DNA of 64,000 nt from Shinella sp. WSJ-2 (GTDB lineage: Bacteria; Pseudomonadota; Alphaproteobacteria; Rhizobiales; Rhizobiaceae). The position numbers were made by a program, and so were the translations under genes. The notes beneath the pieces are model-generated. The model did not search any database and was not told the origin of the DNA. It saw nothing but the letters and a program-made list of their open reading frames with translations. The first letter of the stretch is position 1, and every line of letters starts with the position of its first letter. The DNA lies in the NCBI RefSeq assembly GCF_003432075.1, contig NZ_QWBU01000005.1, positions 1 through 64,000 on the forward strand. Direction: 5' to 3'. Of this stretch, positions 1-64,000 are shown in pieces.

Positions 1-175
1 CCGACTTGTTGTCGCGCTCGAGCTCGAAGCCGATCTTCTGGCCTTCGACGAGTTCGCGCATTCCGGCGCGTTCGACGGCCGAGATGTGAACGAACGCGTC
101 GGCGCCGCCGTTGTCAGGCTGGATGAAGCCGAAGCCTTTGGTGGAATTAAACCATTTTACTGTGCCAGTGGTCAT
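1..175 (-). CDS. CspA-family cold-shock protein, partial (C-terminus beyond left edge)
   Basis: Small single-stranded nucleic-acid-binding protein of the cold-shock family, acting as an RNA chaperone in the cytoplasm. The 58 visible codons start with ATG at 175 and begin [20 protein letters not shown]. This contains the RNP1-type KGFGFI motif; the RNP2-type AFVHIS motif follows. The window ends after about four-fifths of a normal ~70-residue protein, so the stop is not seen. A run of more than 250 bp without convincing genes lies upstream, consistent with the long 5' leader usual for this family. The family assignment is secure; which of the several rhizobial csp paralogues this is cannot be told. 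Confidence 0.93.
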
Positions 176-724
176 GATGAACCCTTTCAAAGCATAGAGT
201 GAGGGTCGGCGGAAGCGATGCTTCGCGGACGGTGATACGACTATTTTTGAGAGAGAAGGTTCGAATAGAGCGCGGTGCCAATCGCGCGGTAGACAAAGCT
301 CGGCAAGCAAAAGATCGATTACGCATCTATAGGGTATTGAGATTGTCACGTCAACGATTAGTTTTCACTGGGCGCTATCTCGCCCATAGGTTGCGCCGAT
401 CAAACGCCGCATCAAATTCCTGAAAAAGACATGGGTGCGGTAACCATATCAAAGTCGCTGGGTTCCTCATAAAGTATTGAACTTGTAAGTAGGTTTTCAA
501 TTGTTGACCACGCTGAACGCGTCGTTATTTTCTTGAGGATTTCGAACCGGCAACTCTACCGTTCCGCTCCACATATCAACGAGCATGCCCATTAAGTGCC
601 GTGCCTGTTCGGGTTCGATATGATATGATGTCTCTGAACGTCGCATGAGGATTTGCATCCGGCGACTTTCCTGCCGACTGATGGCTCGTGCCCCGCGAGT
701 TTTCGGCCCTCGAGGGCCATTTCT
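176..724. other. Intergenic region between the cold-shock gene and the histidine kinase gene
   Basis: About 550 bp between divergently transcribed genes. It should hold the cold-shock promoter and leader and the kinase promoter. The only open frame with some protein-like character is the small minus-strand ORF listed at 497-646. A plus-strand frame at 199-423 is rich in Arg and looks like chance. Around 440-465 the minus strand shows GGAAC-N16-GGTT, a weak match to an EcfG-type promoter. Confidence 0.5.
497..646 (-). CDS. Possible small hypothetical protein (49 aa)
   Basis: A short frame starting MRRSETSYHIEPEQARHLMG (ATG at 646) runs to a stop at 497. I do not recognise it. It is hydrophilic and has mixed, protein-like composition, unlike the Arg/Pro/Ala-rich shadow frames common in this GC-rich DNA. 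The frame stays open upstream to 748, so the start is uncertain, and it would converge toward the cold-shock leader. No clear ribosome-binding site decides the start. It could be a chance frame. Confidence 0.3.
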   Translation of the reverse strand: MRRSETSYHIEPEQARHLMGMLVDMWSGTVELPVRNPQENNDAFSVVNN

Positions 725-1759
725 ATGTCGAACGCACCAATAGTTCATTTCGAAGCGGCGAGTACGCTTGCCGTGGTGGTTTCATCGAACGAGCCGCTGC
801 TTTTCCTTTCCAGAGACCAGAAGGTCATAGCAGCGAGCACATCGTTCTGCCGGACGTTCGAAATCGATCCTGCGACAATCCCCGACAGAACGCTCGCTTC
901 GCTTGGAAACGGCGAATGGGCAATGCCCAAGCTCGCCTCCCTCCTGCAGGCGACCGCGTCCGGAAGCGCGCGGATCGAGGCCTATGAAATCGATCTCCAG
1001 CGGCCAAACCGCAAAACGCGACAGTTGATCGTCAATGCGCAGATTCTCGACGACGGCGACACGGCGCGTATCCGGCTGCTGCTGGCCATCACCGACGTAA
1101 CGGACGCGCGTGCCGAAGCGAAACTGAAGGATGACCTTATCAGGGAAAAGGCCATCCTGATGCAGGAGGTCCAACACCGGGTCGCAAACAGCCTTCAGAT
1201 CACTGCCAGCGTGCTCATGCAGAGCGCACGCCAGATTCAATCTGAGGAAGCGCGCGGCCACCTTCACAACGCTCACCACCGGGTTATGTCGATCGCGGCC
1301 GTGCAACGGCAGCTTTCTATGTCCAGCGCCGGCAACGTTGAACTGCACACCTACTTCACGCAGCTTTGCGAAAGCCTCGGCGCGTCAATGATCGCGGACG
1401 ACGACCGGCTTTCGATATCGGTGAACGTGGATGACAGCGTGGTAGAGGCCGACGTTTCTGTCAGCCTCGGGCTCATCGTGACAGAATTGGTGATCAACGC
1501 GCTCAAGCATGCCTTCCCGGGGCAACAGATCGGCACGATCGTCATCGACTATTGCTCGACAGGCAGCGACTGGACGCTTTCCGTCGCTGACGACGGCATC
1601 GGTATACCGACCGGCAGCCTTGCCCCAAAATCTGGCCTGGGGACCGGCATCGTAGAAGCGCTTGCCAGGAACCTGGAGAGTGAAATCCAGGTGAGCGACG
1701 CAAATCCCGGCACCGCCGTGATCATCAGGTACCGAGGAAACGCGCGCCGCCAAACCTAA
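725..1759 (+). CDS. HisKA_2-type sensor histidine kinase
   Basis: Cytoplasmic sensor kinase of 344 residues. An N-terminal PAS-like sensory part (about 15-130) contains no membrane segment. The HisKA_2 dimerisation helix follows, with the phospho-acceptor His at about 151 (EVQHRVANSLQ). The ATPase domain has an N-box (ELVINALKHAF, Asn about 258) and a G1 box (DDGIGIP, about 289-295). The ATG at 725 is preferred over an upstream TTG at 653 because conserved-looking sequence begins there. A single-domain receiver follows 94 bp downstream and is its likely partner. Kinases of this class with stand-alone receivers often tune the alphaproteobacterial general stress response; that role here is inference. 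Confidence 0.85.
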   Translation: MSNAPIVHFEAASTLAVVVSSNEPLLFLSRDQKVIAASTSFCRTFEIDPATIPDRTLASLGNGEWAMPKLASLLQATASGSARIEAYEIDLQRPNRKTRQLIVNAQILDDGDTARIRLLLAITDVTDARAEAKLKDDLIREKAILMQEVQHRVANSLQITASVLMQSARQIQSEEARGHLHNAHHRVMSIAAVQRQLSMSSAGNVELHTYFTQLCESLGASMIADDDRLSISVNVDDSVVEADVSVSLGLIVTELVINALKHAFPGQQIGTIVIDYCSTGSDWTLSVADDGIGIPTGSLAPKSGLGTGIVEALARNLESEIQVSDANPGTAVIIRYRGNARRQT

Positions 1760-1774
1760 CTTCCAGCCGCCGCC

Positions 1775-1799
1775 TCGGAACGTATCTACAATTGGAACG
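1775..1799 (+). promoter_or_regulatory. Weak EcfG-like promoter upstream of the receiver gene
   Basis: GGAAC at 1775-1779, then 16 bp, then CGCT. The Rhizobiales EcfG consensus is GGAAC-N16/17-CGTT, so the -10 part has one mismatch. It sits about 55 bp upstream of the receiver gene and would allow that gene to be expressed separately from the kinase. Confidence 0.35.
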
Positions 1800-1853
1800 C
1801 TCTATCAGGGAGCGGACAGGCTTCGCTTCAAACGATGCCCTGATGAGGCTCAG

Positions 1854-2225
1854 ATGTTCAACGGCAAGGCGGTCATCCTCGTGGTCGAAGACAGTGCACT
1901 CATCCGGATGAGCGCCGTCGATCTGGTGCTATCTGCCGGTTACGAGGCCCTTGAGGCCCGGGACGCCGACGAGGCCATTCGCATCCTGGAAGCGAGAGCG
2001 GACATCGACCTGGTGTTTACGGATGTACAGATGTCAGGAACGATAGACGGCATCAAACTGGCGCACTACATCCGCGACCGATGGCCGCCGGTGAAGTTGA
2101 TCGTCGCGTCCGGCCAAGCAATCATCGAAGACAGCACCCTGCCAACGGGTAGCCGGTTCTTCGCGAAACCCTACGAAGATCACGCAATCGCAGACGCGAT
2201 TGCCCGTATGCTGTCGAGCCCATAG
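1854..2225 (+). CDS. Single-domain response regulator (CheY-like receiver)
   Basis: A 123-residue protein that is a receiver domain only, with no output domain. The acidic pair is VED near residue 12, the phospho-acceptor Asp is about 57 (LVFTDVQM) and the conserved Lys is about 105 (FFAKPY). It follows the HisKA_2 kinase on the same strand and is probably phosphorylated by it, acting through protein contacts or as a phosphate sink. It resembles the second stand-alone receiver at 17483-17836, for example in the shared LIVASG/IIVASG and FFxKP stretches, so the two kinase/receiver pairs may be related by duplication or function together. Confidence 0.88.
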   Translation: MFNGKAVILVVEDSALIRMSAVDLVLSAGYEALEARDADEAIRILEARADIDLVFTDVQMSGTIDGIKLAHYIRDRWPPVKLIVASGQAIIEDSTLPTGSRFFAKPYEDHAIADAIARMLSSP

Positions 2226-2316
2226 GGAGACCCGTGCATCCCGGAGACACATCCACCAACAAACGCGGCACCTTCGACTGAGAAAATTGCCGGCTCCGTC
2301 ATTCTTTCGCTGAACA

Positions 2317-2340
2317 GCGGGCGATCCGAAGACCGCCCGC
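2317..2340 (-). terminator. Stem-loop with TTCG tetraloop downstream of the COG4315 gene
   Basis: On the minus strand a 10-bp stem (one G-U pair) closes a TTCG loop 19 bp past the stop codon at 2360. There is no strong T-run, so it may be a weak terminator or a 3'-end stabilising hairpin. Confidence 0.5.
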
Positions 2341-2359
2341 TCAAGATATCGTGGATTGG

Positions 2360-2731
2360 TTACTTGGCCAGATGCCAAACACCCCCGACGCCATCGCCGT
2401 TGGCTTCACCGGCCTTCTTGTCCTCGGCATATGTGTAGAGCGGCTTGCCTTCATAGGCCCACATCTCCATGCCGTCCGCCGCCTTGACCAGCGACCATTC
2501 TCCTTCAGCCTTGGCGCTCACGGCGGCGTGGAATGCCGGCCATTTCTTCAGGCAATCCGCATCGCAGTTGGACTTGCCTTTGGCATCCTTGTCGAAGGTA
2601 TAGAGGATCATCCCCTTTTCGTCGGCCAAAGCCTTGCCCATCTTGGTGTCGACCATCTTGGCAGGCTCAGCTGCGAAAGCCGACCCGCCCAGAGCAGATA
2701 CCAGGCCAATCGCAATCAGCATCGTTCTCAT
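2360..2731 (-). CDS. Secreted COG4315-family protein (lipoprotein_15-type repeats)
   Basis: Small exported protein of 123 residues. The start at 2731 gives a typical Sec signal peptide (MRTMLIAIGLVSALGGSAFA, cut after AFA). There is no lipobox Cys, so it is probably periplasmic and soluble. Two copies of the family repeat are visible: one around GMILYTFDKDAKGKSNC with a DCLKKWPAF tail, and one around GKPLYTYAEDKK ending GGVWHL. The biochemical role of this family is not established. It stands alone, transcribed away from the receiver gene, with a stem-loop just after its stop. Confidence 0.85.
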   Translation of the reverse strand: MRTMLIAIGLVSALGGSAFAAEPAKMVDTKMGKALADEKGMILYTFDKDAKGKSNCDADCLKKWPAFHAAVSAKAEGEWSLVKAADGMEMWAYEGKPLYTYAEDKKAGEANGDGVGGVWHLAK

Positions 2732-2889
2732 GACATTCTCCAATTTGGGAGTGCCGGCGGAATGCCGGTAGCGCCCGATCTAACGAGGAGAAGCCCATCA
2801 GGGATGGACGAGGTTCCATTTGGCATCACCCAATCGGAGCGCTCAAAAACGGCATCGGGCGTTGAAAATTTGAACCGGCCCGACCGCCG

Positions 2890-4806
2890 TCACCCCGCCT
2901 CCGCCTGACGCCACGCCGCGATGGGTGTTTTTTCCGCCCTGCCGTTCTCGACGGCGAGCACGCTGTCGAAGAAATCGGCGCCGCTCGCGGATCGTATGGG
3001 CGAAACATCATGCATGACGGCGATCACCGTCGCCTCCGGGCAATGATCCCTGATCGCCTGATGGAACGCATATACTGCCTGGGTATCGAGCGCGCTCGTT
3101 GCCTCGTCGAGAAACAGAAGACCCGGCCGGAGCAAAAGGATCCTGGCAAGGACGAGCTTCTGCTTCTGGCCTCCGGACAGAAGCAGATCCCAGCTTTGGC
3201 CGTCGCGGCCATCTTTCAGGAGTTCGTCGATGAGTTCGCCGAGCCCCGCCTCGTGCAACGCCACCGCGACACGCGTATCCGGGTAGTCCTCGGCCGCATC
3301 CGGAAGACAGACGAGATCCTTCAAGGATACGGCCTGAAGCTTGACGTCCTGGGCGGCATACAGGGTCCTGACATGCCTCGGCATTGCGATCGTGCCGCGA
3401 CCATGCGCCCATAGACCGTTGATCGCCTTGAGAAGCGAGGTCTTGCCGCTCCCCGACTCGCCAACGACCAAGGTCCACTCGCCCGGCAGGAAACGGAGGT
3501 CGGCGGCGGCCAGAAAAGGAAGATCGGCGCCCGCATGCAGAAGTTCGATCCGCCGAAGAGCGAGGCCGAGCGCGGAATCCTGCTTCGTATACTGGAATTC
3601 GTATAGGCCGGTTTGCGAATAGAAAGCCTCGGGCCGCTGAACGGTTTCGATCGCCTCCGCGAGATCGGTTATGCGGCGGGCGTTCGCCCTGAGCGTCGCA
3701 ATGTCGGGCATGACGTGGATAAACCACGAGCACTCGTTGATGAGTGCATTGGCCAGCTCGGCACCCGTAACGTAATGCTGCAGGCTGACCTTGTTGTCCA
3801 TGTAGGGAATCAGGCCCGGCGCATAGGCGACGATCCGCGAGCCGATGAAATTGTGGACGAGCTCGAACCCCAAATAGCCGGCAGTCACCCGGTTCAGGCT
3901 GGCCCAGGTTTTGTCGATGTCGAGATACCGGCGCGCATTGACGACCTTCTGGGCCCTTTCGCCATGGAGGACGGCAACATGGAAGCTGCGATGCAGCAGG
4001 GTGTTCAATTCGGCGCGGTAGCTGCCCTCGGCCCATTGCATGCGCACCGACAGGCGCTGGAGGATCCCACCGAGCTTCGCCGCGACGACGGTGTTGAGCG
4101 ACACGTAAATCGCGACCGCCGCGAAGGCCAGGAACGCGCCGCCATAGCTGCCCAGGAACGCGAGCCCTCTGACATGGCTCGACATCTCGATGAGCTTGCT
4201 GCCGACGAAGCCAAGGGACAGCACGACGCCGGCAATGCCCATCGCGAGCCCGATTGCGCCCCCGGTCATGCCTTTGATCGATTCCTGGACGCGTTGATCG
4301 ACATTGTCAGGCGCGGGGGTAGCCGATCCGGCCGCGCCGGATCCGAATTGCTGAAGATGGAAATGCGTGTGGTTGGTATCGAGCAGGGCTTCGTTGAAGC
4401 GTCGGTCGAGCCATTCGCGCCACTTGCGGTGGAGCGTGGTCGAAAAGAAATGGCGGACTGCCGTGAAACACACGTCCTTCATGATCGCGATCGCGGCAAG
4501 CGTTGCCGCTGTTGTCAACAGGGCCGTGGGCGTGGTGGGTGTGGTCGGATGGTGGAAATTGGCGATCCGGTTGATCAGTTCGCCCGAGGTGACAGCGAAC
4601 CAGACGCTGGCCTGGGCGGACAATGCCGTCAGCACAAGGATGGCGCATGTCAGTCCCCATGCCTCGCGCCAGCTTTCGGAAAACCAGTAGGCGCGCATCA
4701 GGCCCCAGAAGCTGCGCATTGACGAAACCGGGCTTGTATGGCCGCGCGTCTCGCCGCCGATCATCCTTCTGACGGATGAGCCTATTCGCCGGGCATGACT
4801 GCGCAT
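2890..4806 (-). CDS. SbmA/BacA-like ABC transporter with fused ATPase
   Basis: Inner-membrane ABC half-transporter of 638 residues in the SbmA/BacA-like, YddA-type fused class. The N-terminal ~340 residues carry several membrane helices, with the first near 50-75 after WFSESWREAWGL. The nucleotide-binding domain has Walker A GESGSGKTS near residue 450, signature LSGGQKQK near 543, and Walker B LLFLDEATSALD near 563. It probably works as a homodimer. Substrates for this family include peptides and very-long-chain acyl groups; the substrate here is unknown. The ATG at 4806 gives a 29-residue basic leader, and a later ATG near 4719 (MRSFWGLM) is an equally reasonable start. Confidence 0.87.
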   Translation of the reverse strand: MRSHARRIGSSVRRMIGGETRGHTSPVSSMRSFWGLMRAYWFSESWREAWGLTCAILVLTALSAQASVWFAVTSGELINRIANFHHPTTPTTPTALLTTAATLAAIAIMKDVCFTAVRHFFSTTLHRKWREWLDRRFNEALLDTNHTHFHLQQFGSGAAGSATPAPDNVDQRVQESIKGMTGGAIGLAMGIAGVVLSLGFVGSKLIEMSSHVRGLAFLGSYGGAFLAFAAVAIYVSLNTVVAAKLGGILQRLSVRMQWAEGSYRAELNTLLHRSFHVAVLHGERAQKVVNARRYLDIDKTWASLNRVTAGYLGFELVHNFIGSRIVAYAPGLIPYMDNKVSLQHYVTGAELANALINECSWFIHVMPDIATLRANARRITDLAEAIETVQRPEAFYSQTGLYEFQYTKQDSALGLALRRIELLHAGADLPFLAAADLRFLPGEWTLVVGESGSGKTSLLKAINGLWAHGRGTIAMPRHVRTLYAAQDVKLQAVSLKDLVCLPDAAEDYPDTRVAVALHEAGLGELIDELLKDGRDGQSWDLLLSGGQKQKLVLARILLLRPGLLFLDEATSALDTQAVYAFHQAIRDHCPEATVIAVMHDVSPIRSASGADFFDSVLAVENGRAEKTPIAAWRQAEAG

Positions 4807-4932
4807 GGCGACTTGATCTCCCCGAACCGATGCAAGCAGAAATCTGGCGCAGGCGCCGCAGTTGTCAAATCGAGACGACGAGCCGAGCGCCGAGACCTTG
4901 AGGCTCGCTCACATGAATACCCCCGCCTGCCG

Positions 4933-5385
4933 TCAGGTCATCGTTGCTTGCCGCCCCGACAATGTGTCAATCTCCACGCGATAGAAGACCGGCCGCGTTT
5001 GCGCATCCGGATGCGCAACCCCTTCAGGCTTGTAGGCGCCCGGTTCCCACCAGTTGCCGCGCTCCTGCAGGAGCTGCCAGGCGCGCATATGTTCGCCATG
5101 GTCCTTTTCGTCGTCAGGCAATTCCCGATAGAGGCCCTCCAGAAGGACGCTTTTCCATTCCTCCGAGGTCACCAGCTGTTCGACCTGCACGCAGACGCGC
5201 GGATTGAAGCGAAGGCTGTCGATCTTCTTTCCCCGCAGTGAAAAACTGTAGAAGACGCGTTTCTGATAGACGTAGCGGATCGGCACGACATAGGGCCGTT
5301 TGCCGGAGATACATCCCAGATGGCCGATGGAGTTCGTCGAGAGCGTGGCCTCGCATTCCGCCCTTGTCATATCCCGCAAAATCAT
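4933..5385 (-). CDS. Pyridoxamine 5'-phosphate oxidase-family flavin-nucleotide-binding protein
   Basis: A 150-residue split-barrel protein beginning MILRDMTRAECEATL. It has the core VPIRYVYQKRVFYSFSLRGKK that typifies flavin-binding members of the PNPOx-like family. These cytoplasmic proteins bind FMN, or sometimes haem or F420, and are often stress-induced; the substrate is not predictable. The length fits a single-domain family member. The gene is transcribed on its own away from a stress-type promoter region at 5504-5528 on the other strand. Function beyond cofactor binding is not claimed. Confidence 0.82.
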   Translation of the reverse strand: MILRDMTRAECEATLSTNSIGHLGCISGKRPYVVPIRYVYQKRVFYSFSLRGKKIDSLRFNPRVCVQVEQLVTSEEWKSVLLEGLYRELPDDEKDHGEHMRAWQLLQERGNWWEPGAYKPEGVAHPDAQTRPVFYRVEIDTLSGRQATMT

Positions 5386-5503
5386 TTCGACCTCCCGGCA
5401 TGGCTGCCATGGAAAGCGGGGCGATGGACGTCCGCCGCCTGCAATCGATTTTGCGCCTTTTCAAGCGCTGTGGCAAACAGCCGCAACACGGCGGGTTTGC
5501 TCT

Positions 5504-5528
5504 GGAACAAGGGCGGTCATGGAGCGTT
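5504..5528 (+). promoter_or_regulatory. EcfG-type (general stress sigma) promoter
   Basis: GGAAC at 5504-5508, exactly 16 bp, then CGTT at 5525-5528. This is a perfect match to the promoter class used by the EcfG sigma factor of Rhizobiales. It points toward the 27-residue membrane peptide gene at 5601, leaving a leader of roughly 65 nt. Confidence 0.72.
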
Positions 5529-5600
5529 GAGGTGAAGTGAAGTGCCGTCCGCACATGCCACCTACGGCAAGACGATCACGAGCACTCACCGGAGCCTGTC

Positions 5601-5684
5601 ATGGACATCACCACCCTTGTTATCATCCTCCTTGTCGTCGTTCTCTTGGGCGGCGGCTTTTATGGCCGTGGGCGCTGGTATTGA
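5601..5684 (+). CDS. 27-residue single-helix membrane peptide (DUF3309-like)
   Basis: ATG at 5601 opens a 27-codon frame, MDITTLVIILLVVVLLGGGF followed by YGRGRWY and a TGA at 5682-5684. A GGAG ribosome-binding site lies 6-10 bp upstream. Almost the whole peptide is one hydrophobic helix with a short basic/aromatic tail, so it should sit in the inner membrane with the tail on one face. It resembles the DUF3309 type of very small stress-associated membrane peptides. The perfect EcfG-like promoter upstream supports real, stress-induced expression. Function is unknown. Confidence 0.72.
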   Translation: MDITTLVIILLVVVLLGGGFYGRGRWY

Positions 5685-5808
5685 GCCACATCGTTCCCTA
5701 TGCCCGGCCTGCGCTAGCGAGCCGGGCAATCCAGCCTCGAACACCAAGCTCGCCGTTTGTACCGTGATAAATTCTAGGCGGACGCGACTTTCGAGCTTCA
5801 TCGACAGT

Positions 5809-8800
5809 TCATTCAACCAGCACCAGAACATGCCTGTCACCATCCACGGGCAAACGTATCGGGCCGCCGGCGTGGGGCAATGAAGAGCCGTCCAACGTCG
5901 CGGAGGGTGGTTGATCGGAAGCCCGTCTGACCTCGATATTGTAGCAAGTGTCTCCCAATTTGACCGTCACCTCGACCTGCAGCCATGATGCCGGCAGGCA
6001 AGGGTCCATCACGAGCACTCCGCCTTGCCGGCGCAGGCCGAGGATGCCCTCGATGCCGGCACGGTACATCCAGGCGGCGGAGCCGGTGTACCATGTCCAG
6101 CCGCCGCGCCCGATATGCGGCGCGACCGAATAGACGTCGGCGGCCACCACATAGGGCTCGACCTTGTAGCGCAGCGCCGCCTCCGGCGTGCCCGCATGGT
6201 TGATCGGGTTGAGGAGCGCGAAGAGACCGTGCGCCTTGTCGCCCTCCCCCAGCCGGGCGAAGGCGAGGATCGCCCACATGGCAGCGTGGCTGTACTGGCC
6301 GCCGTTTTCGCGCAGGCCTGGCGGATAGCCCTTGATGTAGCCCGGATCACGCGGGGTTGCGTCGAAAGGCGGCGTGAAGAGAAGCGCAAGCCCGTCCTCC
6401 CTGCGGATCAGGTGGCGCTCCAGCGACGCCATGGCGGCGGCGGCACGGGCGGGATCGGCGGCGCCGGATAGAACCGCCCAGGATTGGGCGATGCTATCGA
6501 TCCGGCATTCGTCATTGTCCTTCGATCCCAGCCATGAGCCGTCATCGAAGGTAGCGCGCCGGTACCAGGCCCCGTCCCAGGTTTCCTGTTCAATGGAAGC
6601 CTTGAGCTTCTCCGCATGCGCCTTCCAGCGCGCGGCGCGCGCGGGGTCGCGGCGCTCCGCAAGCGGCGCAAACAGGTCGATCGCGCGGGTAAGCAACCAA
6701 CCAAGCCAGACGCTTTCGCCCTCGCCGCCCTCGCCGACCCGGTTCATGCCGTCGTTCCAGTCGCCGGTTCCCATCAAGGGCAGGCCATGCCGGCCGGTGA
6801 GCGCGACAGCCTGGTCAAGGCCGCGGGCACAATGCTCGAAGAGAGAGGCCGTCTCATCGGAGGGCGTCGGCTGGAAGAAGGCATCGTGTTCTCCCTCGGC
6901 GAGGACCGGCCCATCTAGGAAAGGGATGGCTTCATCGAGGATCGGCGCGTCGCCGGCCGTTCCGATATAGGTCGCGGTGGCGAAGGCGAGCCAGATGCGG
7001 TCGTCGGAAATCCGCGTGCGAACACCCGCGCCCGAATGGGGCAGCCACCAATGCTGCATGTCGCCTTCGGCAAACTGCCGACCGGCGGCGCGCAGGATAT
7101 GCGCCCGCGTCTCCTCCGGCCGGGCGAAGGCCAAAGCCATGCCGTCCTGCAACTGATCGCGGAAGCCATAGGCGCCGCTGGCCTGGTAGAAGGCCGAGCG
7201 CGCCCAGATGCGGCAGGCGAGCGTCTGGTAGAGCAGCCAGCCGTTCAGCATGATATCCATCGCTCGGTCCGGCGTCCTGACCTGCACGGTCTGCAACAGC
7301 GTCCGCCAATGCTCGGTCACGTCGGCAAGAACCGTATCGAGATCGGCGGCGCGGTAGCGGGTGATCAGCGCGCAGGCTTCCTCGGCCGAAGCGGCCTCGC
7401 CGAGGAAGGAGACGAGCTCGATGCTTTCGCCCGGGTCGAGATCGATCGTGCATTGCAATGCGGCACACGGATCGAGACCCGCGCCGACCTTGGCGCCGAG
7501 GGGCTTTCTTCTTGTAAGCGCCGCCGGTCGCGCGGAGCTGCCGCCCCGCCCGAGGAATTCCGCGCGGTCGCCAGTCCATGCGGTCTGCCGGCCGCCGAGA
7601 TCGGCAAAGGCGATGCGACCGGGAAATCCCATTGCGGATCGATTGCGGGCGAAGATCGCGCCGGTCTCCGCATCAAGAGATGTGGCGATGAACGGCGCGT
7701 TTGCACCCCGCAGGGTGCCGAGCACCCATTCGGCATAGCTCGTGACCGACAGGCGGCGCGGCCGCGACGAATGGTTGGTCAGCGTCAGCCGTGAAATGCG
7801 GATGGGATCGGCAAGCGGCACATAGGAGAGCAGGTCGCTTTCGATCCCGTGCGCCCGATGCGCGAAACGGCTATAGCCGAAGCCGTGACGCGCCACATAC
7901 CGTCCGTTGTCCCGAATCGGCTGGGCCGTCGGGCTCCAGAGCTCCAGCGTCTCCTCGTCGCGGATGTACAGCGCCTCGCCGGAGGGGTCACCGACCGGGT
8001 CGTTGGACCATTGGGTGATCTGGTTCTCACGGCTGTTTTCGGCCCAGCTATAGGCGCTGCCATCGCTCGACACCTGGAAACCGAAGGCGGGATTGGCGAT
8101 GACGTTGATCCAGGGCATCGGGGTCATCGCGCCGTTTTCCAGCACGGTCACATATTCCGTGCCGTTCCGATCGAACCCGCCCAGCCCGTTGAAGAATTCC
8201 AGATCCACCGGTGGCGCGACCATCTCGGCCGAGGATTTCGAGGGAAAGGATGGCGGCAGAGGAGCCGAGCGCTCGACGCCAGCAGAAAGGCGTGCGAGCT
8301 GATCGGCGATGAGGCCATGATGGGCGGACAGCACGACGCGCGCGGTGGCGTTCAGGAGATTCTTCGTCTCCTGGTTCAGGAAATCGGCGCGCAGCACATG
8401 CACCGCGCCCTGCGCCGGCATGTCGCCGAAACGCGGGCGGGACTGGCTGGAGCGCACGGCGGCTTCAACGGCGTTCTGCAAGTCCTGCACATAGGAGGCG
8501 GCACGTTCGTTGACGATCACCAGATCGACGGCGAGCCGCTTGATGCGCCAGTATTCGTGTGCGCGCAGCATCTGGCGCAGCTGGGGAAGGTCTTCGGTAT
8601 CCTCGATGCGCAGCAGCACGATCGGCAGGTCGCCGGAAATGCCGTAGGGCCACAGGCCCGACTGCGGCCCGGCACCGGCGAGGATGGCATCCGAGGCGGG
8701 ACGGAAGCGCGCGTCGGCATAGAGGATGGGCGCGGCAAGACGCTGGAAGTCCGATGCCTCCTCCAGATCCATATCGAGATGGTGAAGCTGCACCTGCGCC

Positions 8801-11800
8801 TGGGTCCAGGCGAGCGTCTTCGCCCGCTCGAAGGCGCTTCTGTCGTGGTGCTTGTCGATGCGTTCAAGAAGCTCTTCTCGCGACCGTGCGACGACCGTCC
8901 AGAAGGCAATGCGCGCCACTTTGCCGGGAAGCACCCGCACGCTGCGGCGTAGCGCGAAGATCGGATCGAGCACGGTTCCCGCGGTGTTGGAAAGCGCCTG
9001 CCCGTCGTGGATGGCGGCGGCGTTGGCGATGGAACGGCCGCGGCCCAGGAAACGGGCGCGATCGGATTCGTATTGCGGATCGGCAATCGCATCGCCCTCA
9101 ACCACGGCAAAGTGGGCGGCCCAGATCTCGGCCTCCGAAGGCGCCCGGCGGCGGCGCGTGGCGATGAGCGCGCCGTATTCGGCCAGATGCTCGGTCTCGA
9201 CGAACATCTTGGCGAAGGCGGGATGCGCGTTGTCGGTTGCCGGCGTGGCAAGCACCAGTTCGGCATAGGAGGTCAGCTCGATCTCGCGCGCCCGCCGCCC
9301 GCTATTGGTGAGGCAGATCCGGCGCACCTCGCCGTCGTCCTCGCCGGAGACGATGACATCCATCTCCGTCGTCAGCGTCTCGTCATGGCGAATATATTGC
9401 GCGTGATCCTCGCCGAAGACCACCGAGGCCTCGGCCCTGTCGCCGACTACCGGGAGCGTGGGGGAGAAGATCGTGCCGGTCTGCATGTCCCTGAGAAAGA
9501 TGAAAGCGCCGCAATCGTCGCGGGTCGCATCCTCGCGCCAGCGCGTGACGGCGATATCGCGCCAGCGGCTGTAGCCGCCGCCCGAGGCCGTCAGCATGAC
9601 CGCATAGCGCCCATTGGACAGGAGATGCGTGACCGGCGCGCCGGCGACGGGCAGCGAGAGCCGGCGCACCGACGGCGCCGGGTTCAGCGAAATGCCCGCG
9701 GATGCCTTGACCTCCTCGGCGCGCGGGCGGGCGATCGCCACGTCGCGCGGCATGCGTTCCGACAGCAGGAGTTCGCTGGCCATGATCATGGGCTCGCGGT
9801 GGAACCGCGCCCGCATACGCCCGTCCTGCAGGAGGACGGCGATGGCGACGATGGTCATACCCTGGTGGTGGGCCATGTAGCTGCGGATGATCTCGACGCG
9901 GGCGTCTTCTGGCAGGCGGGCGCGGGTGAAGTCCAGCGCCTCGTAGAAGCCGTGCACGCCGCGCGCGCCAAGGGATTCGAGATGCCGGTAGTTTTCGAGC
10001 GCAGCATGGGGATCGACCATGGCGGCAAGGCCGGTGGCATAGGGGGCGATGACAATGTTGCCTGACAGCCCGCGCTTGAGGCCGAGCCCCGGCACGCCGA
10101 AGTTGGAATATTGATAGGTGAACTCGATGTCACGCGCATTGAAGGCGGATTCCGATATGCCCCAAGGCACGTGCCGCGACCGCCCATAGGCCTCCTGCCG
10201 AGCGACGATCAGCCTGTTCGTGTCGTCGAGCAGGCTTCCCGCCGGTGCGCGCATCACGAGCGACGGCATGAGATATTCGAACATCGAGCCCGACCAGGAG
10301 ATCAGCGCCGAGCCGCTGCCGAGCGGCGTCGCCGCCCGGCCGAGGCGGAACCAGTGCCGCGTGCCGATATCACCCTTGGCAATGGCGAAGAAGCTCGCAA
10401 GCCGGGCTTCCGAAGCGAGAAGATCGTAGCAGTTCGGGTCGAGCCCGTTGTCGGCGAGCGAATAGCCGATGGACAGGAGCTTCCTGTCGGGATCGAACAG
10501 AAAGGCGAAATCCATGTCGAGCGCCATGGTGCGGGCCGTGTCCGCAAGCGCCTGAAGCCGGGCTTTCACGGAGGCGGCATCATCGCGGAAGACCTGTCGG
10601 TCGCGCGCGGCCTGTGTGACGGAACGGGCGAGCGCGCCGATCCAGAACGTAAGATCGGCGGCCGTGCCGTCATCGGCAGGTGTTGCCTGCTCGGCCAGTT
10701 TCAGGGCCTTGTCCAGAAGCCGCGTCAATGCGGGTGTTGCGGCCTCGATGGATTGCGGGCCACGCACGAGGGTTTCAGCCTCGTCAAGAATGGCTGCCAG
10801 GCTGGCACCGGGATTGCCGGCCGTCTCGCCAAGGGCCATGCGGGCGAGCGCCAGCGTATCGCCGAAACCCTGGCCGTCTTCCGCCGGCGGCGTCGCGGCC
10901 CACTCCTCGCAGGCATTCGCCAGCGCGATCAGATGGCCTGCGAGATTGCCGCTATCGACGGAGGAGACGTAGGGGGGAGCGAGGGTTCTGAGATCGCGCG
11001 TATCGTACCAGTTGAAGAAATGCCCGTTGAACCGGTCGAGCCGCTTGAGCGTCGAAAAAGTCGCCTCCAGCCTTTCGAGCGCTTCAAGCGTTCCCACCCA
11101 GCCGAAGTCGCGCGCAGCGACCGTCGAGAGAAGATAGAGGCCGATATTGGTCGGCGAGGTCCGGTGGGCGATGGCGGGCAGCGGGGTTTCCTGGAAATTG
11201 TCCGGTGGCAGCATGTTTTCCAGCGGCGTGACGAAGGTTTCGAAGAACCGCCATGTGCGCCGCGCGACGAGCCGGAGTTCCGCCGCATCGGCATTCGAAA
11301 GCGCCCTGCCCGGCCGTGCCGTCGGCGACCGGCTGACCCAGAGCGCGATGGCGGGCGCGGCCGACCAGAGGAGTGCCAGCAACAGCGCCAGAGGCCAGGC
11401 GACCGGCGAAAACGCGACAGCAGCGGCCAGGAGGACCAGCCCGACGACACTGCCGCCCGCCATGTCACGGTAGAAGCCGGCAAGCGTCAGCCGCATCCGG
11501 TTTCCAGATGTCGCGGCGGTCGTCCACTCCAAGAGTTTCCTGCGCGTCACCAGCAGCCGACCGGCGGTTCTGAGCACGGCATCGCAATTGCGCCAGGCCT
11601 GATCGGGCAGGAAGAAGAGGCCGAGCGCCGCCTGCATCGCGGCGAGCTTGATATCGCCGGCAAGCCTGACGGCATGGCTGCTCAGTTGCAGGCCGCTGCG
11701 GCGCGGCAGGATGGCGAAGGCCACCGGCAGGAAGGCGGGAAAGACGATGCATGAAGCGACCAGCAGCGCCGCGGTCACGCCCGCCTGCAACGGCATCGCG

Positions 11801-14421
11801 CAACAAGCCACGAGTGCTGCGAATGTCGACGGCGCGATGAGGGTGCGGCGCAGATTGTCCAGCATCTTCCAGCGGCCGAGTGCGGGAAGTGCCCGCCGCC
11901 CGAATATCCACGGTAGCAGCTGCCAGTCACCGCGTGTCCAGCGGTGCTGGCGCCGGGCGGCAACGTCGTAGCGCGACGGAAAATCGTCGACCACCTCGAC
12001 ATCGGAGGCGAGCCCCGCCCGCGCGAACGTGCCCTCGAAGAGATCGTGGCTGAGAAGGGTATTCTCCGGAATGCGGCCAGCCAGCGCCGCCTCGAAGGCA
12101 TCGACGTCATAGATGCCCTTGCCGGTATAGGAACCCTCGCCGAACAGGTCCTGATAGACGTCGGAAACGGCCGCCGCATAGGGATCCATGCCACCGGGCG
12201 CGGAAAAGACCCGCTGGTAGAGCGAGCCTTCGCGGCCGATGGGAAGCGACGGGGTGACGCGCGGCTGGATGATCGCATAGCCGTCGACGACCCGCTGCTG
12301 CACGGTATCGAAGCGCGGCCGGTTGAGGGGATGCGCCATCTTGCCGATCAGCCGCAGGACCGTGTCGCGCGGCAATTTCGTATCCGCGTCGAGGGTGATG
12401 ACATAGCGCACGTCCGGCGGGACGGATGGCGACTTTCCGCCAAGCGCCATGAAGCTGGTGTCGGTGGCGCCGCGCAGCAGGCGGTTGAGCTCGTGCAGCT
12501 TGCCGCGCTTTCGCTCCCAGCCCATCCAAACATTCTCGCTGGCATTGAACCGGCGCTTTCGATGCAGCAGCAGGAAGCGGTCGCCGGCCGGACCCGGCCC
12601 GTGCCGGCGGTTGAGGTCGGCCATGGTCTCAACAGCGAGCGCGAGAAGCGCGCCATCGCCCTCGACGGTCTCCTGCGAGGCGTCCTTTCCGTCGGTCAGC
12701 AAAGCGAAGCTCAGGTCGCCGCCCGCGCCCGAGAGATGATGGACCTCCAGCCGCTCGATCTGCTCCAGCAGGTCGGCACGATTGCTCAGGAGCGTCGGCA
12801 CGACGACCAGCGTGCGTGACGACGATGGGACGCCCTGCGCGAGTTCCAGTCCCGGCAGACCGGTCGCGCTGTGGCTCCAGCTCACGAAGCGGTTGACGAG
12901 CGCCGTCGCGATATCGCTTGCCGGCAACAGCGTCAGCACCGCGAAGACGATCAAGCCGGGCGCCGAGAGACCGGCGATGGACAGCAGCCATAGCGCAAGC
13001 ACCAGAAGCATCGCCGTCACGAGCCCGATCGCCCCGACATAACCGGCAATGCCCGTGCGCGCCGCCAGCCGCCCAGCGATCAGATGCCGGGGCGGGCGGA
13101 ACCCGACCGCGCGCTCTAGAGCCGGCCGGCCTTCCGCGATCAGGTGGTAGCCCGGATCGCCGACACGTTCGGCCTGCGAGGCGGTGTCCCCCGCGAACGG
13201 TGCGGCCTGCGCCGCTTTCACCGCCTGCCCGGCAATGTCGAGTTCCGACAGGTCCGAGCCGCGGGCGAGGTCTTCGAGGGCGCTGCGATAGAGGTTGCGC
13301 GTGGCGAAATCCATGCGGGCGAAGCTGCCGTCGGCCGAAAGGCACGCATCGACGAGGCTGACTTTTTCAAAAAGATCGGCCCAGTCAACATCGCTGATCA
13401 GCCGCATGCTGGTGATGATGTTCCTGATCGTGACATTCGACGCGCCCTGGCGCTGCTGGGCATGCCGCACCACGGCATCCACCGAGCTATCCTGCCTTGC
13501 CAGCCGCGCCTCCAGCCAGCCATGCGCCGGCGTCGTGCTGGGGTCCTGGTCGCGCAGCCGTTTGGCAAGCTGGGCCGCGAAGAGTTCGGGCAGGGGGTCG
13601 GCGGAGACCCTTTCAAGCGCGCTGCCGTGACCCTCGTTCGCCAAGAGCCTGTCGGCCAGCGCATCCGCCTCGGCACGCATGCGGCGCCCGGCGGTAATCT
13701 GGTCGGCAAGCCTGCGCAGGTTCTCGACGAGCACGATGCGCAGGGTGATCGCCACAGCCCACAATTCACCGATCGTCAGGGGTTGGACCTTTTGATAGGC
13801 GGCTATGAAGCGGACGAGCGTCTCTGGATCGAAATGGCTGTCGGTGTGCGCGACGAAGGCCCAGGCAATGCCGAAGACGCGTGGATATCCGGCGAACGGC
13901 CCCTCGGCGAGTTTTGGCAGCTGCCTGTAATAGTTGGGCGGCAGGTCATCATGAATCTCGCGGATCTGCTCCTCGACCAGATGGTAGTTGTCCAGCAGCC
14001 ATTCGGCCGCCGGTACGACCCCTCGCTCGTTTTCCACCTCCAGGGCGCTGGCACGATAGGCGGCAAGCAGGACCGCTGCGTTGGTCTTCAGGCGCTTGTG
14101 CAGCGACTGGACGGACGGCGGCCGCTTCGTTACCGGCTGGGCCAGCGCTAGGGTCGCTGCGTGCTGCTCGAGCCTTTCAATGCCGAACAGTTCCTCCCGT
14201 ACCGGCATGGGATCGTTCCACGGCCCGTCCGGCGTGCGGCGGAAACCGAAGCCGGACGACGGACGGTCGCCGTCGCCTTTCCCGTCCGCAGCCGCTGGCG
14301 GCTCCGGCGGCGGTTTGGAACCCGCCTCGGTGTGGAGGATCCGTTCGGCCCCGGTTCTTTCGACAACAGCGGTCTCCGAGTTGCCAATGTCTTCCACGCC
14401 ACGCTCTTGGCCTCTGGCCAT
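5809..14421 (-). CDS. Cyclic beta-1,2-glucan synthase-like protein (GT84 / glycoamylase-like / GH94)
   Basis: A 2,870-residue inner-membrane enzyme of the NdvB/ChvB type, close to the family length of about 2,830-2,870. Visible parts in order: an N-terminal region; membrane helices near 440-510; a GT84 domain with the donor-site DADTKLPRD near 675 and QHRWTRGDW near 823; more helices to about 1,000; a glycoamylase-like domain near 1,375-1,540 (for example YMAHHQGM); and repeated phosphorylase-like regions ending in a GH94 domain with the acid/base motif GTGDWNDGMN near 2,552. Family members use UDP-glucose to build periplasmic cyclic beta-1,2-glucans. I chose ATG 14421 because AAAGGA sits at a normal spacing; ATG 14427 is the alternative. 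It could be the main NdvB or a stress-linked paralogue; the surroundings favour the latter. Confidence 0.9.
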   Translation of the reverse strand: MARGQERGVEDIGNSETAVVERTGAERILHTEAGSKPPPEPPAAADGKGDGDRPSSGFGFRRTPDGPWNDPMPVREELFGIERLEQHAATLALAQPVTKRPPSVQSLHKRLKTNAAVLLAAYRASALEVENERGVVPAAEWLLDNYHLVEEQIREIHDDLPPNYYRQLPKLAEGPFAGYPRVFGIAWAFVAHTDSHFDPETLVRFIAAYQKVQPLTIGELWAVAITLRIVLVENLRRLADQITAGRRMRAEADALADRLLANEGHGSALERVSADPLPELFAAQLAKRLRDQDPSTTPAHGWLEARLARQDSSVDAVVRHAQQRQGASNVTIRNIITSMRLISDVDWADLFEKVSLVDACLSADGSFARMDFATRNLYRSALEDLARGSDLSELDIAGQAVKAAQAAPFAGDTASQAERVGDPGYHLIAEGRPALERAVGFRPPRHLIAGRLAARTGIAGYVGAIGLVTAMLLVLALWLLSIAGLSAPGLIVFAVLTLLPASDIATALVNRFVSWSHSATGLPGLELAQGVPSSSRTLVVVPTLLSNRADLLEQIERLEVHHLSGAGGDLSFALLTDGKDASQETVEGDGALLALAVETMADLNRRHGPGPAGDRFLLLHRKRRFNASENVWMGWERKRGKLHELNRLLRGATDTSFMALGGKSPSVPPDVRYVITLDADTKLPRDTVLRLIGKMAHPLNRPRFDTVQQRVVDGYAIIQPRVTPSLPIGREGSLYQRVFSAPGGMDPYAAAVSDVYQDLFGEGSYTGKGIYDVDAFEAALAGRIPENTLLSHDLFEGTFARAGLASDVEVVDDFPSRYDVAARRQHRWTRGDWQLLPWIFGRRALPALGRWKMLDNLRRTLIAPSTFAALVACCAMPLQAGVTAALLVASCIVFPAFLPVAFAILPRRSGLQLSSHAVRLAGDIKLAAMQAALGLFFLPDQAWRNCDAVLRTAGRLLVTRRKLLEWTTAATSGNRMRLTLAGFYRDMAGGSVVGLVLLAAAVAFSPVAWPLALLLALLWSAAPAIALWVSRSPTARPGRALSNADAAELRLVARRTWRFFETFVTPLENMLPPDNFQETPLPAIAHRTSPTNIGLYLLSTVAARDFGWVGTLEALERLEATFSTLKRLDRFNGHFFNWYDTRDLRTLAPPYVSSVDSGNLAGHLIALANACEEWAATPPAEDGQGFGDTLALARMALGETAGNPGASLAAILDEAETLVRGPQSIEAATPALTRLLDKALKLAEQATPADDGTAADLTFWIGALARSVTQAARDRQVFRDDAASVKARLQALADTARTMALDMDFAFLFDPDRKLLSIGYSLADNGLDPNCYDLLASEARLASFFAIAKGDIGTRHWFRLGRAATPLGSGSALISWSGSMFEYLMPSLVMRAPAGSLLDDTNRLIVARQEAYGRSRHVPWGISESAFNARDIEFTYQYSNFGVPGLGLKRGLSGNIVIAPYATGLAAMVDPHAALENYRHLESLGARGVHGFYEALDFTRARLPEDARVEIIRSYMAHHQGMTIVAIAVLLQDGRMRARFHREPMIMASELLLSERMPRDVAIARPRAEEVKASAGISLNPAPSVRRLSLPVAGAPVTHLLSNGRYAVMLTASGGGYSRWRDIAVTRWREDATRDDCGAFIFLRDMQTGTIFSPTLPVVGDRAEASVVFGEDHAQYIRHDETLTTEMDVIVSGEDDGEVRRICLTNSGRRAREIELTSYAELVLATPATDNAHPAFAKMFVETEHLAEYGALIATRRRRAPSEAEIWAAHFAVVEGDAIADPQYESDRARFLGRGRSIANAAAIHDGQALSNTAGTVLDPIFALRRSVRVLPGKVARIAFWTVVARSREELLERIDKHHDRSAFERAKTLAWTQAQVQLHHLDMDLEEASDFQRLAAPILYADARFRPASDAILAGAGPQSGLWPYGISGDLPIVLLRIEDTEDLPQLRQMLRAHEYWRIKRLAVDLVIVNERAASYVQDLQNAVEAAVRSSQSRPRFGDMPAQGAVHVLRADFLNQETKNLLNATARVVLSAHHGLIADQLARLSAGVERSAPLPPSFPSKSSAEMVAPPVDLEFFNGLGGFDRNGTEYVTVLENGAMTPMPWINVIANPAFGFQVSSDGSAYSWAENSRENQITQWSNDPVGDPSGEALYIRDEETLELWSPTAQPIRDNGRYVARHGFGYSRFAHRAHGIESDLLSYVPLADPIRISRLTLTNHSSRPRRLSVTSYAEWVLGTLRGANAPFIATSLDAETGAIFARNRSAMGFPGRIAFADLGGRQTAWTGDRAEFLGRGGSSARPAALTRRKPLGAKVGAGLDPCAALQCTIDLDPGESIELVSFLGEAASAEEACALITRYRAADLDTVLADVTEHWRTLLQTVQVRTPDRAMDIMLNGWLLYQTLACRIWARSAFYQASGAYGFRDQLQDGMALAFARPEETRAHILRAAGRQFAEGDMQHWWLPHSGAGVRTRISDDRIWLAFATATYIGTAGDAPILDEAIPFLDGPVLAEGEHDAFFQPTPSDETASLFEHCARGLDQAVALTGRHGLPLMGTGDWNDGMNRVGEGGEGESVWLGWLLTRAIDLFAPLAERRDPARAARWKAHAEKLKASIEQETWDGAWYRRATFDDGSWLGSKDNDECRIDSIAQSWAVLSGAADPARAAAAMASLERHLIRREDGLALLFTPPFDATPRDPGYIKGYPPGLRENGGQYSHAAMWAILAFARLGEGDKAHGLFALLNPINHAGTPEAALRYKVEPYVVAADVYSVAPHIGRGGWTWYTGSAAWMYRAGIEGILGLRRQGGVLVMDPCLPASWLQVEVTVKLGDTCYNIEVRRASDQPPSATLDGSSLPHAGGPIRLPVDGDRHVLVLVE

Positions 14422-14528
14422 AATCATTCCTTTGCCCGGATGCGGCCAGGCAGCCGGCCGGGCGAAACCCGGCAATCGTTCTGGGGATGTGAAGGGTCGC
14501 CGAAGCTCCGCTCCAGTGTTAGGCGCTC

Positions 14529-14780
14529 TCAGCCGAAATCGGCGCGCGTCAGGACGTAGGCCGGCTTGCGGGCGGCGGAATAGGCGCGGCGGGCGGCCGT
14601 GTCGATGGCGGCGCGGGCGGCGTCGAAAGCCTTGAGATAACCCGCTTCGGAGGTCGCCGTCGGAAAGATATCCGTCGCCGCGAAGAACGGGATTGCAAAC
14701 ACGCCGTCATGACCGATGAAGCGGATGCGCTTGCCCGCCTCTTCGTAGCTTCTGCTCGGGTTCGGAAAACTGAGACTCAT
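14529..14780 (-). CDS. DUF1488-family protein
   Basis: An 83-residue protein beginning MSLSFPNPSRSYEEAGKRIR and continuing FIGHDGVFAIPFF, the usual layout of the DUF1488 family in rhizobia. It is small, soluble and of unknown function. The start at 14780 is preceded by GAGG at good spacing. It lies about 110 bp upstream of the glucan synthase gene on the same strand, so the two may share a transcript. Confidence 0.78.
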   Translation of the reverse strand: MSLSFPNPSRSYEEAGKRIRFIGHDGVFAIPFFAATDIFPTATSEAGYLKAFDAARAAIDTAARRAYSAARKPAYVLTRADFG

Positions 14781-15191
14781 GGAACGTTCCTCGTGGTGGA
14801 CGGCTGCCTCTTCGCTACGAAAAGCCGCCGTGAGCACCGGAAACAGTCGCGCCGGCGCCCTTCAAAGAAATAATGTCATCCAAAAACGTGATGCAGACCG
14901 CATAAATTCTCGGAAATTCAAAGAAAAAATTAGACTCATGACTGTAAATACTCGTCGACAACCCATGAGTCCATACGTTTTTCGATCGAATTCATCATAT
15001 CACAGAAATTAAAATCCTGATTTTTATTTTACGACGAGAAAAAATCACGAAACACCAAAGAAAAATCTTTAATTTCATTTGCTTTATGCCCGTTAAAGCG
15101 CACACTGAAACTGTCCGGATTGCCATTGGCTCCAGGTCCGAGCGCGGGCCTTTATCGATCCCGATAATCATCGATTATAGGGAGTAAAGTC
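14781..15191. other. AT-rich intergenic region
   Basis: About 410 bp of AT-rich DNA between divergent genes with no convincing frame. A perfect 8-bp inverted repeat, GACTCATG at 14933-14940 and CATGAGTC at 14964-14971, could be an operator or a chance pairing. GGGAG at 15180-15184 is the ribosome-binding site of the gene at 15192. Confidence 0.45.
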
Positions 15192-15533
15192 ATGTCATTC
15201 AGTCTGAACATGGAAAAAGCAAAACCCTACTTAGTGGGTTTCGTTCTTGGCCTCGTGGCTGCACCGATTATCGCTTTCAATGCGGGATGGGTTTCGACCA
15301 CCAGCGCGCGCACCGAGGCGATCAGGACCGCACGGGTAGAGACTTTGGCGGGCATATGCTCTGCCACGGCCGGTCGCATCGCCACCGCCAGCAGCACCGA
15401 TCTGGCAACCTACAAAGGATACGAAAACCGTGCGAAGCGGGACGAACTCGTCGCCGCCGCGATGGCGGATATCCAGGTGCCGGCGGATCTCCTCAGCAAG
15501 GTCACCTTCGATTGCGGGCGCACTTTGTCCTGA
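15192..15533 (+). CDS. Membrane-anchored hypothetical protein (113 aa)
   Basis: The protein has one N-terminal helix (about 13-34, PYLVGFVLGLVAAPIIAFNA) that could be an uncleaved anchor. A polar domain follows with two Cys residues (about 56 and 108) that could form a periplasmic disulfide. GGGAG precedes the ATG by 8 bp. I recognise it only as a type of conserved alphaproteobacterial hypothetical. It is monocistronic and followed by a clear hairpin terminator. Function unknown. Confidence 0.7.
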   Translation: MSFSLNMEKAKPYLVGFVLGLVAAPIIAFNAGWVSTTSARTEAIRTARVETLAGICSATAGRIATASSTDLATYKGYENRAKRDELVAAAMADIQVPADLLSKVTFDCGRTLS

Positions 15534-15557
15534 TAAGCACGAAATTCGCAAGATGCG

Positions 15558-15590
15558 AAGCCGGAGGCGTTTTCGCCCTCGGCTTTCGGT
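15558..15590 (+). terminator. Rho-independent terminator after the 113-aa gene
   Basis: A stem starting AAGCCGGAGGCG at 15558 pairs with CGCCCTCGGCTT ending at 15585 across a TTTT loop (one mismatch and one G-U). It is followed by a short T-containing tract. It lies 24 bp past the stop. Confidence 0.65.
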
Positions 15591-15662
15591 TTGATAAAAT
15601 TTTGAATATTCAAGCCGGTGGCCGTTCCTGCCGAGAATCTTCGACCCGCATGTTTCGGATTG

Positions 15663-15857
15663 CTATTTTCGCTTCGGCAACGGCGTAGGACTGGCCATCT
15701 CGTTGGTCAGGCGGAGCGTGCGCAACTTATCGGTCTTCTTCTCTCGCGCTGTCGTCTCCTGGTCGATGATCCTCCAGGCGACCAAGTTGGTCTCCGACGC
15801 CTTTTTGTGCGCAGTGGTCTTTGTCGGCTTGAAAAACCGTTCGCTATTCGCTGTCAT
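15663..15857 (-). CDS. Small basic hypothetical protein (64 aa)
   Basis: The frame begins MTANSERFFKPTKTTAHKKA and is rich in Lys, Thr, Arg and Glu, with a helical middle (TDKLRTLRLTNEM). It fits a type of short conserved hypothetical seen in rhizobia, hydrophilic and probably cytoplasmic. It lies 56 bp downstream of the acyl carrier protein gene on the same strand and may end that operon. Function unknown. Confidence 0.6.
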   Translation of the reverse strand: MTANSERFFKPTKTTAHKKASETNLVAWRIIDQETTAREKKTDKLRTLRLTNEMASPTPLPKRK

Positions 15858-15913
15858 CCGTCAACTCCTTCATCCCGCAACGACTGATCGTCATCCAGGC
15901 GTCCGCTTATCTT

Positions 15914-16162
15914 TCACGACTGTGAGGCGACCACGAAGTCGATGGCGTCCCGAACCGTCAGGAATTCCTCGGCCGGCTCGCCAGGAACGGCGATGCCAAA
16001 CTCGTCTTCGATGAGCATTACGATTTGGACCATCTCCAGGGAATCAGCACCGAGGTCATCGACAATTGAAGCATCATCGACGACCTTCGATTTCTCGACG
16101 GCCAACTGTCCAATGATGATGTTTTTCACACGCTCGGCAATATCGGCTCTTCCGTCTTCCAT
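15914..16162 (-). CDS. Stand-alone acyl carrier protein
   Basis: An 82-residue acyl carrier protein. The phosphopantetheine-attachment Ser lies in the motif GADSLEMVQIVMLIEDEFGI, which is the classic helix II region with DSLE in place of the commoner DSLD. Holo-ACP carries acyl chains as thioesters in the cytoplasm. The gene is not beside fatty-acid genes, so it is unlikely to be the housekeeping AcpP. It resembles specialised rhizobial ACPs and sits in a run of tiny membrane-protein genes. The ATG at 16162 is chosen because ACP homology begins there. Its acyl substrate and partner enzyme are not visible in the window. Confidence 0.88.
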   Translation of the reverse strand: MEDGRADIAERVKNIIIGQLAVEKSKVVDDASIVDDLGADSLEMVQIVMLIEDEFGIAVPGEPAEEFLTVRDAIDFVVASQS

Positions 16163-16187
16163 GGCGAGGTGTCCTGATGAAGAATAA

Positions 16188-16322
16188 TTACTGGGACGCT
16201 TCCGGCTGACGCGACTGGGAGGGATGAAGGCGATCATAGCGGCTTTGGTCCGGGCGGTAGGCCCAAACAAACCCGACCGTCAAAACCAATGCGACAAGGA
16301 TGGCTGTCAGACGATTGGGCAT
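16188..16322 (-). CDS. 44-residue single-helix membrane peptide
   Basis: ATG at 16322 opens a 44-codon frame beginning MPNRLTAILVALVLTVGFVW, followed by a polar, Arg/Gln/Ser-rich tail ending EASQ and TAA at 16188. The layout, one helix (about 6-20) and a charged tail, is typical of real small membrane proteins. It overlaps the end of the 96-aa gene by 16 bp and lies 25 bp upstream of the acyl carrier protein gene, so it is probably translated within the same message. No strong ribosome-binding site is visible, which suggests coupling to the upstream gene. Function unknown. Confidence 0.55.
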   Translation of the reverse strand: MPNRLTAILVALVLTVGFVWAYRPDQSRYDRLHPSQSRQPEASQ

Positions 16323-16597
16323 CGCGGCCACGCTGCGGTGGAACCGCCCTCATTTTCCCAAACCTCGACACCGGCGCGCTGTTCTTGCGCGCGGGCTTTG
16401 CGGGATAGAGGATAGTTTCCGGCATCGATCGTCGCCGACTTGATCAATCGGATAAGATTTGCCGCGTCCTCATTCTTTGTTTCCTGTCCAGGCGCAAGGC
16501 TGTGGGTCTCATAATCGGCATTCTTGAGAACCTGCCGAAGGACAGTTCGGTGGTGCGTTCCCGGAATATCGGGCCCTTTGAAGATGAGGATTACCAT
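16307..16597 (-). CDS. Hypothetical protein (96 aa)
   Basis: The frame starts MVILIFKGPDIPGTHHRTVL at 16597 with GGAGGG 7 bp upstream. It is hydrophilic after a short hydrophobic start, with a helical, charged middle (NEDAANLIRLIKSATIDAG). I do not recognise a family. Its start overlaps the stop of the 40-residue membrane peptide gene by 7 bp (ATGGTAA), so the two are translationally coupled. Confidence 0.55.
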   Translation of the reverse strand: MVILIFKGPDIPGTHHRTVLRQVLKNADYETHSLAPGQETKNEDAANLIRLIKSATIDAGNYPLSRKARAQEQRAGVEVWENEGGSTAAWPRCPIV

Positions 16598-16713
16598 AGC
16601 CAACCCTCCATAAGGAGGACGAGCATCATCGTGAGGCTGACTGCAAAAAACACATAGCCGCCCTCAGTGGTCCATACATGTCTGTGCTGTTCGTGGAAGA
16701 ATGCGGAAGACAT
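16591..16713 (-). CDS. 40-residue membrane peptide, paralogue of the one at 19422
   Basis: ATG at 16713, preceded by a strong GGAGG, opens a 40-codon frame. It begins MSSAFFHEQHRHVWTTEGGY, has a helix rich in Val, Phe and Leu, and ends MEGWLW. It aligns end to end with the 38-residue product at 19422-19538: shared MSS start, H and T residues before a GYV helix start, SL-M in the helix, and GWL at the end. The 5' leaders are also conserved. One helix, short cytoplasmic-type N-terminus, probably inner membrane. Function unknown. Confidence 0.72.
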   Translation of the reverse strand: MSSAFFHEQHRHVWTTEGGYVFFAVSLTMMLVLLMEGWLW

Positions 16714-16732
16714 TGAGTCCTCCTTCATTTCA

Positions 16733-16784
16733 GGGCCAGGGTAACCAACCCTCAAACAGCAGCGCCCTTATCAATGGCTGCTGG
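16733..16784 (-). promoter_or_regulatory. Conserved structured leader, copy A
   Basis: About 52 nt just upstream of the 40-residue peptide gene, read on the minus strand. It contains CAGCAGC pairing with GCTGCTG, then AGGGT pairing with ACCCT around a 5-nt loop. A near-identical copy lies upstream of the paralogous gene at 19422. It ends about 20 nt before the start codon. The conservation of both stems suggests an RNA element or shared operator. Confidence 0.6.
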
Positions 16785-16906
16785 AACATCGAGCTTGCGC
16801 CCGATACCACGCGTTGGCAAGCCATCAATTGAGGCCGTTTCATGCCGGTAGCGCCTCGAAGTTAGTGGTCGACGGATGAGACGGCGACGCGGACTGTTCG
16901 TCATCG

Positions 16907-17305
16907 TTGGCTTTTGACAAGGACGCCACCGCTGAAGGTCGCAAGGCTTCCGCCCCAACAAGGCGTGTAGCAACAATGCGCATCAAGCGAATTCCCCTGC
17001 TGTTTTCGAAACCAAGCAACAACATCACGGCTGATCCCTCTAACAACTTTGGAGTCCAGCCGATAAGACGCGCTGTCCGGTCGCATGAAGACAAGAGACA
17101 CATCGTCATCGAGACATTTGATAAGGCTGGCTTCAGGCGCATCCAGGTTGTTCTGTTGCTATCTGTCGTTGATGACGTCGCTCACATTCTTCGTGGCGGC
17201 GTGGTTACGGCGCTGTGCCTGGACGCGGTTACAAACGCCTACCACATCCAGGACGGTATGCCGGTGCTGGAATTAATAGTAAAAAAGTGCCGGTTCGATG
17301 CCTGA
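16907..17305 (+). CDS. Doubtful hypothetical ORF (up to 132 aa) in a long gap
   Basis: The stretch 16785-17430 has no recognisable gene. The longest frame starts MAFDKDATAEGRKASAPTRR, or more plausibly at the internal ATG 16976. It ends with a more protein-like part (IQVVLLLSVVDDVAHILRGG). I do not recognise it, and no ribosome-binding site is clear. A competing minus-strand frame covers 16840-17142. It could be decayed coding DNA. Confidence 0.22.
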   Translation: MAFDKDATAEGRKASAPTRRVATMRIKRIPLLFSKPSNNITADPSNNFGVQPIRRAVRSHEDKRHIVIETFDKAGFRRIQVVLLLSVVDDVAHILRGGVVTALCLDAVTNAYHIQDGMPVLELIVKKCRFDA

Positions 17306-17433
17306 GCAACTGCGTGCTCCCTATGGCAGCAAGGCGTGAAGTCGCCCGGATGCACGGAAATGGTTCCCCCGGCGCGACCTTTTCCCGACAACCACAAGAC
17401 CCACGATGATGCACAGCGACTTTGATCAACGAC

Positions 17434-17458
17434 GGAACGTTGCGTGCTTCCAAGGGTT
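17434..17458 (+). promoter_or_regulatory. Possible EcfG-like promoter for the receiver/kinase pair
   Basis: GGAAC at 17434-17438, 16 bp, then GGTT (consensus CGTT). It lies 25 bp upstream of the receiver start at 17483, a plausible position for a promoter with a short leader. Confidence 0.38.
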
Positions 17459-17482
17459 GGTGAGCATTGGCAGGAGAGTATC

Positions 17483-17836
17483 GTGTGCAAAATTCTGGTC
17501 GTCGAAGACGAAGTGCTGATCCGCTTGACATTGGTTGACGCACTGCATGAGGCGGGCTTCGATGTTCTAGATGCCGGCTCGGCAGAGCATGCTATCGAGA
17601 TCATAAACGAACAGACGATCCATCTGCTTTTTACGGACATCCAGTTGCCAGGTAAGCTGACCGGCCTTGATGTCGCCTATAGAGCTGCCGAGCGTTTTCC
17701 CGATGCCGGAATCATCGTGGCGTCCGGCCGGATAAAGCCGGCGAGCACGGATTTACCGCCCGGAGCAAAGTTCTTTTCAAAGCCATTCGGTTTCGACCAG
17801 ATCATCGAATGCTTCAAAGCGATGAATCGCGCCTAG
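17483..17836 (+). CDS. Single-domain response regulator (CheY-like receiver)
   Basis: A 117-residue receiver without output domain. I start it at GTG 17483 (MCKILVVEDEVLIRLTLVDA) because CAGGAGAG lies just upstream; an in-frame upstream start at 17444 would add 13 unlikely residues. The phospho-acceptor Asp is about 52 (LLFTDIQLPG) and the conserved Lys about 100 (KFFSKPF). The HWE kinase gene follows 89 bp downstream. It resembles the receiver at 1854-2225. A role in a stress phosphorelay is likely but inferred. Confidence 0.87.
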   Translation: MCKILVVEDEVLIRLTLVDALHEAGFDVLDAGSAEHAIEIINEQTIHLLFTDIQLPGKLTGLDVAYRAAERFPDAGIIVASGRIKPASTDLPPGAKFFSKPFGFDQIIECFKAMNRA

Positions 17837-17925
17837 ATTTCGGCCGCATTCCAGATGCACATATATGACTGCGCACGCGATATGATCCGTGGCATAACTC
17901 GCTGGGCCGAGTTCGAGATAGCTTC

Positions 17926-18969
17926 ATGAAGATCGCAGGCGATACCGGAACGATTTCATCACGAGAGCGCTTCCTTGAAGCGATCGTGCAAAGCGCGATC
18001 GATTACGCCATCATATCCATGGATCTCGACGGCCTCGTAACGAGCTGGAACGAAGGCGCGGTAAAGATACTGGGCTGGGAAGCCGAGGACATGATCGGGA
18101 AACCGGCTACGGTCTTCTTCACACAGGAAGATAGGGAAAACGGTGTTCCGCAGAAGGAGATGACCGCTGCCCTCAACCGGGGCCGGGGCAATGACGAGCG
18201 ATGGCATCTGCGCGCCGATGGCACGATGTTCTGGGCTTCAGGCGAGATGATGGCTTTGCGAGCGCCCGATGACAAGATCATCGGCTTCATCAAGATCCTT
18301 CGCGACAGGACCGGGGAACGTGAACGGGCGGAGCGTGAACGCCTCCTCATGTATGAACTTGCTCACCGTATGAAGAATACGCTGTCCGTCGTCCAAGCGA
18401 TCGTGACGCAGTCGCTGCGGAATGCCGTTTCGCTCGACGATGCGAGCGACAAACTTCAGTTGCGTATTGCCGCCTATGCCAAGGCCCATGAAATCCTGTT
18501 GCAGAGGGACTGGGTAAGCGCGACGCTTGCAGACCTTGTGACGGCCGCCAGCATGAACATCGGGATGGAGGGGAACTCCCGTATCAGGGCAGACGGGCCT
18601 GATGTTCGGCTCGGCCCCCAGGCCGCTCTATCGTTTGCAATGGTTTTTTACGAACTTCTGACAAACGCTTCAAAGTATGGAGCCTTGTCAAACGAAGAGG
18701 GGTGTGTCGAGATATCTTGGGACTTAGAGCACCGCGATGGAATGGAGACTCTCATCGTGTGTTGGCGGGAGATAAATGGCCCGCCCATTGTCAATTTCGA
18801 ACCGGACCGCAAGGGTTTTGGTTCGCGCCTCATCGTTTCTAGCCTGCAAGCCTTTGGGGAGGCATCCGTTTCCTACCGGCAAGAAGGGTTCGTCCTCCTT
18901 GCCGCGCTACCGCTCGCGAGAATCCAGCTGCAAAGCGACTTGTCTGCGATTGAACCCGCGCCGCGCTGA
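17926..18969 (+). CDS. PAS-domain HWE-family sensor histidine kinase
   Basis: A 347-residue cytoplasmic kinase. A PAS domain spans about 18-130 (AIISMDLDGLVTSWNEGAVK, then FIKILRDRTGERE). The HWE phospho-acceptor helix has His at about 147 (ELAHRMKNTLSVVQ), and the ATPase domain has the N-box ELLTNASKYGAL. The WRE of the family name is visible in VCWREINGPP, and the G2-like GFGSRLI follows. No conserved Cys of LOV domains is apparent, so the PAS signal is unknown. The partner is probably the receiver gene immediately upstream. Confidence 0.9.
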   Translation: MKIAGDTGTISSRERFLEAIVQSAIDYAIISMDLDGLVTSWNEGAVKILGWEAEDMIGKPATVFFTQEDRENGVPQKEMTAALNRGRGNDERWHLRADGTMFWASGEMMALRAPDDKIIGFIKILRDRTGERERAERERLLMYELAHRMKNTLSVVQAIVTQSLRNAVSLDDASDKLQLRIAAYAKAHEILLQRDWVSATLADLVTAASMNIGMEGNSRIRADGPDVRLGPQAALSFAMVFYELLTNASKYGALSNEEGCVEISWDLEHRDGMETLIVCWREINGPPIVNFEPDRKGFGSRLIVSSLQAFGEASVSYRQEGFVLLAALPLARIQLQSDLSAIEPAPR

Positions 18970-19067
18970 CACGACCGCATCTTTCCTGGATATTCGGAAC
19001 CTGTAGGCCTTTCTCGCAGCTTCAGCTCCATTCGACGAACATGATCTTTCACTCGCAGGACAAGCCA

Positions 19068-19101
19068 ACAAAAAAGGCCGGGGCGAAACCGCACCGACCT
19101 T
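19068..19101 (-). terminator. Orphan strong terminator on the minus strand
   Basis: Read on the minus strand, a 12-bp stem (one mismatch, one G-U) beginning AAGGTCGGTGCG closes a short loop, ends CCCGGCCTT, and runs straight into six or more T. No minus-strand protein gene ends here, so it may close a small RNA transcribed from within 19100-19420. Confidence 0.6.
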
Positions 19102-19308
19102 CCTCATTATCGCTTGTCTACCAGTGCCAGTACATCCGTGGTCAAAAGCATGAAGCAATGGCAGCAATTGCGAGCGGCAGAGATTTTCCAGCGCTCATTA
19201 GCAATTCCAATAATAATATAGATTTTCATTGTGTCGAAAACAAGTGCAATCAACATGTCTTATTAAATATCACAAAATTGGCAGTCAACTGCATCTTTAA
19301 ATTACAGA

Positions 19309-19340
19309 AACCAGTTGTTGCCAAAGGAGGGGAACTGGTT
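19309..19340. repeat. 8-bp inverted repeat in the gap before the 38-residue peptide gene
   Basis: AACCAGTT at 19309-19316 and AACTGGTT at 19333-19340 pair perfectly. The loop between contains AAAGGAGGGG, a Shine-Dalgarno-like string with no start codon after it. It lies in the 450-bp gap 18970-19421, which holds no convincing protein gene. Confidence 0.5.
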
Positions 19341-19353
19341 CACTGTAATTACT

Positions 19354-19404
19354 CCAGCAGCCATTTTACGGACGCTGCTGTTTGAGGGTTTGTTACCCTA
19401 GCCC
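19354..19404 (+). promoter_or_regulatory. Conserved structured leader, copy B
   Basis: The counterpart of the element at 16733-16784: CCAGCAGCC, a short spacer, GCTGCTG, then TTTGAGGGT, a 5-nt loop and ACCCT. Differences between the copies fall mostly in loops or spacers. It ends 17 nt before the ATG at 19422. Confidence 0.6.
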
Positions 19405-19421
19405 CAAGCGAGGAGGACACG

Positions 19422-19538
19422 ATGTCTTCCCTATTCCAACAACCGAAGAAACACGATTTCGCGACCGTAGCCGGTTACGTCGTAACCGCTGCGAGCCTTC
19501 TCATGGTCATCTATATCCTGACCGTGGGATGGCTTTGA
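19422..19538 (+). CDS. 38-residue membrane peptide, paralogue of the one at 16591-16713
   Basis: ATG at 19422 with AGGAGG 6-11 bp upstream. The product begins MSSLFQQPKKHDFATVAGYV, continues as one helix (VTAASLLMVIYILTV) and ends GWL with TGA at 19536-19538. Single membrane helix with a basic N-terminus. End-to-end similarity with the 40-residue peptide, together with the matching leader, marks a small gene family. It lies 40 bp upstream of the 95-aa gene and is probably co-transcribed with it. Function unknown. Confidence 0.75.
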   Translation: MSSLFQQPKKHDFATVAGYVVTAASLLMVIYILTVGWL

Positions 19539-19578
19539 TGGCCTTGAATACAAAGAGGGCGAGAAAGCGGTGCTCAAA

Positions 19579-19866
19579 ATGACCGAAAGAACCACAGAAA
19601 CCGAAATCACATTCACGTATCCGTTTCACCTGGAGTCCCTTTCGGAGCCTCTGGAAGCGGGCACCTATCGCCTGGTCGTAGACGAGGAGTTGATAGAAGG
19701 TCTGAGCTTCACGGCGTATCGGAGGGTGGCGACCCATCTTGAGATTCCCGCGATCTCGGTCGCGATCAATAGGCGCCAGTTTCTTCAGGTCTCCCAGCAA
19801 GAGATCGACGCGGCGTTGGAAAGCGATGGAACTGGCCAGGATGATGCCCCGCGTGACTTTTCCTGA
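19579..19866 (+). CDS. Conserved rhizobial-type hypothetical protein (95 aa)
   Basis: Begins MTERTTETEITFTYPFHLES and continues with EAGTYRLVVDEELIEGLSFTAYRR, a pattern I associate with a small conserved hypothetical family in rhizobia. Soluble, probably beta-rich, no signal peptide. A GTG at 19570 is an alternative start. It follows the 38-residue membrane peptide gene closely. Function unknown. Confidence 0.68.
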   Translation: MTERTTETEITFTYPFHLESLSEPLEAGTYRLVVDEELIEGLSFTAYRRVATHLEIPAISVAINRRQFLQVSQQEIDAALESDGTGQDDAPRDFS

Positions 19867-19972
19867 TTGCAAGATTGATTGACAGTCGGGAATGCTCATG
19901 AGGGCGCTACGTCGTTCGACTATCGGTCGTCCACCCATCATGGTCACCCGAAGGTTTCCGAGCCACTTCGAT

Positions 19973-20000
19973 AAAAAAAGCCGGCGAATGCCGGCCTTTT
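19973..20000 (-). terminator. Terminator of the truncated stress-protein gene
   Basis: GCCGGC at 19980-19985 and GCCGGC at 19990-19995 form a perfect stem around GAAT, flanked by an A-run on the left and T on the right. On the minus strand it is followed by seven T and lies 15 bp past the stop at 20011; it may work both ways. Confidence 0.75.
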
Positions 20001-20010
20001 CCGAGATGGT

Positions 20011-20339
20011 TCAGCGTCTATAGCGCAGGCGCTCCTGTTCGACTTCCGCCGGCCCGTAGGGGGCGAGGCTGTCATCGAACCGGGTCCAGCCCTCTTCGGC
20101 GTAGGCTGCGCGCCGCTGATCGGGATCAACCCAGTTTGACTTGCGAAGGATGGCTTCGGCCTCCGCCTGGAGGCTTTCGTCAACCTTCGCCGTCACGAGC
20201 GTTCCGCCGCGGCGAACCCCCTCCGCATAGACATGTGCATCGTCTTCGGAGACGCCGGATTCCGTGAGCGCGCCGATCAGCCCGCCTGCTGCGCCGCCGG
20301 CTACCGCGGCTGCCACTGCGCCCGCCGCCGTGGCGGCAA
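20011..20339 (-). pseudogene. 5'-truncated general stress protein (GSP17M-like, glycine-zipper)
   Basis: The residual C-terminal ~110 residues read AATAAGAVAAAVAGGAAGGL and continue GALTESGVSEDDAHVYAEGVRRGGTLVTAKVDE, ending RYRR. This is the typical second half of the ~17-kDa stress-protein family common in rhizobia: a Gly/Ala zipper helix, then a HVYAEGVRRGGTLV segment. The usual N-terminal half is missing. The frame instead continues into the direct repeat (to an ATG at 20499), giving an unrelated basic leader. The break coincides with the repeat boundary at 20339/20340, so the gene was cut by the insertion or rearrangement. The hairpin terminator is retained. Confidence 0.8.
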
Positions 20340-20568
20340 GCCAAGCAAGCGAACCGTTCTCAAGAAACCGCCAACCAAATCTCTGAAACTTTTGGCTGCG
20401 CGAACTGCCCGACTGAGACGGCACCGCGATTAGCAGGAAGCCGAGCTGTATCAGCATGTGAATTAAGCGTCTCAACAAGGTTCGCCCGCAATAACGCACT
20501 GAAAAATATAGATAACTTATGTTATTCAGGGAGAGCGCTATTTTGCGTGAGATTTTTGGTAGCGGAGG
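20340..20568. repeat. Left direct repeat (attL-like), carrying the last 12 nt of tRNA-Met
   Basis: A 229-bp copy of 57219-57448. I count 11 substitutions and one 1-bp indel; the last 72 bp (20497-20568) are identical to 57377-57448. The final 12 bp, TGGTAGCGGAGG, equal the 3' end (with CCA) of the tRNA-Met gene on the minus strand, and similarity stops there. An inner palindrome ATAAC-TTAT-GTTAT is present in both copies. Confidence 0.92.
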
Positions 20569-21019
20569 CAGTCTGACGCGAACGCGTCTCAGAAGCCGAC
20601 TTTCCCTGATAAGAGGCTATTTATAGGGATTTTTCCGGATTCTGCCTTCCTCTAGGCCGCGCGTCAAAATTTAACTAATTAAAATTGGGGCTTTGCATGA
20701 CATTCCCTTACAGCTCGAACAGGGAATTGCTGAATTGGCACCTGGGAAATGTTAAGCCAGAACTGGGACCCGACGAGATGAGGTGCAGCAGCGACTGGCG
20801 CATTCCGCGTCGCAAATCAATTCCGTGCCAGCCGGTCGCCGGCGGCAACGAAAAGCTAAGGCCTGTTATCGTACAGCCATCGATCCGCGCTGGCGCCCCA
20901 GTAAACATACGGAATTTCTGTTGCTACCGATCGGCTTTTGACCTGCGCGGAAATTAATACTTATAGGAATCACCTGGTTAGACGGATTTAAGCCCCCAAA
21001 GTTAGGGACGTCGAATAAT
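20569..21019. other. Intergenic region inside the left end of the island
   Basis: About 450 bp of mixed composition with several AT-rich stretches. A frame from ATG 20697 (about 86 codons) has no ribosome-binding site and is not protein-like. I see no repeat, tRNA or promoter I can defend. Confidence 0.4.
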
Positions 21020-22366
21020 TTATTCGCTCCGTAACCGGCTTTCCGCCCGCAAAACTACAAGCCAATCTTCAACATGTGATGCACGCGACAATGCGGGAAC
21101 CACCAATCGTCGCAAATCGGCTTCAGGCTTCGTCAGCATTCTCGCTCCGGTTGAAGGATCGTACCATTCGATGGACCCGGTCAATGCAGTAAGAACAGAT
21201 GGATCAAGGTCGATCGAGACCGCACCGTCGATATAGACGACAGCGAAGGTCCCGTCGTCCGCAACGGCTGATACGGTGGAGACGGATGGCGCCCCCTCGA
21301 CATGGCGCATGAACCGGCCGTCATCGGGCTTCAACTTCCACCAGTCAAAACGCGCGAACAGGCCCGCCAGATGGCCGATGCTCACGGCCCCCTGACTGGC
21401 AAGCGCCTCACGCCACTCCGCGGGCGTGTCGTAAAGCGCGGGGCCGCCGAAATGCCAGACGGGATTGTTGCCGAAGACCTGGCCGCTCGCGCCCGACAGG
21501 AGGGCGCCATAGGCGATCTTGCGGATCTCGGCCGCCTCCACCCCATGCTCGCCTTCGTAGCGCGCTTCGATCAGGAAGAAGGGTCGATGCGGGCCGGCGC
21601 GATAGCGCGCCTGCACGGCGGCGGCGACGTCCTCGTAGGTATAGACCGTATCGAGCGCCAGCCATCTGGCATCGGGCCAATAGGCGGCAGTCGCAGTGTC
21701 GCGGTTGCCGTGCACGGTCTGCATCGCGCCGGGCGCGCCCTCCGCGATGCCTTCCGCCAGCGCCTCGACCAGCGCGCGGTCCGGCGGATCGTAATCGCCG
21801 CCCTGCACCCAGACGATATTGGGATAGCGGGCATAGCGTTTGCCGACATAGCGTCCGTAGGCGCGCAGCGCATCGGGACCGGCGGCCGCCATCTCGGCAT
21901 ACCAACCCTGCGGCCCGCCGTTCGCGCCGGCATAGGCGGGCGCCAGCAGGACCAGCATGCCGGCCCGGAATGCGGCGTCGAGCACATGTTCGGCATCGGA
22001 GAAATAGCGGTCGTTCGGCCGCGTAAAATCGCCGGGCACCAGGAACGGGGGGATACCAGCGGCATTGTTCGGCGCGTTGCGGGCGAATTCATGCTCGATC
22101 AGCGAGACCAGGATGGTGTTGAAGCCGCGCGCCTTGCGATCGGCGATGTAGAGATCGGCGTCTTCGGCCGGCAGGTCCGAGATCAGCGACCAGGCCGCAT
22201 CGCCGGTAATGAGAAAGGGTTTTCCGGCCGCGTCCTCCAGATAGGTGCCTGCGGCGGCGATGCGCAGTGGAAAGCGGACCTCGGCGCTGGCGGGCGGGGC
22301 GTCGCCGGCCAGCAAGGCAAGCAGCACGAGGCAGAGCCGCATGGAAAAGGCAATGGTTCGCATCAT
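21020..22366 (-). CDS. DUF4038-type glycoside hydrolase, secreted
   Basis: A 448-residue protein with a signal peptide (hydrophobic MRLCLVLLALLAGDAPPASA, cut near residue 28). A TIM-barrel-like domain follows (PFLITGDAAWSLISDLPAED, then ARYPNIVWVQGGDYDPPDRA) of the DUF4038/apiosidase-like class. A small C-terminal beta domain (GSIEWYDPSTGARM) typical of these enzymes ends the protein. It would act in the periplasm or outside, trimming or degrading the polysaccharide made by this locus. It lies 27 bp downstream of a GT4 gene on the same strand, probably one operon. Substrate unknown. Confidence 0.82.
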   Translation of the reverse strand: MMRTIAFSMRLCLVLLALLAGDAPPASAEVRFPLRIAAAGTYLEDAAGKPFLITGDAAWSLISDLPAEDADLYIADRKARGFNTILVSLIEHEFARNAPNNAAGIPPFLVPGDFTRPNDRYFSDAEHVLDAAFRAGMLVLLAPAYAGANGGPQGWYAEMAAAGPDALRAYGRYVGKRYARYPNIVWVQGGDYDPPDRALVEALAEGIAEGAPGAMQTVHGNRDTATAAYWPDARWLALDTVYTYEDVAAAVQARYRAGPHRPFFLIEARYEGEHGVEAAEIRKIAYGALLSGASGQVFGNNPVWHFGGPALYDTPAEWREALASQGAVSIGHLAGLFARFDWWKLKPDDGRFMRHVEGAPSVSTVSAVADDGTFAVVYIDGAVSIDLDPSVLTALTGSIEWYDPSTGARMLTKPEADLRRLVVPALSRASHVEDWLVVLRAESRLRSE

Positions 22367-22393
22367 ATCCGCTCCCTTGGCCGGCGCCGCGGT

Positions 22394-23593
22394 TCAAAGC
22401 CGCTCCCGCACACCCCGCAGCCAGTTCTTCAGGGGTGATGGCAGGAAGGTGCGCAGGCCGGCCCGCAGGCCGCGCGGCATCGACCAGCCGTCCAGCGCAA
22501 GGGGGGCAGCGAGCGGCGGCGGGTTTGCCGCGATATCGCGCAGCACCGCCGCATACTGCGCCGCCATGCGCTCCACCGTGAAGGCGCCCGCGACCTTGCG
22601 GCGCGCGCCGAGCGAAAGACCGTGAAGCTGCGCACGGTCCTTGTCCAGCGCGCGGACGATGGCGGCGGCCCTCGCGGTATCGCCGACCGGAAAGAGCAGC
22701 CCGTCCTGTCCATTCTCCACGATCATGTCGGTGACGCCGCGAAGCGCCGAGGCGACAGGCACGCATCCGGCGGCCATGGCCTCCACCAGCGCCATCGGCA
22801 GGCCCTCGTAGCGCGACAGCATGAGGAAGACGTCGTGGGCCGCCAGCAACGCCGGCACGGCATCCGCCGCGACGGCCCCGGTATAGACGACGCGCGGCGT
22901 CACCCCCGGCATGGTGGCCTTCAGCCGCTTGAGATCTGGACCATCGCCAGCGATCGTCAATGTCGATGACGCAGGCAGCCGCTCCAGAATATCGGGCAGC
23001 CACAGGATCCCTTTCGAGGCATCCTCGATCCGCCCGAGGAACAGGAGGCGAAGCCCCTGCCCGATCGGCCGCGCCGGCCGGTCGGCTGCGGGAAAGGCGT
23101 CCAGGGAAACGGCGTTCGCAATGACGAAGGTGCGCCCGGCGGGGAATTGATGGCGTTTCACGAGGTCGTCGCGGCAGCGCTGCGAAACGCAGACCGTCGC
23201 ATGCACATAGGGCCGGATCGCCTCCGCCGCCGCATAGGTTCCCGGCGTGATGTTGTGCACGACCATAAGGCGCAGGAGATAGGGGGGAAGATAGCGCACG
23301 ATATTGGTCTGCACACGGTCGCTGAGCACGTTGACGACGACGCCGTCGAAGCCGCCGGCCAAGATTGCCCGCTCCATCAGGCGGGCGGTGCTCTTCCCAT
23401 CGTCCGAGGCGGTCGCCTCGACGAGCGTGCCGAACGCGGCCTCCCGCTCCATGCCGGCGGGAAGGCCTTGCCCGGCAAGTGTCAGGCCGAGCCAGCAAAG
23501 CTCGATGCCATCAGGCGCCAGGCCGGCGCGCAGATGCCGGAACACGGTATAGGTGCCGCCGAGATGCGGCAGGACGAAATAGGCGATCTTCAT
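22394..23593 (-). CDS. Glycosyltransferase family 4
   Basis: A 399-residue cytoplasmic GT-B enzyme. The start at 23593 gives MKIAYFVLPHLGGTYTVFRH. The C-terminal half has the GT4 donor-site pattern: LRLLFLGRIEDASKGILWLP, then LSRYEGLPMALVEAMAAGCVPVAS with the paired Glu residues. It should add one sugar to the lipid-linked repeat unit. Donor and acceptor cannot be read from sequence. It is divergent from the pyruvyltransferase gene across about 220 bp. Confidence 0.87.
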   Translation of the reverse strand: MKIAYFVLPHLGGTYTVFRHLRAGLAPDGIELCWLGLTLAGQGLPAGMEREAAFGTLVEATASDDGKSTARLMERAILAGGFDGVVVNVLSDRVQTNIVRYLPPYLLRLMVVHNITPGTYAAAEAIRPYVHATVCVSQRCRDDLVKRHQFPAGRTFVIANAVSLDAFPAADRPARPIGQGLRLLFLGRIEDASKGILWLPDILERLPASSTLTIAGDGPDLKRLKATMPGVTPRVVYTGAVAADAVPALLAAHDVFLMLSRYEGLPMALVEAMAAGCVPVASALRGVTDMIVENGQDGLLFPVGDTARAAAIVRALDKDRAQLHGLSLGARRKVAGAFTVERMAAQYAAVLRDIAANPPPLAAPLALDGWSMPRGLRAGLRTFLPSPLKNWLRGVRERL

Positions 23594-23811
23594 GGGCGGC
23601 CCTCTGCCTCCCTTGTCCAACCGGATGCGCCGTCACGGAAGCTGGGCCTTGGACGGCGCAAGCGGCCCTTCGCAGGAGACGGCCGGTTCCCTACCTCTTT
23701 CGGCGGAGGTCCGGTCGCCAAATATCCGCGTTTTCCGCACCGCGTCACGGCGCGATAGTGCGGCCGCTTTGGCAATCCCTTCAGATCCCAATCGACAGCG
23801 GTGGACATTCC

Positions 23812-25047
23812 ATGAAGATCGCCTTGCTCGGGCAGTTCGGGTCCGGAAACTCGGGAAATGACGGTTCGCTGGAAGCGATGCTCGTTTTCATGCGCCGTGC
23901 GTGCCCCGATGCGGCCCTGCTGTGCATCTGCTCCAATCCCGTGGCGATCGGCGAGCGCTTCGCGCTTGAGGTGACCGGCCTTCGCGGCGCGGCCTTCGTC
24001 CACCCGTTGCTGCGTTGGTTCGATGGGAGGCTCGGACGGATCCACGGCCGGCTCACCGGCCTGGTCTCGATCCTGCGGGTGCTCGGCGGCGTGGACGTGA
24101 TGGTCATCCCGGGGACGGGCATCCTCGACGACTTCCAGGAGACGCCGTTCGGCTGGCCGTTCATCGTCTACTGGTGGTGCCTTGCCGCCAGGCTGCGCGG
24201 CGCCCGCATCGCCTTCGTCAGCATCGGCGCCGGCCCGATCCGCGGCGCCCTCAGCCGCTGGTTTCTCACATCCGCGGCGCGAATGGCCACCTATCGTTCC
24301 TACCGCGACGACTTTTCGCTCCGTTACGTCCAGGGCCTGGGCATCGATACCGCTTCGGACCACCGCTTCCCCGACCTTGCCTTCGGATTGCGCGAGCCCG
24401 TCCGCCCCAATGCGATGCAGCGCCGACAAATACCCGCGACAATCGGCATCGGCGTCATGCGCTATCGGGGATGGGAGCGCGACCATGCGGACGGCAATGC
24501 CATCTACCGCACCTACGTGGACAAGATCGCGGCGATCGCGCGCCGGCTGCTCGACGACGGGCATGACGTGCGCCTCTTCATGGGCGACACATCCGATGAG
24601 CGGGCCCTCGACGATATCCTCGCCGCCCTCCCGGAAAACGGCACCCACGGCCACCTTTCGGCAGCGCGCACCGTCTCGCTGCATGCGGTCATGGATGAGA
24701 TCCTGAAGGTCGATCTCGCCATCGTCTCGCGCTTTCACAACCTGCTCTGCACCCTTAAGCTCGACCGGCCGGCGCTGTCGCTCGGCTATGCGGACAAGAA
24801 CGACGAACTCATGACCGAATTCGGCCGGGCCGATTTCTGCCACCACATCGAGACCTTCGACGTCGAGCAGGTCCTGCGGCAGGTGGACACCGTGCTCGCC
24901 GACCTCGCCGCCGCCGAAAGCGCGATTGCCCGCCGCAACGCAGCGATCCGCTCGGAGCTTGTCCGGCAGCAGGACCTGCTTCTCTCGCAGGTGCTGGTCG
25001 CTCGCGGCGGGAAAAGCCTACCCCTTGCACAGGATGCCCTACGCTGA
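23812..25047 (+). CDS. Polysaccharide pyruvyltransferase-family protein
   Basis: A 411-residue cytoplasmic protein starting MKIALLGQFGSGNSGNDGSL, which carries the N-terminal Asn/Gly-rich loop of the family. The core GGVDVMVIPGTGILDDFQ and the C-terminal VSRFHNLLCTLKLDRPALSL are also typical. Members transfer pyruvate from phosphoenolpyruvate to make ketal substituents, giving acidic exopolysaccharides. The ATG at 23812 is chosen because homology begins there. A flippase and a GT2 gene follow on the same strand, so this is the first gene of a three-gene unit. Confidence 0.85.
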   Translation: MKIALLGQFGSGNSGNDGSLEAMLVFMRRACPDAALLCICSNPVAIGERFALEVTGLRGAAFVHPLLRWFDGRLGRIHGRLTGLVSILRVLGGVDVMVIPGTGILDDFQETPFGWPFIVYWWCLAARLRGARIAFVSIGAGPIRGALSRWFLTSAARMATYRSYRDDFSLRYVQGLGIDTASDHRFPDLAFGLREPVRPNAMQRRQIPATIGIGVMRYRGWERDHADGNAIYRTYVDKIAAIARRLLDDGHDVRLFMGDTSDERALDDILAALPENGTHGHLSAARTVSLHAVMDEILKVDLAIVSRFHNLLCTLKLDRPALSLGYADKNDELMTEFGRADFCHHIETFDVEQVLRQVDTVLADLAAAESAIARRNAAIRSELVRQQDLLLSQVLVARGGKSLPLAQDALR

Positions 25048-25149
25048 ATGGACAAGTGGCCACCGTCCCCCATGCGCCTATCCTCGTTGCAACCGGCGGA
25101 GTGAAGCCATGCCCCAGAGACCAGAAGCCCCCAGCCCTTTCCGGAAAGC

Positions 25150-26634
25150 GTGAGCAGCATGGTCCGACGCGCTTATGTTATGGCATCGCTGGAGCAGTAT
25201 TTCGCGCTGCTCATCAATTTCACGGTGCTGGTGATCATGGCCCGCATCCTGACGCCCGGCGAAATCGGCGAGGCGGTGACGGGTCTCGCGGTCGCCGTCG
25301 TCGCCTTCTCCGCCCGCGAATTCGTGACGCCGGAATTCCTCATCCAGCGCAGCACCGTCGATGCCGAGGCGCTGCGCACAGCGCTGACGCTTCAAGTCGC
25401 CGTCAGCGCGGTGATCGCTGGCGGCCTCGTCGCCGTGTCGGGCCTCGTCGCCCGCTTCTATGCCGCGCCGGACCTCTCCTTCTTCCTTTTGCTCGCTGCG
25501 GCGGCGGGACTGGCCGAGTCCCAGGCCCAGCCCGTCATCGCCCTGCTCCGGCGCGAGATGGGTTTTGGCGCGCTCGCCTGCATCCGCACGGCGGTTTCGC
25601 TGACGACCGCGCTTGTAACGATCGCGCTCGCCATCCTCGGCTTCGGTCCCGTCAGCTTCGCATGGGGCATGCTTGCGGGGTCGCTCACGCTCGCGATGCT
25701 GGCCGTTGCCTGTTCGCCGTTTCCCGCAGCGGCGATTTTCCGCCCAGGCCTTGCGCGCTGGCGCGAGGTGCTGGCCTTCGGCCTGTTCAAGGGGGCCGCA
25801 CTCGTGGTGGAGCGCATTCACGAGACCGTGCCGCAGTTGATCCTCGGCCGGATCGCCTCCATGACCTCGGTCGCGCTCTACAACCGGTCGAACGCCCTGT
25901 GCGGCATACCCGACCGCATCATCATGTCAGCCTTCCACAGCATGGCCTTCCCAGCACTGGCAAGCCGCGTGCGGGAGGGGCACGACATCGAGAAGACCTA
26001 TCTCGGCGTGCTCGCCTATCTGTCGGTTCTCTACTGGCCGGGTGCGGCGCTGATCTCGCTTCTCGCGCCGTCGATCGTGGGCATCGTGCTCGGCCCGCAA
26101 TGGGCGGAAGCCGTGCCGGTCGTGCGCGTTCTGGCGCTCGCCGCCGTTTTCTGGCTGCCCGTTATCGTGACGGGGCCGCTTCTCCTGGCGCTCGGCCGCA
26201 ACAGGGACGCGTTCCTGGCAAGCCTTGTCTCGCGCTGCTTTGCCGCCGGCATCCTTTGCGCCGCCAGCCTCTACGGTGTGATGGCAATGGCGCTCAGCCA
26301 GTTCGTCTCGCTTCCCCTCCAAATGCTGGTCGCGCTCGTCTTCGTGCATCGCCACGTTCGCTTTTCCCTGCTTGGCCTTCTCACAGCACTGATGCCGAGC
26401 GCCGTCGTCACCGGTTTCTCGCTGGCAGGGCCGGTCGTACTGCTGGCACTGCCCGGACATCCAGACGCGGGCCTGCCCGGGTTTTGCGCCGCGATCCTCC
26501 TTGCCGGCATCGGCTGGCTGATCGGGCTGCTCGCCACGCGCCACCCGTTCCTCGCCGAACTGCACATCCTGCTCGCCGCCGGCCGCGACCATGCCCGCCG
26601 CCTGCGCCGGTTTCTCGTCGCATCGGGGGCCTGA
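25150..26634 (+). CDS. Wzx-type oligosaccharide flippase
   Basis: A 494-residue integral membrane protein with about 12-14 predicted helices and the N-terminal LINFTVLVIMARILTPGEIG of the polysaccharide-transporter (MOP superfamily) class. It should flip undecaprenyl-linked repeat units across the inner membrane. The start is GTG 25150 or ATG 25159; both lie within the same few codons. It sits between the pyruvyltransferase and GT2 genes, with only 3 bp before the latter. It is the only flippase-like gene in the window, which supports a Wzx/Wzy scheme. Confidence 0.9.
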   Translation: MSSMVRRAYVMASLEQYFALLINFTVLVIMARILTPGEIGEAVTGLAVAVVAFSAREFVTPEFLIQRSTVDAEALRTALTLQVAVSAVIAGGLVAVSGLVARFYAAPDLSFFLLLAAAAGLAESQAQPVIALLRREMGFGALACIRTAVSLTTALVTIALAILGFGPVSFAWGMLAGSLTLAMLAVACSPFPAAAIFRPGLARWREVLAFGLFKGAALVVERIHETVPQLILGRIASMTSVALYNRSNALCGIPDRIIMSAFHSMAFPALASRVREGHDIEKTYLGVLAYLSVLYWPGAALISLLAPSIVGIVLGPQWAEAVPVVRVLALAAVFWLPVIVTGPLLLALGRNRDAFLASLVSRCFAAGILCAASLYGVMAMALSQFVSLPLQMLVALVFVHRHVRFSLLGLLTALMPSAVVTGFSLAGPVVLLALPGHPDAGLPGFCAAILLAGIGWLIGLLATRHPFLAELHILLAAGRDHARRLRRFLVASGA

Positions 26635-26637
26635 GCC

Positions 26638-27609
26638 ATGCCGAGCGTCGACGTCGTCATTCCGAACTACAATTACGGCCGCTATCTCGAAGCCTGCGTG
26701 AAAAGCGTGCTCTCGCAGGACATGCACGATGTGCGCGTCCTGATCGTCGACAATGCCTCGACGGACGACAGCGTCGCGGTCGCCGAACGCCTCGCCTTCG
26801 GTGATCCGCGGGTGGAACTGCTGCTGCGGCCGGAAAACATCGGCCCCCACGCCTCCTTCAATGCGGGGATCGACTGGGCGCGGGGCGACTACTTCCTCCT
26901 GCTCTTCGCGGACGATTTCCTGGTGCCGGGCGCACTGCGCCGGGCGACATCCGTCATGGAACGGGACCGCGCCATCGCCTTCTCCTACGGCCGCGACGTC
27001 GCGATCCGGGGCGATGCGCCGATCCCCGAGATCGAAGCGCAGCCCGCCGCCCCGCCGGTGACGCTGATGACGGGGCGGGCCTTCATCGAGCGCTTCTGCC
27101 GCCTCGGTGTCTTCCAGATCCCCGGACCGTCCATCGTCGTGCGCACGAGCGTGCAGAAACGCGCCGGCCACTATCGGCCGGCCCTGCCGCACAGCGACGA
27201 CTACGAACTCTGGCTGCGGCTTGCCTTGCACGGAACCGTCGCCGAACTGGATTGCATCCAGGCGGGCATCCGTTCGCACAATGCGAACCGGTCCACGGAC
27301 CTTTGGGCGCACCAGATACTGCACATCCGCCATACGGCGGATGCGGCCGAGAGTTTCTTCTACCATGAGGGACGTTGGCTCGACGGGGCGGAGACGTTGC
27401 GCCGCCGCGCCCGGCGCGGCATTGCCGAGCGCGCTTACTGGTCGGCGGTGTCGCATGCGCTCCGGGGAAACAGGCAGGCGTGGAAGCTGCTGATGCTCGC
27501 CTTCCGCATGGCGCCGGCGACCGCCGTGCTGCCGCCGCTCGGCTATCTGCTGCACCGGCCCGATACGGTGCCGCGCATGCGCTCCCTTCTCTCCAAGGTC
27601 CTACGATAG
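26638..27609 (+). CDS. Glycosyltransferase family 2
   Basis: A 323-residue GT-A enzyme starting MPSVDVVIPNYNYGRYLEAC. It has the nucleotide-binding LIVDNASTDDS and the metal-site LLLFADDF (DxD-like ADD). A later PHSDDYELWLRLA motif is typical of the acceptor side. It is cytoplasmic or membrane-associated and would extend the lipid-linked repeat unit. It is coupled to the flippase gene (3-bp gap) and converges on the export-protein gene, with only 3 bp between the stops. Confidence 0.88.
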   Translation: MPSVDVVIPNYNYGRYLEACVKSVLSQDMHDVRVLIVDNASTDDSVAVAERLAFGDPRVELLLRPENIGPHASFNAGIDWARGDYFLLLFADDFLVPGALRRATSVMERDRAIAFSYGRDVAIRGDAPIPEIEAQPAAPPVTLMTGRAFIERFCRLGVFQIPGPSIVVRTSVQKRAGHYRPALPHSDDYELWLRLALHGTVAELDCIQAGIRSHNANRSTDLWAHQILHIRHTADAAESFFYHEGRWLDGAETLRRRARRGIAERAYWSAVSHALRGNRQAWKLLMLAFRMAPATAVLPPLGYLLHRPDTVPRMRSLLSKVLR

Positions 27610-27612
27610 ACT

Positions 27613-28857
27613 TCAGCGCGCCGCAACGTCGCCTTCATCAAGGTCAAGGCTCACCCGCAGGATGTCGCCGGCACGCACCGGATCCGTCTGGCCGACCGTT
27701 ACTTCGCTGTACTTTCCATCGACCAGCCGCACAGCAGAGAAGCGGTAGGCCGCCTGTCGCGTTCCGTCCTTTTTGTCAAAGGCGATGCCGGCCTCGGCCA
27801 TCGCCTGCAGGCTGTAGGTCATCTTTCGGCGAAGGCGCAGAATATCAATGTTCAACTCCCGCAGCTCCGCCGCCACTTCGCCGCGGCGCTGCCCGCGCAG
27901 CGACTTGAGACGGCCATCGATCACCGTCAGGTTCTGCCGGGCGCGGGCGAGGAAGGAGCCGAATTCTAGCACGTCGCGGTTGGTCGCCGATATTTCCCGC
28001 TGCTTGTCGCGCAGCTGCGTCTTCGGCGTCAGGCCGCGCTCCACCATGCTCTGGGCGAGCTTGACATCCTCGTCCAGCAGGGTGAGCTCGCCGTCGCGCA
28101 GCTTGCCGCTCTTCTCCAGCGTGTCGATCTCGTCGAGATAGCCGAGTTTCTGCTGCTCCAGGCTTTTCAGCTCGGCGTCGAGCGTCGCGCGGCGCAGCTC
28201 GAACAGCGTGCGCTCGGCGTCCACGACCTGGCGGACGATGCGCGGGTCCGGGGTGCCGATCTCCTCACTCGGCAGATAGGTGAAGGGCTGGCCGATCAGC
28301 TCCGCCTCGAGGCGAACCCGTTTCACGTCCTGCCCGAGAAGCTGCACGCCGAGATCGGCATAATCCTGCCGCAGTCCGGCAAGCCGCACGCCGGCATTGT
28401 CGCCCTGCGCCAGCACCTCCTTCTGCCCGCCGCCGAGCGCGAAAAGCTCGAGCGCGATCATGCCGGGGCGGAACTCGTAGCGCCCGGGCTTCTGGACTTC
28501 GCCCACGACGAAGACCGGCGCATAGGCTTCCACGACGACCGCGACCGACAGGTTGGCGATATGCTCCTTCAGCCCGGCATCGATGGCCTGGCGGACCTCG
28601 TCGACGCCCTTGCCGGTCACGGCGACGTTGCCGAGCAGCGGATAGCCGATCGTGCCGTCCGTGCCGATGGGAAAGGACCCGCTCAATCCCGGATCGCCAT
28701 AGACCGTGACGCGCAGCACATCGCCGCTGGCCACCGTGTAGCCTTGGTTCTGGGCGCTTGCCGGCGTCACCGAAGCCGCCAGGAGCAGGAGGCAGGCAAA
28801 AACGGCTGGGCGTAGAATACGCCGCTGGGCGTGATGATTGGCTTGGATGCGTGCCAT
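27613..28857 (-). CDS. Polysaccharide export protein (ExoF/Wza-like periplasmic, SLBB)
   Basis: A 414-residue exported protein. ATG 28857 gives a clear signal peptide (FACLLLLAASVTPASAQ). The polysaccharide-export domain follows (GYTVASGDVLRVTVYGDPGLSGSF, about 38-110), then an SLBB-like part (PVFVVGEVQKPGRYEFRPGM). A long coiled coil (about 200-330) comes next, and a C-terminal domain ends in RAGDILRVSLDLDEGD. The coiled-coil layout resembles rhizobial ExoF rather than the Wza octamer. No lipobox Cys is seen. It follows the Wzz-like gene by 13 bp and should work with it in export across the envelope. Confidence 0.87.
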   Translation of the reverse strand: MARIQANHHAQRRILRPAVFACLLLLAASVTPASAQNQGYTVASGDVLRVTVYGDPGLSGSFPIGTDGTIGYPLLGNVAVTGKGVDEVRQAIDAGLKEHIANLSVAVVVEAYAPVFVVGEVQKPGRYEFRPGMIALELFALGGGQKEVLAQGDNAGVRLAGLRQDYADLGVQLLGQDVKRVRLEAELIGQPFTYLPSEEIGTPDPRIVRQVVDAERTLFELRRATLDAELKSLEQQKLGYLDEIDTLEKSGKLRDGELTLLDEDVKLAQSMVERGLTPKTQLRDKQREISATNRDVLEFGSFLARARQNLTVIDGRLKSLRGQRRGEVAAELRELNIDILRLRRKMTYSLQAMAEAGIAFDKKDGTRQAAYRFSAVRLVDGKYSEVTVGQTDPVRAGDILRVSLDLDEGDVAAR

Positions 28858-28870
28858 GGTGCTTTTAACC

Positions 28871-30394
28871 TTACATCCCGACGATAGAGGGCCTGTCGAC
28901 AGGCGTTTCCATACGTTTTCTGACCTCGGACGCCGGGCCGGGATAGTCGGCGATGAAGGGACGACGTTCCGGCATTCCGAGATCGTGCGGGATGACGGCA
29001 CGGTTTTCGCCCGAATGGGGACGGCGCAGGAAGCTGGCGCGCAATTCGAGAAGCAGCGCCGCAAGCGCACCGCCCGCGAGGCCGAACACCAGCCCGCCGA
29101 TTAGCCAGGCGGACGCGCTCGGGCTCGACGGCGATCCGGACGGCACCGCGCGCGAAATGATGCGCGCCTCCGCCATCGCGATGCCGTCCTGCTCGATCGT
29201 CTGCTTGTAGCGCGTGAGATAGCTCTCGTAGATCGCCCGGTTGGCGCTGGCCTCGCGGTCGAGCTGGTCGGCCTGCACGATCGCCTCGTTGGCGTTCGAC
29301 ATCTCCGCCTGCAGCTGCTTCAGGCTCGCCTCCAGGCCGGTCTGCTGGCGTCGCGTGACCTCGATTTCCGTGCGCAGGCTATCGACGATCTGCTCCACCT
29401 CCGCGCCGATCTGCGCCTGGATCGTCTCCAGCTGCGAGGTCAGCTCCGGAATTTGCGGGTTCTTGACCGCGCCGCTTTCGCTGATCGCGGCAAGCTGGCG
29501 CTTGAGACGGGCTTCCTCGGTACGCAGCTGCTGGATCGCCACTGAATTCAGCACCTCCGGAAGGGCAAGGCCAGTTTTTCCATCCGACATGTCAACCGCC
29601 GTCGCAAGACGCGCAACCGACCCCGCAAGCTGGGCCCTCAGCCGCGCCAGCTCGGTGTTCAGGCCGGCGATCTGCTGGGACAGCAGGGTCGTGCCGTTCG
29701 ACTTGGCAATGCCGGATTTCTCGCGGAACAAAGTCGCCGCATGTTCCGAGCGCTCCAGCTCGCTGCGCAGGCTGACGAGGCGCGTTCCAAGCCAGTCGCT
29801 GACCCGGCGCGTCGCCGTCGTCTGCACATCGACCTGATAGTTGATGTAGGCCTCGGCATAGGCATTGGCGACTGCGGCCGTGAATTCGGGCTCCATGCCG
29901 CTGAAGGCGACATAGATCGTGTAGGAACGGCCGTCATTGGTGACGCGGACGCCGGAGATGAGGCTGTCGAGCAGGACACGCCGATCGGTGCCGGCGCGGT
30001 TCATACGGTCGGACAGCGCCGCCTGGCCGGCCCCGTTTTCCGCCGTCAGGCCGAAGTCCTTGGCGGCATCGATACCCTCCGCCTGCAGATCGGCCAGAAC
30101 CCTCTCGGCCATGGAACGGGAGCTGATGATATCGACCTCGGTGCGCAGCACCGGGCTTTCCTGCGGCAGCGGCGAAACGACGGATTCCGTCGGCAAGGCC
30201 TGGAACTTGCGCATGTCCAGCGCCAGCACCGCCTCCGCATTGTAGCGCGACGGCTGGTCGAGATAGCCGATGCCCGCAATCGCTACACCCGCGACAAGAC
30301 AGGCCAGAATGGGCCACCGGCGGTCGACAATGACGGTAAGGACCCGGGGTAGGACGAACTCCTCCGGGGCGGCCGGTTTCTCTGACCAGATCAT
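28871..30394 (-). CDS. Wzz/ExoP-like chain-length and export protein without kinase domain
   Basis: A 507-residue inner-membrane protein. An N-terminal helix (PILACLVAGVAIAGIGYL, about 29-46) and a Wzz domain come first, followed by a long periplasmic coiled coil (about 190-400). A second helix near 430-450 (AWLIGGLVFGLAGGALAALL) is next, then a short cytoplasmic tail. The tail lacks any Walker motif, so the BY-kinase domain of ExoP/Wzc is absent and no separate kinase gene is in the window. It forms an operon with the export protein and is preceded by the LuxR-type regulator gene. Confidence 0.88.
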   Translation of the reverse strand: MIWSEKPAAPEEFVLPRVLTVIVDRRWPILACLVAGVAIAGIGYLDQPSRYNAEAVLALDMRKFQALPTESVVSPLPQESPVLRTEVDIISSRSMAERVLADLQAEGIDAAKDFGLTAENGAGQAALSDRMNRAGTDRRVLLDSLISGVRVTNDGRSYTIYVAFSGMEPEFTAAVANAYAEAYINYQVDVQTTATRRVSDWLGTRLVSLRSELERSEHAATLFREKSGIAKSNGTTLLSQQIAGLNTELARLRAQLAGSVARLATAVDMSDGKTGLALPEVLNSVAIQQLRTEEARLKRQLAAISESGAVKNPQIPELTSQLETIQAQIGAEVEQIVDSLRTEIEVTRRQQTGLEASLKQLQAEMSNANEAIVQADQLDREASANRAIYESYLTRYKQTIEQDGIAMAEARIISRAVPSGSPSSPSASAWLIGGLVFGLAGGALAALLLELRASFLRRPHSGENRAVIPHDLGMPERRPFIADYPGPASEVRKRMETPVDRPSIVGM

Positions 30395-30422
30395 GACTGA
30401 ATTCCTGTTATGGGAGCCGGGT

Positions 30423-31226
30423 TCACGCCCGGCTGTTCTGATAGGTCTCGTCGGACATGATCTCGCCGACCTTGCAGGCGACCTCCGTGCGATTGGTCGC
30501 GCCGAGCTTCTTCATGATGTTGCGGATGTGAACCTTCACCGTGCTTTCACAAAGGTTGAGTTCGCGGGCGATGATCTTGTTCGCCTTGCCCCGGCGCAGC
30601 GCTTCGGCGACCGCGGCCTGGCGCACCGTGAAGGCGGATCGGCCGCAGACCTTTTGCGGATAGCTGCCGAGAAGGCCGCGCATCGCAAGCACGCTGCTGG
30701 CAGGAACGAACTGTCCGCCGGCAATGGCAAGCCCGATCGCCTCGATGCAGATATCGATATCGACGGAGCTTGGAATGAAGCCGTGGACGCCGAGGTCGAT
30801 GACCTCGAGAACATGGTCGAGTGTCTGGTTGTCGGACAGCACCACCACCGGCACCGGCTCCAGCGTCGTCAGGAGCTGCGTGATCTCATCCCTGAGATCG
30901 GGCTCGGAGACATTCCTGCTGCCGATATTGACGAGGCTGGCGCGAAGAGTGCCGAGGTTGGCCTTGCCCTGCTGCCAGGCGGCAAGTCCTGAAAAGGTGA
31001 AGACGCTGATACCGATGCGATGCGAATGCAGGCTGTTGGCGAGACATTCCCGGTCGAGATTCCGCTTGTCGAAGATCGCGACATAGTCGCTTGCGGCATA
31101 TTGCTGAGGCTGTTGCCGGTCGATGTACTCCCTGGACTCGGCGCGCGGGTCGCTGCCGATCGAATTCCTTGTCCGGAAAATATCGATCGACTCTTCGTCG
31201 AAATCCGCTTCGTCGTCTCTCGCCAT
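30423..31226 (-). CDS. LuxR-type regulator with degenerate receiver domain
   Basis: A 267-residue protein. After a ~45-residue polar leader comes a receiver-like domain (about 48-170) and a C-terminal LuxR HTH (about 203-260, NKIIARELNLCESTVKVHIR). At the expected phosphorylation site the sequence is ASLVNIGSRN, with Asn at about 100 in place of Asp. The conserved Lys region reads GFIPSSV with Ser. Phosphorylation in the normal way is therefore unlikely. It is a close relative of the regulator at 38884-39633. It lies just upstream of the wzz-like gene and probably controls the locus. Confidence 0.85.
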   Translation of the reverse strand: MARDDEADFDEESIDIFRTRNSIGSDPRAESREYIDRQQPQQYAASDYVAIFDKRNLDRECLANSLHSHRIGISVFTFSGLAAWQQGKANLGTLRASLVNIGSRNVSEPDLRDEITQLLTTLEPVPVVVLSDNQTLDHVLEVIDLGVHGFIPSSVDIDICIEAIGLAIAGGQFVPASSVLAMRGLLGSYPQKVCGRSAFTVRQAAVAEALRRGKANKIIARELNLCESTVKVHIRNIMKKLGATNRTEVACKVGEIMSDETYQNSRA

Positions 31227-31293
31227 GGTACCCCTCACTAATTTCCTGGTCAGAATTACGAGTCTGGGTCTGCGTCGATCCGTGCTGTCTGCC

Positions 31294-31947
31294 CTATGCG
31301 AGGGCCATCTTGCGCACCGTGAAAGCCTCCGCGAAAAGCGAGGGCGATCGGCACTCCATGCCGCGCATGCGGGCTAATCCCCGGAAGACATCCGCGTGGA
31401 ACCAGTCCTTGGACCGTTGCGTCGCAAAATGTTCCATGAGCAGATCGATCTTGCGATCGATGACATCCGGAGGCAGAGGCACGTAGGCATTGCGCTCCGT
31501 GATGTCGCCATCCCATTTCGGGATTTCATATTCTAAGACGAAGTGGTCCCGGAATATATTCGTTGTCAGCTTATTTAGCTCCCGATGATCCTGATGGGCA
31601 TCGCGACGGCTGTGGGTGAAGATGACGTCCGGCTCGACCCTATCACGCAATGCCAGCATGAAAGTCTTTATCTCGCGGCTCTGGCTTGGAAAGTAGCTGT
31701 CCTCGAACCCGCAGACCTCGACCGTGGTGGAGATGGCACCTGCGAGGAAGGCGGCGGCAGCCTGGCGCGTTTCGGCGGCCCGCTCCGGCGTCGCGCTCAT
31801 GACGCACCAATGGACCTCCAGTTCCACGCCGGCCGCGATCAGGCCAAGGATCGTGCCGCCCGCGCCGATCTCGATATCGTCGGCATGCGCGCCGAGGCAG
31901 AGGACCCGCAAACGATGTCCGGCGGAAGCGAGGGGCAGCGTCTTCAT
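31294..31947 (-). CDS. PIG-L/LmbE-family deacetylase
   Basis: A 217-residue protein starting MKTLPLASAGHRLRVLCLGA, followed by the metal-binding AHADDIEIGAGG. This is a variant of the family's PHPDDE motif with Ala-Asp in place of Pro-Asp. THSRRDAHQDH supplies further His/Asp ligands. Family members remove N-acetyl groups from amino sugars using zinc. Here it could deacetylate the sugar made by the neighbouring aminotransferase. Its start overlaps the stop of the cytidylyltransferase gene by 4 bp. Confidence 0.86.
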   Translation of the reverse strand: MKTLPLASAGHRLRVLCLGAHADDIEIGAGGTILGLIAAGVELEVHWCVMSATPERAAETRQAAAAFLAGAISTTVEVCGFEDSYFPSQSREIKTFMLALRDRVEPDVIFTHSRRDAHQDHRELNKLTTNIFRDHFVLEYEIPKWDGDITERNAYVPLPPDVIDRKIDLLMEHFATQRSKDWFHADVFRGLARMRGMECRSPSLFAEAFTVRKMALA

Positions 31948-32756
31948 GGCCGGCCGACCCTGCGCAGCCTGGATATGCGCTCTCCCTCCGTCTGGCGGAC
32001 CCACGGCATCTCGCCGCGCTCGACCATTTCCTCCAGCATCTGCCAGTCGCGCAGCGTGTCCATGGAGCGCCAGAAGCCCTCGTGCTTGTAGGCCATCAGC
32101 ATGTCGTCCTTGATCAGCCGCTCGAAGGGTTCGAGCACCAGCTCCTCGCCCTCGCGCATGTAGTCGAAGATCTCGTTGCGCATCAGGAAATAGCCGCCGT
32201 TGATCCAGATCTCCGACGTGTCCGACGAGCGGAATTCGCGGACACGGCCCACCTCGTCTATATCGGCGAGATGGTAGGTGAGCGGCGGCCGGACCGCGAG
32301 GAAACAGGCGAGCTTGCCGCTCGCTTCGAACCGGGCGACCATGTCGTCGAGGTCAACGTCGGTCAGGCCGTCGCTGTAATTGGCCAGGAAGATACGCTCG
32401 CCTTTCACCTGCTCGCGCACGGCCCACAGCCGTTCGCCGATATTGCGCCAGATGCCGGTATCGATCAGCGCGATGCGCCAGTGCTCCTGCGCTTCGCCGA
32501 GCAGCTCGACCCGCCCCTCACCGGAGACGATGCAATCCGAAAACGTCTGCGGCCGGCAGTTCAGGAAGAAGTCCTTGATCACATTCGCCTTGTAACCGAG
32601 GCAGAGCGTGAAGTCGTCGTGGCCGTAGGAGGCGTAATACTGCATGACATGGCGCAGGATCGGCTGCGCGCCGAGCGGGATCATGGGCTTGGGCACGGCT
32701 TCCGAATATTCGCGGAGGCGCGTTCCCCGCCCGCCGCAGAAGAGCACGACCTTCAT
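31944..32756 (-). CDS. RfbF-like glucose-1-phosphate cytidylyltransferase
   Basis: A 270-residue nucleotidyltransferase starting MKVVLFCGGRGTRLREYSEA, with the signature GGRGTRL and the substrate Lys in VPKPMIPLG. INGGYFLMRNEIFDY and FWRSMDTLRD are typical of the RfbF class, which makes CDP-glucose from glucose 1-phosphate and CTP. It is tightly coupled (4-bp overlaps) to the methyltransferase gene before it and the deacetylase gene after it. A separate CDP-glucose 4,6-dehydratase, normally the next step, is not found in the window. Confidence 0.9.
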   Translation of the reverse strand: MKVVLFCGGRGTRLREYSEAVPKPMIPLGAQPILRHVMQYYASYGHDDFTLCLGYKANVIKDFFLNCRPQTFSDCIVSGEGRVELLGEAQEHWRIALIDTGIWRNIGERLWAVREQVKGERIFLANYSDGLTDVDLDDMVARFEASGKLACFLAVRPPLTYHLADIDEVGRVREFRSSDTSEIWINGGYFLMRNEIFDYMREGEELVLEPFERLIKDDMLMAYKHEGFWRSMDTLRDWQMLEEMVERGEMPWVRQTEGERISRLRRVGRP

Positions 32757-34048
32757 GACAGATCCTCCAGCGGATCGAGGATGGCGACCTCGGGAATGGG
32801 AACGACGAACTTGGCACCCCATTCGCCGACATGGCGCATCTGGGCGACGATCTCGGCCTTGAGGTTCCAGGGCAGGATCAGGATATAGTCTGGCCGGTGG
32901 CGATCGATCGCCTCGACGGGCAGGATTGGAATGTGCATGCCCGGCGTGAACCGGCCGTGCTTGTAGGGATTCCGGTCGACGGTGAAATCGAGGAAATCCG
33001 TGCCGATCCCGCAATAGTTCAAAAGCGTATTGCCTTTGCCGGGCGCGCCGTAGCCGCAGATACTCGCCCCCCGCTCCTTCACGCTGATGAGGAAATAGAG
33101 GAGGTTGCGTTTGGCTTGCCGCGCGCGCACGGCAAAGGAGGTATAGGCCTCCACGCCATGCAGGCCGGAGCGACGTTCCCGTTCAAGGAGCGCAGCGACA
33201 TTTGGGCTGATCACCCCCGAGCGCCCGGCATGGCCGAGATAAACGCGCAGCGACCCGCCATGGGTCGGCAGTTCCTCGACGTCGAAGATCTCCAGGCCGT
33301 GCAGCCGGGCGGCGACCTGTACCGTGAACAGGGAAAAATACGAGAAGTGCTCGTGGTAGATCGTATCGAACTGGTTCTGCGCGATCAGCGTCGCGACATG
33401 GGGGAACTCCAGCGTCACGACACCCTCGGGCTTGAGGATGCGCTTCATGCCGCCTACGAAATCATTGAGGTCGGGGACCTGCGCGAGCACGTTGTTGGCG
33501 ACGATCAGGTCGGCCTTCTGGCCGGCTGCCGCCATGTCGCCGGCAATTCGCTTGCCGAAGAAGGCGGTCTTCGTCGGGATGTTACGGGCAATCGCCACCT
33601 CCGCGACATTGATCGCCGGCTCGATGCCGAGCACGGGAATGCCCCGCGCCACAAAATGCTGCAGGAGATAGCCGTCATTGCTGGCGATCTCGACCACGAA
33701 GCTGCGCGCGTGGAGGGCAAAGCGATCGATCATGCGGTCGCAATAGCGCTCCGCATGCGCCACCCAGCTAGTGGAGTAAGAGGAGAAGTAGGCATACTCC
33801 TCGAAGATGCTCTCCCGGCTGACATATTCCTCCAGCTGCACCAGCAAACACTCCTCGCACACGCGCACATGCAAGGGATAATATGCCTCCATCAGGCCGA
33901 GTTCGCTTTCCTGGCGGAAGCTTTCGCACGGCGGCGACATGCCGAGATCGACGACGGTGTGCTTCAAGGTTCTGCCGCACAGCCGGCAGGCCGGCCTGAG
34001 CGACAGGCTGTGAGATTGCGCAAGCGAATGGCTGGCCTGAAAACTCAT
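32753..34048 (-). CDS. NDP-sugar C-methyltransferase (zinc-finger plus SAM domain)
   Basis: A 431-residue cytoplasmic enzyme. The N-terminal zinc-binding part has CRLCGRTL and CEECLLVQ pairs. The SAM-binding domain shows FVVEIASNDGYLLQHF and FDTIYHEHFSYFSLF, the latter being characteristic of TylC3/NovU-type sugar C-methyltransferases. The C-terminal domain (CGYGAPGKGNTLLNYCGI) is also usual for the family. These enzymes methylate C-3 of keto-sugar nucleotides to give branched sugars. The start at 34048 is chosen because the zinc-finger domain begins there. First gene of the methyltransferase-rfbF-deacetylase operon. Confidence 0.88.
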   Translation of the reverse strand: MSFQASHSLAQSHSLSLRPACRLCGRTLKHTVVDLGMSPPCESFRQESELGLMEAYYPLHVRVCEECLLVQLEEYVSRESIFEEYAYFSSYSTSWVAHAERYCDRMIDRFALHARSFVVEIASNDGYLLQHFVARGIPVLGIEPAINVAEVAIARNIPTKTAFFGKRIAGDMAAAGQKADLIVANNVLAQVPDLNDFVGGMKRILKPEGVVTLEFPHVATLIAQNQFDTIYHEHFSYFSLFTVQVAARLHGLEIFDVEELPTHGGSLRVYLGHAGRSGVISPNVAALLERERRSGLHGVEAYTSFAVRARQAKRNLLYFLISVKERGASICGYGAPGKGNTLLNYCGIGTDFLDFTVDRNPYKHGRFTPGMHIPILPVEAIDRHRPDYILILPWNLKAEIVAQMRHVGEWGAKFVVPIPEVAILDPLEDLS

Positions 34049-34197
34049 GGCAACGCCTCCAAGGGAATACCCGGTCCAGACCGAAGGAGGAGGCGATCGA
34101 AGATAGCCTATCCGCAAAGGGACCGTTTCTCGACGTGGTGCCAGATTAGGCGTGGAATACGAAGCCTGCCATACTACTTTGCGAACACCGAACCTGT

Positions 34198-34210
34198 CCG
34201 AAAGGCGTAG
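34198..34210 (+). promoter_or_regulatory. Recurrent CCGAAAGGCGTAG motif, divergent promoter region
   Basis: CCGAAAGGCGTAG in the 289-bp gap between the methyltransferase operon and the epimerase gene. A second, weaker copy (TTAGGCGTGG) lies near 34147. The same core occurs in three other gaps of the locus. The rest of the gap shows no gene. Confidence 0.45.
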
Positions 34211-34337
34211 CACTATGAAACGTGCTTAAGCGAATCTTCACCATCCTACCGCCTCGGCCTTTGCAATACGCCGGAAACCGCACTTGGCAGAAGGATTTCA
34301 TCCGTCAGGATCGAGGGAGGCAGGAAAGGACAAGCCG

Positions 34338-34883
34338 ATGCTGTTCACCAGGACCGATCTCGACGGCGTGTGGCTGATCGAAGCGTCGCCCTTGACAGAC
34401 GAGCGGGGTTCCTTCGCCAGGACCTTCTGTATCGACGAAATGGAAGCGCTGGCCCTCGAACATCGTTTCGTCCAACACAGCCTTTCCCGCTCGGTCAAGA
34501 AGCACACGCTTCGCGGCCTGCATTTCCAGCGCGCGCCGCACCAGGAGGTCAAGCTGGTGTCCTGCCTGAAGGGGGTGATCTGGGACGTGGCCGTCGATCT
34601 GCGCCCGCAATCGCGCAGCTATTGCCGCTGGACGGCGGCGGAACTCAGCGCCGACAACATGCGCCAGCTCTATATTCCGGAAGGCTTCGCCCACGGCTTC
34701 CTGTCGCTGACGGAGGATGCCGTCGTCGGCTACCTCATATCCGCGCGTTACGACCCGGCGTCCGCTGCCGGTGCGCGCTACGACGATCCCGCCTTTGCGA
34801 TAGACTGGCCGGCAAAACCGGCGGTGATGTCGGAAAAGGACAGGAATTGGCCGCTCCTTGCGGAATCCGACCATTATGCCTGA
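34338..34883 (+). CDS. dTDP-4-dehydrorhamnose 3,5-epimerase-like protein (RmlC-type)
   Basis: A 181-residue cupin starting MLFTRTDLDGVWLIEASPLT. Catalytic-site elements of RmlC are visible: His in TLRGLHFQ, Asp in WDVAVDLR, and Tyr in VGYLISARYD. YIPEGFAHGFLSL is also diagnostic. RmlC acts on 4-keto-6-deoxy sugar nucleotides; here the substrate may be a CDP-linked or methylated intermediate. Its 3' end overlaps the convergent DUF4910 gene by 10 bp. Confidence 0.88.
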   Translation: MLFTRTDLDGVWLIEASPLTDERGSFARTFCIDEMEALALEHRFVQHSLSRSVKKHTLRGLHFQRAPHQEVKLVSCLKGVIWDVAVDLRPQSRSYCRWTAAELSADNMRQLYIPEGFAHGFLSLTEDAVVGYLISARYDPASAAGARYDDPAFAIDWPAKPAVMSEKDRNWPLLAESDHYA

Positions 34884-36199
34884 GCGTCGCCCAGCAGCCC
34901 GCACTCTTCAAGCCGCGTCGCGGCGGCGGCAATAGCCGAGAACGGCAAACCAGAGCGGCAGGCGATATCGAGCAGCGAATGGCGGCCGTCCGCAAGGTTC
35001 AGCACCCAGAGATAGGCCATGGTGATATCGGACGTCGTCTTGTGGCCGCCGGTCGCCGAGTAGAGCCCCCGCCGCCCGAGCTGCGGCTCCCCCTTCGGCG
35101 AGAGGTTCAGGGGTACCCGGTCGGTTTCGATTACATCGACGATGTCCATGATCATGCGAAAGGAGGAGGCAAGATGCTCCGGCCGCACGATATCGAGATT
35201 ATCCGCCGAGGTATGGTATTCGGGAAAGGTTCCGAAGGCGCTGCGCTGGAGAAGGCCGACCGGCAGATCGAAGCCCGGCGAGCAGAACTGCCGCTCGTCA
35301 TAGCCGAAAGGGCTGAAATCGAGCATCGTCACCCTGCGGCCGTCACACCGGACCGCCTCCATGGCCCGGTCGATCGTCGCATCGCCGCGGCGGCTGCGCT
35401 TGTAGACCGGCCCGCCGCCATCGCCGACGCAGGAGACGACGAGGCCGTGGTCGATGCGCGAAAGCCGCGCCTCGTTTGCGGCAAGCCAGCAGAGCGCGCC
35501 GATCGTGCCGGGCGCGAAGAGGAAACGATAGCCGAACCGCCTGCGCCGCCGGCCAAGCGCCCTGGCAACGAGTGCGAGCACCGCGAGGCCCGAGCAATTG
35601 TCGTTAGCGAGCGACGGGTGGCAGATATGGGCGGTCAGCAGCACCTCGCGCTCGGTTTCGCCCGGCAGGAAGGCCTCGCCATAGGTGAGCGCGCCGGCGG
35701 CGAGCGTGGTGTCGATGAAGACGTCGTAGTCCCCCTTCTCCAGTGCCAGATAGTCGCGGTGCGCCATGCAGAAGCCCCAGCTCCGGCTGTAGTAGCTTGT
35801 CCGGTAGGGAATGAGATCCGGCTGGTCCGGCAGCGTGTGGATATGAGGGCGAAGCTCGGCGAGCGGCATGCGCCGCGCCACCGGTTCGCTGTAGCCGACG
35901 AGATGCAGGTTGGATGCCGCAAGATCGACCACGACCTTACCATTCGCCGCGCGGACATAGGCGTCGCGCACCGTCCACTCCTGCGGCACCGTCCAGTCGA
36001 AGACCTCGGTGCCCGTGGGCACTTCGCGGACCGCGAGATCGACGTGTTCCGACAGGATCGCAAGCGTGCGGCGCACGCCCTCTCCGGTGATGCTGCGGCC
36101 GATCGGAAAGAGCCGGGAGACGAGCGCATGGAGTTCGTCGCCGATATCGGCCGCGCCGTCCACCGATGGGGAAATCCGGGCCGCCTCGTTCATTGCCAT
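34874..36199 (-). CDS. DUF4910 aminopeptidase-like protein
   Basis: A 441-residue protein of the DUF4910/DUF2172 type with a peptidase-like core. LLTAHICHPSLANDNCSGLAVLAL carries His and Asp residues placed like M28-type zinc ligands, and a late EYHTSADNLDIV resembles another ligand loop. A winged-helix-like C-terminal part (about 365-440) follows. Genes of this class recur next to rfbF, sugar methyltransferase and SDR genes in polysaccharide loci, but the reaction is unknown to me. It lies 3 bp after the SDR gene, clearly co-transcribed. No signal peptide, so cytoplasmic. Confidence 0.83.
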   Translation of the reverse strand: MAMNEAARISPSVDGAADIGDELHALVSRLFPIGRSITGEGVRRTLAILSEHVDLAVREVPTGTEVFDWTVPQEWTVRDAYVRAANGKVVVDLAASNLHLVGYSEPVARRMPLAELRPHIHTLPDQPDLIPYRTSYYSRSWGFCMAHRDYLALEKGDYDVFIDTTLAAGALTYGEAFLPGETEREVLLTAHICHPSLANDNCSGLAVLALVARALGRRRRRFGYRFLFAPGTIGALCWLAANEARLSRIDHGLVVSCVGDGGGPVYKRSRRGDATIDRAMEAVRCDGRRVTMLDFSPFGYDERQFCSPGFDLPVGLLQRSAFGTFPEYHTSADNLDIVRPEHLASSFRMIMDIVDVIETDRVPLNLSPKGEPQLGRRGLYSATGGHKTTSDITMAYLWVLNLADGRHSLLDIACRSGLPFSAIAAAATRLEECGLLGDAQA

Positions 36200-36202
36200 C
36201 CC

Positions 36203-37273
36203 TCAGGCGCGCACCGCCAGCATATCCGCCGGGGCCTTGGCCGCCGGCCGCCACCTGAGGTGCCGGTCAATCGTGTTGCTGGCGAGAAGCGCGCGGATAT
36301 GGCCAATGCGCTGGTAGCGCGGCCCCTCGAACTCCTGAAGCGTGAGGCCGGCGCCGCGATAGGCGTCATGGAGCTGCTCGGCCCCGGCGACCACGTCCCA
36401 TTTCGGACGGAAGGCCGGAAGTGTCCGCGCGATCTTGCCGAAATCGACGCGGTAGGAGCGCGCATCCGGCCCGGCCTCGCTGGCATATTCCAGCCGGCAG
36501 CCCGGCACGGTGCGCGCCACGACGTCGGCGATGTCGCGGACTTGGTAGTTGTGTTCCGTGCGGCCGACATTGAACGCCTCGGCGAAGACTACTTCCGCGG
36601 GCGCTTCGAGGGCTGCCAGGAAGGCGCCGGAAATATCCTCGACATGGACGATCGGCCGCCAGGGCGTGCCGTCCGACTTCAAGAGGATGACGCCCCGCGT
36701 GACAGCCCAGGCGACAAGATTGTTCAGCACGATGTCGAAGCGCAGCATGGGCGACAGGCCGTAGGCCGTCGCTGGCCGCAGGAATACCGGGCAGAAGCCG
36801 GCATCCGCCAGCCCGGCAATATCGGCTTCCGCCATCACCTTGGAGCGGCCATAAGCCGACACGGGATTGAGCGGCGCGTTCTCGGCAACGAGGTCCTCAC
36901 CGGCGAGACCGTAGTTACTGCAGGAGGAGGCGAAGAGGAAGCGGGCGACGCCCGCCTCCTTCGCCGCCCGCGCGACGCGCACGCTGCCCTTGTGGTTGAT
37001 GTCGTAGGTGACGTCGGGATCGAGATTGCTCAGCGGATCGTTCGACAGCGCCGCAAGATGGATGACGGCATCGAAGCTTTCGAGGTCCTGGGGCGTGATG
37101 TCCCTGACATCTTTCAGGATTGAGGGAACCTCGGTCATCGGCCCGCCCGGCGCATAGGCGCAGCGCCGGTAAAGCTTGCTGTCGTAACCGTGCACCTCAT
37201 GCCCAGCCCGAAGGAGGATCGGCACCATCACGGCGCCGATATAACCCTGGTGTCCCGTCACAAGCACCTTCAT
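36203..37273 (-). CDS. NAD-dependent epimerase/dehydratase (extended SDR)
   Basis: A 356-residue Rossmann enzyme. The cofactor loop is GHQGYIGAV near residue 7. The catalytic Ser/Tyr/Lys are in FASSCSNYG and [29 protein letters not shown] is typical of sugar-nucleotide SDRs. The C-terminal [20 protein letters not shown] is a tail that I associate with this particular cassette. It could be a 4-epimerase, a 4-ketoreductase or the missing 4,6-dehydratase; sequence alone does not decide. It heads the SDR-DUF4910 operon, with the AGGCGTA motif about 90 bp upstream. Confidence 0.85.
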
Positions 37274-37360
37274 GTCCGCATCTCCCGGCTTCGTTGCTGA
37301 AAGAGATGCTACGGCGCGGCAGGGCGGACCACGATTGACGACAAAGACGGCGGCAATTAC

Positions 37361-37372
37361 CCGAAAGGCGTA
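37361..37372 (+). promoter_or_regulatory. Recurrent CCGAAAGGCGTA motif upstream of the SDR operon
   Basis: CCGAAAGGCGTA in the 130-bp gap between the aminotransferase stop and the SDR start. Same core as at 34198, 38867 and 46467. Confidence 0.45.
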
Positions 37373-37403
37373 TCGACGGCCCGCCCTACCGCTTTCGGAC
37401 AGG

Positions 37404-38780
37404 TCAGGCGGTCTTCGCCTTCGCCACCGGCTCGCCGGTGCAAGGCTCGGGCGCGGTGTTGTAGCGGCGGAAGACGACGCCGGAGGGGCGTCCGACCAGG
37501 TAGGACTCGATGCCGTGGTCGAGGGCGAGGCGATAGACGCCGAGCGCGCCGTCGAAGGCCTCCACCGTCTGGTCGATCTCGTCGTTGCCGTGCGTGTAGC
37601 TCACCACGAGCGACGGCGCGAGCACGCCGCGGCGGATGGTTTCCTGCAATAGCAGCGTCCGGAACGCCTGCGAGGGCGTGCCGGTCCTGTCCTTCGCGAA
37701 ATAGGAGAGGCAGGCGGGATGGCCCGTGACACCGACGAAGCGCTGGAGGCCGTGCCGGGCGATCGCCTGCTCGATGCCGGCCTTGAGCCTTAGCCCCTGG
37801 CTACGCAGATGCGGGATGACAGGCTCCTGCGCATAGACATGCATGGTCGCGATCGCCGCTGCCATAGCATGGGTTTCGGCGCCATGGGTGGTCGACAGCA
37901 GGAAGACGCGAGGCCTCTCGGTCTGCTCGATGCCGCCGAGCGCCATGAATTCACGCTTGCCAGCGAGCGCCGAGATGGCGAAGCCGTTGCCGAGCGCCTT
38001 GCCGAAGCACGAGAGGTCCGGCCGCAGCCCGTAATACTCCTGCGCGCCGCCCCGCGCCCAGCGGAAGCCGGTAATCATCTCGTCGAGAATGAACAGCGCG
38101 CCGTTGCGGTGGCAAAGCGCCTGCAAATCCTGCAGATAGCCCTCAACCGGCTCGTCCCCGCGCGAGGCCTCGAGAATGAGGGCGGCGATCCTGCCCGGAT
38201 GGCGGGCGAACAGATCGCGCGCGTCGTCGAGGTCGTTGTAACGGAAGCCAAGTGTCAGGTCGCGGACAGCCTCGGGAATGCCGGCATTCATATCGGTGGT
38301 GCCGATGAACCAATCATCAGTCGAAAAAAACGGGTGGTCCCGGCAGCGCGCGACAAGGTCCCTGCCCGTTGCCGCCCGCGCAAGACGCACCGCCGCCGAG
38401 GTCGCGTCCGAGCCGTCCTTGCAGAACTTGACCATGTCGGCGCCCGCAACCATCTGGAGGAAGGTCCCAGCGCATTCGATCTCGATGCGCGCAGGCCGCG
38501 TGAAGTTGCAGCCGAATTCCAGCTGGCGTGCGACGGCCTCCACGACATGACGATAGGCATGTCCGAGACCGACCGCACGGTTGCCCATGCCGTATTCGAT
38601 ATAGGCATTGCCGTCGACGTCCCACACATGACAGCCGTAGCCATTGACGATGAAGCCCGGCGACAGGACCGGATATTGGTCGTCGCCCTTGGCATAGGTA
38701 TGCGCGCCGCCCGGGATGATCTGGTGCGCACGCCGGCGCAGCCTGTCGGAGTTCTCGAAGTCCTGAATGAAGGCGTCCAT
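37404..38780 (-). CDS. Class-III aminotransferase (glutamate-1-semialdehyde aminomutase-like)
   Basis: A 458-residue PLP enzyme. [17 protein letters not shown] holds the cofactor Asp, and [15 protein letters not shown] contains the PLP Lys. [20 protein letters not shown] binds the phosphate. The family is that of HemL, but the gene is in a polysaccharide cluster and lacks other tetrapyrrole neighbours. It more likely aminates or isomerises a keto-sugar or a side group. It is the sole gene between two motif-bearing gaps. Confidence 0.85.
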
Positions 38781-38866
38781 CGCAATCTCCTCTGCATTCC
38801 GGCCTCTTGGGCACTATCGCCCGCTCCGCGGCGCGCGCATCCGCGCTCTTGGTGGATGGGGTATGA

Positions 38867-38880
38867 CCGATAGGCGTAGG
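38867..38880 (+). promoter_or_regulatory. Recurrent CCGATAGGCGTAGG motif upstream of the aminotransferase
   Basis: CCGATAGGCGTAGG lies 87-100 bp upstream of the aminotransferase start and 4 bp from the stop of the preceding regulator gene. It shares the AGGCGTA core with the other locus gaps. Confidence 0.45.
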
Positions 38881-38883
38881 GGG

Positions 38884-39633
38884 TCAGTCGTAGAGGTCGT
38901 TGAGCTTGAAGATCACTTCCGTCCGGTTGCGGACCTTGAGCTTCTTCATGATGTTGCGGATATGGACCTTAACGGTGCTTTCGCGCAGGTCGAGCTCATA
39001 GGCTATGATCTTGTTGGCCTTGCCGAGCTTGAGCATCGCGATGACGTCCTCTTCCCGGCAGGTGAAGATTTCGGCCCGCTTGCGCTCCTGCTGGTCGGCG
39101 GCCGACATCAGCCTGCGCAGTTCGGGCAGGCTCTCGGTGGAGATGAAAACGCCGCCCGAAAGCGCCAGCGAGATTGCTTTCACGCAGACTGAAATGCCCA
39201 CGGCCGAGGGAATGAACCCTCTGACGCCGAGATCGAGCGCCGTCAGGACCTGTCGCAGGTCATGGTTGTCCGAAAGGATGATGACCGGCAGATCCGGGAA
39301 CCGCGAAACGAGCATGCGGAGGTCGTTTTCGATGCGCGGCTCGGTGCAGTCGCGGCTGCCGACATTGATCAGCACACCGCTCGATGCCTCGACATATTTC
39401 GACATCCAGGCTTCGATGGAGTTGAAGAGCACGATCGTCATATCGAGACCGTGCGAGACAAGACTTTGGGAAAGACACTCGCGATCAAGTGTCCGTTCGT
39501 CGATCATGTCCAGTATCCGCGTATTTGCCAAAGCAGTCTTTGCCGGATTGACGGGCGTGAAAGCTGGCAGCCGCGCGATCCCGTTCAAGACCCTCCCGCG
39601 GCTCAACCCGTTTATTCCTCTGACCTCGACCAC
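38884..39633 (-). CDS. LuxR-type regulator with degenerate receiver domain
   Basis: A 249-residue paralogue of the regulator at 30423-31226. The receiver-like part (about 38-160) has SGVLINVGSRD at the phosphorylation site, with Asn at about 90 replacing Asp. GFIPSAV stands where the conserved Lys should be. The LuxR HTH (about 188-242) reads NKIIAYELDLRESTVKVHIR, nearly the same as its paralogue, so both may bind similar sites. It is divergent from the giant CheB-CheR hybrid gene across an AT-rich gap containing a perfect inverted repeat. Confidence 0.85.
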   Translation of the reverse strand: MVEVRGINGLSRGRVLNGIARLPAFTPVNPAKTALANTRILDMIDERTLDRECLSQSLVSHGLDMTIVLFNSIEAWMSKYVEASSGVLINVGSRDCTEPRIENDLRMLVSRFPDLPVIILSDNHDLRQVLTALDLGVRGFIPSAVGISVCVKAISLALSGGVFISTESLPELRRLMSAADQQERKRAEIFTCREEDVIAMLKLGKANKIIAYELDLRESTVKVHIRNIMKKLKVRNRTEVIFKLNDLYD

Positions 39634-39721
39634 AGCAGGAGCCCCTAGAATTAACGGTTAACAACAGGAAAATTTATTTCCGTCACAACTAATAATTTCG
39701 CATAAATACTTCACATCGTGG

Positions 39722-39750
39722 TGTTGTTTGTAGAAATTTCCAAAACAACA
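39722..39750. promoter_or_regulatory. Perfect 8-bp inverted repeat in the divergent AT-rich promoter region
   Basis: TGTTGTTT at 39722-39729 and AAACAACA at 39743-39750, centre-to-centre 21 bp (two helical turns). This fits a dimeric regulator between the LuxR-type gene and the hybrid kinase gene. The ~300-bp gap 39634-39935 is very AT-rich and otherwise empty. Confidence 0.5.
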
Positions 39751-39935
39751 GCCATTTTTTTATCGATACTTTTTTGCAATCGTAAATCTATATCAAAAAA
39801 TTTGGCCGCGAACAGACTCGGAAAATACGTACAGCCGAGGGTATGCAATCATGACAGGGATGCCTATACTGTGCCAGAACCCGCACATGCACATTGACCG
39901 CTCAAAATGTGTGCAGAATCCCCGAGATTGCATCC

Positions 39936-42900
39936 ATGACTTCGAGCCATCCCTTTTCGCGCGCTTCGTCGGGTTTTGATAATAGCTCCGGCAGCGCTGT
40001 CGGTCGCGTCATTGCGATCGGCGCGTCGGCTGGCGGGCTTGATGCCTGCCGCGCCCTTCTCGAGGCCATGCCGTCGGGCGGCGGCAACATTTTCATCCTC
40101 GTCCAGCATCTCGATCCTGTTCATGAGAGCCTGCTGGCCGAACTCCTCTCCAGCCACACGACCATGACGGTCGTGCAGGCCGAGGACGGCCGACGACTGG
40201 AGCCGGATCACCTCTTCATCATTCCGCCCGGCTGCTACATCGCGGTGCAGGACGACACGATCCGCCTCACCGTGCCGCCCGTCCGCCATGGCATGCGCAT
40301 GCCCTATGATTTCCTCCTGAGCTCGCTCGCCGCGGAGTACGGCGCGCGCGCGACCGCCGTCGTCCTGTCCGGCACCGGGACCGATGGAAGCATCGGCATC
40401 CGGCTTATCCGCGAGGCGGGCGGCCAGGTCTATGTGCAGGATCCCGATGAAGCCGACTATGACGGGATGCCAAAGAGCGCGATCGATTCAGGAATGGCCG
40501 AACATGTCATGCCGCTCGCGGCCATCGCGCAGGCCCTGCACAGGCCGCCGTCCGCAACCGCCGACGCCGGCCCGCTCTCTAAACAGGCGATCGTGGACAG
40601 GATCCTGACTATACTGCGCGTATCGGCAGGCAAGGATTTCGCCCTCTACAAGCAGGGAACGCTCCATCGCCGGCTGGAACGGCGCATGGCTATGGCCGGC
40701 ATCGCCTCCTCCGACACGGCCCGCTATCTCAGCTTTCTCGAGGAAAATCCGCTGGAACTCTCTCAGCTTGCGGCGGATATCCTGATCAACGTCACGAACT
40801 TCTTCCGCGACCCCGAGGTCTTCGAGCGGTTGCGCACGAAAATCGTGCCGGACCTCGTCGCGAACCATCCGCCCGGGCGGACGCTGCGCTTGTGGGTCGC
40901 GGGATGCAGCACCGGCGAGGAAGCCTATTCGTTGGGCATGCTCGTCCAGGAATGTATTTCGCAAACCAGGCGCGATATCCGGATGCAGATCTTCGCATCC
41001 GATGCGGATGAGGAAGCGGTGGCGTTTGCGCGCGACGGCGTCTATCCGCTGACGATCAAGATGGACGTGTCGCCCGAGCGACTGCAACGCTTCTTCTCCC
41101 AGGAAGAGCACGGCTACCGGATTGCCTCGGAGCTTCGGTCGTCGATCATCTTCGCGGTCCAGAACGTGCTCAGCGATCCGCCCTTTTCCAATATCGATCT
41201 CATCTCGTGCCGCAACCTCCTGATCTACCTGGGGTCGGAGGCGCAGGCGAAGGTCATCGGGCTTTTCCATTTCGCCCTCAACGACAACGGTATCCTGCTG
41301 CTGGGCAATACGGAAACGGTGGGGGCGGCAACCAACCGCTTCGACGTGATCGACAAGTCCGCACGAATCTTTCGCCGCAAGGGCCAGCGCGGCCGCTACG
41401 GCTTTGCCGTCAACGCATCGGATAATGTCCGGGTGCCGGCGCAGCAGGGGCAAGTCCCAGGACGGCAGGCCGCGCTCGCCGAACTCACCCGCCGGACGAT
41501 CCTAGACAGCTACGCCCCGGCCACCGTGCTGATCAACCGGAAATACGAGTATCTTTATTCGCTCGGCCCCGTGCAGCGCTACCTGCGCATCGCGCCCGGC
41601 TATCCGACGCAGGACCTCTTCACGATGACGCCGCGCAGCGTGCACACCAAGCTCCGATCGGCGCTCCACCGCGCCCAGCAGGAGAAGGTCCGCACCGTGG
41701 CGATCGGTCTCTACCATGACGCAGCCGATACCCTTTCGCGCTACGAGATCGCGGTGCAGCCGGTCATAAGCGAAGGCGAGGAGCTGTTTCTCGTCAGCTT
41801 CCTCGACGTCGCCCAGCCCTCCCAGGCGGGTGATCTCCCGGAGCCCAGCCACGACGACCGGTCGGGCACGCTGGAGCGGGAATTGGCAACCACCCGCACC
41901 GAACTCCAGGCCGCTATCCGGGACCTGGAGAATGCAGCGGAAGAGCAGAAGGCGATCAATTCGGAGACCCTATCGCTCAATGAGGAATATCAATCCGCCA
42001 ACGAGGAGCTGCTGACCTCCAAGGAAGAGCTTCAATCGCTGAACGAGGAGCTGACCGCGCTCAACGCCCAGCTTCAGGAGGCGCTGGAACGCCAGCGCGC
42101 GACGGCGAACGATCTCGAGAACGTGCTGTACAGCACAGATGTTGCCACGATCTTTCTCGATCCCGGATTGAACATTCGCTATTTCACGCCCGCGACGCGC
42201 TCGATCTTCAACGTCATCATGGGCGACATCGGCAGGCCGCTGGCGGACCTCAACGCGCGTGTGCCCGATCCGACGCTCCTCGGCGACGCCGCTGCCGTCC
42301 TGAAAGGCAGCCCCCCAAAGGAGCGCGAGGTCAGGACCGGGAACGGCACCTGGTACATGCGTCGCGTCATGCCATACCGAACCCAGGAGGGCGGCACGGA
42401 GGGCGTGGTCATCACCTTTGCCGACGTGTCCACCCAGCACCGTGCCCATGAAGCGCTCGACCGGGCGAAACGGGCAGCTGAACGCGCCAATGCGGCAAAA
42501 TCCCGCTTCCTCGCCACGGCAAGCCACGATCTGCGCCAACCCCTGCAATCGCTGGTGCTGCTCCAGGGCCTGCTGGAGAAATCGGTGGACGGCGAGAAGC
42601 CCCAGAAACTGGTCAGGAGCTTCCGCGATACGCTCGGCTCCATGTCCGAAATGCTCAATGCCCTCCTCGACATCAACCAGATAGAGGCAGGAACGGTCTA
42701 TCCGCGCATCGTGACGTGCAAGGTCAACGACGTGCTGCAACGCCTGAACGACGAGTTCGGCTACAGCACCATGGAGAAAGGCATTTCCCTCCGCTTCGTC
42801 CCATCGAGCCAGCTGGTACGCACCGACCCCCGCCTTCTGGAGCAGATGATCCGCAACCTTCTGGCCAATGCGCTCAAATACACGCGGGAAGGCAAGATCC

Positions 42901-44255
42901 TGCTGGGGTGCCGGCGCCACAAGGATGCGCTGACCATCGAAGTCTGGGACAGCGGCATCGGCATCGCGGCCCACGAACTCCAGGCTATCTTCGACGAATA
43001 CCATCAGGCGGCCAATGACGGAGCCGAGGCCGAACTCGGCCTTGGCCTCGGCCTGTCCATCGTCAAACGCCTCAGCGCATTGCTCGGCCACCGGATCCAG
43101 GTCCGCTCAATCCCTGGCAAGGGCTCGGTCTTCTCGATCCATGTCGCGCTCGGCAAGGAGGATCCGCAGCAGGAACGGACGCCGGTCGAGAAAAACCTGG
43201 AGGCGCCGCCGGTGCGCGGCACGGTGCTCGTCGTGGAGGACGACCAGAAGATCCGCAACCTGATCGAGATCGCGCTGCGTGACGAACAGCATCTGGTCTA
43301 TGCCGCGGACAATGGCACGGCCGCTATCAACCTGGTGTCCGGCGGCGGGGTGATCCCCACGCTCATCCTCGCCGACTACAATCTCCCAAATGACACCAAC
43401 GGCATCAATGTTACCAGGGAGCTTCGCGCGATCCTCGGCCGCAACATCCCCGCGATCATCCTGACGGGCGACATCACAGCGGAGACGCTGCGCATCCTCT
43501 CGGCCGAGGATTGCCTGCACATGCCCAAGCCCGTGAGCCTCGCCGATATCTTGAGGGCAATCCAGCTCCTGCTGCACGCCAGCGGGATAGAACCCGAAGG
43601 CACGCGGCAAGAGCCGCAGGCATCGCCATCCGCCGAGCCTGCGATCTTCGTTATCGACGACGACCGCTCGATCCGCGAAGCCTTGCAGGAAACCTTCGAG
43701 GCCGACGGACGCCGCGTGAAGGCGTTTTCAGATGGGGAAACCTTTCTCGCCGCCTTCGACGACGCGTCGGTCGGATGCCTCGTCATGGACGTCAAGCTGC
43801 CGGGAATAAGCGGCCTGGACGTGCTGCTAACCCTGCGCAGACGCGGGGTCAGGCTGCCCATCGTCATGATCACGGGCGCCGGCGATGTCGCGACGGCCGT
43901 GCTGGCGATGAAGGCGGGAGCATCCGATTTCATCGAAAAACCGATAGGGCCGTCCGATTTGCTGGCGTGCGTTTCCAAGGCCCTGGCGAACAGCCGCAAT
44001 ACGGGCCTGCAGGACATAAGGCAGCGGCACGCAAAGGCCCGGCTGGCGCGCCTGACGGGACGCCAGCGGGAAATCCTCGACCGGGTGCTTGCCGGCCAGC
44101 CCAGCAAGGTGATCGCGCAGGATTTTGATATCAGCCAACGCACGGTAGAAGCGCACCGGGCCGCGATCATGCGGCGGATGCAGGTCGGCTCCCTGCCGGC
44201 GCTGGCGCGGCTGGTGGTGCTGGCGGAAAGCGATGCGTCGGACGTTCAGGGATAA
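39936..44255 (+). CDS. CheB-CheR-PAS-histidine kinase-REC-REC-LuxR fusion protein
   Basis: A 1,439-residue cytoplasmic protein. Domains in order: CheB-type methylesterase (about 20-200; Ser in GASAGG, QHLDP His, SGTGTDGS Asp); CheR methyltransferase (about 225-490; WVAGCSTGEEAYSLG SAM site); coiled coil (about 660-730); PAS (about 731-835); HisKA with phospho-His near 862 (ASHDLRQPLQ); HATPase (about 955-1,070; GLGLGLSIV); receiver 1 (about 1,095-1,208; ADYNLP); receiver 2 (about 1,235-1,352; LVMDVKLPG); and a LuxR/FixJ-type HTH (about 1,371-1,425; LTGRQREILDRVLAGQ). Phosphate could pass from kinase to DNA-binding output within one chain. I start at ATG 39936; a TTG at 39894 would add 14 residues. 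Confidence 0.92.
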   Translation: MTSSHPFSRASSGFDNSSGSAVGRVIAIGASAGGLDACRALLEAMPSGGGNIFILVQHLDPVHESLLAELLSSHTTMTVVQAEDGRRLEPDHLFIIPPGCYIAVQDDTIRLTVPPVRHGMRMPYDFLLSSLAAEYGARATAVVLSGTGTDGSIGIRLIREAGGQVYVQDPDEADYDGMPKSAIDSGMAEHVMPLAAIAQALHRPPSATADAGPLSKQAIVDRILTILRVSAGKDFALYKQGTLHRRLERRMAMAGIASSDTARYLSFLEENPLELSQLAADILINVTNFFRDPEVFERLRTKIVPDLVANHPPGRTLRLWVAGCSTGEEAYSLGMLVQECISQTRRDIRMQIFASDADEEAVAFARDGVYPLTIKMDVSPERLQRFFSQEEHGYRIASELRSSIIFAVQNVLSDPPFSNIDLISCRNLLIYLGSEAQAKVIGLFHFALNDNGILLLGNTETVGAATNRFDVIDKSARIFRRKGQRGRYGFAVNASDNVRVPAQQGQVPGRQAALAELTRRTILDSYAPATVLINRKYEYLYSLGPVQRYLRIAPGYPTQDLFTMTPRSVHTKLRSALHRAQQEKVRTVAIGLYHDAADTLSRYEIAVQPVISEGEELFLVSFLDVAQPSQAGDLPEPSHDDRSGTLERELATTRTELQAAIRDLENAAEEQKAINSETLSLNEEYQSANEELLTSKEELQSLNEELTALNAQLQEALERQRATANDLENVLYSTDVATIFLDPGLNIRYFTPATRSIFNVIMGDIGRPLADLNARVPDPTLLGDAAAVLKGSPPKEREVRTGNGTWYMRRVMPYRTQEGGTEGVVITFADVSTQHRAHEALDRAKRAAERANAAKSRFLATASHDLRQPLQSLVLLQGLLEKSVDGEKPQKLVRSFRDTLGSMSEMLNALLDINQIEAGTVYPRIVTCKVNDVLQRLNDEFGYSTMEKGISLRFVPSSQLVRTDPRLLEQMIRNLLANALKYTREGKILLGCRRHKDALTIEVWDSGIGIAAHELQAIFDEYHQAANDGAEAELGLGLGLSIVKRLSALLGHRIQVRSIPGKGSVFSIHVALGKEDPQQERTPVEKNLEAPPVRGTVLVVEDDQKIRNLIEIALRDEQHLVYAADNGTAAINLVSGGGVIPTLILADYNLPNDTNGINVTRELRAILGRNIPAIILTGDITAETLRILSAEDCLHMPKPVSLADILRAIQLLLHASGIEPEGTRQEPQASPSAEPAIFVIDDDRSIREALQETFEADGRRVKAFSDGETFLAAFDDASVGCLVMDVKLPGISGLDVLLTLRRRGVRLPIVMITGAGDVATAVLAMKAGASDFIEKPIGPSDLLACVSKALANSRNTGLQDIRQRHAKARLARLTGRQREILDRVLAGQPSKVIAQDFDISQRTVEAHRAAIMRRMQVGSLPALARLVVLAESDASDVQG

Positions 44256-45235
44256 TCCTGCTGCCCGGTCGGCTTGCGGTCGCTGTCCCGCCACCGGTGA
44301 TACAGATCCCGGATTCCCGTGCGAAGCTCGGTCTCGTGCGACCATCCGAGCGCGCGCAGACGGGAACTGTCCAGCAGCTTGCGGGGCGTGCCGTCCGGCT
44401 TGAAGGCGTCGAAGACGATATGGCCGCGAAAATCGACGATATCGGCGATCAGGAAGGCGAGCTCGCCGATGGAGATCTCCTCTCCCGAGCCGACATTGAT
44501 CGGTTTGGGGCTCTCATATTCCTTCATCAGGAACACGCAGGCGTCGGCAAGGTCGTCGACATGCAGGAATTCCCGTTTCGGCGTGCCCGTTCCCCAGACG
44601 ACGACGCTGTCGCGATGGGTGACCCTGGCATCGTGCATCTTGCGGATCAGCGCCGGGATGACATGGGAATGGTCGAGGTCGAAATTGTCGTTCTGGCCGT
44701 AGAGGTTCGTCGGCATGACGGAGATGAAACGGCGCCCGTGCTGCTCCGCATAGGCGGCGGCGAGCTTGATCCCGGCGATCTTGGCGAGCGCGTAGGCTTC
44801 GTTGGTCGGCTCCAGGCTGCCCGTCAGCAGGGCGTCCTCATGGATGGGCTGCTCGGTATGCTTGGGGTAGATGCAGCTCGACCCCAGGCACATCAGCTTC
44901 TCGACACCGAGTTCCGACGCGGTCTTGATGACATTGACGAGGATCAGCATGTTCTCGGACAGGAATTCCGCCGGATAGCGCGCATTCGCCCCGATGCCGC
45001 CGACCCGCGCGGCGGCGATGAAGATCGCCTCCGGCCGCGCCTTGCGCATCCAGTTCTCGGTATCGAACTGGCGCGTCAGGTCGACCTCCCCGTGCGAGAC
45101 CGCCTGTATGTCGCAACGCTCCCGTTTCAGCCGGCGCAGCAGCGCCGAACCGACCATGCCCGAATGTCCGGCGACCCAGACGCGCTTGCCGCGCAGGTCG
45201 TACGATACCGTGGCCTTTTCAGCCGTGGAGATCAT
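44246..45235 (-). CDS. fcl: GDP-L-fucose synthase
   Basis: A 329-residue SDR that epimerises and reduces GDP-4-keto-6-deoxy-mannose to GDP-L-fucose with NADPH. The cofactor loop is [35 protein letters not shown], the catalytic [16 protein letters not shown] and [15 protein letters not shown] (Tyr and Lys), and [20 protein letters not shown] are all characteristic. Its 5' end overlaps the gmd 3' end by 17 bp, and its 3' end overlaps the convergent hybrid-kinase gene by 10 bp. Confidence 0.95.
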
Positions 45236-46289
45236 TGCGGCCTTCCTCCCTCGTGATGACGCGCAGGTCCGATTCCACCATTTCCGAGACGAGGTCCTCG
45301 AAGGACACGGTCTGGCGCCAGCCGAGCCGGTCTCGTGCCTTGCGCGCGTCGCCGAGCAGGATGTCCACTTCCGCCGGACGGAAATAGCGCGGATCGATCT
45401 GGATCAGCGCGCGGCCGCTCTTGCGCTCGTAGCCGATCTCGTCCACGCCTGTACCGTCCCATTCGATGGACTTGCCGACGACATCGAAGGCGCGCTCGAC
45501 GAATTCGCGGACGGTATGAGCCTCGCCCGTGGCCAGCACATAGTCGTCCGGCGCCTCCTGCTGAAGGATCCGCCACATGCCCTCGACATAGTCGCGCGCA
45601 TGGCCCCAATCGCGCCGGGCGTCGAGATTGCCGAGGAAAAGCTTGTCCTGAAGCCCCCATTCGATCGCCGCCACCGCCCGCGTAATCTTGCGCGTGACGA
45701 AGGTTTCCCCGCGACGCGGGCTTTCGTGGTTGAAGAGGATGCCGTTGGAGGCGTGGAAGCCGTAGGCCTCGCGATAGTTGACCGTCATCCAGTAGGCGTA
45801 GAGCTTGGCGGCGGCGTAGGGGCTGCGCGGATGAAAGGGCGTTCCCTCCCGCTGCGGCGTCTCGCCGATGCCGCCGAACAGCTCCGAGGTCGATGCCTGG
45901 TAGAAGCGGCAGCGATCGCCCACCTTCAGGAGACGCATAGCCTCCAGCAGTCGCAACGTGCCGAGCGCGTCGGTGTTGGCGGTATATTCCGGCGTTTCGA
46001 AGCTCACCTGCACATGGCTCTGGGCGCCGAGATTGTAAATCTCGTCCGGGCAGACCTCCTGGATCACCCGGCAGAGGTTCGTACCATCCGTCAGGTCGCC
46101 GAAATGCATGTGGAACCGCACGTCCGGCGAACGCGGATCGACATAGAGGTGGTCGACGCGGGCGGTGTTGAAGGATGACGAGCGCCGCTTGAGGCCGTGC
46201 ACCCGGTATCCCTTGGCGAGCAGCAGCTCCGTCAGGTAGGAGCCGTCCTGGCCCGTCACACCGATGATCAAGGCAGTTTTCTCAGACAT
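45219..46289 (-). CDS. gmd: GDP-mannose 4,6-dehydratase
   Basis: A 356-residue SDR that converts GDP-mannose to GDP-4-keto-6-deoxy-mannose, the first step to GDP-L-fucose. [20 protein letters not shown] supplies the NADP loop. [15 protein letters not shown], the catalytic [24 protein letters not shown] (Tyr and Lys) and [16 protein letters not shown] are all diagnostic. The ATG at 46289 is chosen over 46322 because family proteins begin here. First gene of gmd-fcl, with a palindromic AGGCGTA element in its upstream gap. GDP-fucose or a derivative is therefore likely in the polymer. Confidence 0.96.
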
Positions 46290-46438
46290 GGGTCCGCTTT
46301 CGCACGAGGAGACGCCGGGCACGACGCTTCGTACCCCGTCGGCCCGAGAGTTAGCGATGGGACGGGTGGACCGGCAAGGTGGCCGTTCGGGGGACAGGAG
46401 ACGATCCGCCGCCGGCCGGCCGGGCGACGCCGTCGTCC

Positions 46439-46479
46439 CCTACGCCGAAGGTCCATGCCGTTCGGGCGGAAGGCGTAGG
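46439..46479. promoter_or_regulatory. Palindromic CCTACGCC...GGCGTAGG element between gmd and the GT operon
   Basis: CCTACGCC at 46439-46446 and GGCGTAGG at 46472-46479 are perfect reverse complements, centres 33 bp apart (about three turns). The right arm extends to CGGAAGGCGTAGG, matching the motif in other gaps. It lies between the divergent gmd and glycosyltransferase operons; the 294-bp gap has no gene. Confidence 0.5.
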
Positions 46480-46583
46480 TAGGGTGGTGAGGCGGCATTC
46501 CTCCTAGCGCCTTTGGAGAGCTTGCCGCCCGCCCGCCGGCTGGCAGGATCGCACGTTGAAGACCAACGATGCGGGGCGGCTCC

Positions 46584-47846
46584 ATGAGGACGATCTTCGT
46601 CAACCGGTATTTCCATCCCGACCAGTCGGCGACGAGCCGCATGGTGTCGGCGCTGGCTTTCGGCCTCGTCCGGCAGGGAGGGGCGGTCACGGTCCTCGCC
46701 AGCCGCACCCTCCACGACGGCAACGACTCCATACTCGCCGGCCGCGAAACCTGTTCCGGCGTGGAGGTCGTGCGGCTTTCCACCTCGCGTTTCGGCCGGG
46801 GCACCCTGCCCGGCCGCGCCGCCGATTACCTGTCCTTCCATCTCGCGGCCTTTGGCTGGCTCTCCCGGAACATCCGGCGCGGCGATGTCGTCGTAGTGTG
46901 TACCGATCCGCCGCTGATCTCGCTTGCCTGCGCACTGCCGATCCGGCTGCGCGGCGGGCGGATGATCAACTGGATCATGGACCTGTTTCCCGAGACCGCG
47001 GTCGAACTCGGGTTCCTCGGCAAGGCGCCATTTCTCGGGCGGCTTGCCGCGTGGTTGCGCGACCGGTCGATCGCCCGGTCGCGGCTGACCGTCTGCCCGA
47101 CGGAGCGGATGGCGGAGTATCTGACGGCGCGGGGCGTTCCGGCGGCGTGCGTCCGCGTGCTGCATCACTGGTCCGACGCCGCCGAAATCCGCCCCGTCCC
47201 GAAGGACGAAAACCCTCTGCGCGCCGCCTGGGGCTATGTGGGCAAGTTCGTCGTCGGCTATTCCGGCAATTTCGGCCGCGCCCACGAATTCGCCACGCTG
47301 ATCGAGGCGGCGACCCTCTTGAAGGACCACCCGGATATCCGCTTCCTCATGGTCGGAGGCGGCTACAAGCTTCAGTCCGTCAAAAGCGCGGTGCGGGAGC
47401 GCGGCCTTGCCAATGTCGCCTTCAAGCCGCTGCAACCGGCAAGGAACCTTGCTGAAAGCCTCGGTGTGCCGGACCTGCACGTCGTCTCCCTGCTGCCCTG
47501 TCTCGAACATTGCATCATTCCGAGCAAGTTCTACGGCATCCTCGCCGCCGGCAAGCCCACGCTTTTCATCGGCGATCCCAAAGGCAGCGTCGCGGCGGTC
47601 GTTGCCGCCGAGCAATGCGGCGTGACCATAGAGATCGGCGACGCGGAGACGCTTGCCCGCACGATATCGGATCTCGCCGCCGCCCCCGAACGGGTCGCGG
47701 CGATGGGGGTGGCCGCAAGGGCGGTGCTCGAAGCCGACTATGCCTATGACCGCGCGCTCGCCACCTGGAGCACCCTTCTCGCCGAGCTTGCCGAACGCGG
47801 CCGCGCGCCCGCAGGGGCCGTCATGCTGGAGCAGCGACCGTCATGA
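46584..47846 (+). CDS. WcaI-like glycosyltransferase family 4
   Basis: A 420-residue GT-B enzyme starting MRTIFVNRYFHPDQSATSRM, a beginning typical of the WcaI-like group of polysaccharide glycosyltransferases. The acceptor half includes NWIMDLFPETAVELGFL. The donor half has VGYSGNFGRAHEF and IIPSKFYGILAAGKPTLFIG. A fucosyl donor is possible given the nearby gmd-fcl genes but is not shown by sequence. The ATG at 46584 is preferred over 46569. Its stop overlaps the next GT start by 4 bp. Confidence 0.87.
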   Translation: MRTIFVNRYFHPDQSATSRMVSALAFGLVRQGGAVTVLASRTLHDGNDSILAGRETCSGVEVVRLSTSRFGRGTLPGRAADYLSFHLAAFGWLSRNIRRGDVVVVCTDPPLISLACALPIRLRGGRMINWIMDLFPETAVELGFLGKAPFLGRLAAWLRDRSIARSRLTVCPTERMAEYLTARGVPAACVRVLHHWSDAAEIRPVPKDENPLRAAWGYVGKFVVGYSGNFGRAHEFATLIEAATLLKDHPDIRFLMVGGGYKLQSVKSAVRERGLANVAFKPLQPARNLAESLGVPDLHVVSLLPCLEHCIIPSKFYGILAAGKPTLFIGDPKGSVAAVVAAEQCGVTIEIGDAETLARTISDLAAAPERVAAMGVAARAVLEADYAYDRALATWSTLLAELAERGRAPAGAVMLEQRPS

Positions 47847-49075
47847 CTGGGACTATCGTCGTCAGCCAACTCGGCGCCCGCATGCACTACGCCGTCGCGC
47901 GCATCCTCGCAAAGGAAGGAAGGCTCAGCCATTTCTTCACCGATATCTGCGGCACGAAGAGCTGGCCTGCGCTGCTGCGCAAGCTGCCGCCCAACCTGCT
48001 GCCGCGTCCGGTGCAGCGGTTGGTCGGGCGGGTTCCGAGCGGCGTGCCGCCGGAACTGATCACGGATTTTCCGCTTTTCGGCGTGCGTTCCGCCATCCGG
48101 CGCCTGCGCATCGAGGATGCCGCGGAAGAGACGTCGCACGCCGTCTGGGCCGGCAGCCGGTTCTCGATGCTCGTCGCCGCCCATGGCTTCCACGATGCCG
48201 CCGGCCTCTACGCCTATAGCGGCGATGCGCTGGAGCAGATGCGGGCGGCAAAGCGGCAAGGCCTGTGGGTCGCCGTCGAGCAGATGATCGCGCCGCGCAC
48301 CGTCGTGGAGGCAATTCTCGCCGAGGAGATGCGGCGCTTTCCCGATTGGGCCGGCCCGCCGTTGCCCAACCCGCATGCCGAGACCTTCGCAGACCGCGAG
48401 CGCGCCGAATGGGCATTGGCCGACCGCATCGTCTGCCCGTCCGAGTTCGTGCGCGACCATGTCATCGCGGAAGGCGGGCCGGCGGAGCGTTGCGTCGTCG
48501 TTCCCTACGGCGTCGATGTGAAGGACCGGTCCAGCGCGACGACTCGCGCACCGGGGCCGCTGCGCGTCCTGACGATCGGCGAGATCGGCCTGCGCAAGGG
48601 ATCGCCCTATGTGCTGCAAGCCGCCGAACGCCTCGGCACCGCCGTGCGCATGCGCATGGCCGGTCCCGACCGGCTTCCCCCGTCGGTCCATCGTCGGCTG
48701 AGCCGCTCGATCGAGCTTCGGGGCATCGTGCCACGCGCGGCCATTGCCGAGGAATACCGCTGGGCGGACGTTTTTTTGCTGCCGTCGCTCTGCGAGGGAT
48801 CGGCGACCGTCGTTTACGAGGCGCTGGCCTCGGGGCTTCCGGCCATCACCACCTACAGCACGGGAAGCGTCGTGCGCGACGGCGTGGAGGGCCTGATCGT
48901 GCCGGAGCGCGATCCGCAGGCGATCGTCGATGCGGTGCGCTACCTTGCGGAGAACGAATATCTGCGGGCGACCATGGCGGCGAATGCCCGGCTGCGGGCG
49001 AGGGAATACACCGTCGACAAATATGGCGCCCGCCTGCTCGGCGTTCTCTCGGGGCTGCGTGGATCCCCCCCATGA
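47843..49075 (+). CDS. Glycosyltransferase family 4
   Basis: A 410-residue GT-B enzyme beginning MTGTIVVSQLGARMHYAVAR. The C-terminal half has VLTIGEIGLRKGSPYVLQAA and the donor-site LLPSLCEGSATVVYEALASG with both conserved Glu residues. The N-terminal half is less typical, with much charged sequence around DRIVCPSEFVRDHVI. Role: one step of repeat-unit assembly in the cytoplasm. It overlaps both neighbours by 4 bp (ATGA), so the three GT genes form one translationally coupled operon. Confidence 0.87.
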   Translation: MTGTIVVSQLGARMHYAVARILAKEGRLSHFFTDICGTKSWPALLRKLPPNLLPRPVQRLVGRVPSGVPPELITDFPLFGVRSAIRRLRIEDAAEETSHAVWAGSRFSMLVAAHGFHDAAGLYAYSGDALEQMRAAKRQGLWVAVEQMIAPRTVVEAILAEEMRRFPDWAGPPLPNPHAETFADRERAEWALADRIVCPSEFVRDHVIAEGGPAERCVVVPYGVDVKDRSSATTRAPGPLRVLTIGEIGLRKGSPYVLQAAERLGTAVRMRMAGPDRLPPSVHRRLSRSIELRGIVPRAAIAEEYRWADVFLLPSLCEGSATVVYEALASGLPAITTYSTGSVVRDGVEGLIVPERDPQAIVDAVRYLAENEYLRATMAANARLRAREYTVDKYGARLLGVLSGLRGSPP

Positions 49076-50277
49076 AGATCGTCCACGTCATCACCTCGAT
49101 CGATCCGGACAGCGGCGGGCCACAGGCCGTGGTCATGCGGCTCGCCGCCGCGCAGGCGAACCTTGGCCACGATGTCCGCGTGGTGAGCCAGGCCGACGAC
49201 CGTACACTTGCCCGCGTCGCCCGGCTCGGCGCGGCGATCCCCGGTTTTGCGCAGGTCGTCTGGCACATCCTGCCGCCGCCGGGCGTGGTGGAGGCCATCC
49301 TGTGCCTCAAGGCACGCCCGTTCCTGACACAGATTCTCGCCGATACCCAGCATGTGCATCTGCACGGCGTGTGGGAACCGATCCTTGCCTGTGCGGCGGC
49401 CATCGCCGCGCGCAACGGCGTGCCTTATTGCGTCTGCCCCGCCGGCATGCTCGACACCTGGAGCCTTGCGCAAAAGCCCTGGAGAAAGCGCCTCGCGCTG
49501 GCCATGGGCTGCCGCCGGATGCTCGACGGCGCGGCCTTCCTCCACGCGCTCAACCACGACGAGGTGAAGCTGATGCGCCCGCTTCACCTGAAGGCGCCGG
49601 CCGAGATCATCCCCAACGGCATCTTCGTCGAGGAATTCGAACGCCTTCCGTCCACCGCGGATTTTCCCGCGCTGATCGGCCTGCCGGTGGAGCGGCGCTT
49701 CGTGCTCTTCCTCTCGCGGCTGCACTACAAGAAGGGGCTCGATCTTCTGGCGAACGCCTTCCAGCTGGTGGCACGGCAATGCCCCGACGTCGATCTCGTC
49801 GTCGCGGGGCCGGATGGCGGCGCGGAGGACGATTTCCGCGATCTCGTGCGCCGCTTCGGCCTCGAAAGGCGGGTCTTCATGGTCGGGCCGATCTATGGCG
49901 AGACCAAGCTGCAGGCCTTCGTATCCGCCGCCTGCTTCTGCCTGCCCAGCCGGCAGGAAGGATTCAGCATCGCCATCACCGAGGCGCTTGCCTGCGGCAC
50001 GCCCGTCGTCATCAGCGATGCCTGCCATTTTCCGGAAGTCGCAACCGCCGGCGCGGGCGCGGTCGTGAGCCTCGATCCGATGGACATCGCCAAGGCCATG
50101 ATCGACGTGCTTCTGCATCCTCTCGCAGCCACGGCCATGGGATATAACGGCCGCCGGCTGGTGTTCGAGAACTACACCTGGCCGCGCATCGCCCATCGGA
50201 CGCTCGGCCTCTACGAGGCCTATCGGCCGGCAGCCGCGAGCATCGGCCTGACCGCCGCCAACGATAGCTGCTCCTGA
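49072..50277 (+). CDS. Glycosyltransferase family 4
   Basis: A 401-residue GT-B enzyme starting MKIVHVITSIDPDSGGPQAV. The N-terminal loop SGGPQAVVMRLA and QHVHLHGVWEPILA are typical of this GT4 branch. LFLSRLHYKKGLDLLANAF and LPSRQEGFSIAITEALACGT mark the donor domain. The frame is open far upstream, but the ATG at 49072 overlaps the previous stop and starts the conserved domain. Last gene of the three-GT operon; the convergent acetyltransferase gene ends 6 bp away. Confidence 0.89.
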   Translation: MKIVHVITSIDPDSGGPQAVVMRLAAAQANLGHDVRVVSQADDRTLARVARLGAAIPGFAQVVWHILPPPGVVEAILCLKARPFLTQILADTQHVHLHGVWEPILACAAAIAARNGVPYCVCPAGMLDTWSLAQKPWRKRLALAMGCRRMLDGAAFLHALNHDEVKLMRPLHLKAPAEIIPNGIFVEEFERLPSTADFPALIGLPVERRFVLFLSRLHYKKGLDLLANAFQLVARQCPDVDLVVAGPDGGAEDDFRDLVRRFGLERRVFMVGPIYGETKLQAFVSAACFCLPSRQEGFSIAITEALACGTPVVISDACHFPEVATAGAGAVVSLDPMDIAKAMIDVLLHPLAATAMGYNGRRLVFENYTWPRIAHRTLGLYEAYRPAAASIGLTAANDSCS

Positions 50278-50282
50278 ACCCG

Positions 50283-50870
50283 TCAGGTGTCGCTCGATCG
50301 ACGACTGGCAACGGCACGCGCCGGATTGCCGGCATAGACCGTCCAGGGCTCCAGTGCCTTGACCGCCACGCCGCGCGCGCCGAGCACCGCGCCTTCGCCC
50401 ACCTCCGTTCCCGGCCCGACGAAGGCTTCCGCCGCGACCCAGGCCTTGCGGCGCAGCACGATCGGCCGCGCCACCAGCGGGAAGGATGCCTGCTGGATAT
50501 CATGCGTGCCGGTGCACAGATGCGCGCGCTGCGAGACGATGGCCAGAGCTTCGAGCGTCACCGGTGCCACATTGTAGCAGATCACGCCCGGCCCCATCGA
50601 GGCGTTGCGCCCCATCACGAGATTGCCCGGCCACCAGATGACCGTGCTGCCATGCACGATGGCGGTCGGATCGAGTTTCGCACCGAACAGGCGCAGCAGG
50701 AGGTTGCGCCAGGGATGGAACGGCGACGGCGTCCAGGCCGCAAGGCACCGCCAGGTAACGAGCCAGGCAAGCCGCATCAGCCGGAACCGCAGCGCGAAGG
50801 TCGGACCGCCAAGAAGCGGCGTCGCAAGGCCGGTAGCATTGAAAGCGGGATCGTCATAGCGCGATTTCAT
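50283..50870 (-). CDS. WcaF-like colanic-acid-type O-acetyltransferase
   Basis: A 195-residue hexapeptide-repeat (left-handed beta-helix) transferase. After an N-terminal helix region comes PFHPWRNLLLRLFGAKL. The coils follow (STVIWWPGNLVMGRNASMGP, then AFVGPGTEVGEGAVLGARGV) with the catalytic-type CTGTHDIQ. It ends YAGNPARAV, as in the family. It uses acetyl-CoA to O-acetylate a sugar of the repeat unit. Its start overlaps the polymerase stop (50867-50870). An upstream extension of the open frame to 51536 is a shadow of the polymerase gene. Confidence 0.87.
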   Translation of the reverse strand: MKSRYDDPAFNATGLATPLLGGPTFALRFRLMRLAWLVTWRCLAAWTPSPFHPWRNLLLRLFGAKLDPTAIVHGSTVIWWPGNLVMGRNASMGPGVICYNVAPVTLEALAIVSQRAHLCTGTHDIQQASFPLVARPIVLRRKAWVAAEAFVGPGTEVGEGAVLGARGVAVKALEPWTVYAGNPARAVASRRSSDT

Positions 50871-52138
50871 GAATGGACGAGCCTCCCTGGCGCAAGCGGA
50901 TCGGCATGGGGGCGCCTGACGGGGACGACCGCCAGCGCCAGCGACGGCACGAGGAACAGCACCATATGCACCCAGGCCATGATCACCCAGTCGGTCTGAT
51001 GCGAGACGACATGCATCGCCGGCACAACGGACAGCATGTAGACGAGCTGGCCCGCCGCTTGCCCCTCCTTGGCGCTCGCCCAGAGCCTTGCCAGCAGATA
51101 GGCGATCAGGAAGAACTTCGCCGCGCCGAAATACCAGAAGGACTGGAACGCATCGGCCATGCCGGTCTCCGTCGTCCCGGTGAGCGCGTTGTAATCGCGC
51201 GCCATGGGCGGCGTCTTCAGCATCAGGGAGCGCTTTGCCGCCTCGCCGACGAGTTGGGAGGGCACATAGTTGAACACCAGCCGATTCCAGTGGAACTTGC
51301 CGTAGTCGAATTCCAGCGAGGTCGCGGCATGGTCGATGCGCAGGATCGCATTGCGCACCTCCAGCCCGCCCTCCTGCAACGTCGCCCGGAAATTCGCGGA
51401 GACGTCGATCTGGCCGATATCCTGCCAGATCGGGCCGGAATTCGCCCGCGTGATCGCCCGGTAGTCGCCCATGCTGTTCATGAGGAACGTGCCGAGCAGC
51501 ACGCCGGCGAGCGCGATCGTCCGGGGCGCCAGCCATCCCCTATGGAACCAGAAGGCGACGGCGAAGATGGCGACAAGCTCGATGGCTTCCGCCCGCTTGC
51601 CGGTGACGACGATGCGGTCGAGATAGAAGACGAGATCGAAGGCGACGATGGAGAATGCGAAGAGCGACGTCCGCCTCGCAAGGCAAAGAACGCCGAGCGC
51701 AAGCCCATAGGTCATGAGCCGTGCGACGAAGAGGTATATCACCGGCACACCGCTCATCTGCACGCCGACGACCATGTCACCCGGCAGGCGGCTCAGCTTG
51801 AAGTAGAAATAGGCGCCGATGACCGAGAGCACGGCGGAGACGATCAGCAGACGCCGCTCGCCGAAATTGCGGCGCAGGAAGGCGACCGGCTTTTGCGTGG
51901 AAGACCAGCCGAGCCAGGCCGCAGCAAGGCACAGGATCGTGAACGCCGCCATCCGCTCGTAGGCGCCGCGCGGCAGGAATCGGTCGTCCATCAATCCGGG
52001 AATTTGCGGCAGGAGAAAGCTCACGGCCATGACGCCGACAAGGAAGGGCAGCTGGTAGATCCGCCCCGGCGCCATCATGCCCCACAGAAGCAGCAGCGCG
52101 ACCGTCAGGCAGAGGAGACAGGTCAACAGCAGGTTCAC
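50867..52138 (-). CDS. Probable Wzy-type polysaccharide polymerase
   Basis: A 423-residue membrane protein starting at GTG 52138 (MNLLLTCLLCLTVALLLLWG). It has about 10-12 helices and a large polar loop (about 215-330, with RAITRANSGPIWQDIG and WNRLVFNYVPSQL) before the last helices. Sequence similarity within this class is always low. The call rests on topology and on being the only such gene in a locus with a flippase and a chain-length protein. It would join repeat units on the periplasmic face. Confidence 0.68.
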   Translation of the reverse strand: MNLLLTCLLCLTVALLLLWGMMAPGRIYQLPFLVGVMAVSFLLPQIPGLMDDRFLPRGAYERMAAFTILCLAAAWLGWSSTQKPVAFLRRNFGERRLLIVSAVLSVIGAYFYFKLSRLPGDMVVGVQMSGVPVIYLFVARLMTYGLALGVLCLARRTSLFAFSIVAFDLVFYLDRIVVTGKRAEAIELVAIFAVAFWFHRGWLAPRTIALAGVLLGTFLMNSMGDYRAITRANSGPIWQDIGQIDVSANFRATLQEGGLEVRNAILRIDHAATSLEFDYGKFHWNRLVFNYVPSQLVGEAAKRSLMLKTPPMARDYNALTGTTETGMADAFQSFWYFGAAKFFLIAYLLARLWASAKEGQAAGQLVYMLSVVPAMHVVSHQTDWVIMAWVHMVLFLVPSLALAVVPVRRPHADPLAPGRLVHS

Positions 52139-52258
52139 GGGCGGGCCTCCTTCCCGAAAGCGCGGGATCGCGAAACATCAACCGCCGGAAGGGGAAGCCT
52201 CGTGTCTCCCCAGTCCCGACGGCGGTCGCGGGAAGGCAGCGCCGTCCGCGACGAACGA

Positions 52259-53092
52259 TCAGACCGGCAAGCCTTCTTCCCGCCGCCGCAGTTCCTCGGT
52301 CTTGATGACGATCATGTATTCGTAGGCCGCGAGCAGCCGGCAGTAGTGGTAGCCTTCCTTCCCGTCGAGAAACCCGCCGCGCAGCACGTACATGTAGAGG
52401 AAGCGCGCGGCCGGCCGGAACGGCAGGCGCATGGACAGTTCCTTCAGCGCCCGTCGGCGCACCTCCGGCACGCCGCTCAGGACGTCGCGCCACGGCACGC
52501 GCTTGTCGCGCAGGCTGATCACCGTCTCGCGCGCCTCCGACGAGGAGTAGCGGTTGTGCTTCTCGTACCAGGCGTTCATGCCCTTGTTGAAGCTGTAATG
52601 GATGAAATGCGCCTCGAGCCGCCCTTCCGGGCCCTCGGTCAGGCAGCGCGAATGGGCATCGCGCTCGTAGCGCACGCGATCGGGCCGCACCAGCCGCGTG
52701 ATCCAGGTCGGGTAGAGGCTCGAGTGCTTGATCCAGCGGCCCATGAACATGTTCTTGTAGCGAATGCGGAAGGCACTTTCGGGCCGCGTGTGATCGCGGG
52801 CGATCGCCAGCATCTCGTCGCGCAGGTCGGGCGGGGTAATCTCGTCGGCATCGGGTGTGTAGACCCAGGCGTATTTGTATTCGATCTCCTTCAGCCCGTA
52901 GGTGCGCTGGTGCGATTCCGTGTCGTGCACCCGCTGGTAGACCCGCGCGCCGGCAGCCCTTGCAATCTCCAACGTCGCGTCGGTGGAATAGGAATCGAGC
53001 ACTACGATATCATCGCACCAGTCCAGCGAGGCAAGGCAGGCGGGAAGGTTCCTCTCCTCGTTCAACGTCATGATCAGTACGGAAATCGACAT
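52259..53092 (-). CDS. Glycosyltransferase family 2 (WaaE-like)
   Basis: A 277-residue GT-A enzyme beginning MSISVLIMTLNEERNLPACL. CDDIVVLDSYSTDATLEIA and the metal-binding VYTPDADEITP (DAD) mark the nucleotide-sugar site. The all-helical C-terminal part (YMYVLRGGFLDGKEGYHYCR) is typical of the WaaE-like glucosyltransferases. ATG 53092 is the natural start; the upstream frame is a shadow. It lies 11 bp after the initiating-transferase gene, so it may add the second sugar. Confidence 0.88.
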   Translation of the reverse strand: MSISVLIMTLNEERNLPACLASLDWCDDIVVLDSYSTDATLEIARAAGARVYQRVHDTESHQRTYGLKEIEYKYAWVYTPDADEITPPDLRDEMLAIARDHTRPESAFRIRYKNMFMGRWIKHSSLYPTWITRLVRPDRVRYERDAHSRCLTEGPEGRLEAHFIHYSFNKGMNAWYEKHNRYSSSEARETVISLRDKRVPWRDVLSGVPEVRRRALKELSMRLPFRPAARFLYMYVLRGGFLDGKEGYHYCRLLAAYEYMIVIKTEELRRREEGLPV

Positions 53093-53103
53093 TGCGGTCC
53101 TCC

Positions 53104-54180
53104 CTACACCTGCAACTTGATGGACGGACGTGCAGCCCGATGGCCCCGCCGGTGCGTGGCGCTTTCGACGGCAAGCACAAAAGCGCTGTGGGCAGCGGCG
53201 ACGAGCACCAGGCCGACCACCATCACCGGCGTCGGCACGTCGAACAGCAGCCCGAGATAGCCGATGCCGCCGCACAGAAAGGAAATGAGGACGATGACGT
53301 AGCAGGTGGCCGCCGGCGAGAGGCCGGAATCGATCAGCAGATGGTGCAGGTGCCGGCGGTCCGCCGACATGGGGCTGCGATGATCGAGCAGGCGGCGCAC
53401 CATGAGGCTCAACGTATCGATTACCGGAAGGATCACCAGCCACAGCAGGGACGGGAAAGGCAGGCTCTCCGCGCCATCCGACAGGCGTAGGATCAGATAG
53501 GCGATGATCGCGCCCAGCGCCGTGCTGCCGGCATCGCCGAGATAGACGGAGGCACGGGCGCGCCAGGGACTGCGCAGGTTGAAGAGGAGGAAGCCGCCGA
53601 CCGCCGCCAGCAGTGCGGCAACCGGAAAGACGAGCCCGTCCTCGCCCGCATGGAGCACCAGCAGAAGGATCCAGACGAGCGTGGCCGCAGCACTACCTCC
53701 GGCAAGGCCGTCGACGCCGTCCACCATGTTCCAGGCGTTGATCAGCCCGACGACGAAGGCGACGGAGACGACGAGGAGGACGGCATGGCCGCCGATGCCC
53801 GCGACCGGCAGCATATCGCCGAGCGAAATCGGCCCCAGGCCCTCCGCGGCGATCAGCGCCACGGCGATCAGGACCTGGGCGGCGAAACGGAAGCGTGCGG
53901 GCAGGGCAAAGCGATCGTCGATGACCCCGAGCGTGACGACGAGCAGCGTCGCCGACCAGAAGCCCGGCCCGACATCCATCGCGTTCGCGGTGAGCAGGCT
54001 CATGCCTGAAAAGGCCAGGAAGATCGCAATCCCGCCGCACAGCGGAACGGCGCCTTCATGGATCTTCCGGTGGTCCGGCAGATCGAGGAGATGAAGCGGC
54101 ACCGACAGCCAGCGCAACAGGACGACGAAAAAGGCGCTCAGCGCGAGAGACGCCGAACTTTCGAGCAGCAAGAAGATCAT
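53104..54180 (-). CDS. WecA/MraY-like undecaprenyl-phosphate sugar-1-phosphate transferase
   Basis: A 358-residue integral membrane protein with about 11 helices. It transfers a sugar 1-phosphate, often GlcNAc-1-P, from a UDP-sugar to undecaprenyl phosphate, starting repeat-unit synthesis. The key cytoplasmic motifs are all present: DHRKIHEGAVPLCGG, the catalytic TLGVIDDRFALP, INAWNMVDGVDGLAGG, YLGDAGST and the His-rich DRRHLHHLL. ATG 54180 begins directly with the first helix (MIFLLLESSASLALSAFFVV). It is the only initiating transferase in the locus. Confidence 0.92.
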   Translation of the reverse strand: MIFLLLESSASLALSAFFVVLLRWLSVPLHLLDLPDHRKIHEGAVPLCGGIAIFLAFSGMSLLTANAMDVGPGFWSATLLVVTLGVIDDRFALPARFRFAAQVLIAVALIAAEGLGPISLGDMLPVAGIGGHAVLLVVSVAFVVGLINAWNMVDGVDGLAGGSAAATLVWILLLVLHAGEDGLVFPVAALLAAVGGFLLFNLRSPWRARASVYLGDAGSTALGAIIAYLILRLSDGAESLPFPSLLWLVILPVIDTLSLMVRRLLDHRSPMSADRRHLHHLLIDSGLSPAATCYVIVLISFLCGGIGYLGLLFDVPTPVMVVGLVLVAAAHSAFVLAVESATHRRGHRAARPSIKLQV

Positions 54181-54463
54181 CTGACGCCCCTGCAATCGCG
54201 CCGATGCCCTTACCGTCAGCGGTCAGGTCGCATGGGCGACGATGCAAGCATAGCGTTTGATTCGCCGCTCCGACCATTTGGGCAAAAGGCCGAAGCGACC
54301 GGCGCGAAAGGCGAATTTCATCGGACTGCCCACCCTCGTCTACCCCCTTTCCACCTCCCTCTCCTCCCTTTGGCCGAAGGTGGCAACGTGGCTTTCGGCA
54401 CACGAAAAGGTTACCGTCGCCTTCCTCGCGCACAGCACCCAATCGCGGCAACCAGAGTTCGGC

Positions 54464-55813
54464 ATGATTTACGACCATTGCGTCATCGGCGGCGGTATCG
54501 TGGGCCTGGCAACGGCCATGCGGCTGCTCGAAACCTATCCCGGCAGCAGCCTCCTCCTCCTCGAAAAGGAAGACGCGCTCGGCCGGCACCAGACCGGCCA
54601 CAACAGCGGCGTCATCCATGCCGGCATCTATTATCCACCCGGCAGCCTGAAGGCGGAGCTATGCCGCGAGGGCGCAGAGGCCACCAAGGCGTTCTGCGCG
54701 GAAAATAACATCCGCTTCGAGGTCTGCGGTAAGCTGCTCGTTGCCACGTCCGATCTCGAGATGCAGCGCATGGATGCCCTCTACGAACGCTCGAAGCAGA
54801 ACACGATCGAGATCCATCGCCTCAGCGAGGGAGACCTGAAGGAACGGGAGCCGAACATCCGCGGCCTCGGCGCGCTCTTCGTCCCGTCCACCGGCATCGT
54901 CAGCTATGCCGAAATCTGCCGGGCCATGGGGCGGCGCATCGCGGCGCTCGGCGGCGAGATCCGCCTGTCGACGCGCGTCACCGGCCTTCGCGAAACGGTC
55001 GAGGCCGTCGACATCGCGTCGGACGGCGAGAGCTGGCGGGCGAAAAAGCTGGTGGCCTGCGCCGGGCTGCAATCGGACCGGCTGGCGCTCCTCGCCGCCC
55101 TTGCGATCGAGCACCGCATCGTCCCCTTCCGCGGCGAATATTACCGCCTGCCGGCGGACAAGAACCAGATCGTGCGCCACCTCATCTACCCGATCCCCGA
55201 CCCCGACCTGCCCTTCCTCGGCGTCCACCTGACGCGCATGATCGACGGCAGCGTGACGGTCGGCCCGAACGCCGTGATCGGCTTTGCCCGCGAGGGCTAT
55301 CCCCGCCTCTCCGTCAATCTGTCCGACATGGCCGACTATGCCCGGTTTCCCGGCTTCTGGAAAACCGTCCTCGCCCACCGCAAATCCGCCATGACCGAGC
55401 TCAGAAACTCGCTCTGGAAACGCGGCTACCTAGAGGAATGCCGGAAATACTGCCCAAGCCTCACCCTTTCCGACCTGCTGCCGCACCAGGCCGGCATCCG
55501 CGCCCAGGCCGTCCATCGCGACGGCACCCTCATCCACGATTTCCTCTTCGCCCAAACCGACCGCATGCTCCATGTCTGCAACGCGCCTTCGCCCGCAGCG
55601 ACCTCGGCGATCCCGATTGCGGACATGATCGTGACCCGCCTATTCGAAACCAGCGGAGCCGGAAGATCGACATCATTGTCGTTTATAAGATCGACCGCCT
55701 CACCCGCTCGCTCATGGACTTTTCCCGCATTGTCGAAATTTTTGATCGGCATGACGTTTCCTTCGTCTCCATCACGCAGCAGTTTAATACGACCACGTCC
55801 ATGGGCCGCCTGA
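54464..55813 (+). CDS. lhgO: L-2-hydroxyglutarate oxidase-like FAD enzyme with a foreign C-terminal tail
   Basis: FAD-dependent oxidase of the DAO superfamily that oxidises L-2-hydroxyglutarate to 2-oxoglutarate. The start at 54464 gives MIYDHCVIGGGIVGLATAMR with the dinucleotide-binding GGGIVG. HQTGHNSGVIHAGIYY, IVPFRGEYYRL and the C-terminal LHVCNAPSPAATSAIPIADM are diagnostic. Normal sequence ends near residue 397, then about 52 residues are out-of-frame translation of the recombinase remnant. The natural stop was evidently lost at the junction near 55650. The enzyme core is complete and may work. Its place beside polysaccharide genes is unexplained. Confidence 0.85.
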   Translation: MIYDHCVIGGGIVGLATAMRLLETYPGSSLLLLEKEDALGRHQTGHNSGVIHAGIYYPPGSLKAELCREGAEATKAFCAENNIRFEVCGKLLVATSDLEMQRMDALYERSKQNTIEIHRLSEGDLKEREPNIRGLGALFVPSTGIVSYAEICRAMGRRIAALGGEIRLSTRVTGLRETVEAVDIASDGESWRAKKLVACAGLQSDRLALLAALAIEHRIVPFRGEYYRLPADKNQIVRHLIYPIPDPDLPFLGVHLTRMIDGSVTVGPNAVIGFAREGYPRLSVNLSDMADYARFPGFWKTVLAHRKSAMTELRNSLWKRGYLEECRKYCPSLTLSDLLPHQAGIRAQAVHRDGTLIHDFLFAQTDRMLHVCNAPSPAATSAIPIADMIVTRLFETSGAGRSTSLSFIRSTASPARSWTFPALSKFLIGMTFPSSPSRSSLIRPRPWAA

Positions 55814-57147
55814 CCCTCAATGTACTTCTGTCCTTCGCTCAGTTCGAACGCGAGGTCACCGCCGAGCGCATTCGCGACAAGGTGGCAGCTTCCAAGAAGA
55901 AGGGAATGTGGATGGGTGGGAATGTGCCCCTTGGGTACCGGGCGGTAGAGCGCGAGCTAGTGATAGACGAGCAGGAAGCGCGGTCAGTACGATGGCTCTT
56001 TGTCCGTTACCTCGATCTCCGTTCCCTGACCGCCCTATCGCAAGAAGCACATTCCATCGGGCTTCACCGCCGCGAAACCAGGAAGGTGACGGAGACACCC
56101 TTTGGCCGCGGCAAGCTACATCATCTGCTCACCAATCCGATCTATGTCGGCAAGATTCGCCACAAGGATGCGGTTTATGATGGCGAACACGAGCCGATTG
56201 TTGACGACAGCCTCTTCAACCAGGTGCAAGCCGCTTTAGCGATCCTGGCACCGAACAGACGGTCCGCCACGAACACCCGAGATCGCCATCTGCTTGGTGG
56301 ACTCCTCTGCGATGACAAGGGCCGAAGCCTGCTGCTTTCCCACGCGCAGAATCACAGCCGTCGTTATCGTTACTACGCGTCGCGCCCTGACGATGCAGAG
56401 GCCAAGGGCATTCGGTGGCGGCTATCATCAAGCATGATCGAGCCGATCGTTGAACAGCAGCTTCGCGATCTACTAAACGACAAACTGCAATTGTCACGGT
56501 GGTCCGAGGATCTTCATCAGGCAAAGCCTATTGAGGATGTCGCGGCAGCCGCAGTGGCACTCAACAGGCGATACCAGCGTCTTGACGATCACGTAACGAA
56601 GCAGGAAATCCTGCGCGGCGTGTTCCATAGGATCATTCTCAAACCAGACACGATCACGTTTGAAATATCGCCCCGCACCTTATTCGCGACACTTGCTGGT
56701 GACCGGTCAGTAGCAGTGAAGCACGGCGACGAGAACGACGTCCTCACAATCGTCGTCCCCGTCCAGTTGAAGCGAAAAGGGATCGAAAGTCGGATCGTGC
56801 TGCAGGGCGCGACAACGCTCCCAGCGAGGAAAGACCCGATGTTGATCGGCATGATTGCCAGAGCCCATCTCTATCTTGAGGCCCTCACCGATGGCGCCAA
56901 TGCCAGCCATGCCGACATCGCGGCACGCTTCAACGCACACGGCCCCGACATCAGTCGCATCCTACCCATGGCGTTTCTATCGCCAAAGATCACTGAAGCG
57001 ATTCTCACCGGGCAGCAGCCGGTCGACCTCAGCATCGCCAAGCTCACCCGCATGCTCGATTTGCCGATTGGGTGGAAAGACCAGCACGCGCTGCTGATGA
57101 CTAAAAACGGACATAACCCGGCGAAACAAATTGGCTTGTCGACCTAA
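55657..57147 (+). pseudogene. Large serine recombinase lacking the catalytic N-terminus
   Basis: The remaining ~496 codons begin RKIDIIVVYKIDRLTRSLMD and continue QQFNTTTSMGRLTLNVLLSF. They include the recombinase domain (NVPLGYRAVERELVIDEQEA, then HHLLTNPIYVGKIRHKD) and a C-terminal part of the type common in rhizobial elements. The first ~70 residues, with the nucleophile Ser and the conserved Arg cluster, are absent; DNA upstream is the lhgO gene in another frame. The protein cannot catalyse strand exchange. It ends 71 bp before the right direct repeat, the usual place for an element's own integrase gene. Confidence 0.88.
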
Positions 57148-57218
57148 CAGGAAGACGAGCCGACGTCGTTCTGGCTACCTCGGGCGACCAGCGTTGATCA
57201 GGCCCCCGTGGTGTGAGT

Positions 57219-57448
57219 GCCAAGCAAGCGAACTGTTCTCAAGAAACCGCCAGCCAAATCTCTGAAACTTTTGGCTGCGCGAACTGCCCAACTGAGACGG
57301 CACAGCGATTTAGCAGGAAGCCGAGCCGTATCAGGATGGGAATTAAGCGCCTCAACAAGGTTCGACCGCAACAACTCACTGAAAAATATAGATAACTTAT
57401 GTTATTCAGGGAGAGCGCTATTTTGCGTGAGATTTTTGGTAGCGGAGG
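57219..57448. repeat. Right direct repeat (attR-like) running into the tRNA-Met 3' end
   Basis: 230-bp partner of 20340-20568, in the same orientation. The terminal 72 bp are identical and include the last 12 nt of the tRNA-Met gene. Divergence (about 7% over the remaining ~158 bp) lies away from the tRNA. Confidence 0.92.
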
Positions 57449-57513
57449 AGGGATTCGAACCCCCGACACAAGGATTATGATTCCTCTGCTCTAACCTACT
57501 GAGCTACTCCGCC
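57437..57513 (-). tRNA. tRNA-Met (CAT anticodon), elongator type
   Basis: 77 nt including an encoded CCA. On the minus strand the acceptor arm GGCGGAG pairs with CTCCGCT (G-U at the outer pair). The D arm is GCTC...GAGC. The anticodon stem GAGGA/TCCTT closes the loop ATCATAA with anticodon CAT. The T arm is GGGGGTTCGAATCCCTC. The outer G-U pair of the acceptor stem and absence of initiator features favour elongator Met. Its 3' end is the boundary of the island. Confidence 0.95.
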
Positions 57514-57646
57514 GACCGAAGGACGATTGGGCCGTGGTCCATTTTCCGTCCGGTGCGCGGCTTATAAGGGGCGGCTCCTGCGGGTGTCAAGCGACCTTTG
57601 CAGGAAAAATCGCTTTGTCCGCAAAGGCCTGAGGAGACCCGGCTTT

Positions 57647-58843
57647 TCAGGCGGCGGCCGGGGTGGCGAGGATGCGCTTCAATGCGTCTTCGGCGGCCGC
57701 CTCCCGTTCCGAACGCTGGATGAAGCCGCCTCCATAGATGCGAGCGTCCTCGCCTTCGCCGGAATAGAGCGCGCAGGCCTGGCCTGGCGCGACGCCAGCT
57801 TCGCCTTCGGAAAGCTCGACATAGATGCCGTGCTCGTTGGCAGCGAGGCGCGCGGGACGCGGCGGGCGGGTCGAGCGGACCTTGGCATAGCAGTCGAAGC
57901 CGCCGGCAGCCACGGACGCGAGATCGCCATCGCCAAGCCAGTTTATGTCGCGCAGATAGAGCCGGCGCGTTTCCAGCGCCTCCTTGGGACCGACGATGAC
58001 GCGTCGCGAACGGGCGTCGAGATAGACGACATAGAGCGGCTCGCCGGTCGCGATGCCGATGCCGCGACGCTGGCCGATCGTATAGTGCAGGATGCCGTCA
58101 TGGCCGCCGAGCACGCGGCCGTCGATATGCACGATCTCGCCGGCCAAGGCCGCATTCGGCTTCAGCTTGTTGACGATGTCGGTGTATTTGCCCTGCGGCA
58201 CGAAACAGATGTCCTGGCTGTCGGCCTTCTTGGCGACAACGAGGCCCATCTCCTCGGCGAGCGCGCGCGTCTCGGCCTTGGAAAGGTGGCCAAGCGGAAA
58301 ACGCAGATAGTCGATCTGCTCCTGCGTCGTGGCGAAGAGGAAGTAGCTCTGGTCGCGCTCGGCATCGACCGGGCGATAGAGCGCGCGGCGCGCGGGGGCG
58401 TCGGGCTGCGGGTTCGGGCGCGAGCGGATATAGTGGCCGGTGGCGAGCGCGTCGGCGCCAAGCTCCTTGGCGGTGGCCAACAGGTCGGCGAACTTGACGG
58501 TCTGGTTGCAGGCCACACAGGGGATCGGTGTTTCGCCGGCAATATAACTTTCGGCGAAGGGATTGATCACCGTTTCGCGGAAACGCTTTTCATAATCGAG
58601 CACATAGTGAGGAATGCCGAGCGTTTCGCAGACGCGGCGCGCATCATCGATGTCCTGGCCCGCACAGCAGGAGCCTGCGCGGTGCACGGCGGCACCATGA
58701 TCGTAGAGCTGGAGGGTAATGCCGAGAACGTCATAGCCCTGGCGCTTCAGGATACCGGCCACGACGGAACTGTCGACGCCGCCCGACATTGCGACGACGA
58801 CACGGGTATCTTCCGGCTTGCGATCGAAATCGAGACTGTTCAC
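57647..58843 (-). CDS. mnmA: tRNA-specific 2-thiouridylase MnmA
   Basis: A 398-residue cytoplasmic enzyme that thiolates U34 of tRNA-Lys, -Glu and -Gln. The PP-loop [17 protein letters not shown] is near residue 17. The catalytic [10 protein letters not shown] and [12 protein letters not shown] regions and the C-terminal [10 protein letters not shown] domain are all present. I start at GTG 58843 ([20 protein letters not shown]) because upstream residues to 58978 are not family-like. It is core chromosome next to the tRNA-Met gene. Confidence 0.94.
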
Positions 58844-59062
58844 GCGAGGTCCGTTCCGGTGATGTGGCCTCTTTGCCACGACACACCTTGGCTTGAGGCC
58901 GAAACCGGCCGTTGTTGCGCTCCGCAACGTCGGAGCGTCCTTCGGGCGACATATAGAAACTTGCCGCACCGAGAGCAAGAGAAGGCCGGAAACCTCGTCT
59001 TCCCGGCCGCATGGAACCGTCCTTACGGCCTGCAGAAAGACCGATCACAGTGTAAGGGGAAA

Positions 59063-59812
59063 TCAGATGAGGCGAAGGCGCAGTGCAATCGCGATCGCCT
59101 GCATGCGGTTGACCGCCTGCAGCTTGCGGGTCGCGCTCTTGAAATAGCTGCTCACCGTATAGACCGAGATGCCGAGAATGATGGCGATCTCGTCGCTGCT
59201 CTTGCCGGCCGCCGCCCAGCGCAGGCATTCGACCTCGCGGCTGGACAGTTTTTCCCGACCGGCCGTGACCGAGACGAAGGTCTTTTCGAGGCATTCGAAC
59301 AGTTGCAGGGCAGAGAAATGCAGTTCCGTCAGCTCAGCGCGGGCAAGCGGCGCGCGCGTGCCGGAAAACACCATTAGATAGGGATCGCCGGTCGTGGAAT
59401 GCAGAAGGAAGGCGATGGATGAGGTCAGGCCGTGGCCTTCAGCCAATGCGATTGCGCTTCCGGCCTGGGTGTTTTCCCAATCGGACGGCGCAAGGAGCGT
59501 GCTGTCGCCCTGGATGGGCAGCTTGGTCGCGCCGGCCTCGATGGCGAGCCGGCTGATGTGAAACAACGCCATCGCGTCATATTTGCGCACGAGATCTGCC
59601 GGCCAGTTGCTGACGAGCAGGCGCTCGGCAAACCGCTGCTGCTCATTGGCCGGAAAGCGCGCTACAAGAAAATGACTGAAGCGGAAGTGATTTGCGCATT
59701 GGCGCATCAGGTGCAGCACTTCATATTCGGTCTGCACCGTCTCCAAATTCGCCGTGGACAAGAATTCGGGCGACCAGCCCTGCTGCAGGAGCATGTTGTC
59801 TGGATCTCTCAT
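59063..59812 (-). CDS. LuxR-family regulator with autoinducer-binding-like domain
   Basis: A 249-residue protein. Residues about 20-165 form an N-terminal signal-binding-like domain (HFRFSHFLVARFPANEQQ, then HGLTSSIAFLLHSTTGDPYL). A LuxR HTH follows at about 183-245 (LSSREVECLRWAAAGKSSDE, then ILGISVYTVSSYFKSATRKL). No acyl-homoserine-lactone synthase gene is in the window, so it may be a solo LuxR or respond to another ligand. ATG 59812 is the best start, but the ribosome-binding site is weak. Confidence 0.85.
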   Translation of the reverse strand: MRDPDNMLLQQGWSPEFLSTANLETVQTEYEVLHLMRQCANHFRFSHFLVARFPANEQQRFAERLLVSNWPADLVRKYDAMALFHISRLAIEAGATKLPIQGDSTLLAPSDWENTQAGSAIALAEGHGLTSSIAFLLHSTTGDPYLMVFSGTRAPLARAELTELHFSALQLFECLEKTFVSVTAGREKLSSREVECLRWAAAGKSSDEIAIILGISVYTVSSYFKSATRKLQAVNRMQAIAIALRLRLI

Positions 59813-60250
59813 TTTCCGTTTCCAACCGCCGGCGCGATGCGCCCGGCTCGTGTGTATTCTCGATCCGGAAAAATCTTGGAGCATCCCTCAGGCAGGCGAC
59901 GTCAAAAAACGCCACGGCCGCCGTATTCCCAATGGAAACAGCGCGCGGAAGGAATTCATGTGGATGCTTCCAGGGAGCTCCGGTGGCATCGACCCGATGC
60001 CGCCCCCTTAAATTTGGGGGCGTATTAGCAGTATTCGAATAAAATGGAAATGAAATATTTGCATGCCTCCCATGCGGCAGCCGGGAACGAGCCTTTTGCC
60101 CAACGTAGCGGAAACCAGTGCTTCCCCAAGCCAACGCCAAGTGTGAAGCCGCTCAAAAGATTAGAAAATTGTTAGTGTGCGCTTAGGCAAATCTTAAATG
60201 TGGCGGGCTAGAGTTCCGTCATATGGTCTTGAGTTTATGTAGAGAGTCCA
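59813..60250. other. Intergenic region upstream of sciP
   Basis: About 440 bp between divergent genes. Apart from the half-perfect CtrA box at 60183-60197 and a GANTC site (60244-60248) next to the sciP start, I see no gene or repeat. Confidence 0.5.
60183..60197. promoter_or_regulatory. Candidate CtrA box upstream of sciP
   Basis: TTAG at 60183-60186, 7 bp, TTAA at 60194-60197, one mismatch from TTAA-N7-TTAA. It lies 54-68 bp before the sciP start. CtrA control of sciP is known in Caulobacter. Confidence 0.55.
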
Positions 60251-60526
60251 ATGACCGAACTGATACGACCCCGCGTTAAATACGTCATCGGCCCCGATGG
60301 CAGCCCACTGACGATCGCCGATTTGCCGCCAGCCAATACGCGGCGCTGGGTGATTCGCCGGAAGGCAGAAGTCGTCGCCGCCGTGCGTGGCGGGCTTTTG
60401 AGCCTCGAAGAAGCTTGTGAACGCTATACGCTAACGGTCGAAGAATTCCTGTCCTGGCAGTCCTCCATCAACGATCACGGCCTTGCCGGACTGCGCACCA
60501 CGCGTATCCAGCAGTATCGCCACTAG
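60251..60526 (+). CDS. sciP: CtrA inhibitor SciP (DUF1153)
   Basis: A 91-residue helix-turn-helix protein. It starts MTELIRPRVKYVIGPDGSPL and has the DUF1153 core RRWVIRRKAEVVAAVRGGLL with YTLTVEEFLSWQ. In Caulobacter, SciP binds CtrA-dependent promoters or CtrA itself and blocks activation during G1. The length and motifs match. ctrA itself is 2 kb away. A clear hairpin terminator follows. Confidence 0.93.
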   Translation: MTELIRPRVKYVIGPDGSPLTIADLPPANTRRWVIRRKAEVVAAVRGGLLSLEEACERYTLTVEEFLSWQSSINDHGLAGLRTTRIQQYRH

Positions 60527-60547
60527 ACCCATTCTGGATCAAGACCG

Positions 60548-60580
60548 CAGCGGTCGCGTTTAACGCGGCCGCTGTTTTAT
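60548..60580 (+). terminator. Rho-independent terminator after sciP
   Basis: CAGCGGTCGCGT pairs with ACGCGGCCGCTG (one G-U) around a 3-nt loop, followed by TTTTATT. Confidence 0.85.
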
Positions 60581-60593
60581 TGCGCCCTGTGAC

Positions 60594-61046
60594 TTAATTC
60601 GGCCTGAGCTTCATCTGCAAAACGCCCGTAATGATCGCCGACGCCGCATAGAACCAGAGACCCGGCTGCGTGAAGGCGGAGGCCATGCCGCTTGTCTTGG
60701 CGGCCACGATAACCAGTGCCACCAGCATCACATCCATCATCGACCATTTCCCGAGCACCGGCAGCAGCCGGGCCAGCCAATTCGCCTTTCTGCCGCCCAC
60801 CTGCGCGGGGACTGTCGCCTCCAGCGCCATGCCGAAAAGCTTGATGACGGGAAAGACGACGGAAAACAGCGCAACGAGCACAGCCAGCCCGCCGCTTCCC
60901 TGCCCCCAGAGCGAAACGACGATATCGATCAGCGACGGCGTCTCGGTGAAGAAATAGAGCTTCTCGAAGCGAACGAGCGGCAAAACCAGCCCGAAGGCAA
61001 GGCAAAGGCTGGAAAGAACCAGAAGGGCGGGTACGACGAGGATCAT
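60594..61046 (-). CDS. PqiA-like (paraquat-inducible protein A) membrane protein
   Basis: A 150-residue protein with four hydrophobic helices, starting MILVVPALLVLSSLCLAFGL. VVFPVIKLFGMALEATVP and LLPVLGKWSMMDVMLVALVI are the core of the PqiA-type domain (the WSMMDV pattern). It corresponds to one PqiA half without the zinc-ribbon. PqiA-type proteins are linked to lipid traffic between membranes, but this single-domain form is uncharacterised. ATG 61046 is the likeliest start; ATG 61082 would add 12 residues. Confidence 0.78.
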   Translation of the reverse strand: MILVVPALLVLSSLCLAFGLVLPLVRFEKLYFFTETPSLIDIVVSLWGQGSGGLAVLVALFSVVFPVIKLFGMALEATVPAQVGGRKANWLARLLPVLGKWSMMDVMLVALVIVAAKTSGMASAFTQPGLWFYAASAIITGVLQMKLRPN

Positions 61047-61187
61047 GCAAGGCTTCGCGTTTGAGTTCGCTTTGCATAGCATCCGTTTCGTTCCGATGCA
61101 GCACGGACTGTTCACATCCTCATGACTTGCCGGATCTGGTCAAACCGGAAAGGATGACGCCGACACATCATCAGCGAGGAGCAGACC

Positions 61188-61469
61188 ATGGATATCCGGC
61201 ATGAAGACAACGGCTCGAAGGGCCGCTATTCCGTTACCGTCGAAGGCCATGAGGCCGAAGTGACTTATTCCCGCGCCTCGCCGCAACTCGTGATCGTCGA
61301 CCATACAGGCGTGCCGGATGCGCTGCGCGGCAAAGGCGTCGGCCAGGCGCTGGCGGCCCATGCGGTGGAGGAGGCACGCAAGGGCGGCTGGAAGATCATG
61401 CCGCTCTGCCCGTTCTTCAAGGCACAGGCGCTGCGCCACAAGGACTGGGCGGACGTCGTCAATCTCTGA
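61188..61469 (+). CDS. GNAT-type N-acetyltransferase (YidJ/Gtn10-like, 93 aa)
   Basis: A short acetyltransferase starting MDIRHEDNGSKGRYSVTVEG, with the acetyl-CoA loop VPDALRGKGVGQALAAHAVE and the end GWKIMPLCPFFKAQALRHKD. The length and the CPF motif match the small stand-alone GNAT family often seen in proteobacteria. AGGAG lies at good spacing before the ATG. Substrate unknown. Divergent from the PqiA-like gene and convergent with fliJ. Confidence 0.85.
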   Translation: MDIRHEDNGSKGRYSVTVEGHEAEVTYSRASPQLVIVDHTGVPDALRGKGVGQALAAHAVEEARKGGWKIMPLCPFFKAQALRHKDWADVVNL

Positions 61470-61534
61470 TCTTCGCACGGCAGCCGTGTGCGCAAAACCG
61501 CTCGGCGCTTTGCCGGAATTGCCGTGAAAAAACG

Positions 61535-61582
61535 CGAAGAGCCCTCGTGAGCGGTCTTGCGGCCGCTCGCGAGGGTTCTTCA
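61535..61582. terminator. Bidirectional terminator between the GNAT gene and fliJ
   Basis: A long stem, GCCCTCGTGAGCGG with CCGCTCGCGAGGGT, flanked by A-rich and T-rich ends, lies between convergent genes and can serve both. Confidence 0.8.
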
Positions 61583-61596
61583 GAACCGAAACGGGA

Positions 61597-61947
61597 TCAG
61601 GCGCGAAGCCGGACCGCGTTGTCGCGCTCTTCCAGCGCCGAAGCCTTGGCGAACTCCGCCTCGGCCTCTTCCAGCGCCAGTTCCGCAGCATCCTGCTGCA
61701 CCTTCAGTTCCCGGATCGAGACCTGCAGGTTGTCAGAGCGCTGCCGCGCCGCCTTGGCGAAGGTGGGGTAAGCGAAGTGATTGGGATCGGTAATCCCGGA
61801 TTTCTTCTCTTCGATAGCGATCTGACTTTCCAGCTCCTTCGACATCCGTTCGAATTCGGACATCATGAGCTGCAACTGAGACAGCTGCCGTCTTTTGTCT
61901 TTCACCTGAAATTCTTTCAGGCGAACTAGGCTCTCACGCGACTTCAT
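61597..61947 (-). CDS. fliJ: FliJ-type flagellar export chaperone
   Basis: A 116-residue coiled-coil protein starting MKSRESLVRLKEFQVKDKRR. MMSEFERMSKELESQIAIEE and a long heptad pattern to the end are as in alphaproteobacterial FliJ. FliJ links the flagellar ATPase FliI to the export gate and escorts substrates. Next to ctrA and divergent from it, consistent with cell-cycle control of flagellar genes. The sequence of coiled coils is weakly specific, but length and context fit. Confidence 0.8.
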   Translation of the reverse strand: MKSRESLVRLKEFQVKDKRRQLSQLQLMMSEFERMSKELESQIAIEEKKSGITDPNHFAYPTFAKAARQRSDNLQVSIRELKVQQDAAELALEEAEAEFAKASALEERDNAVRLRA

Positions 61948-62137
61948 ACGCAATACTCCCGTGGATAGCGAGACCCCGGCATAAAGGCTGGCGGCCGCCG
62001 AACACGATGGCGAACGCTTAACCCGGCATTCCAAATCAGTGCCAAAATGCGGCTTTCACCGTCTATCGGAACCGATCCTTCCACCCGAAGCTCGACAAAA
62101 CACGCCGAGCGTTAAAAAAAACCTAGCGAGAATTAAT

Positions 62138-62374
62138 GAATCCCTACCGCTGGTAACCTTTCGTTTACGGGCATCGTTAATCATAGGTTCGATGATTTAA
62201 GGCTCGGTAAATGCGGTTCGCAAAAAACATGGTGGCCCGCATTGATGAGTCTAAAGAGTCGGTTAGCGTTGTTTCTTAACGAGAAAATTTAAGAAACACA
62301 TTTCCGATTCACATTAGAAATCAGGAGTCTGCCTAAAATAATTAACAGATCGATACACCTTGCCAAAGTGAATC
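62138..62374. promoter_or_regulatory. Cluster of six GANTC (CcrM) sites in the ctrA promoter region
   Basis: GANTC at 62138, 62247, 62256, 62306, 62325 and 62370 within 237 bp of the 530-bp fliJ-ctrA gap. CcrM methylates this site in alphaproteobacteria, and ctrA transcription is known to respond to its methylation state in Caulobacter. A TTAACCA string near 62383 could also be a CtrA half site. Confidence 0.7.
62271..62297. promoter_or_regulatory. Perfect 9-bp inverted repeat upstream of ctrA
   Basis: GTTTCTTAA at 62271-62279 and TTAAGAAAC at 62289-62297 with a 9-bp spacer. It holds TTAA-N9-TTAA, 2 bp wider than the usual CtrA box. Confidence 0.55.
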
Positions 62375-62476
62375 AGGATTTGTTAACCAATTCGTGGCAG
62401 CCTCCAAATCAGGCAACGACTGGATCCGTATCGCGTAGGGGGCCAGGTACCTTGAGCGGCGGAAAAGGGGACAGAT

Positions 62477-63175
62477 ATGCGGGTTCTACTCATTGAGGAC
62501 GACAGCGCGACAGCGCAGAGCATCGAACTGATGCTGAAGTCCGAAAGCTTTAATGTGTATACCACCGACCTCGGCGAGGAAGGTGTCGATCTGGGCAAGT
62601 TGTATGATTACGACATCATCCTGCTCGATCTCAATCTGCCCGACATGTCGGGTTATGAAGTTTTGCGCACGCTGCGCCTATCTAAGGTCAAGACGCCGAT
62701 CCTGATTCTGTCGGGCATGGCCGGTATCGAAGACAAGGTGCGCGGCCTCGGCTTCGGTGCTGACGACTACATGACGAAGCCATTCCACAAGGATGAGCTC
62801 GTCGCCCGCATCCACGCCATCGTGCGCCGCTCCAAGGGTCATGCCCAGTCGGTCATCGCAACGGGCGAACTGATCGTCAACCTCGACGCCAAGACCGTCG
62901 AAGTTGGCGGCCAGCGCGTGCACCTGACGGGCAAGGAATACCAGATGCTCGAGCTGCTCTCGCTGCGCAAGGGCACGACACTCACCAAGGAAATGTTCCT
63001 CAACCACCTCTATGGCGGTATGGACGAACCGGAACTGAAAATCATCGACGTCTTCATCTGCAAGCTGCGCAAGAAGCTTGCAAACGCCGCCGGTGGCGCC
63101 AACTACATCGAGACGGTCTGGGGCCGCGGCTATGTGCTGCGCGAGCCCGATGGCGACTACGCAGAAAGCGCGTAA
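62477..63175 (+). CDS. ctrA: Cell-cycle master response regulator CtrA
   Basis: A 232-residue OmpR-type regulator. Receiver: phospho-Asp 51 in [10 protein letters not shown], acidic pair IEDD, and Lys in DDYMTKPFH. The winged-helix output domain (about 125-225) has the near-invariant CtrA stretches [20 protein letters not shown] and [14 protein letters not shown], ending [13 protein letters not shown]. It is the known master regulator of division, DNA methylation and motility genes in alphaproteobacteria. AGGGG lies upstream of the ATG, and a clear terminator follows. Confidence 0.97.
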
Positions 63176-63200
63176 TCCGCCCTCCTCCGCCCACGATTCA

Positions 63201-63226
63201 ACCCGCCGCTTGTCGGCGGGTTTTTC
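63201..63226 (+). terminator. Rho-independent terminator after ctrA
   Basis: ACCCGCCG and CGGCGGGT close a 5-nt loop and run into TTTTT. Confidence 0.85.
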
Positions 63227-63250
63227 TTTGTCCCGATGGACGCGTGCCGG

Positions 63251-63290
63251 AAAAGCAAAACGCGGCCGGCTCCTTCGAGCGGCCGCGTTC
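63251..63290 (-). terminator. Terminator of the receiver gene at 63314
   Basis: AACGCGGCCG (63259-63268) and CGGCCGCGTT (63280-63289) form a 10-bp stem. On the minus strand the stem is followed by TTGCTTTT. Confidence 0.75.
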
Positions 63291-63313
63291 GAAAACGGTA
63301 TCGGATTGTATGC

Positions 63314-63676
63314 TTAGGCAGCGATCGAGAGGTTGCTGAAGACCTGAGTCAGGATCTTGCGGTCGAACGGCTTCAGAAGAAAATCGTCCGCGCCGGCGCG
63401 CTTGCCCATCATCATCTTCTTCAGGTCCGCCTCGACGACGCAATAATAGATGCGCACCGACTTGCCCTGCAGCAGGTTGCGGACATTGCCGATCAGTTCG
63501 AGCGCACCGTCCATCGTGGCATCGACGATCAGGATGTTGGGAAGCTCCGCCTCGCAGCGTACCAGCGCTTCGAGCGAACTCGAGGCTTCCAGCACGAGGA
63601 AATTGAACCCGGTAAGAATACGTTTGCCGACCTTGCGGACGACATCGGAACCGTCGGCGATCATCAACCGCTGCAT
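63314..63676 (-). CDS. Atypical single-domain receiver protein
   Basis: A 120-residue CheY-like protein starting MQRLMIADGSDVVRKVGKRI. The phospho-acceptor Asp is kept (about 52, ILIVDATMDG), as is the Lys (about 102, FLLKPFD). The first acidic pair is reduced to AD, and the usual Thr/Ser region reads YYCVVEAD. It sits between ctrA and the chpT-like gene, so a role in the same phosphorelay or in motility is possible. I do not recognise a characterised homologue; it is neither DivK- nor CpdR-like. Confidence 0.8.
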   Translation of the reverse strand: MQRLMIADGSDVVRKVGKRILTGFNFLVLEASSSLEALVRCEAELPNILIVDATMDGALELIGNVRNLLQGKSVRIYYCVVEADLKKMMMGKRAGADDFLLKPFDRKILTQVFSNLSIAA

Positions 63677-63790
63677 TAGCTGCTCCTAAGGTCTCCCGCT
63701 CGTTAAGCGGGAACAGTACAGGAAGCGATACTACCGTCCACTGGCAAACAAAGCGTTAGCGGCCATGGTTAACGCCAGGCCGCTTTTGCA

Positions 63791-64000
63791 TCATTCGGCA
63801 GCCGGGATCATCCGGGCGCTGAAGACGATTTCTTCCGGGCTGGTCGCCACATCGAGTTCCATACCGGCCTCGTCGGCCAGAAGCACCGTGTAATAGGGCT
63901 GGATAGAGTGGGCATCGACCGATTCTTCCGGCGTTCCGGTGAGAATTTCCGTGAACTTCGGCGGTACGCGCAGCATACGGCCTTTCACCGCCAGCTTGAA
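63791..64000 (-). CDS. chpT: ChpT-like histidine phosphotransferase, C-terminal part (5' end beyond right edge)
   Basis: The last ~69 codons are visible, reading ...VKGRMLRVPPKFTEILTGTPEE then SVDAHSIQPYYTVLLADEAG and a stop at 63791. This matches the end of the ChpT pseudo-ATPase domain, notably VDAHSIQPYY. ChpT passes phosphate from CckA to CtrA and CpdR. The phospho-His region is outside the window. The frame is open through the window edge, so the ATG at 63988 is internal. The call rests on this tail and on the ctrA neighbourhood. Confidence 0.75.
   Translation of the reverse strand, partial: FKLAVKGRMLRVPPKFTEILTGTPEESVDAHSIQPYYTVLLADEAGMELDVATSPEEIVFSARMIPAAE

Follow-up and report, generated by a model that had tools for sequence, protein, structure and literature searches.

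Repeats around a polysaccharide locus

The window, by which we mean the whole 64,000-nucleotide stretch of Shinella sp. WSJ-2 DNA analysed here, contains a 37-kb block of polysaccharide-type genes located between two copies of a direct repeat, with an intact tRNA-Met(cat), the only tRNA gene that ARAGORN finds in the window, at the right copy. The block holds glycosyltransferases (including the GT4 family), Poly_export, Wzz, GDP-mannose dehydratase, epimerases, LuxR-type regulators, a CheB/CheR hybrid kinase and an apiosidase. From left to right, the features are:

1-20343: accessory module left of the island, within the tRNA-Met hotspot (patchy and elsewhere in congeners)
20011-20343, minus strand: stress-type gene, its N-terminal side cut where the left arm begins (intact 197-aa reading frame in genome G012; continues in G020)
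20340-20556: left repeat copy, putatively the arm of an older, same-family element (repeat alignment; 95% identical to the right arm and 86% to that of G007)
20557-20568, minus strand: putative attL core, a copy of the tRNA 3′ end (repeat alignment)
20569-20635: putative left end of the newer element, with the minus-strand motif CAGACTG (matches G015 and G008)
21020-54195: polysaccharide block (Pfam scans; collinear in G012)
54464-55641, plus strand: FAD-dependent oxidoreductase gene (Pfam DAO), which we take to be LhgO-like, its 3′ end cut where the recombinase remnant begins
about 55648-57147, plus strand: large serine recombinase remnant (Pfam and alignment to the G008 protein)
57219-57436: right repeat copy, putative recombinase-side arm of the newer element (repeat alignment; same arm in G007)
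57437-57448, minus strand: putative attR core, the final 12 nt of the tRNA, common to the left copy (repeat alignment)
57437-57513, minus strand: tRNA-Met(cat), the docking gene, 3′ end toward the island
57647-58978, minus strand: mnmA-type gene (Pfam tRNA_Me_trans), conserved chromosomal right flank in 21 of 21 genus genomes

Alignment of 20340-20568 with 57219-57448 gives 218 identical columns out of 230, with 11 substitutions, one 1-bp indel and no differences in the last 72 columns, which reproduces the original prediction to the base. Its geometry was equally accurate: the right copy stops 12 bp inside the 3′ end of the intact tRNA, the left copy stops at the same tRNA base with no tRNA behind it, both bracket the polysaccharide genes, and a recombinase remnant adjoins the right copy. 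The island is thus bounded by a whole tRNA at one end and, in direct orientation, by a 12-nt fragment of it at the other, and from a dyad the crossover at the tRNA end is predicted to lie near 57441-57442, at a CT dinucleotide some five to six bases before the tRNA ends. Many scattered copies, named beforehand as grounds for abandoning the prediction, were not found: a search of the 5.14-Mb genome (E ≤ 0.001) returned two, both in the window, and a scattered repeat family is rejected.

The recombinase, its arm and its putative tRNA targets

The enzyme beside the right copy appears, from its domains, to be a large serine recombinase of which the C-terminal part alone survives. Measured on a 571-aa relative, the remnant starts at about residue 75-77, so that the N-terminal part with the catalytic serine region is absent, and it matches positions 60-145 only of the Resolvase domain, plus the Recombinase domain; the copy in G008 is intact. 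The island does have an integrase of its own next to the tRNA, though truncated, and with the enzyme reduced in this way it is therefore probably locked. Matches of the oxidoreductase to its homologues in congeners end at 55632-55652. Of two intact recombinase loci that were looked at, both have DUF3489 and one has DUF2924. No relaxase or transfer genes were seen among 30 island ORFs scanned with Pfam, a subset of the frames in which some ORFs may be non-genes.

The 218 bp outside the tRNA had been taken for duplicated flank, and this part of the original prediction did not hold. Because the same sequence continues into the recombinase gene in Shinella kummerowiae (G007), these 218 bp are the recombinase-side arm of the element and not chromosomal DNA; since the arm travels with the recombinase there, a duplication of the chromosomal flank is ruled out.

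The predicted tRNA-targeted integration, in contrast, is supported as site-specific integration at the tRNA-Met 3′ end, by an enzyme whose family is often found at such ends. A survey covered the best 80 of 212 relatives of the recombinase, two of the 80 being Shinella genomes already in the set. A tRNA lies no more than 1.5 kb from the 3′ end of the recombinase gene in 44 of the 80, always convergent (44/44) and with 13 anticodons in all; the other 36 have none at that distance, and 65 of the 80 had that much sequence. The share applies to these 80. In 21 of 45 cases the motif CAGT or CAGAC starts with the third base that follows CCA. On a recombinase tree built by a quick search, with 5 of 82 proteins left out for in-frame stops, tRNA type changes 17 times, against at least 27 times in 200 shuffles, and so follows the tree. 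We think it rather likely that the recombinase belongs to a broad, mostly alphaproteobacterial set of large serine integrases that dock at specific tRNA 3′ ends (Met, Leu, Ser, Gln, Thr, Tyr, Ala, Arg), about half of them having a half-site fixed at the third position past CCA and their targets following the tree, and that in Shinella such elements stack at one tRNA-Met, where the N-terminus was lost repeatedly (three of four copies, at three different points) and large cargo was frozen in place.

The tRNA-Met hotspot across the genus

The tRNA-Met gene lies beside mnmA in all 21 Shinella genomes, and the spacer at it varies from 2.1 to 148 kb (sizes derived by hand from coordinates); its 3′ end is a docking site for mobile DNA, used repeatedly across the genus. 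The left-end motif occurs in three of the 21 (the present genome, G000, and two others, G008 and G015), in each downstream of tRNA-Met and in one orientation, at 50 kb in G015 and 81 kb in G008; it is absent from the 18 others, and a reversed control gave none. These are three of the four genomes with the recombinase beside tRNA-Met, and in the fourth, G007, the sequence stops 2.2 kb past the tRNA. In G008 the putative attL is followed, after about 0.4 kb, by the core flank that is conserved in all 21 genomes. The core-side border was reached in six of nine relatives tried (G011, G012, G019, G008, G015 and G013), and of these six G008 alone has an exact match of at least 6 nt to the tRNA end there.

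In the present genome, where the conserved core flank is on contig C2, neither a second left-end motif (allowing up to 3 mismatches) nor an older recombinase was found, and a search of C2:1-17000 for the far end of an older element returned no copy of the tRNA end with one mismatch or fewer. The 12-nt end of the tRNA recurs, with no more than one mismatch, in the spacers of G002, G004, G014 and G019 and, reversed, in those of G008, G018 and G006; these copies have no left-end motif in the scanned sequence and are not claimed as att sites. Outside this set, Rhizobium sp. Root482 has three weak left-end-like matches, none of them placed as attL, and two genomes searched alongside it, including S. 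kummerowiae, have none; one same-order genome, G056, matches the left-end stretch at 74%.

The DNA to the left of 20340 was not found beside tRNA-Met in any of the 20 congeners, where the sequence read there covered about 19 kb (18 genomes), 5.9 kb (G010) or 2.2 kb (G007). Where it does occur, it is on other contigs, or on the same contig some 600 kb (G001) or 2.5 Mb (G002) from tRNA-Met, and the left ‘outside’ (1-20343) is accessory as well. The empty site that had been expected, in which 20340-side DNA joins tRNA-Met directly with one repeat copy, was accordingly not seen in these 20 genomes; the conserved neighbour, present in all 21, is on C2 in this one.

Nor was the polysaccharide block found in the DNA read beside tRNA-Met in any of the 20 congeners; in the five that have it, block and tRNA-Met are on different contigs, and in G013, the nearest relative by mnmA, the whole 148-kb spacer has no match to the window. 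G012 has part of the module (15926-20343) 4.4 kb from the block in the same order and orientation, and neither arm nor recombinase match was found in it. The same locus at this position in distant relatives without the repeats was to have counted against the original prediction, and G012 goes half of the way: there the block adjoins the same left-flank genes, free of repeats, though not at tRNA-Met. Module identity to G016 is 96-97%, whereas the block is 85-87% and the module part only 84% identical to G012, so that module and block have different recent histories. A 124-bp oxidoreductase fragment lies next to the module in G020; the circular permutation to which it might have pointed was dropped as too thinly supported.

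Proposed serial insertion and the alternatives

We consider it somewhat probable that two successive insertions by serine integrases of the same family took place at the tRNA-Met 3′ end, the second carrying the polysaccharide block, with later losses of enzyme. A large serine integrase would join the attP of a circular element to the tRNA at its final nucleotides. The element would bring these final bases along and, with an arm of about 200 bp in between, place its recombinase gene beside the tRNA, and its opposite end (CAGACTG..CTACCA, minus strand) would mark attL. A first element could have left its arm beside tRNA-Met, and a second of the same family, with the block, could then have inserted between the old arm and the tRNA. 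This would leave old arm, tRNA end and new left end on one side (20340-20635), and new recombinase, new arm and tRNA on the other (55648-57513). The left copy is best read as attL, at which the arm of an older element of this family abuts the left end of the newer one, and the ‘230-bp direct repeat’ would then consist of two related arms plus the tRNA end. The repeat, the left end common to three genomes, the position of the recombinase at the tRNA, the hotspot and the truncations are observed; we infer both the order of events and the older origin of the arm at 20340. The older recombinase would have been lost later, at a joint (20340-20343) whose GCCA is common to the stress-type gene and the left arm, and the first 75 or so residues of the newer one at a joint near 55641. 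With both gone, self-driven excision has therefore probably gone too, and the block could still be removed by recombination between the two arms. Several observations count against serial insertion. The CAGTC half-site on the tRNA side is missing from the arms of the window and of G007, neither an older recombinase nor a second left end turned up in this genome, and 36 of the 80 relatives have no tRNA at the distance surveyed; a short match at 20849-20953, described below, points the same way. The adjacency of module and block in G012 without the repeat has to be a coincidence under this model, which is the one fact that resists.

That adjacency is the natural starting point for the alternative that survives best, which we nevertheless hold to be unlikely, namely that module and block came together in the G012 order. 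The left copy would be an attP-type joint already between them on the donor, or the dimer joint of one element, and the block would have reached the tRNA-side recombinase via a break near 55641, where the joint does look illegitimate; the repeats would then not mark the polysaccharide genes as the integrating unit. A short match of 20849-20953 to an ORF beside a module copy in G001 (54% of 35 residues) also hints that DNA to the right of the left end may go with the module. Against such a joint arrival, 12 of the 230 columns differ between the arms, which is unexpected for a fresh dimer, module sequence was not seen in the fetched flanks of the block in G009, G019, G011 and G004, and the identities to G016 and G012 set the two parts apart.

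It is much less probable that the repeat formed without an integrase, for instance because a stretch was duplicated locally or because a second arm copy recombined with the first, and that the recombinase fragment is a bystander. The enzyme is indeed broken, and arm copies without recombinase can exist, as the arm-like 50-bp stretch at C5:287096 of G015, with no recombinase match there, exemplifies; yet both copies stop at the tRNA's own end with different DNA beyond, the left end is common to two other islands, and relatives of the enzyme sit at tRNA 3′ ends. Least credible of all is a contig misjoined through the 72 identical bases present at both joints, even with the contig ending at window position 1, since G008 and G015 independently have the same left end and tRNA layout, 12 columns distinguish the two arms, and 72 bp is shorter than usual sequencing reads.

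The Shinella island resembles Islander-type tRNA islands (PMC4383910): an intact tRNA closes one side, a displaced piece of it closes the other, and an integrase gene adjoins the tRNA. Those islands are defined by tyrosine integrases, however, whereas this one has a serine recombinase, and the 30 island ORFs scanned, a subset of frames, yielded no tyrosine recombinase. The Paracoccus phage vB_PamS_Pami6 (PMC6536676) shares the serine recombinase, the predicted site in a tRNA-Met(CAT) gene and an alphaproteobacterial host; it is an active phage, likened here by enzyme type and target. The Ralstonia filamentous phage phiRSM (PMC4471427), again a phage and not an island, uses a serine recombinase at the 3′ 13 bp of tRNA-Ser, a similar length, but its paper places the enzyme in the resolvase/invertase subfamily and not among large serine recombinases. 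At tRNA-Lys of Streptococcus agalactiae (PMC5704250) a tandem element is described that arose by serial insertion, a chimerical att site separating its decayed part from the newer one; two different tyrosine integrases are involved there, instead of the two elements of one serine family that we propose. The large serine recombinase of Wolbachia phage WO is homologous to the G008 protein (33-42% identity, computed here), although the main text of its paper (PMC9203015) names no tRNA target and lacks the word ‘tRNA’.

With these results, what was an island call becomes a defined mechanism in which the att ends match, the enzyme is placed in a family and the conserved flank is known. They also indicate that a long direct repeat at a tRNA can consist of two element arms instead of duplicated chromosomal DNA, and this shifts where an island is deemed to end. 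The enzyme family in question has seldom been linked to tRNA genes, and the finding bears on a statement printed in 2014, according to which no serine-family integrase is known to use them. The family survey supplies numerous naturally occurring combinations of a serine integrase with its tRNA site, and a tRNA-docking serine set, if true, would run against the older rule that tyrosine integrases alone use tRNA genes.

The repeat, its arm and the left end

The two copies of the direct repeat (20340-20568 and 57219-57448) agree at 218 of 230 alignment columns and differ by 11 substitutions and one indel, none of them in the final 72 columns, just as originally described, and the repeat is not scattered, as only these two copies were found in the genome. 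The right copy reaches 12 nt into a complete tRNA-Met encoded on the minus strand, a gene whose pairing with mnmA is present in all 21 genomes of the genus (this one and its relatives G001 to G020). The 218 bp outside the tRNA had been taken for flank. Chromosomal flank would follow tRNA-Met in relatives, which is the case in one of 20, Shinella kummerowiae (G007), where this stretch (86-87% identical to both window copies) runs on into a recombinase gene in the same layout as at the right copy. Because it follows the tRNA only there among the 20 relatives, and is continuous with the recombinase gene, sequence comparison indicates that it is part of an element, i.e., an element arm instead of flank. 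A related recombinase adjoins the tRNA in G008 and G015 (74-75% over pieces of DNA), and the DNA after the last tRNA base in G003 and G020 is mutually alike by eye. A solitary arm-like stretch of about 50 bp also lies 113 kb downstream of tRNA-Met in G015 (L014:6090-6150; G015:C5:287096), with a hairpin of the CAGCCAAAAGTTT..GGTTGGCG type, such as occurs in the arms of G015 and Rhizobium sp. Root482.

The left end shows a different distribution. Positions 20557-20635 match sites in G015 and G008 that lie downstream of tRNA-Met, at 50.4 and 80.8 kb respectively, in the same orientation. With up to three mismatches, the pattern GAGTTCGCNNCAGACTGCYTYCSCTACCA occurs once each in this genome, G008 and G015 and is absent from the other 18 of the 21 genomes scanned, and its reversed control gave 0 matches; among those 18 is G007, the fourth genome with a recombinase beside tRNA-Met, whose contig ends 2.2 kb past the tRNA. 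The three sites can be read as attL of islands of 37 kb (here), 50 kb (G015) and 81 kb (G008), with differing cargo. Compared with the window, the DNA from tRNA-Met to the conserved core flank (the spacer) matches in G015 at the recombinase only, and in G008 at the recombinase and two short other places only.

Extent and cargo of the hotspot

In G008, about 0.4 kb of unshared DNA separates attL from flank that is conserved in all 21 genomes. Spacer sizes were worked out from the coordinates of this flank and of tRNA-Met.

Spacer length (kb) where conserved flank and tRNA-Met share a contig
G011, 2.1
G012, 16.9
G019, 17.8
G001, 18.9
G009, 19.5
G006, 25.1
G003, 31.9
G005, 53.3
G018, 57.8
G008, 81.2
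G002, 87.9
G015, 133.3
G013, 147.6

The spacer on contig C14 of G011 comes closer to an empty site than any other in the genus, and that of G013, the closest relative by mnmA identity (94%), holds no match to the window. In G017 the flank lies on the tRNA-Met contig near its opposite end (about 95 kb if the contig is circular), and in six relatives and this genome it is on a contig other than that of tRNA-Met. The window comprises the first 64,000 positions of contig C25 (364,525 bp), sequence left of position 1 not being visible, and the flank is found on contig C2, 9.4 kb from its first base; the accessory DNA at the tRNA therefore amounts to at least 66.9 kb, if both contig ends face each other. 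What had been regarded as outside DNA on the left is, on the same proviso, inside it.

This left part (1-20343) is an accessory module that encodes regulators and an ABC transporter and also contains genes of stress type and an ORF of 2888 residues; it is found whole or in part elsewhere in G016 (96-97%), G020 and G007 (93%), G015 (90%), G001 (89%), G017 (83-93%) and G012 (15926-20343, 82-87%), with smaller pieces in other congeners. The identity of 1-19626 to G016 (96-97%, though mnmA is only 84% identical) points to a recent transfer between the two lineages. The contig start (1-311) matches several congeners (e.g., G001, G004, G008, G017), and its counterpart in G009 and G019 lies inverted, at most 200 bp from the end of the polysaccharide block.

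That block (about 21042-54385) is present in six of the 21 genomes: this one, G012 (85-87%), G009, G019 and, more diverged, G011 and G004, the search of all whole genomes having used the part from 36203 on. In the five others it is on contigs other than that of tRNA-Met, and it seems to be accessory DNA of long standing in the genus, placed between these att sites only here. Two of its LuxR-type regulator genes contain copies of a 128-nt repeat (30463-30590 and 38897-39024, 76% identity).

At 20343, where the arm starts, the last gene of the module breaks off, with GCCA common to both at the joint; G012 has the whole gene, and in G020 it runs on. The best explanation of the whole arrangement seems to be serial insertion, in which a newer element carrying the block would have inserted between an older element's arm and tRNA-Met, since known steps then explain the arm order, the tRNA ends, the left end and the recombinase. 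The situation in G012 is at odds with this: on a 734-kb contig, the block and the right part of the module are collinear, with 4.4 kb between them, and nothing in that genome matches the arm, the left end or the recombinase. Either the same neighbours met twice, or module and block travelled together and ended up on either side of an att-like joint. A short match of 20849-20953 to an ORF beside a module copy in G001 (54% over 35 residues, E 5e-6, small database) leans towards joint travel; against it, the module has other nearest matches than the block, at other identities, which is a further reason for preferring serial insertion. No module sequence was found in the DNA fetched beyond the block's left end in G009, G019, G011 and G004.

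A serine recombinase family at tRNA genes

Beside the right copy lies a gene for a large serine recombinase, preserved from about residue 75-77 of 571 onward and preceded by an FAD oxidoreductase gene that ends in a different frame; what is missing is the N-terminal part with the catalytic serine region. Such a recombinase lies beside tRNA-Met in four of the 21 genomes, and three of the four are without the N-terminus (their matches begin at query residues 75, 124 and 224) and keep the tRNA-side part.

N-terminally shortened recombinases beside tRNA-Met
Window, 55648-57147
G007:C39:418643-419644
G015:C5:174576-175913

The G008 protein is intact and has both Pfam domains, its gene being preceded by one for DUF3489, and in Root482 DUF3489, DUF2924 and a full-length recombinase adjoin tRNA-Met. 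More distant copies (48-58%) occur twice in G001 and once each in G002 and G008; the loci in G001 and G002 contain no tRNA, and the G008 copy, a second large serine recombinase of that genome (G008:C2:2332210-2333862, 54% identical), adjoins another tRNA(cat) gene.

A profile built from four proteins gave 212 relatives in named genomes, of which the best 80 were surveyed (G007 and G015 included, as loci L233 and L184). Among these 80, 44 have a tRNA no more than 1.5 kb from the 3' end of the recombinase gene (the sequence extends that far in 65), at a median distance of 245 bp (range 202-624), and two have one upstream; the first tRNA faces the recombinase with its 3' end in all 44. The 45 tRNA-linked proteins lie beside 13 tRNA types, with 17 changes on the recombinase tree compared to at least 27 in 200 shuffles, and the window protein falls in a group of six, all beside tRNA-Met. 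In 21 of the 45 tRNA-linked loci, the third base after CCA is the start of CAGT or CAGAC (the next commonest position has 3), which, together with the CAGACTG of the left end, would place the centre of a dyad five to six bases from the tRNA end, suggesting this point as the predicted crossover; the window and G007 arms are without the half-site. In tblastn against phage records, the best matches after a metagenomic phage were WO phages (33-42%) and AcaML1 (46% over part of the protein).

The Islander paper (2014, PMC4383910) gives tyrosine integrases as the only ones known to target tDNAs, and a 2024 study of hotspots at tRNA genes in S. meliloti reports tyrosine integrases with one ambiguous case. 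Counter-cases are in print for the Paracoccus phage vB_PamS_Pami6 (PMC6536676) and Ralstonia phiRSM (PMC4471427), and for tyrosine integrases a tandem of chimeric type beside a tRNA gene was already known (PMC5704250). In partial coverage of the literature, no description of this serine recombinase group as tRNA-docking was found. The original prediction of tRNA-targeted integration was partly right: integration at tRNA-Met stands, in a hotspot that exceeds the window, with a repeat made mostly of element arms and a serine integrase as the enzyme. It is in this enzyme family that the main interest of the locus lies.
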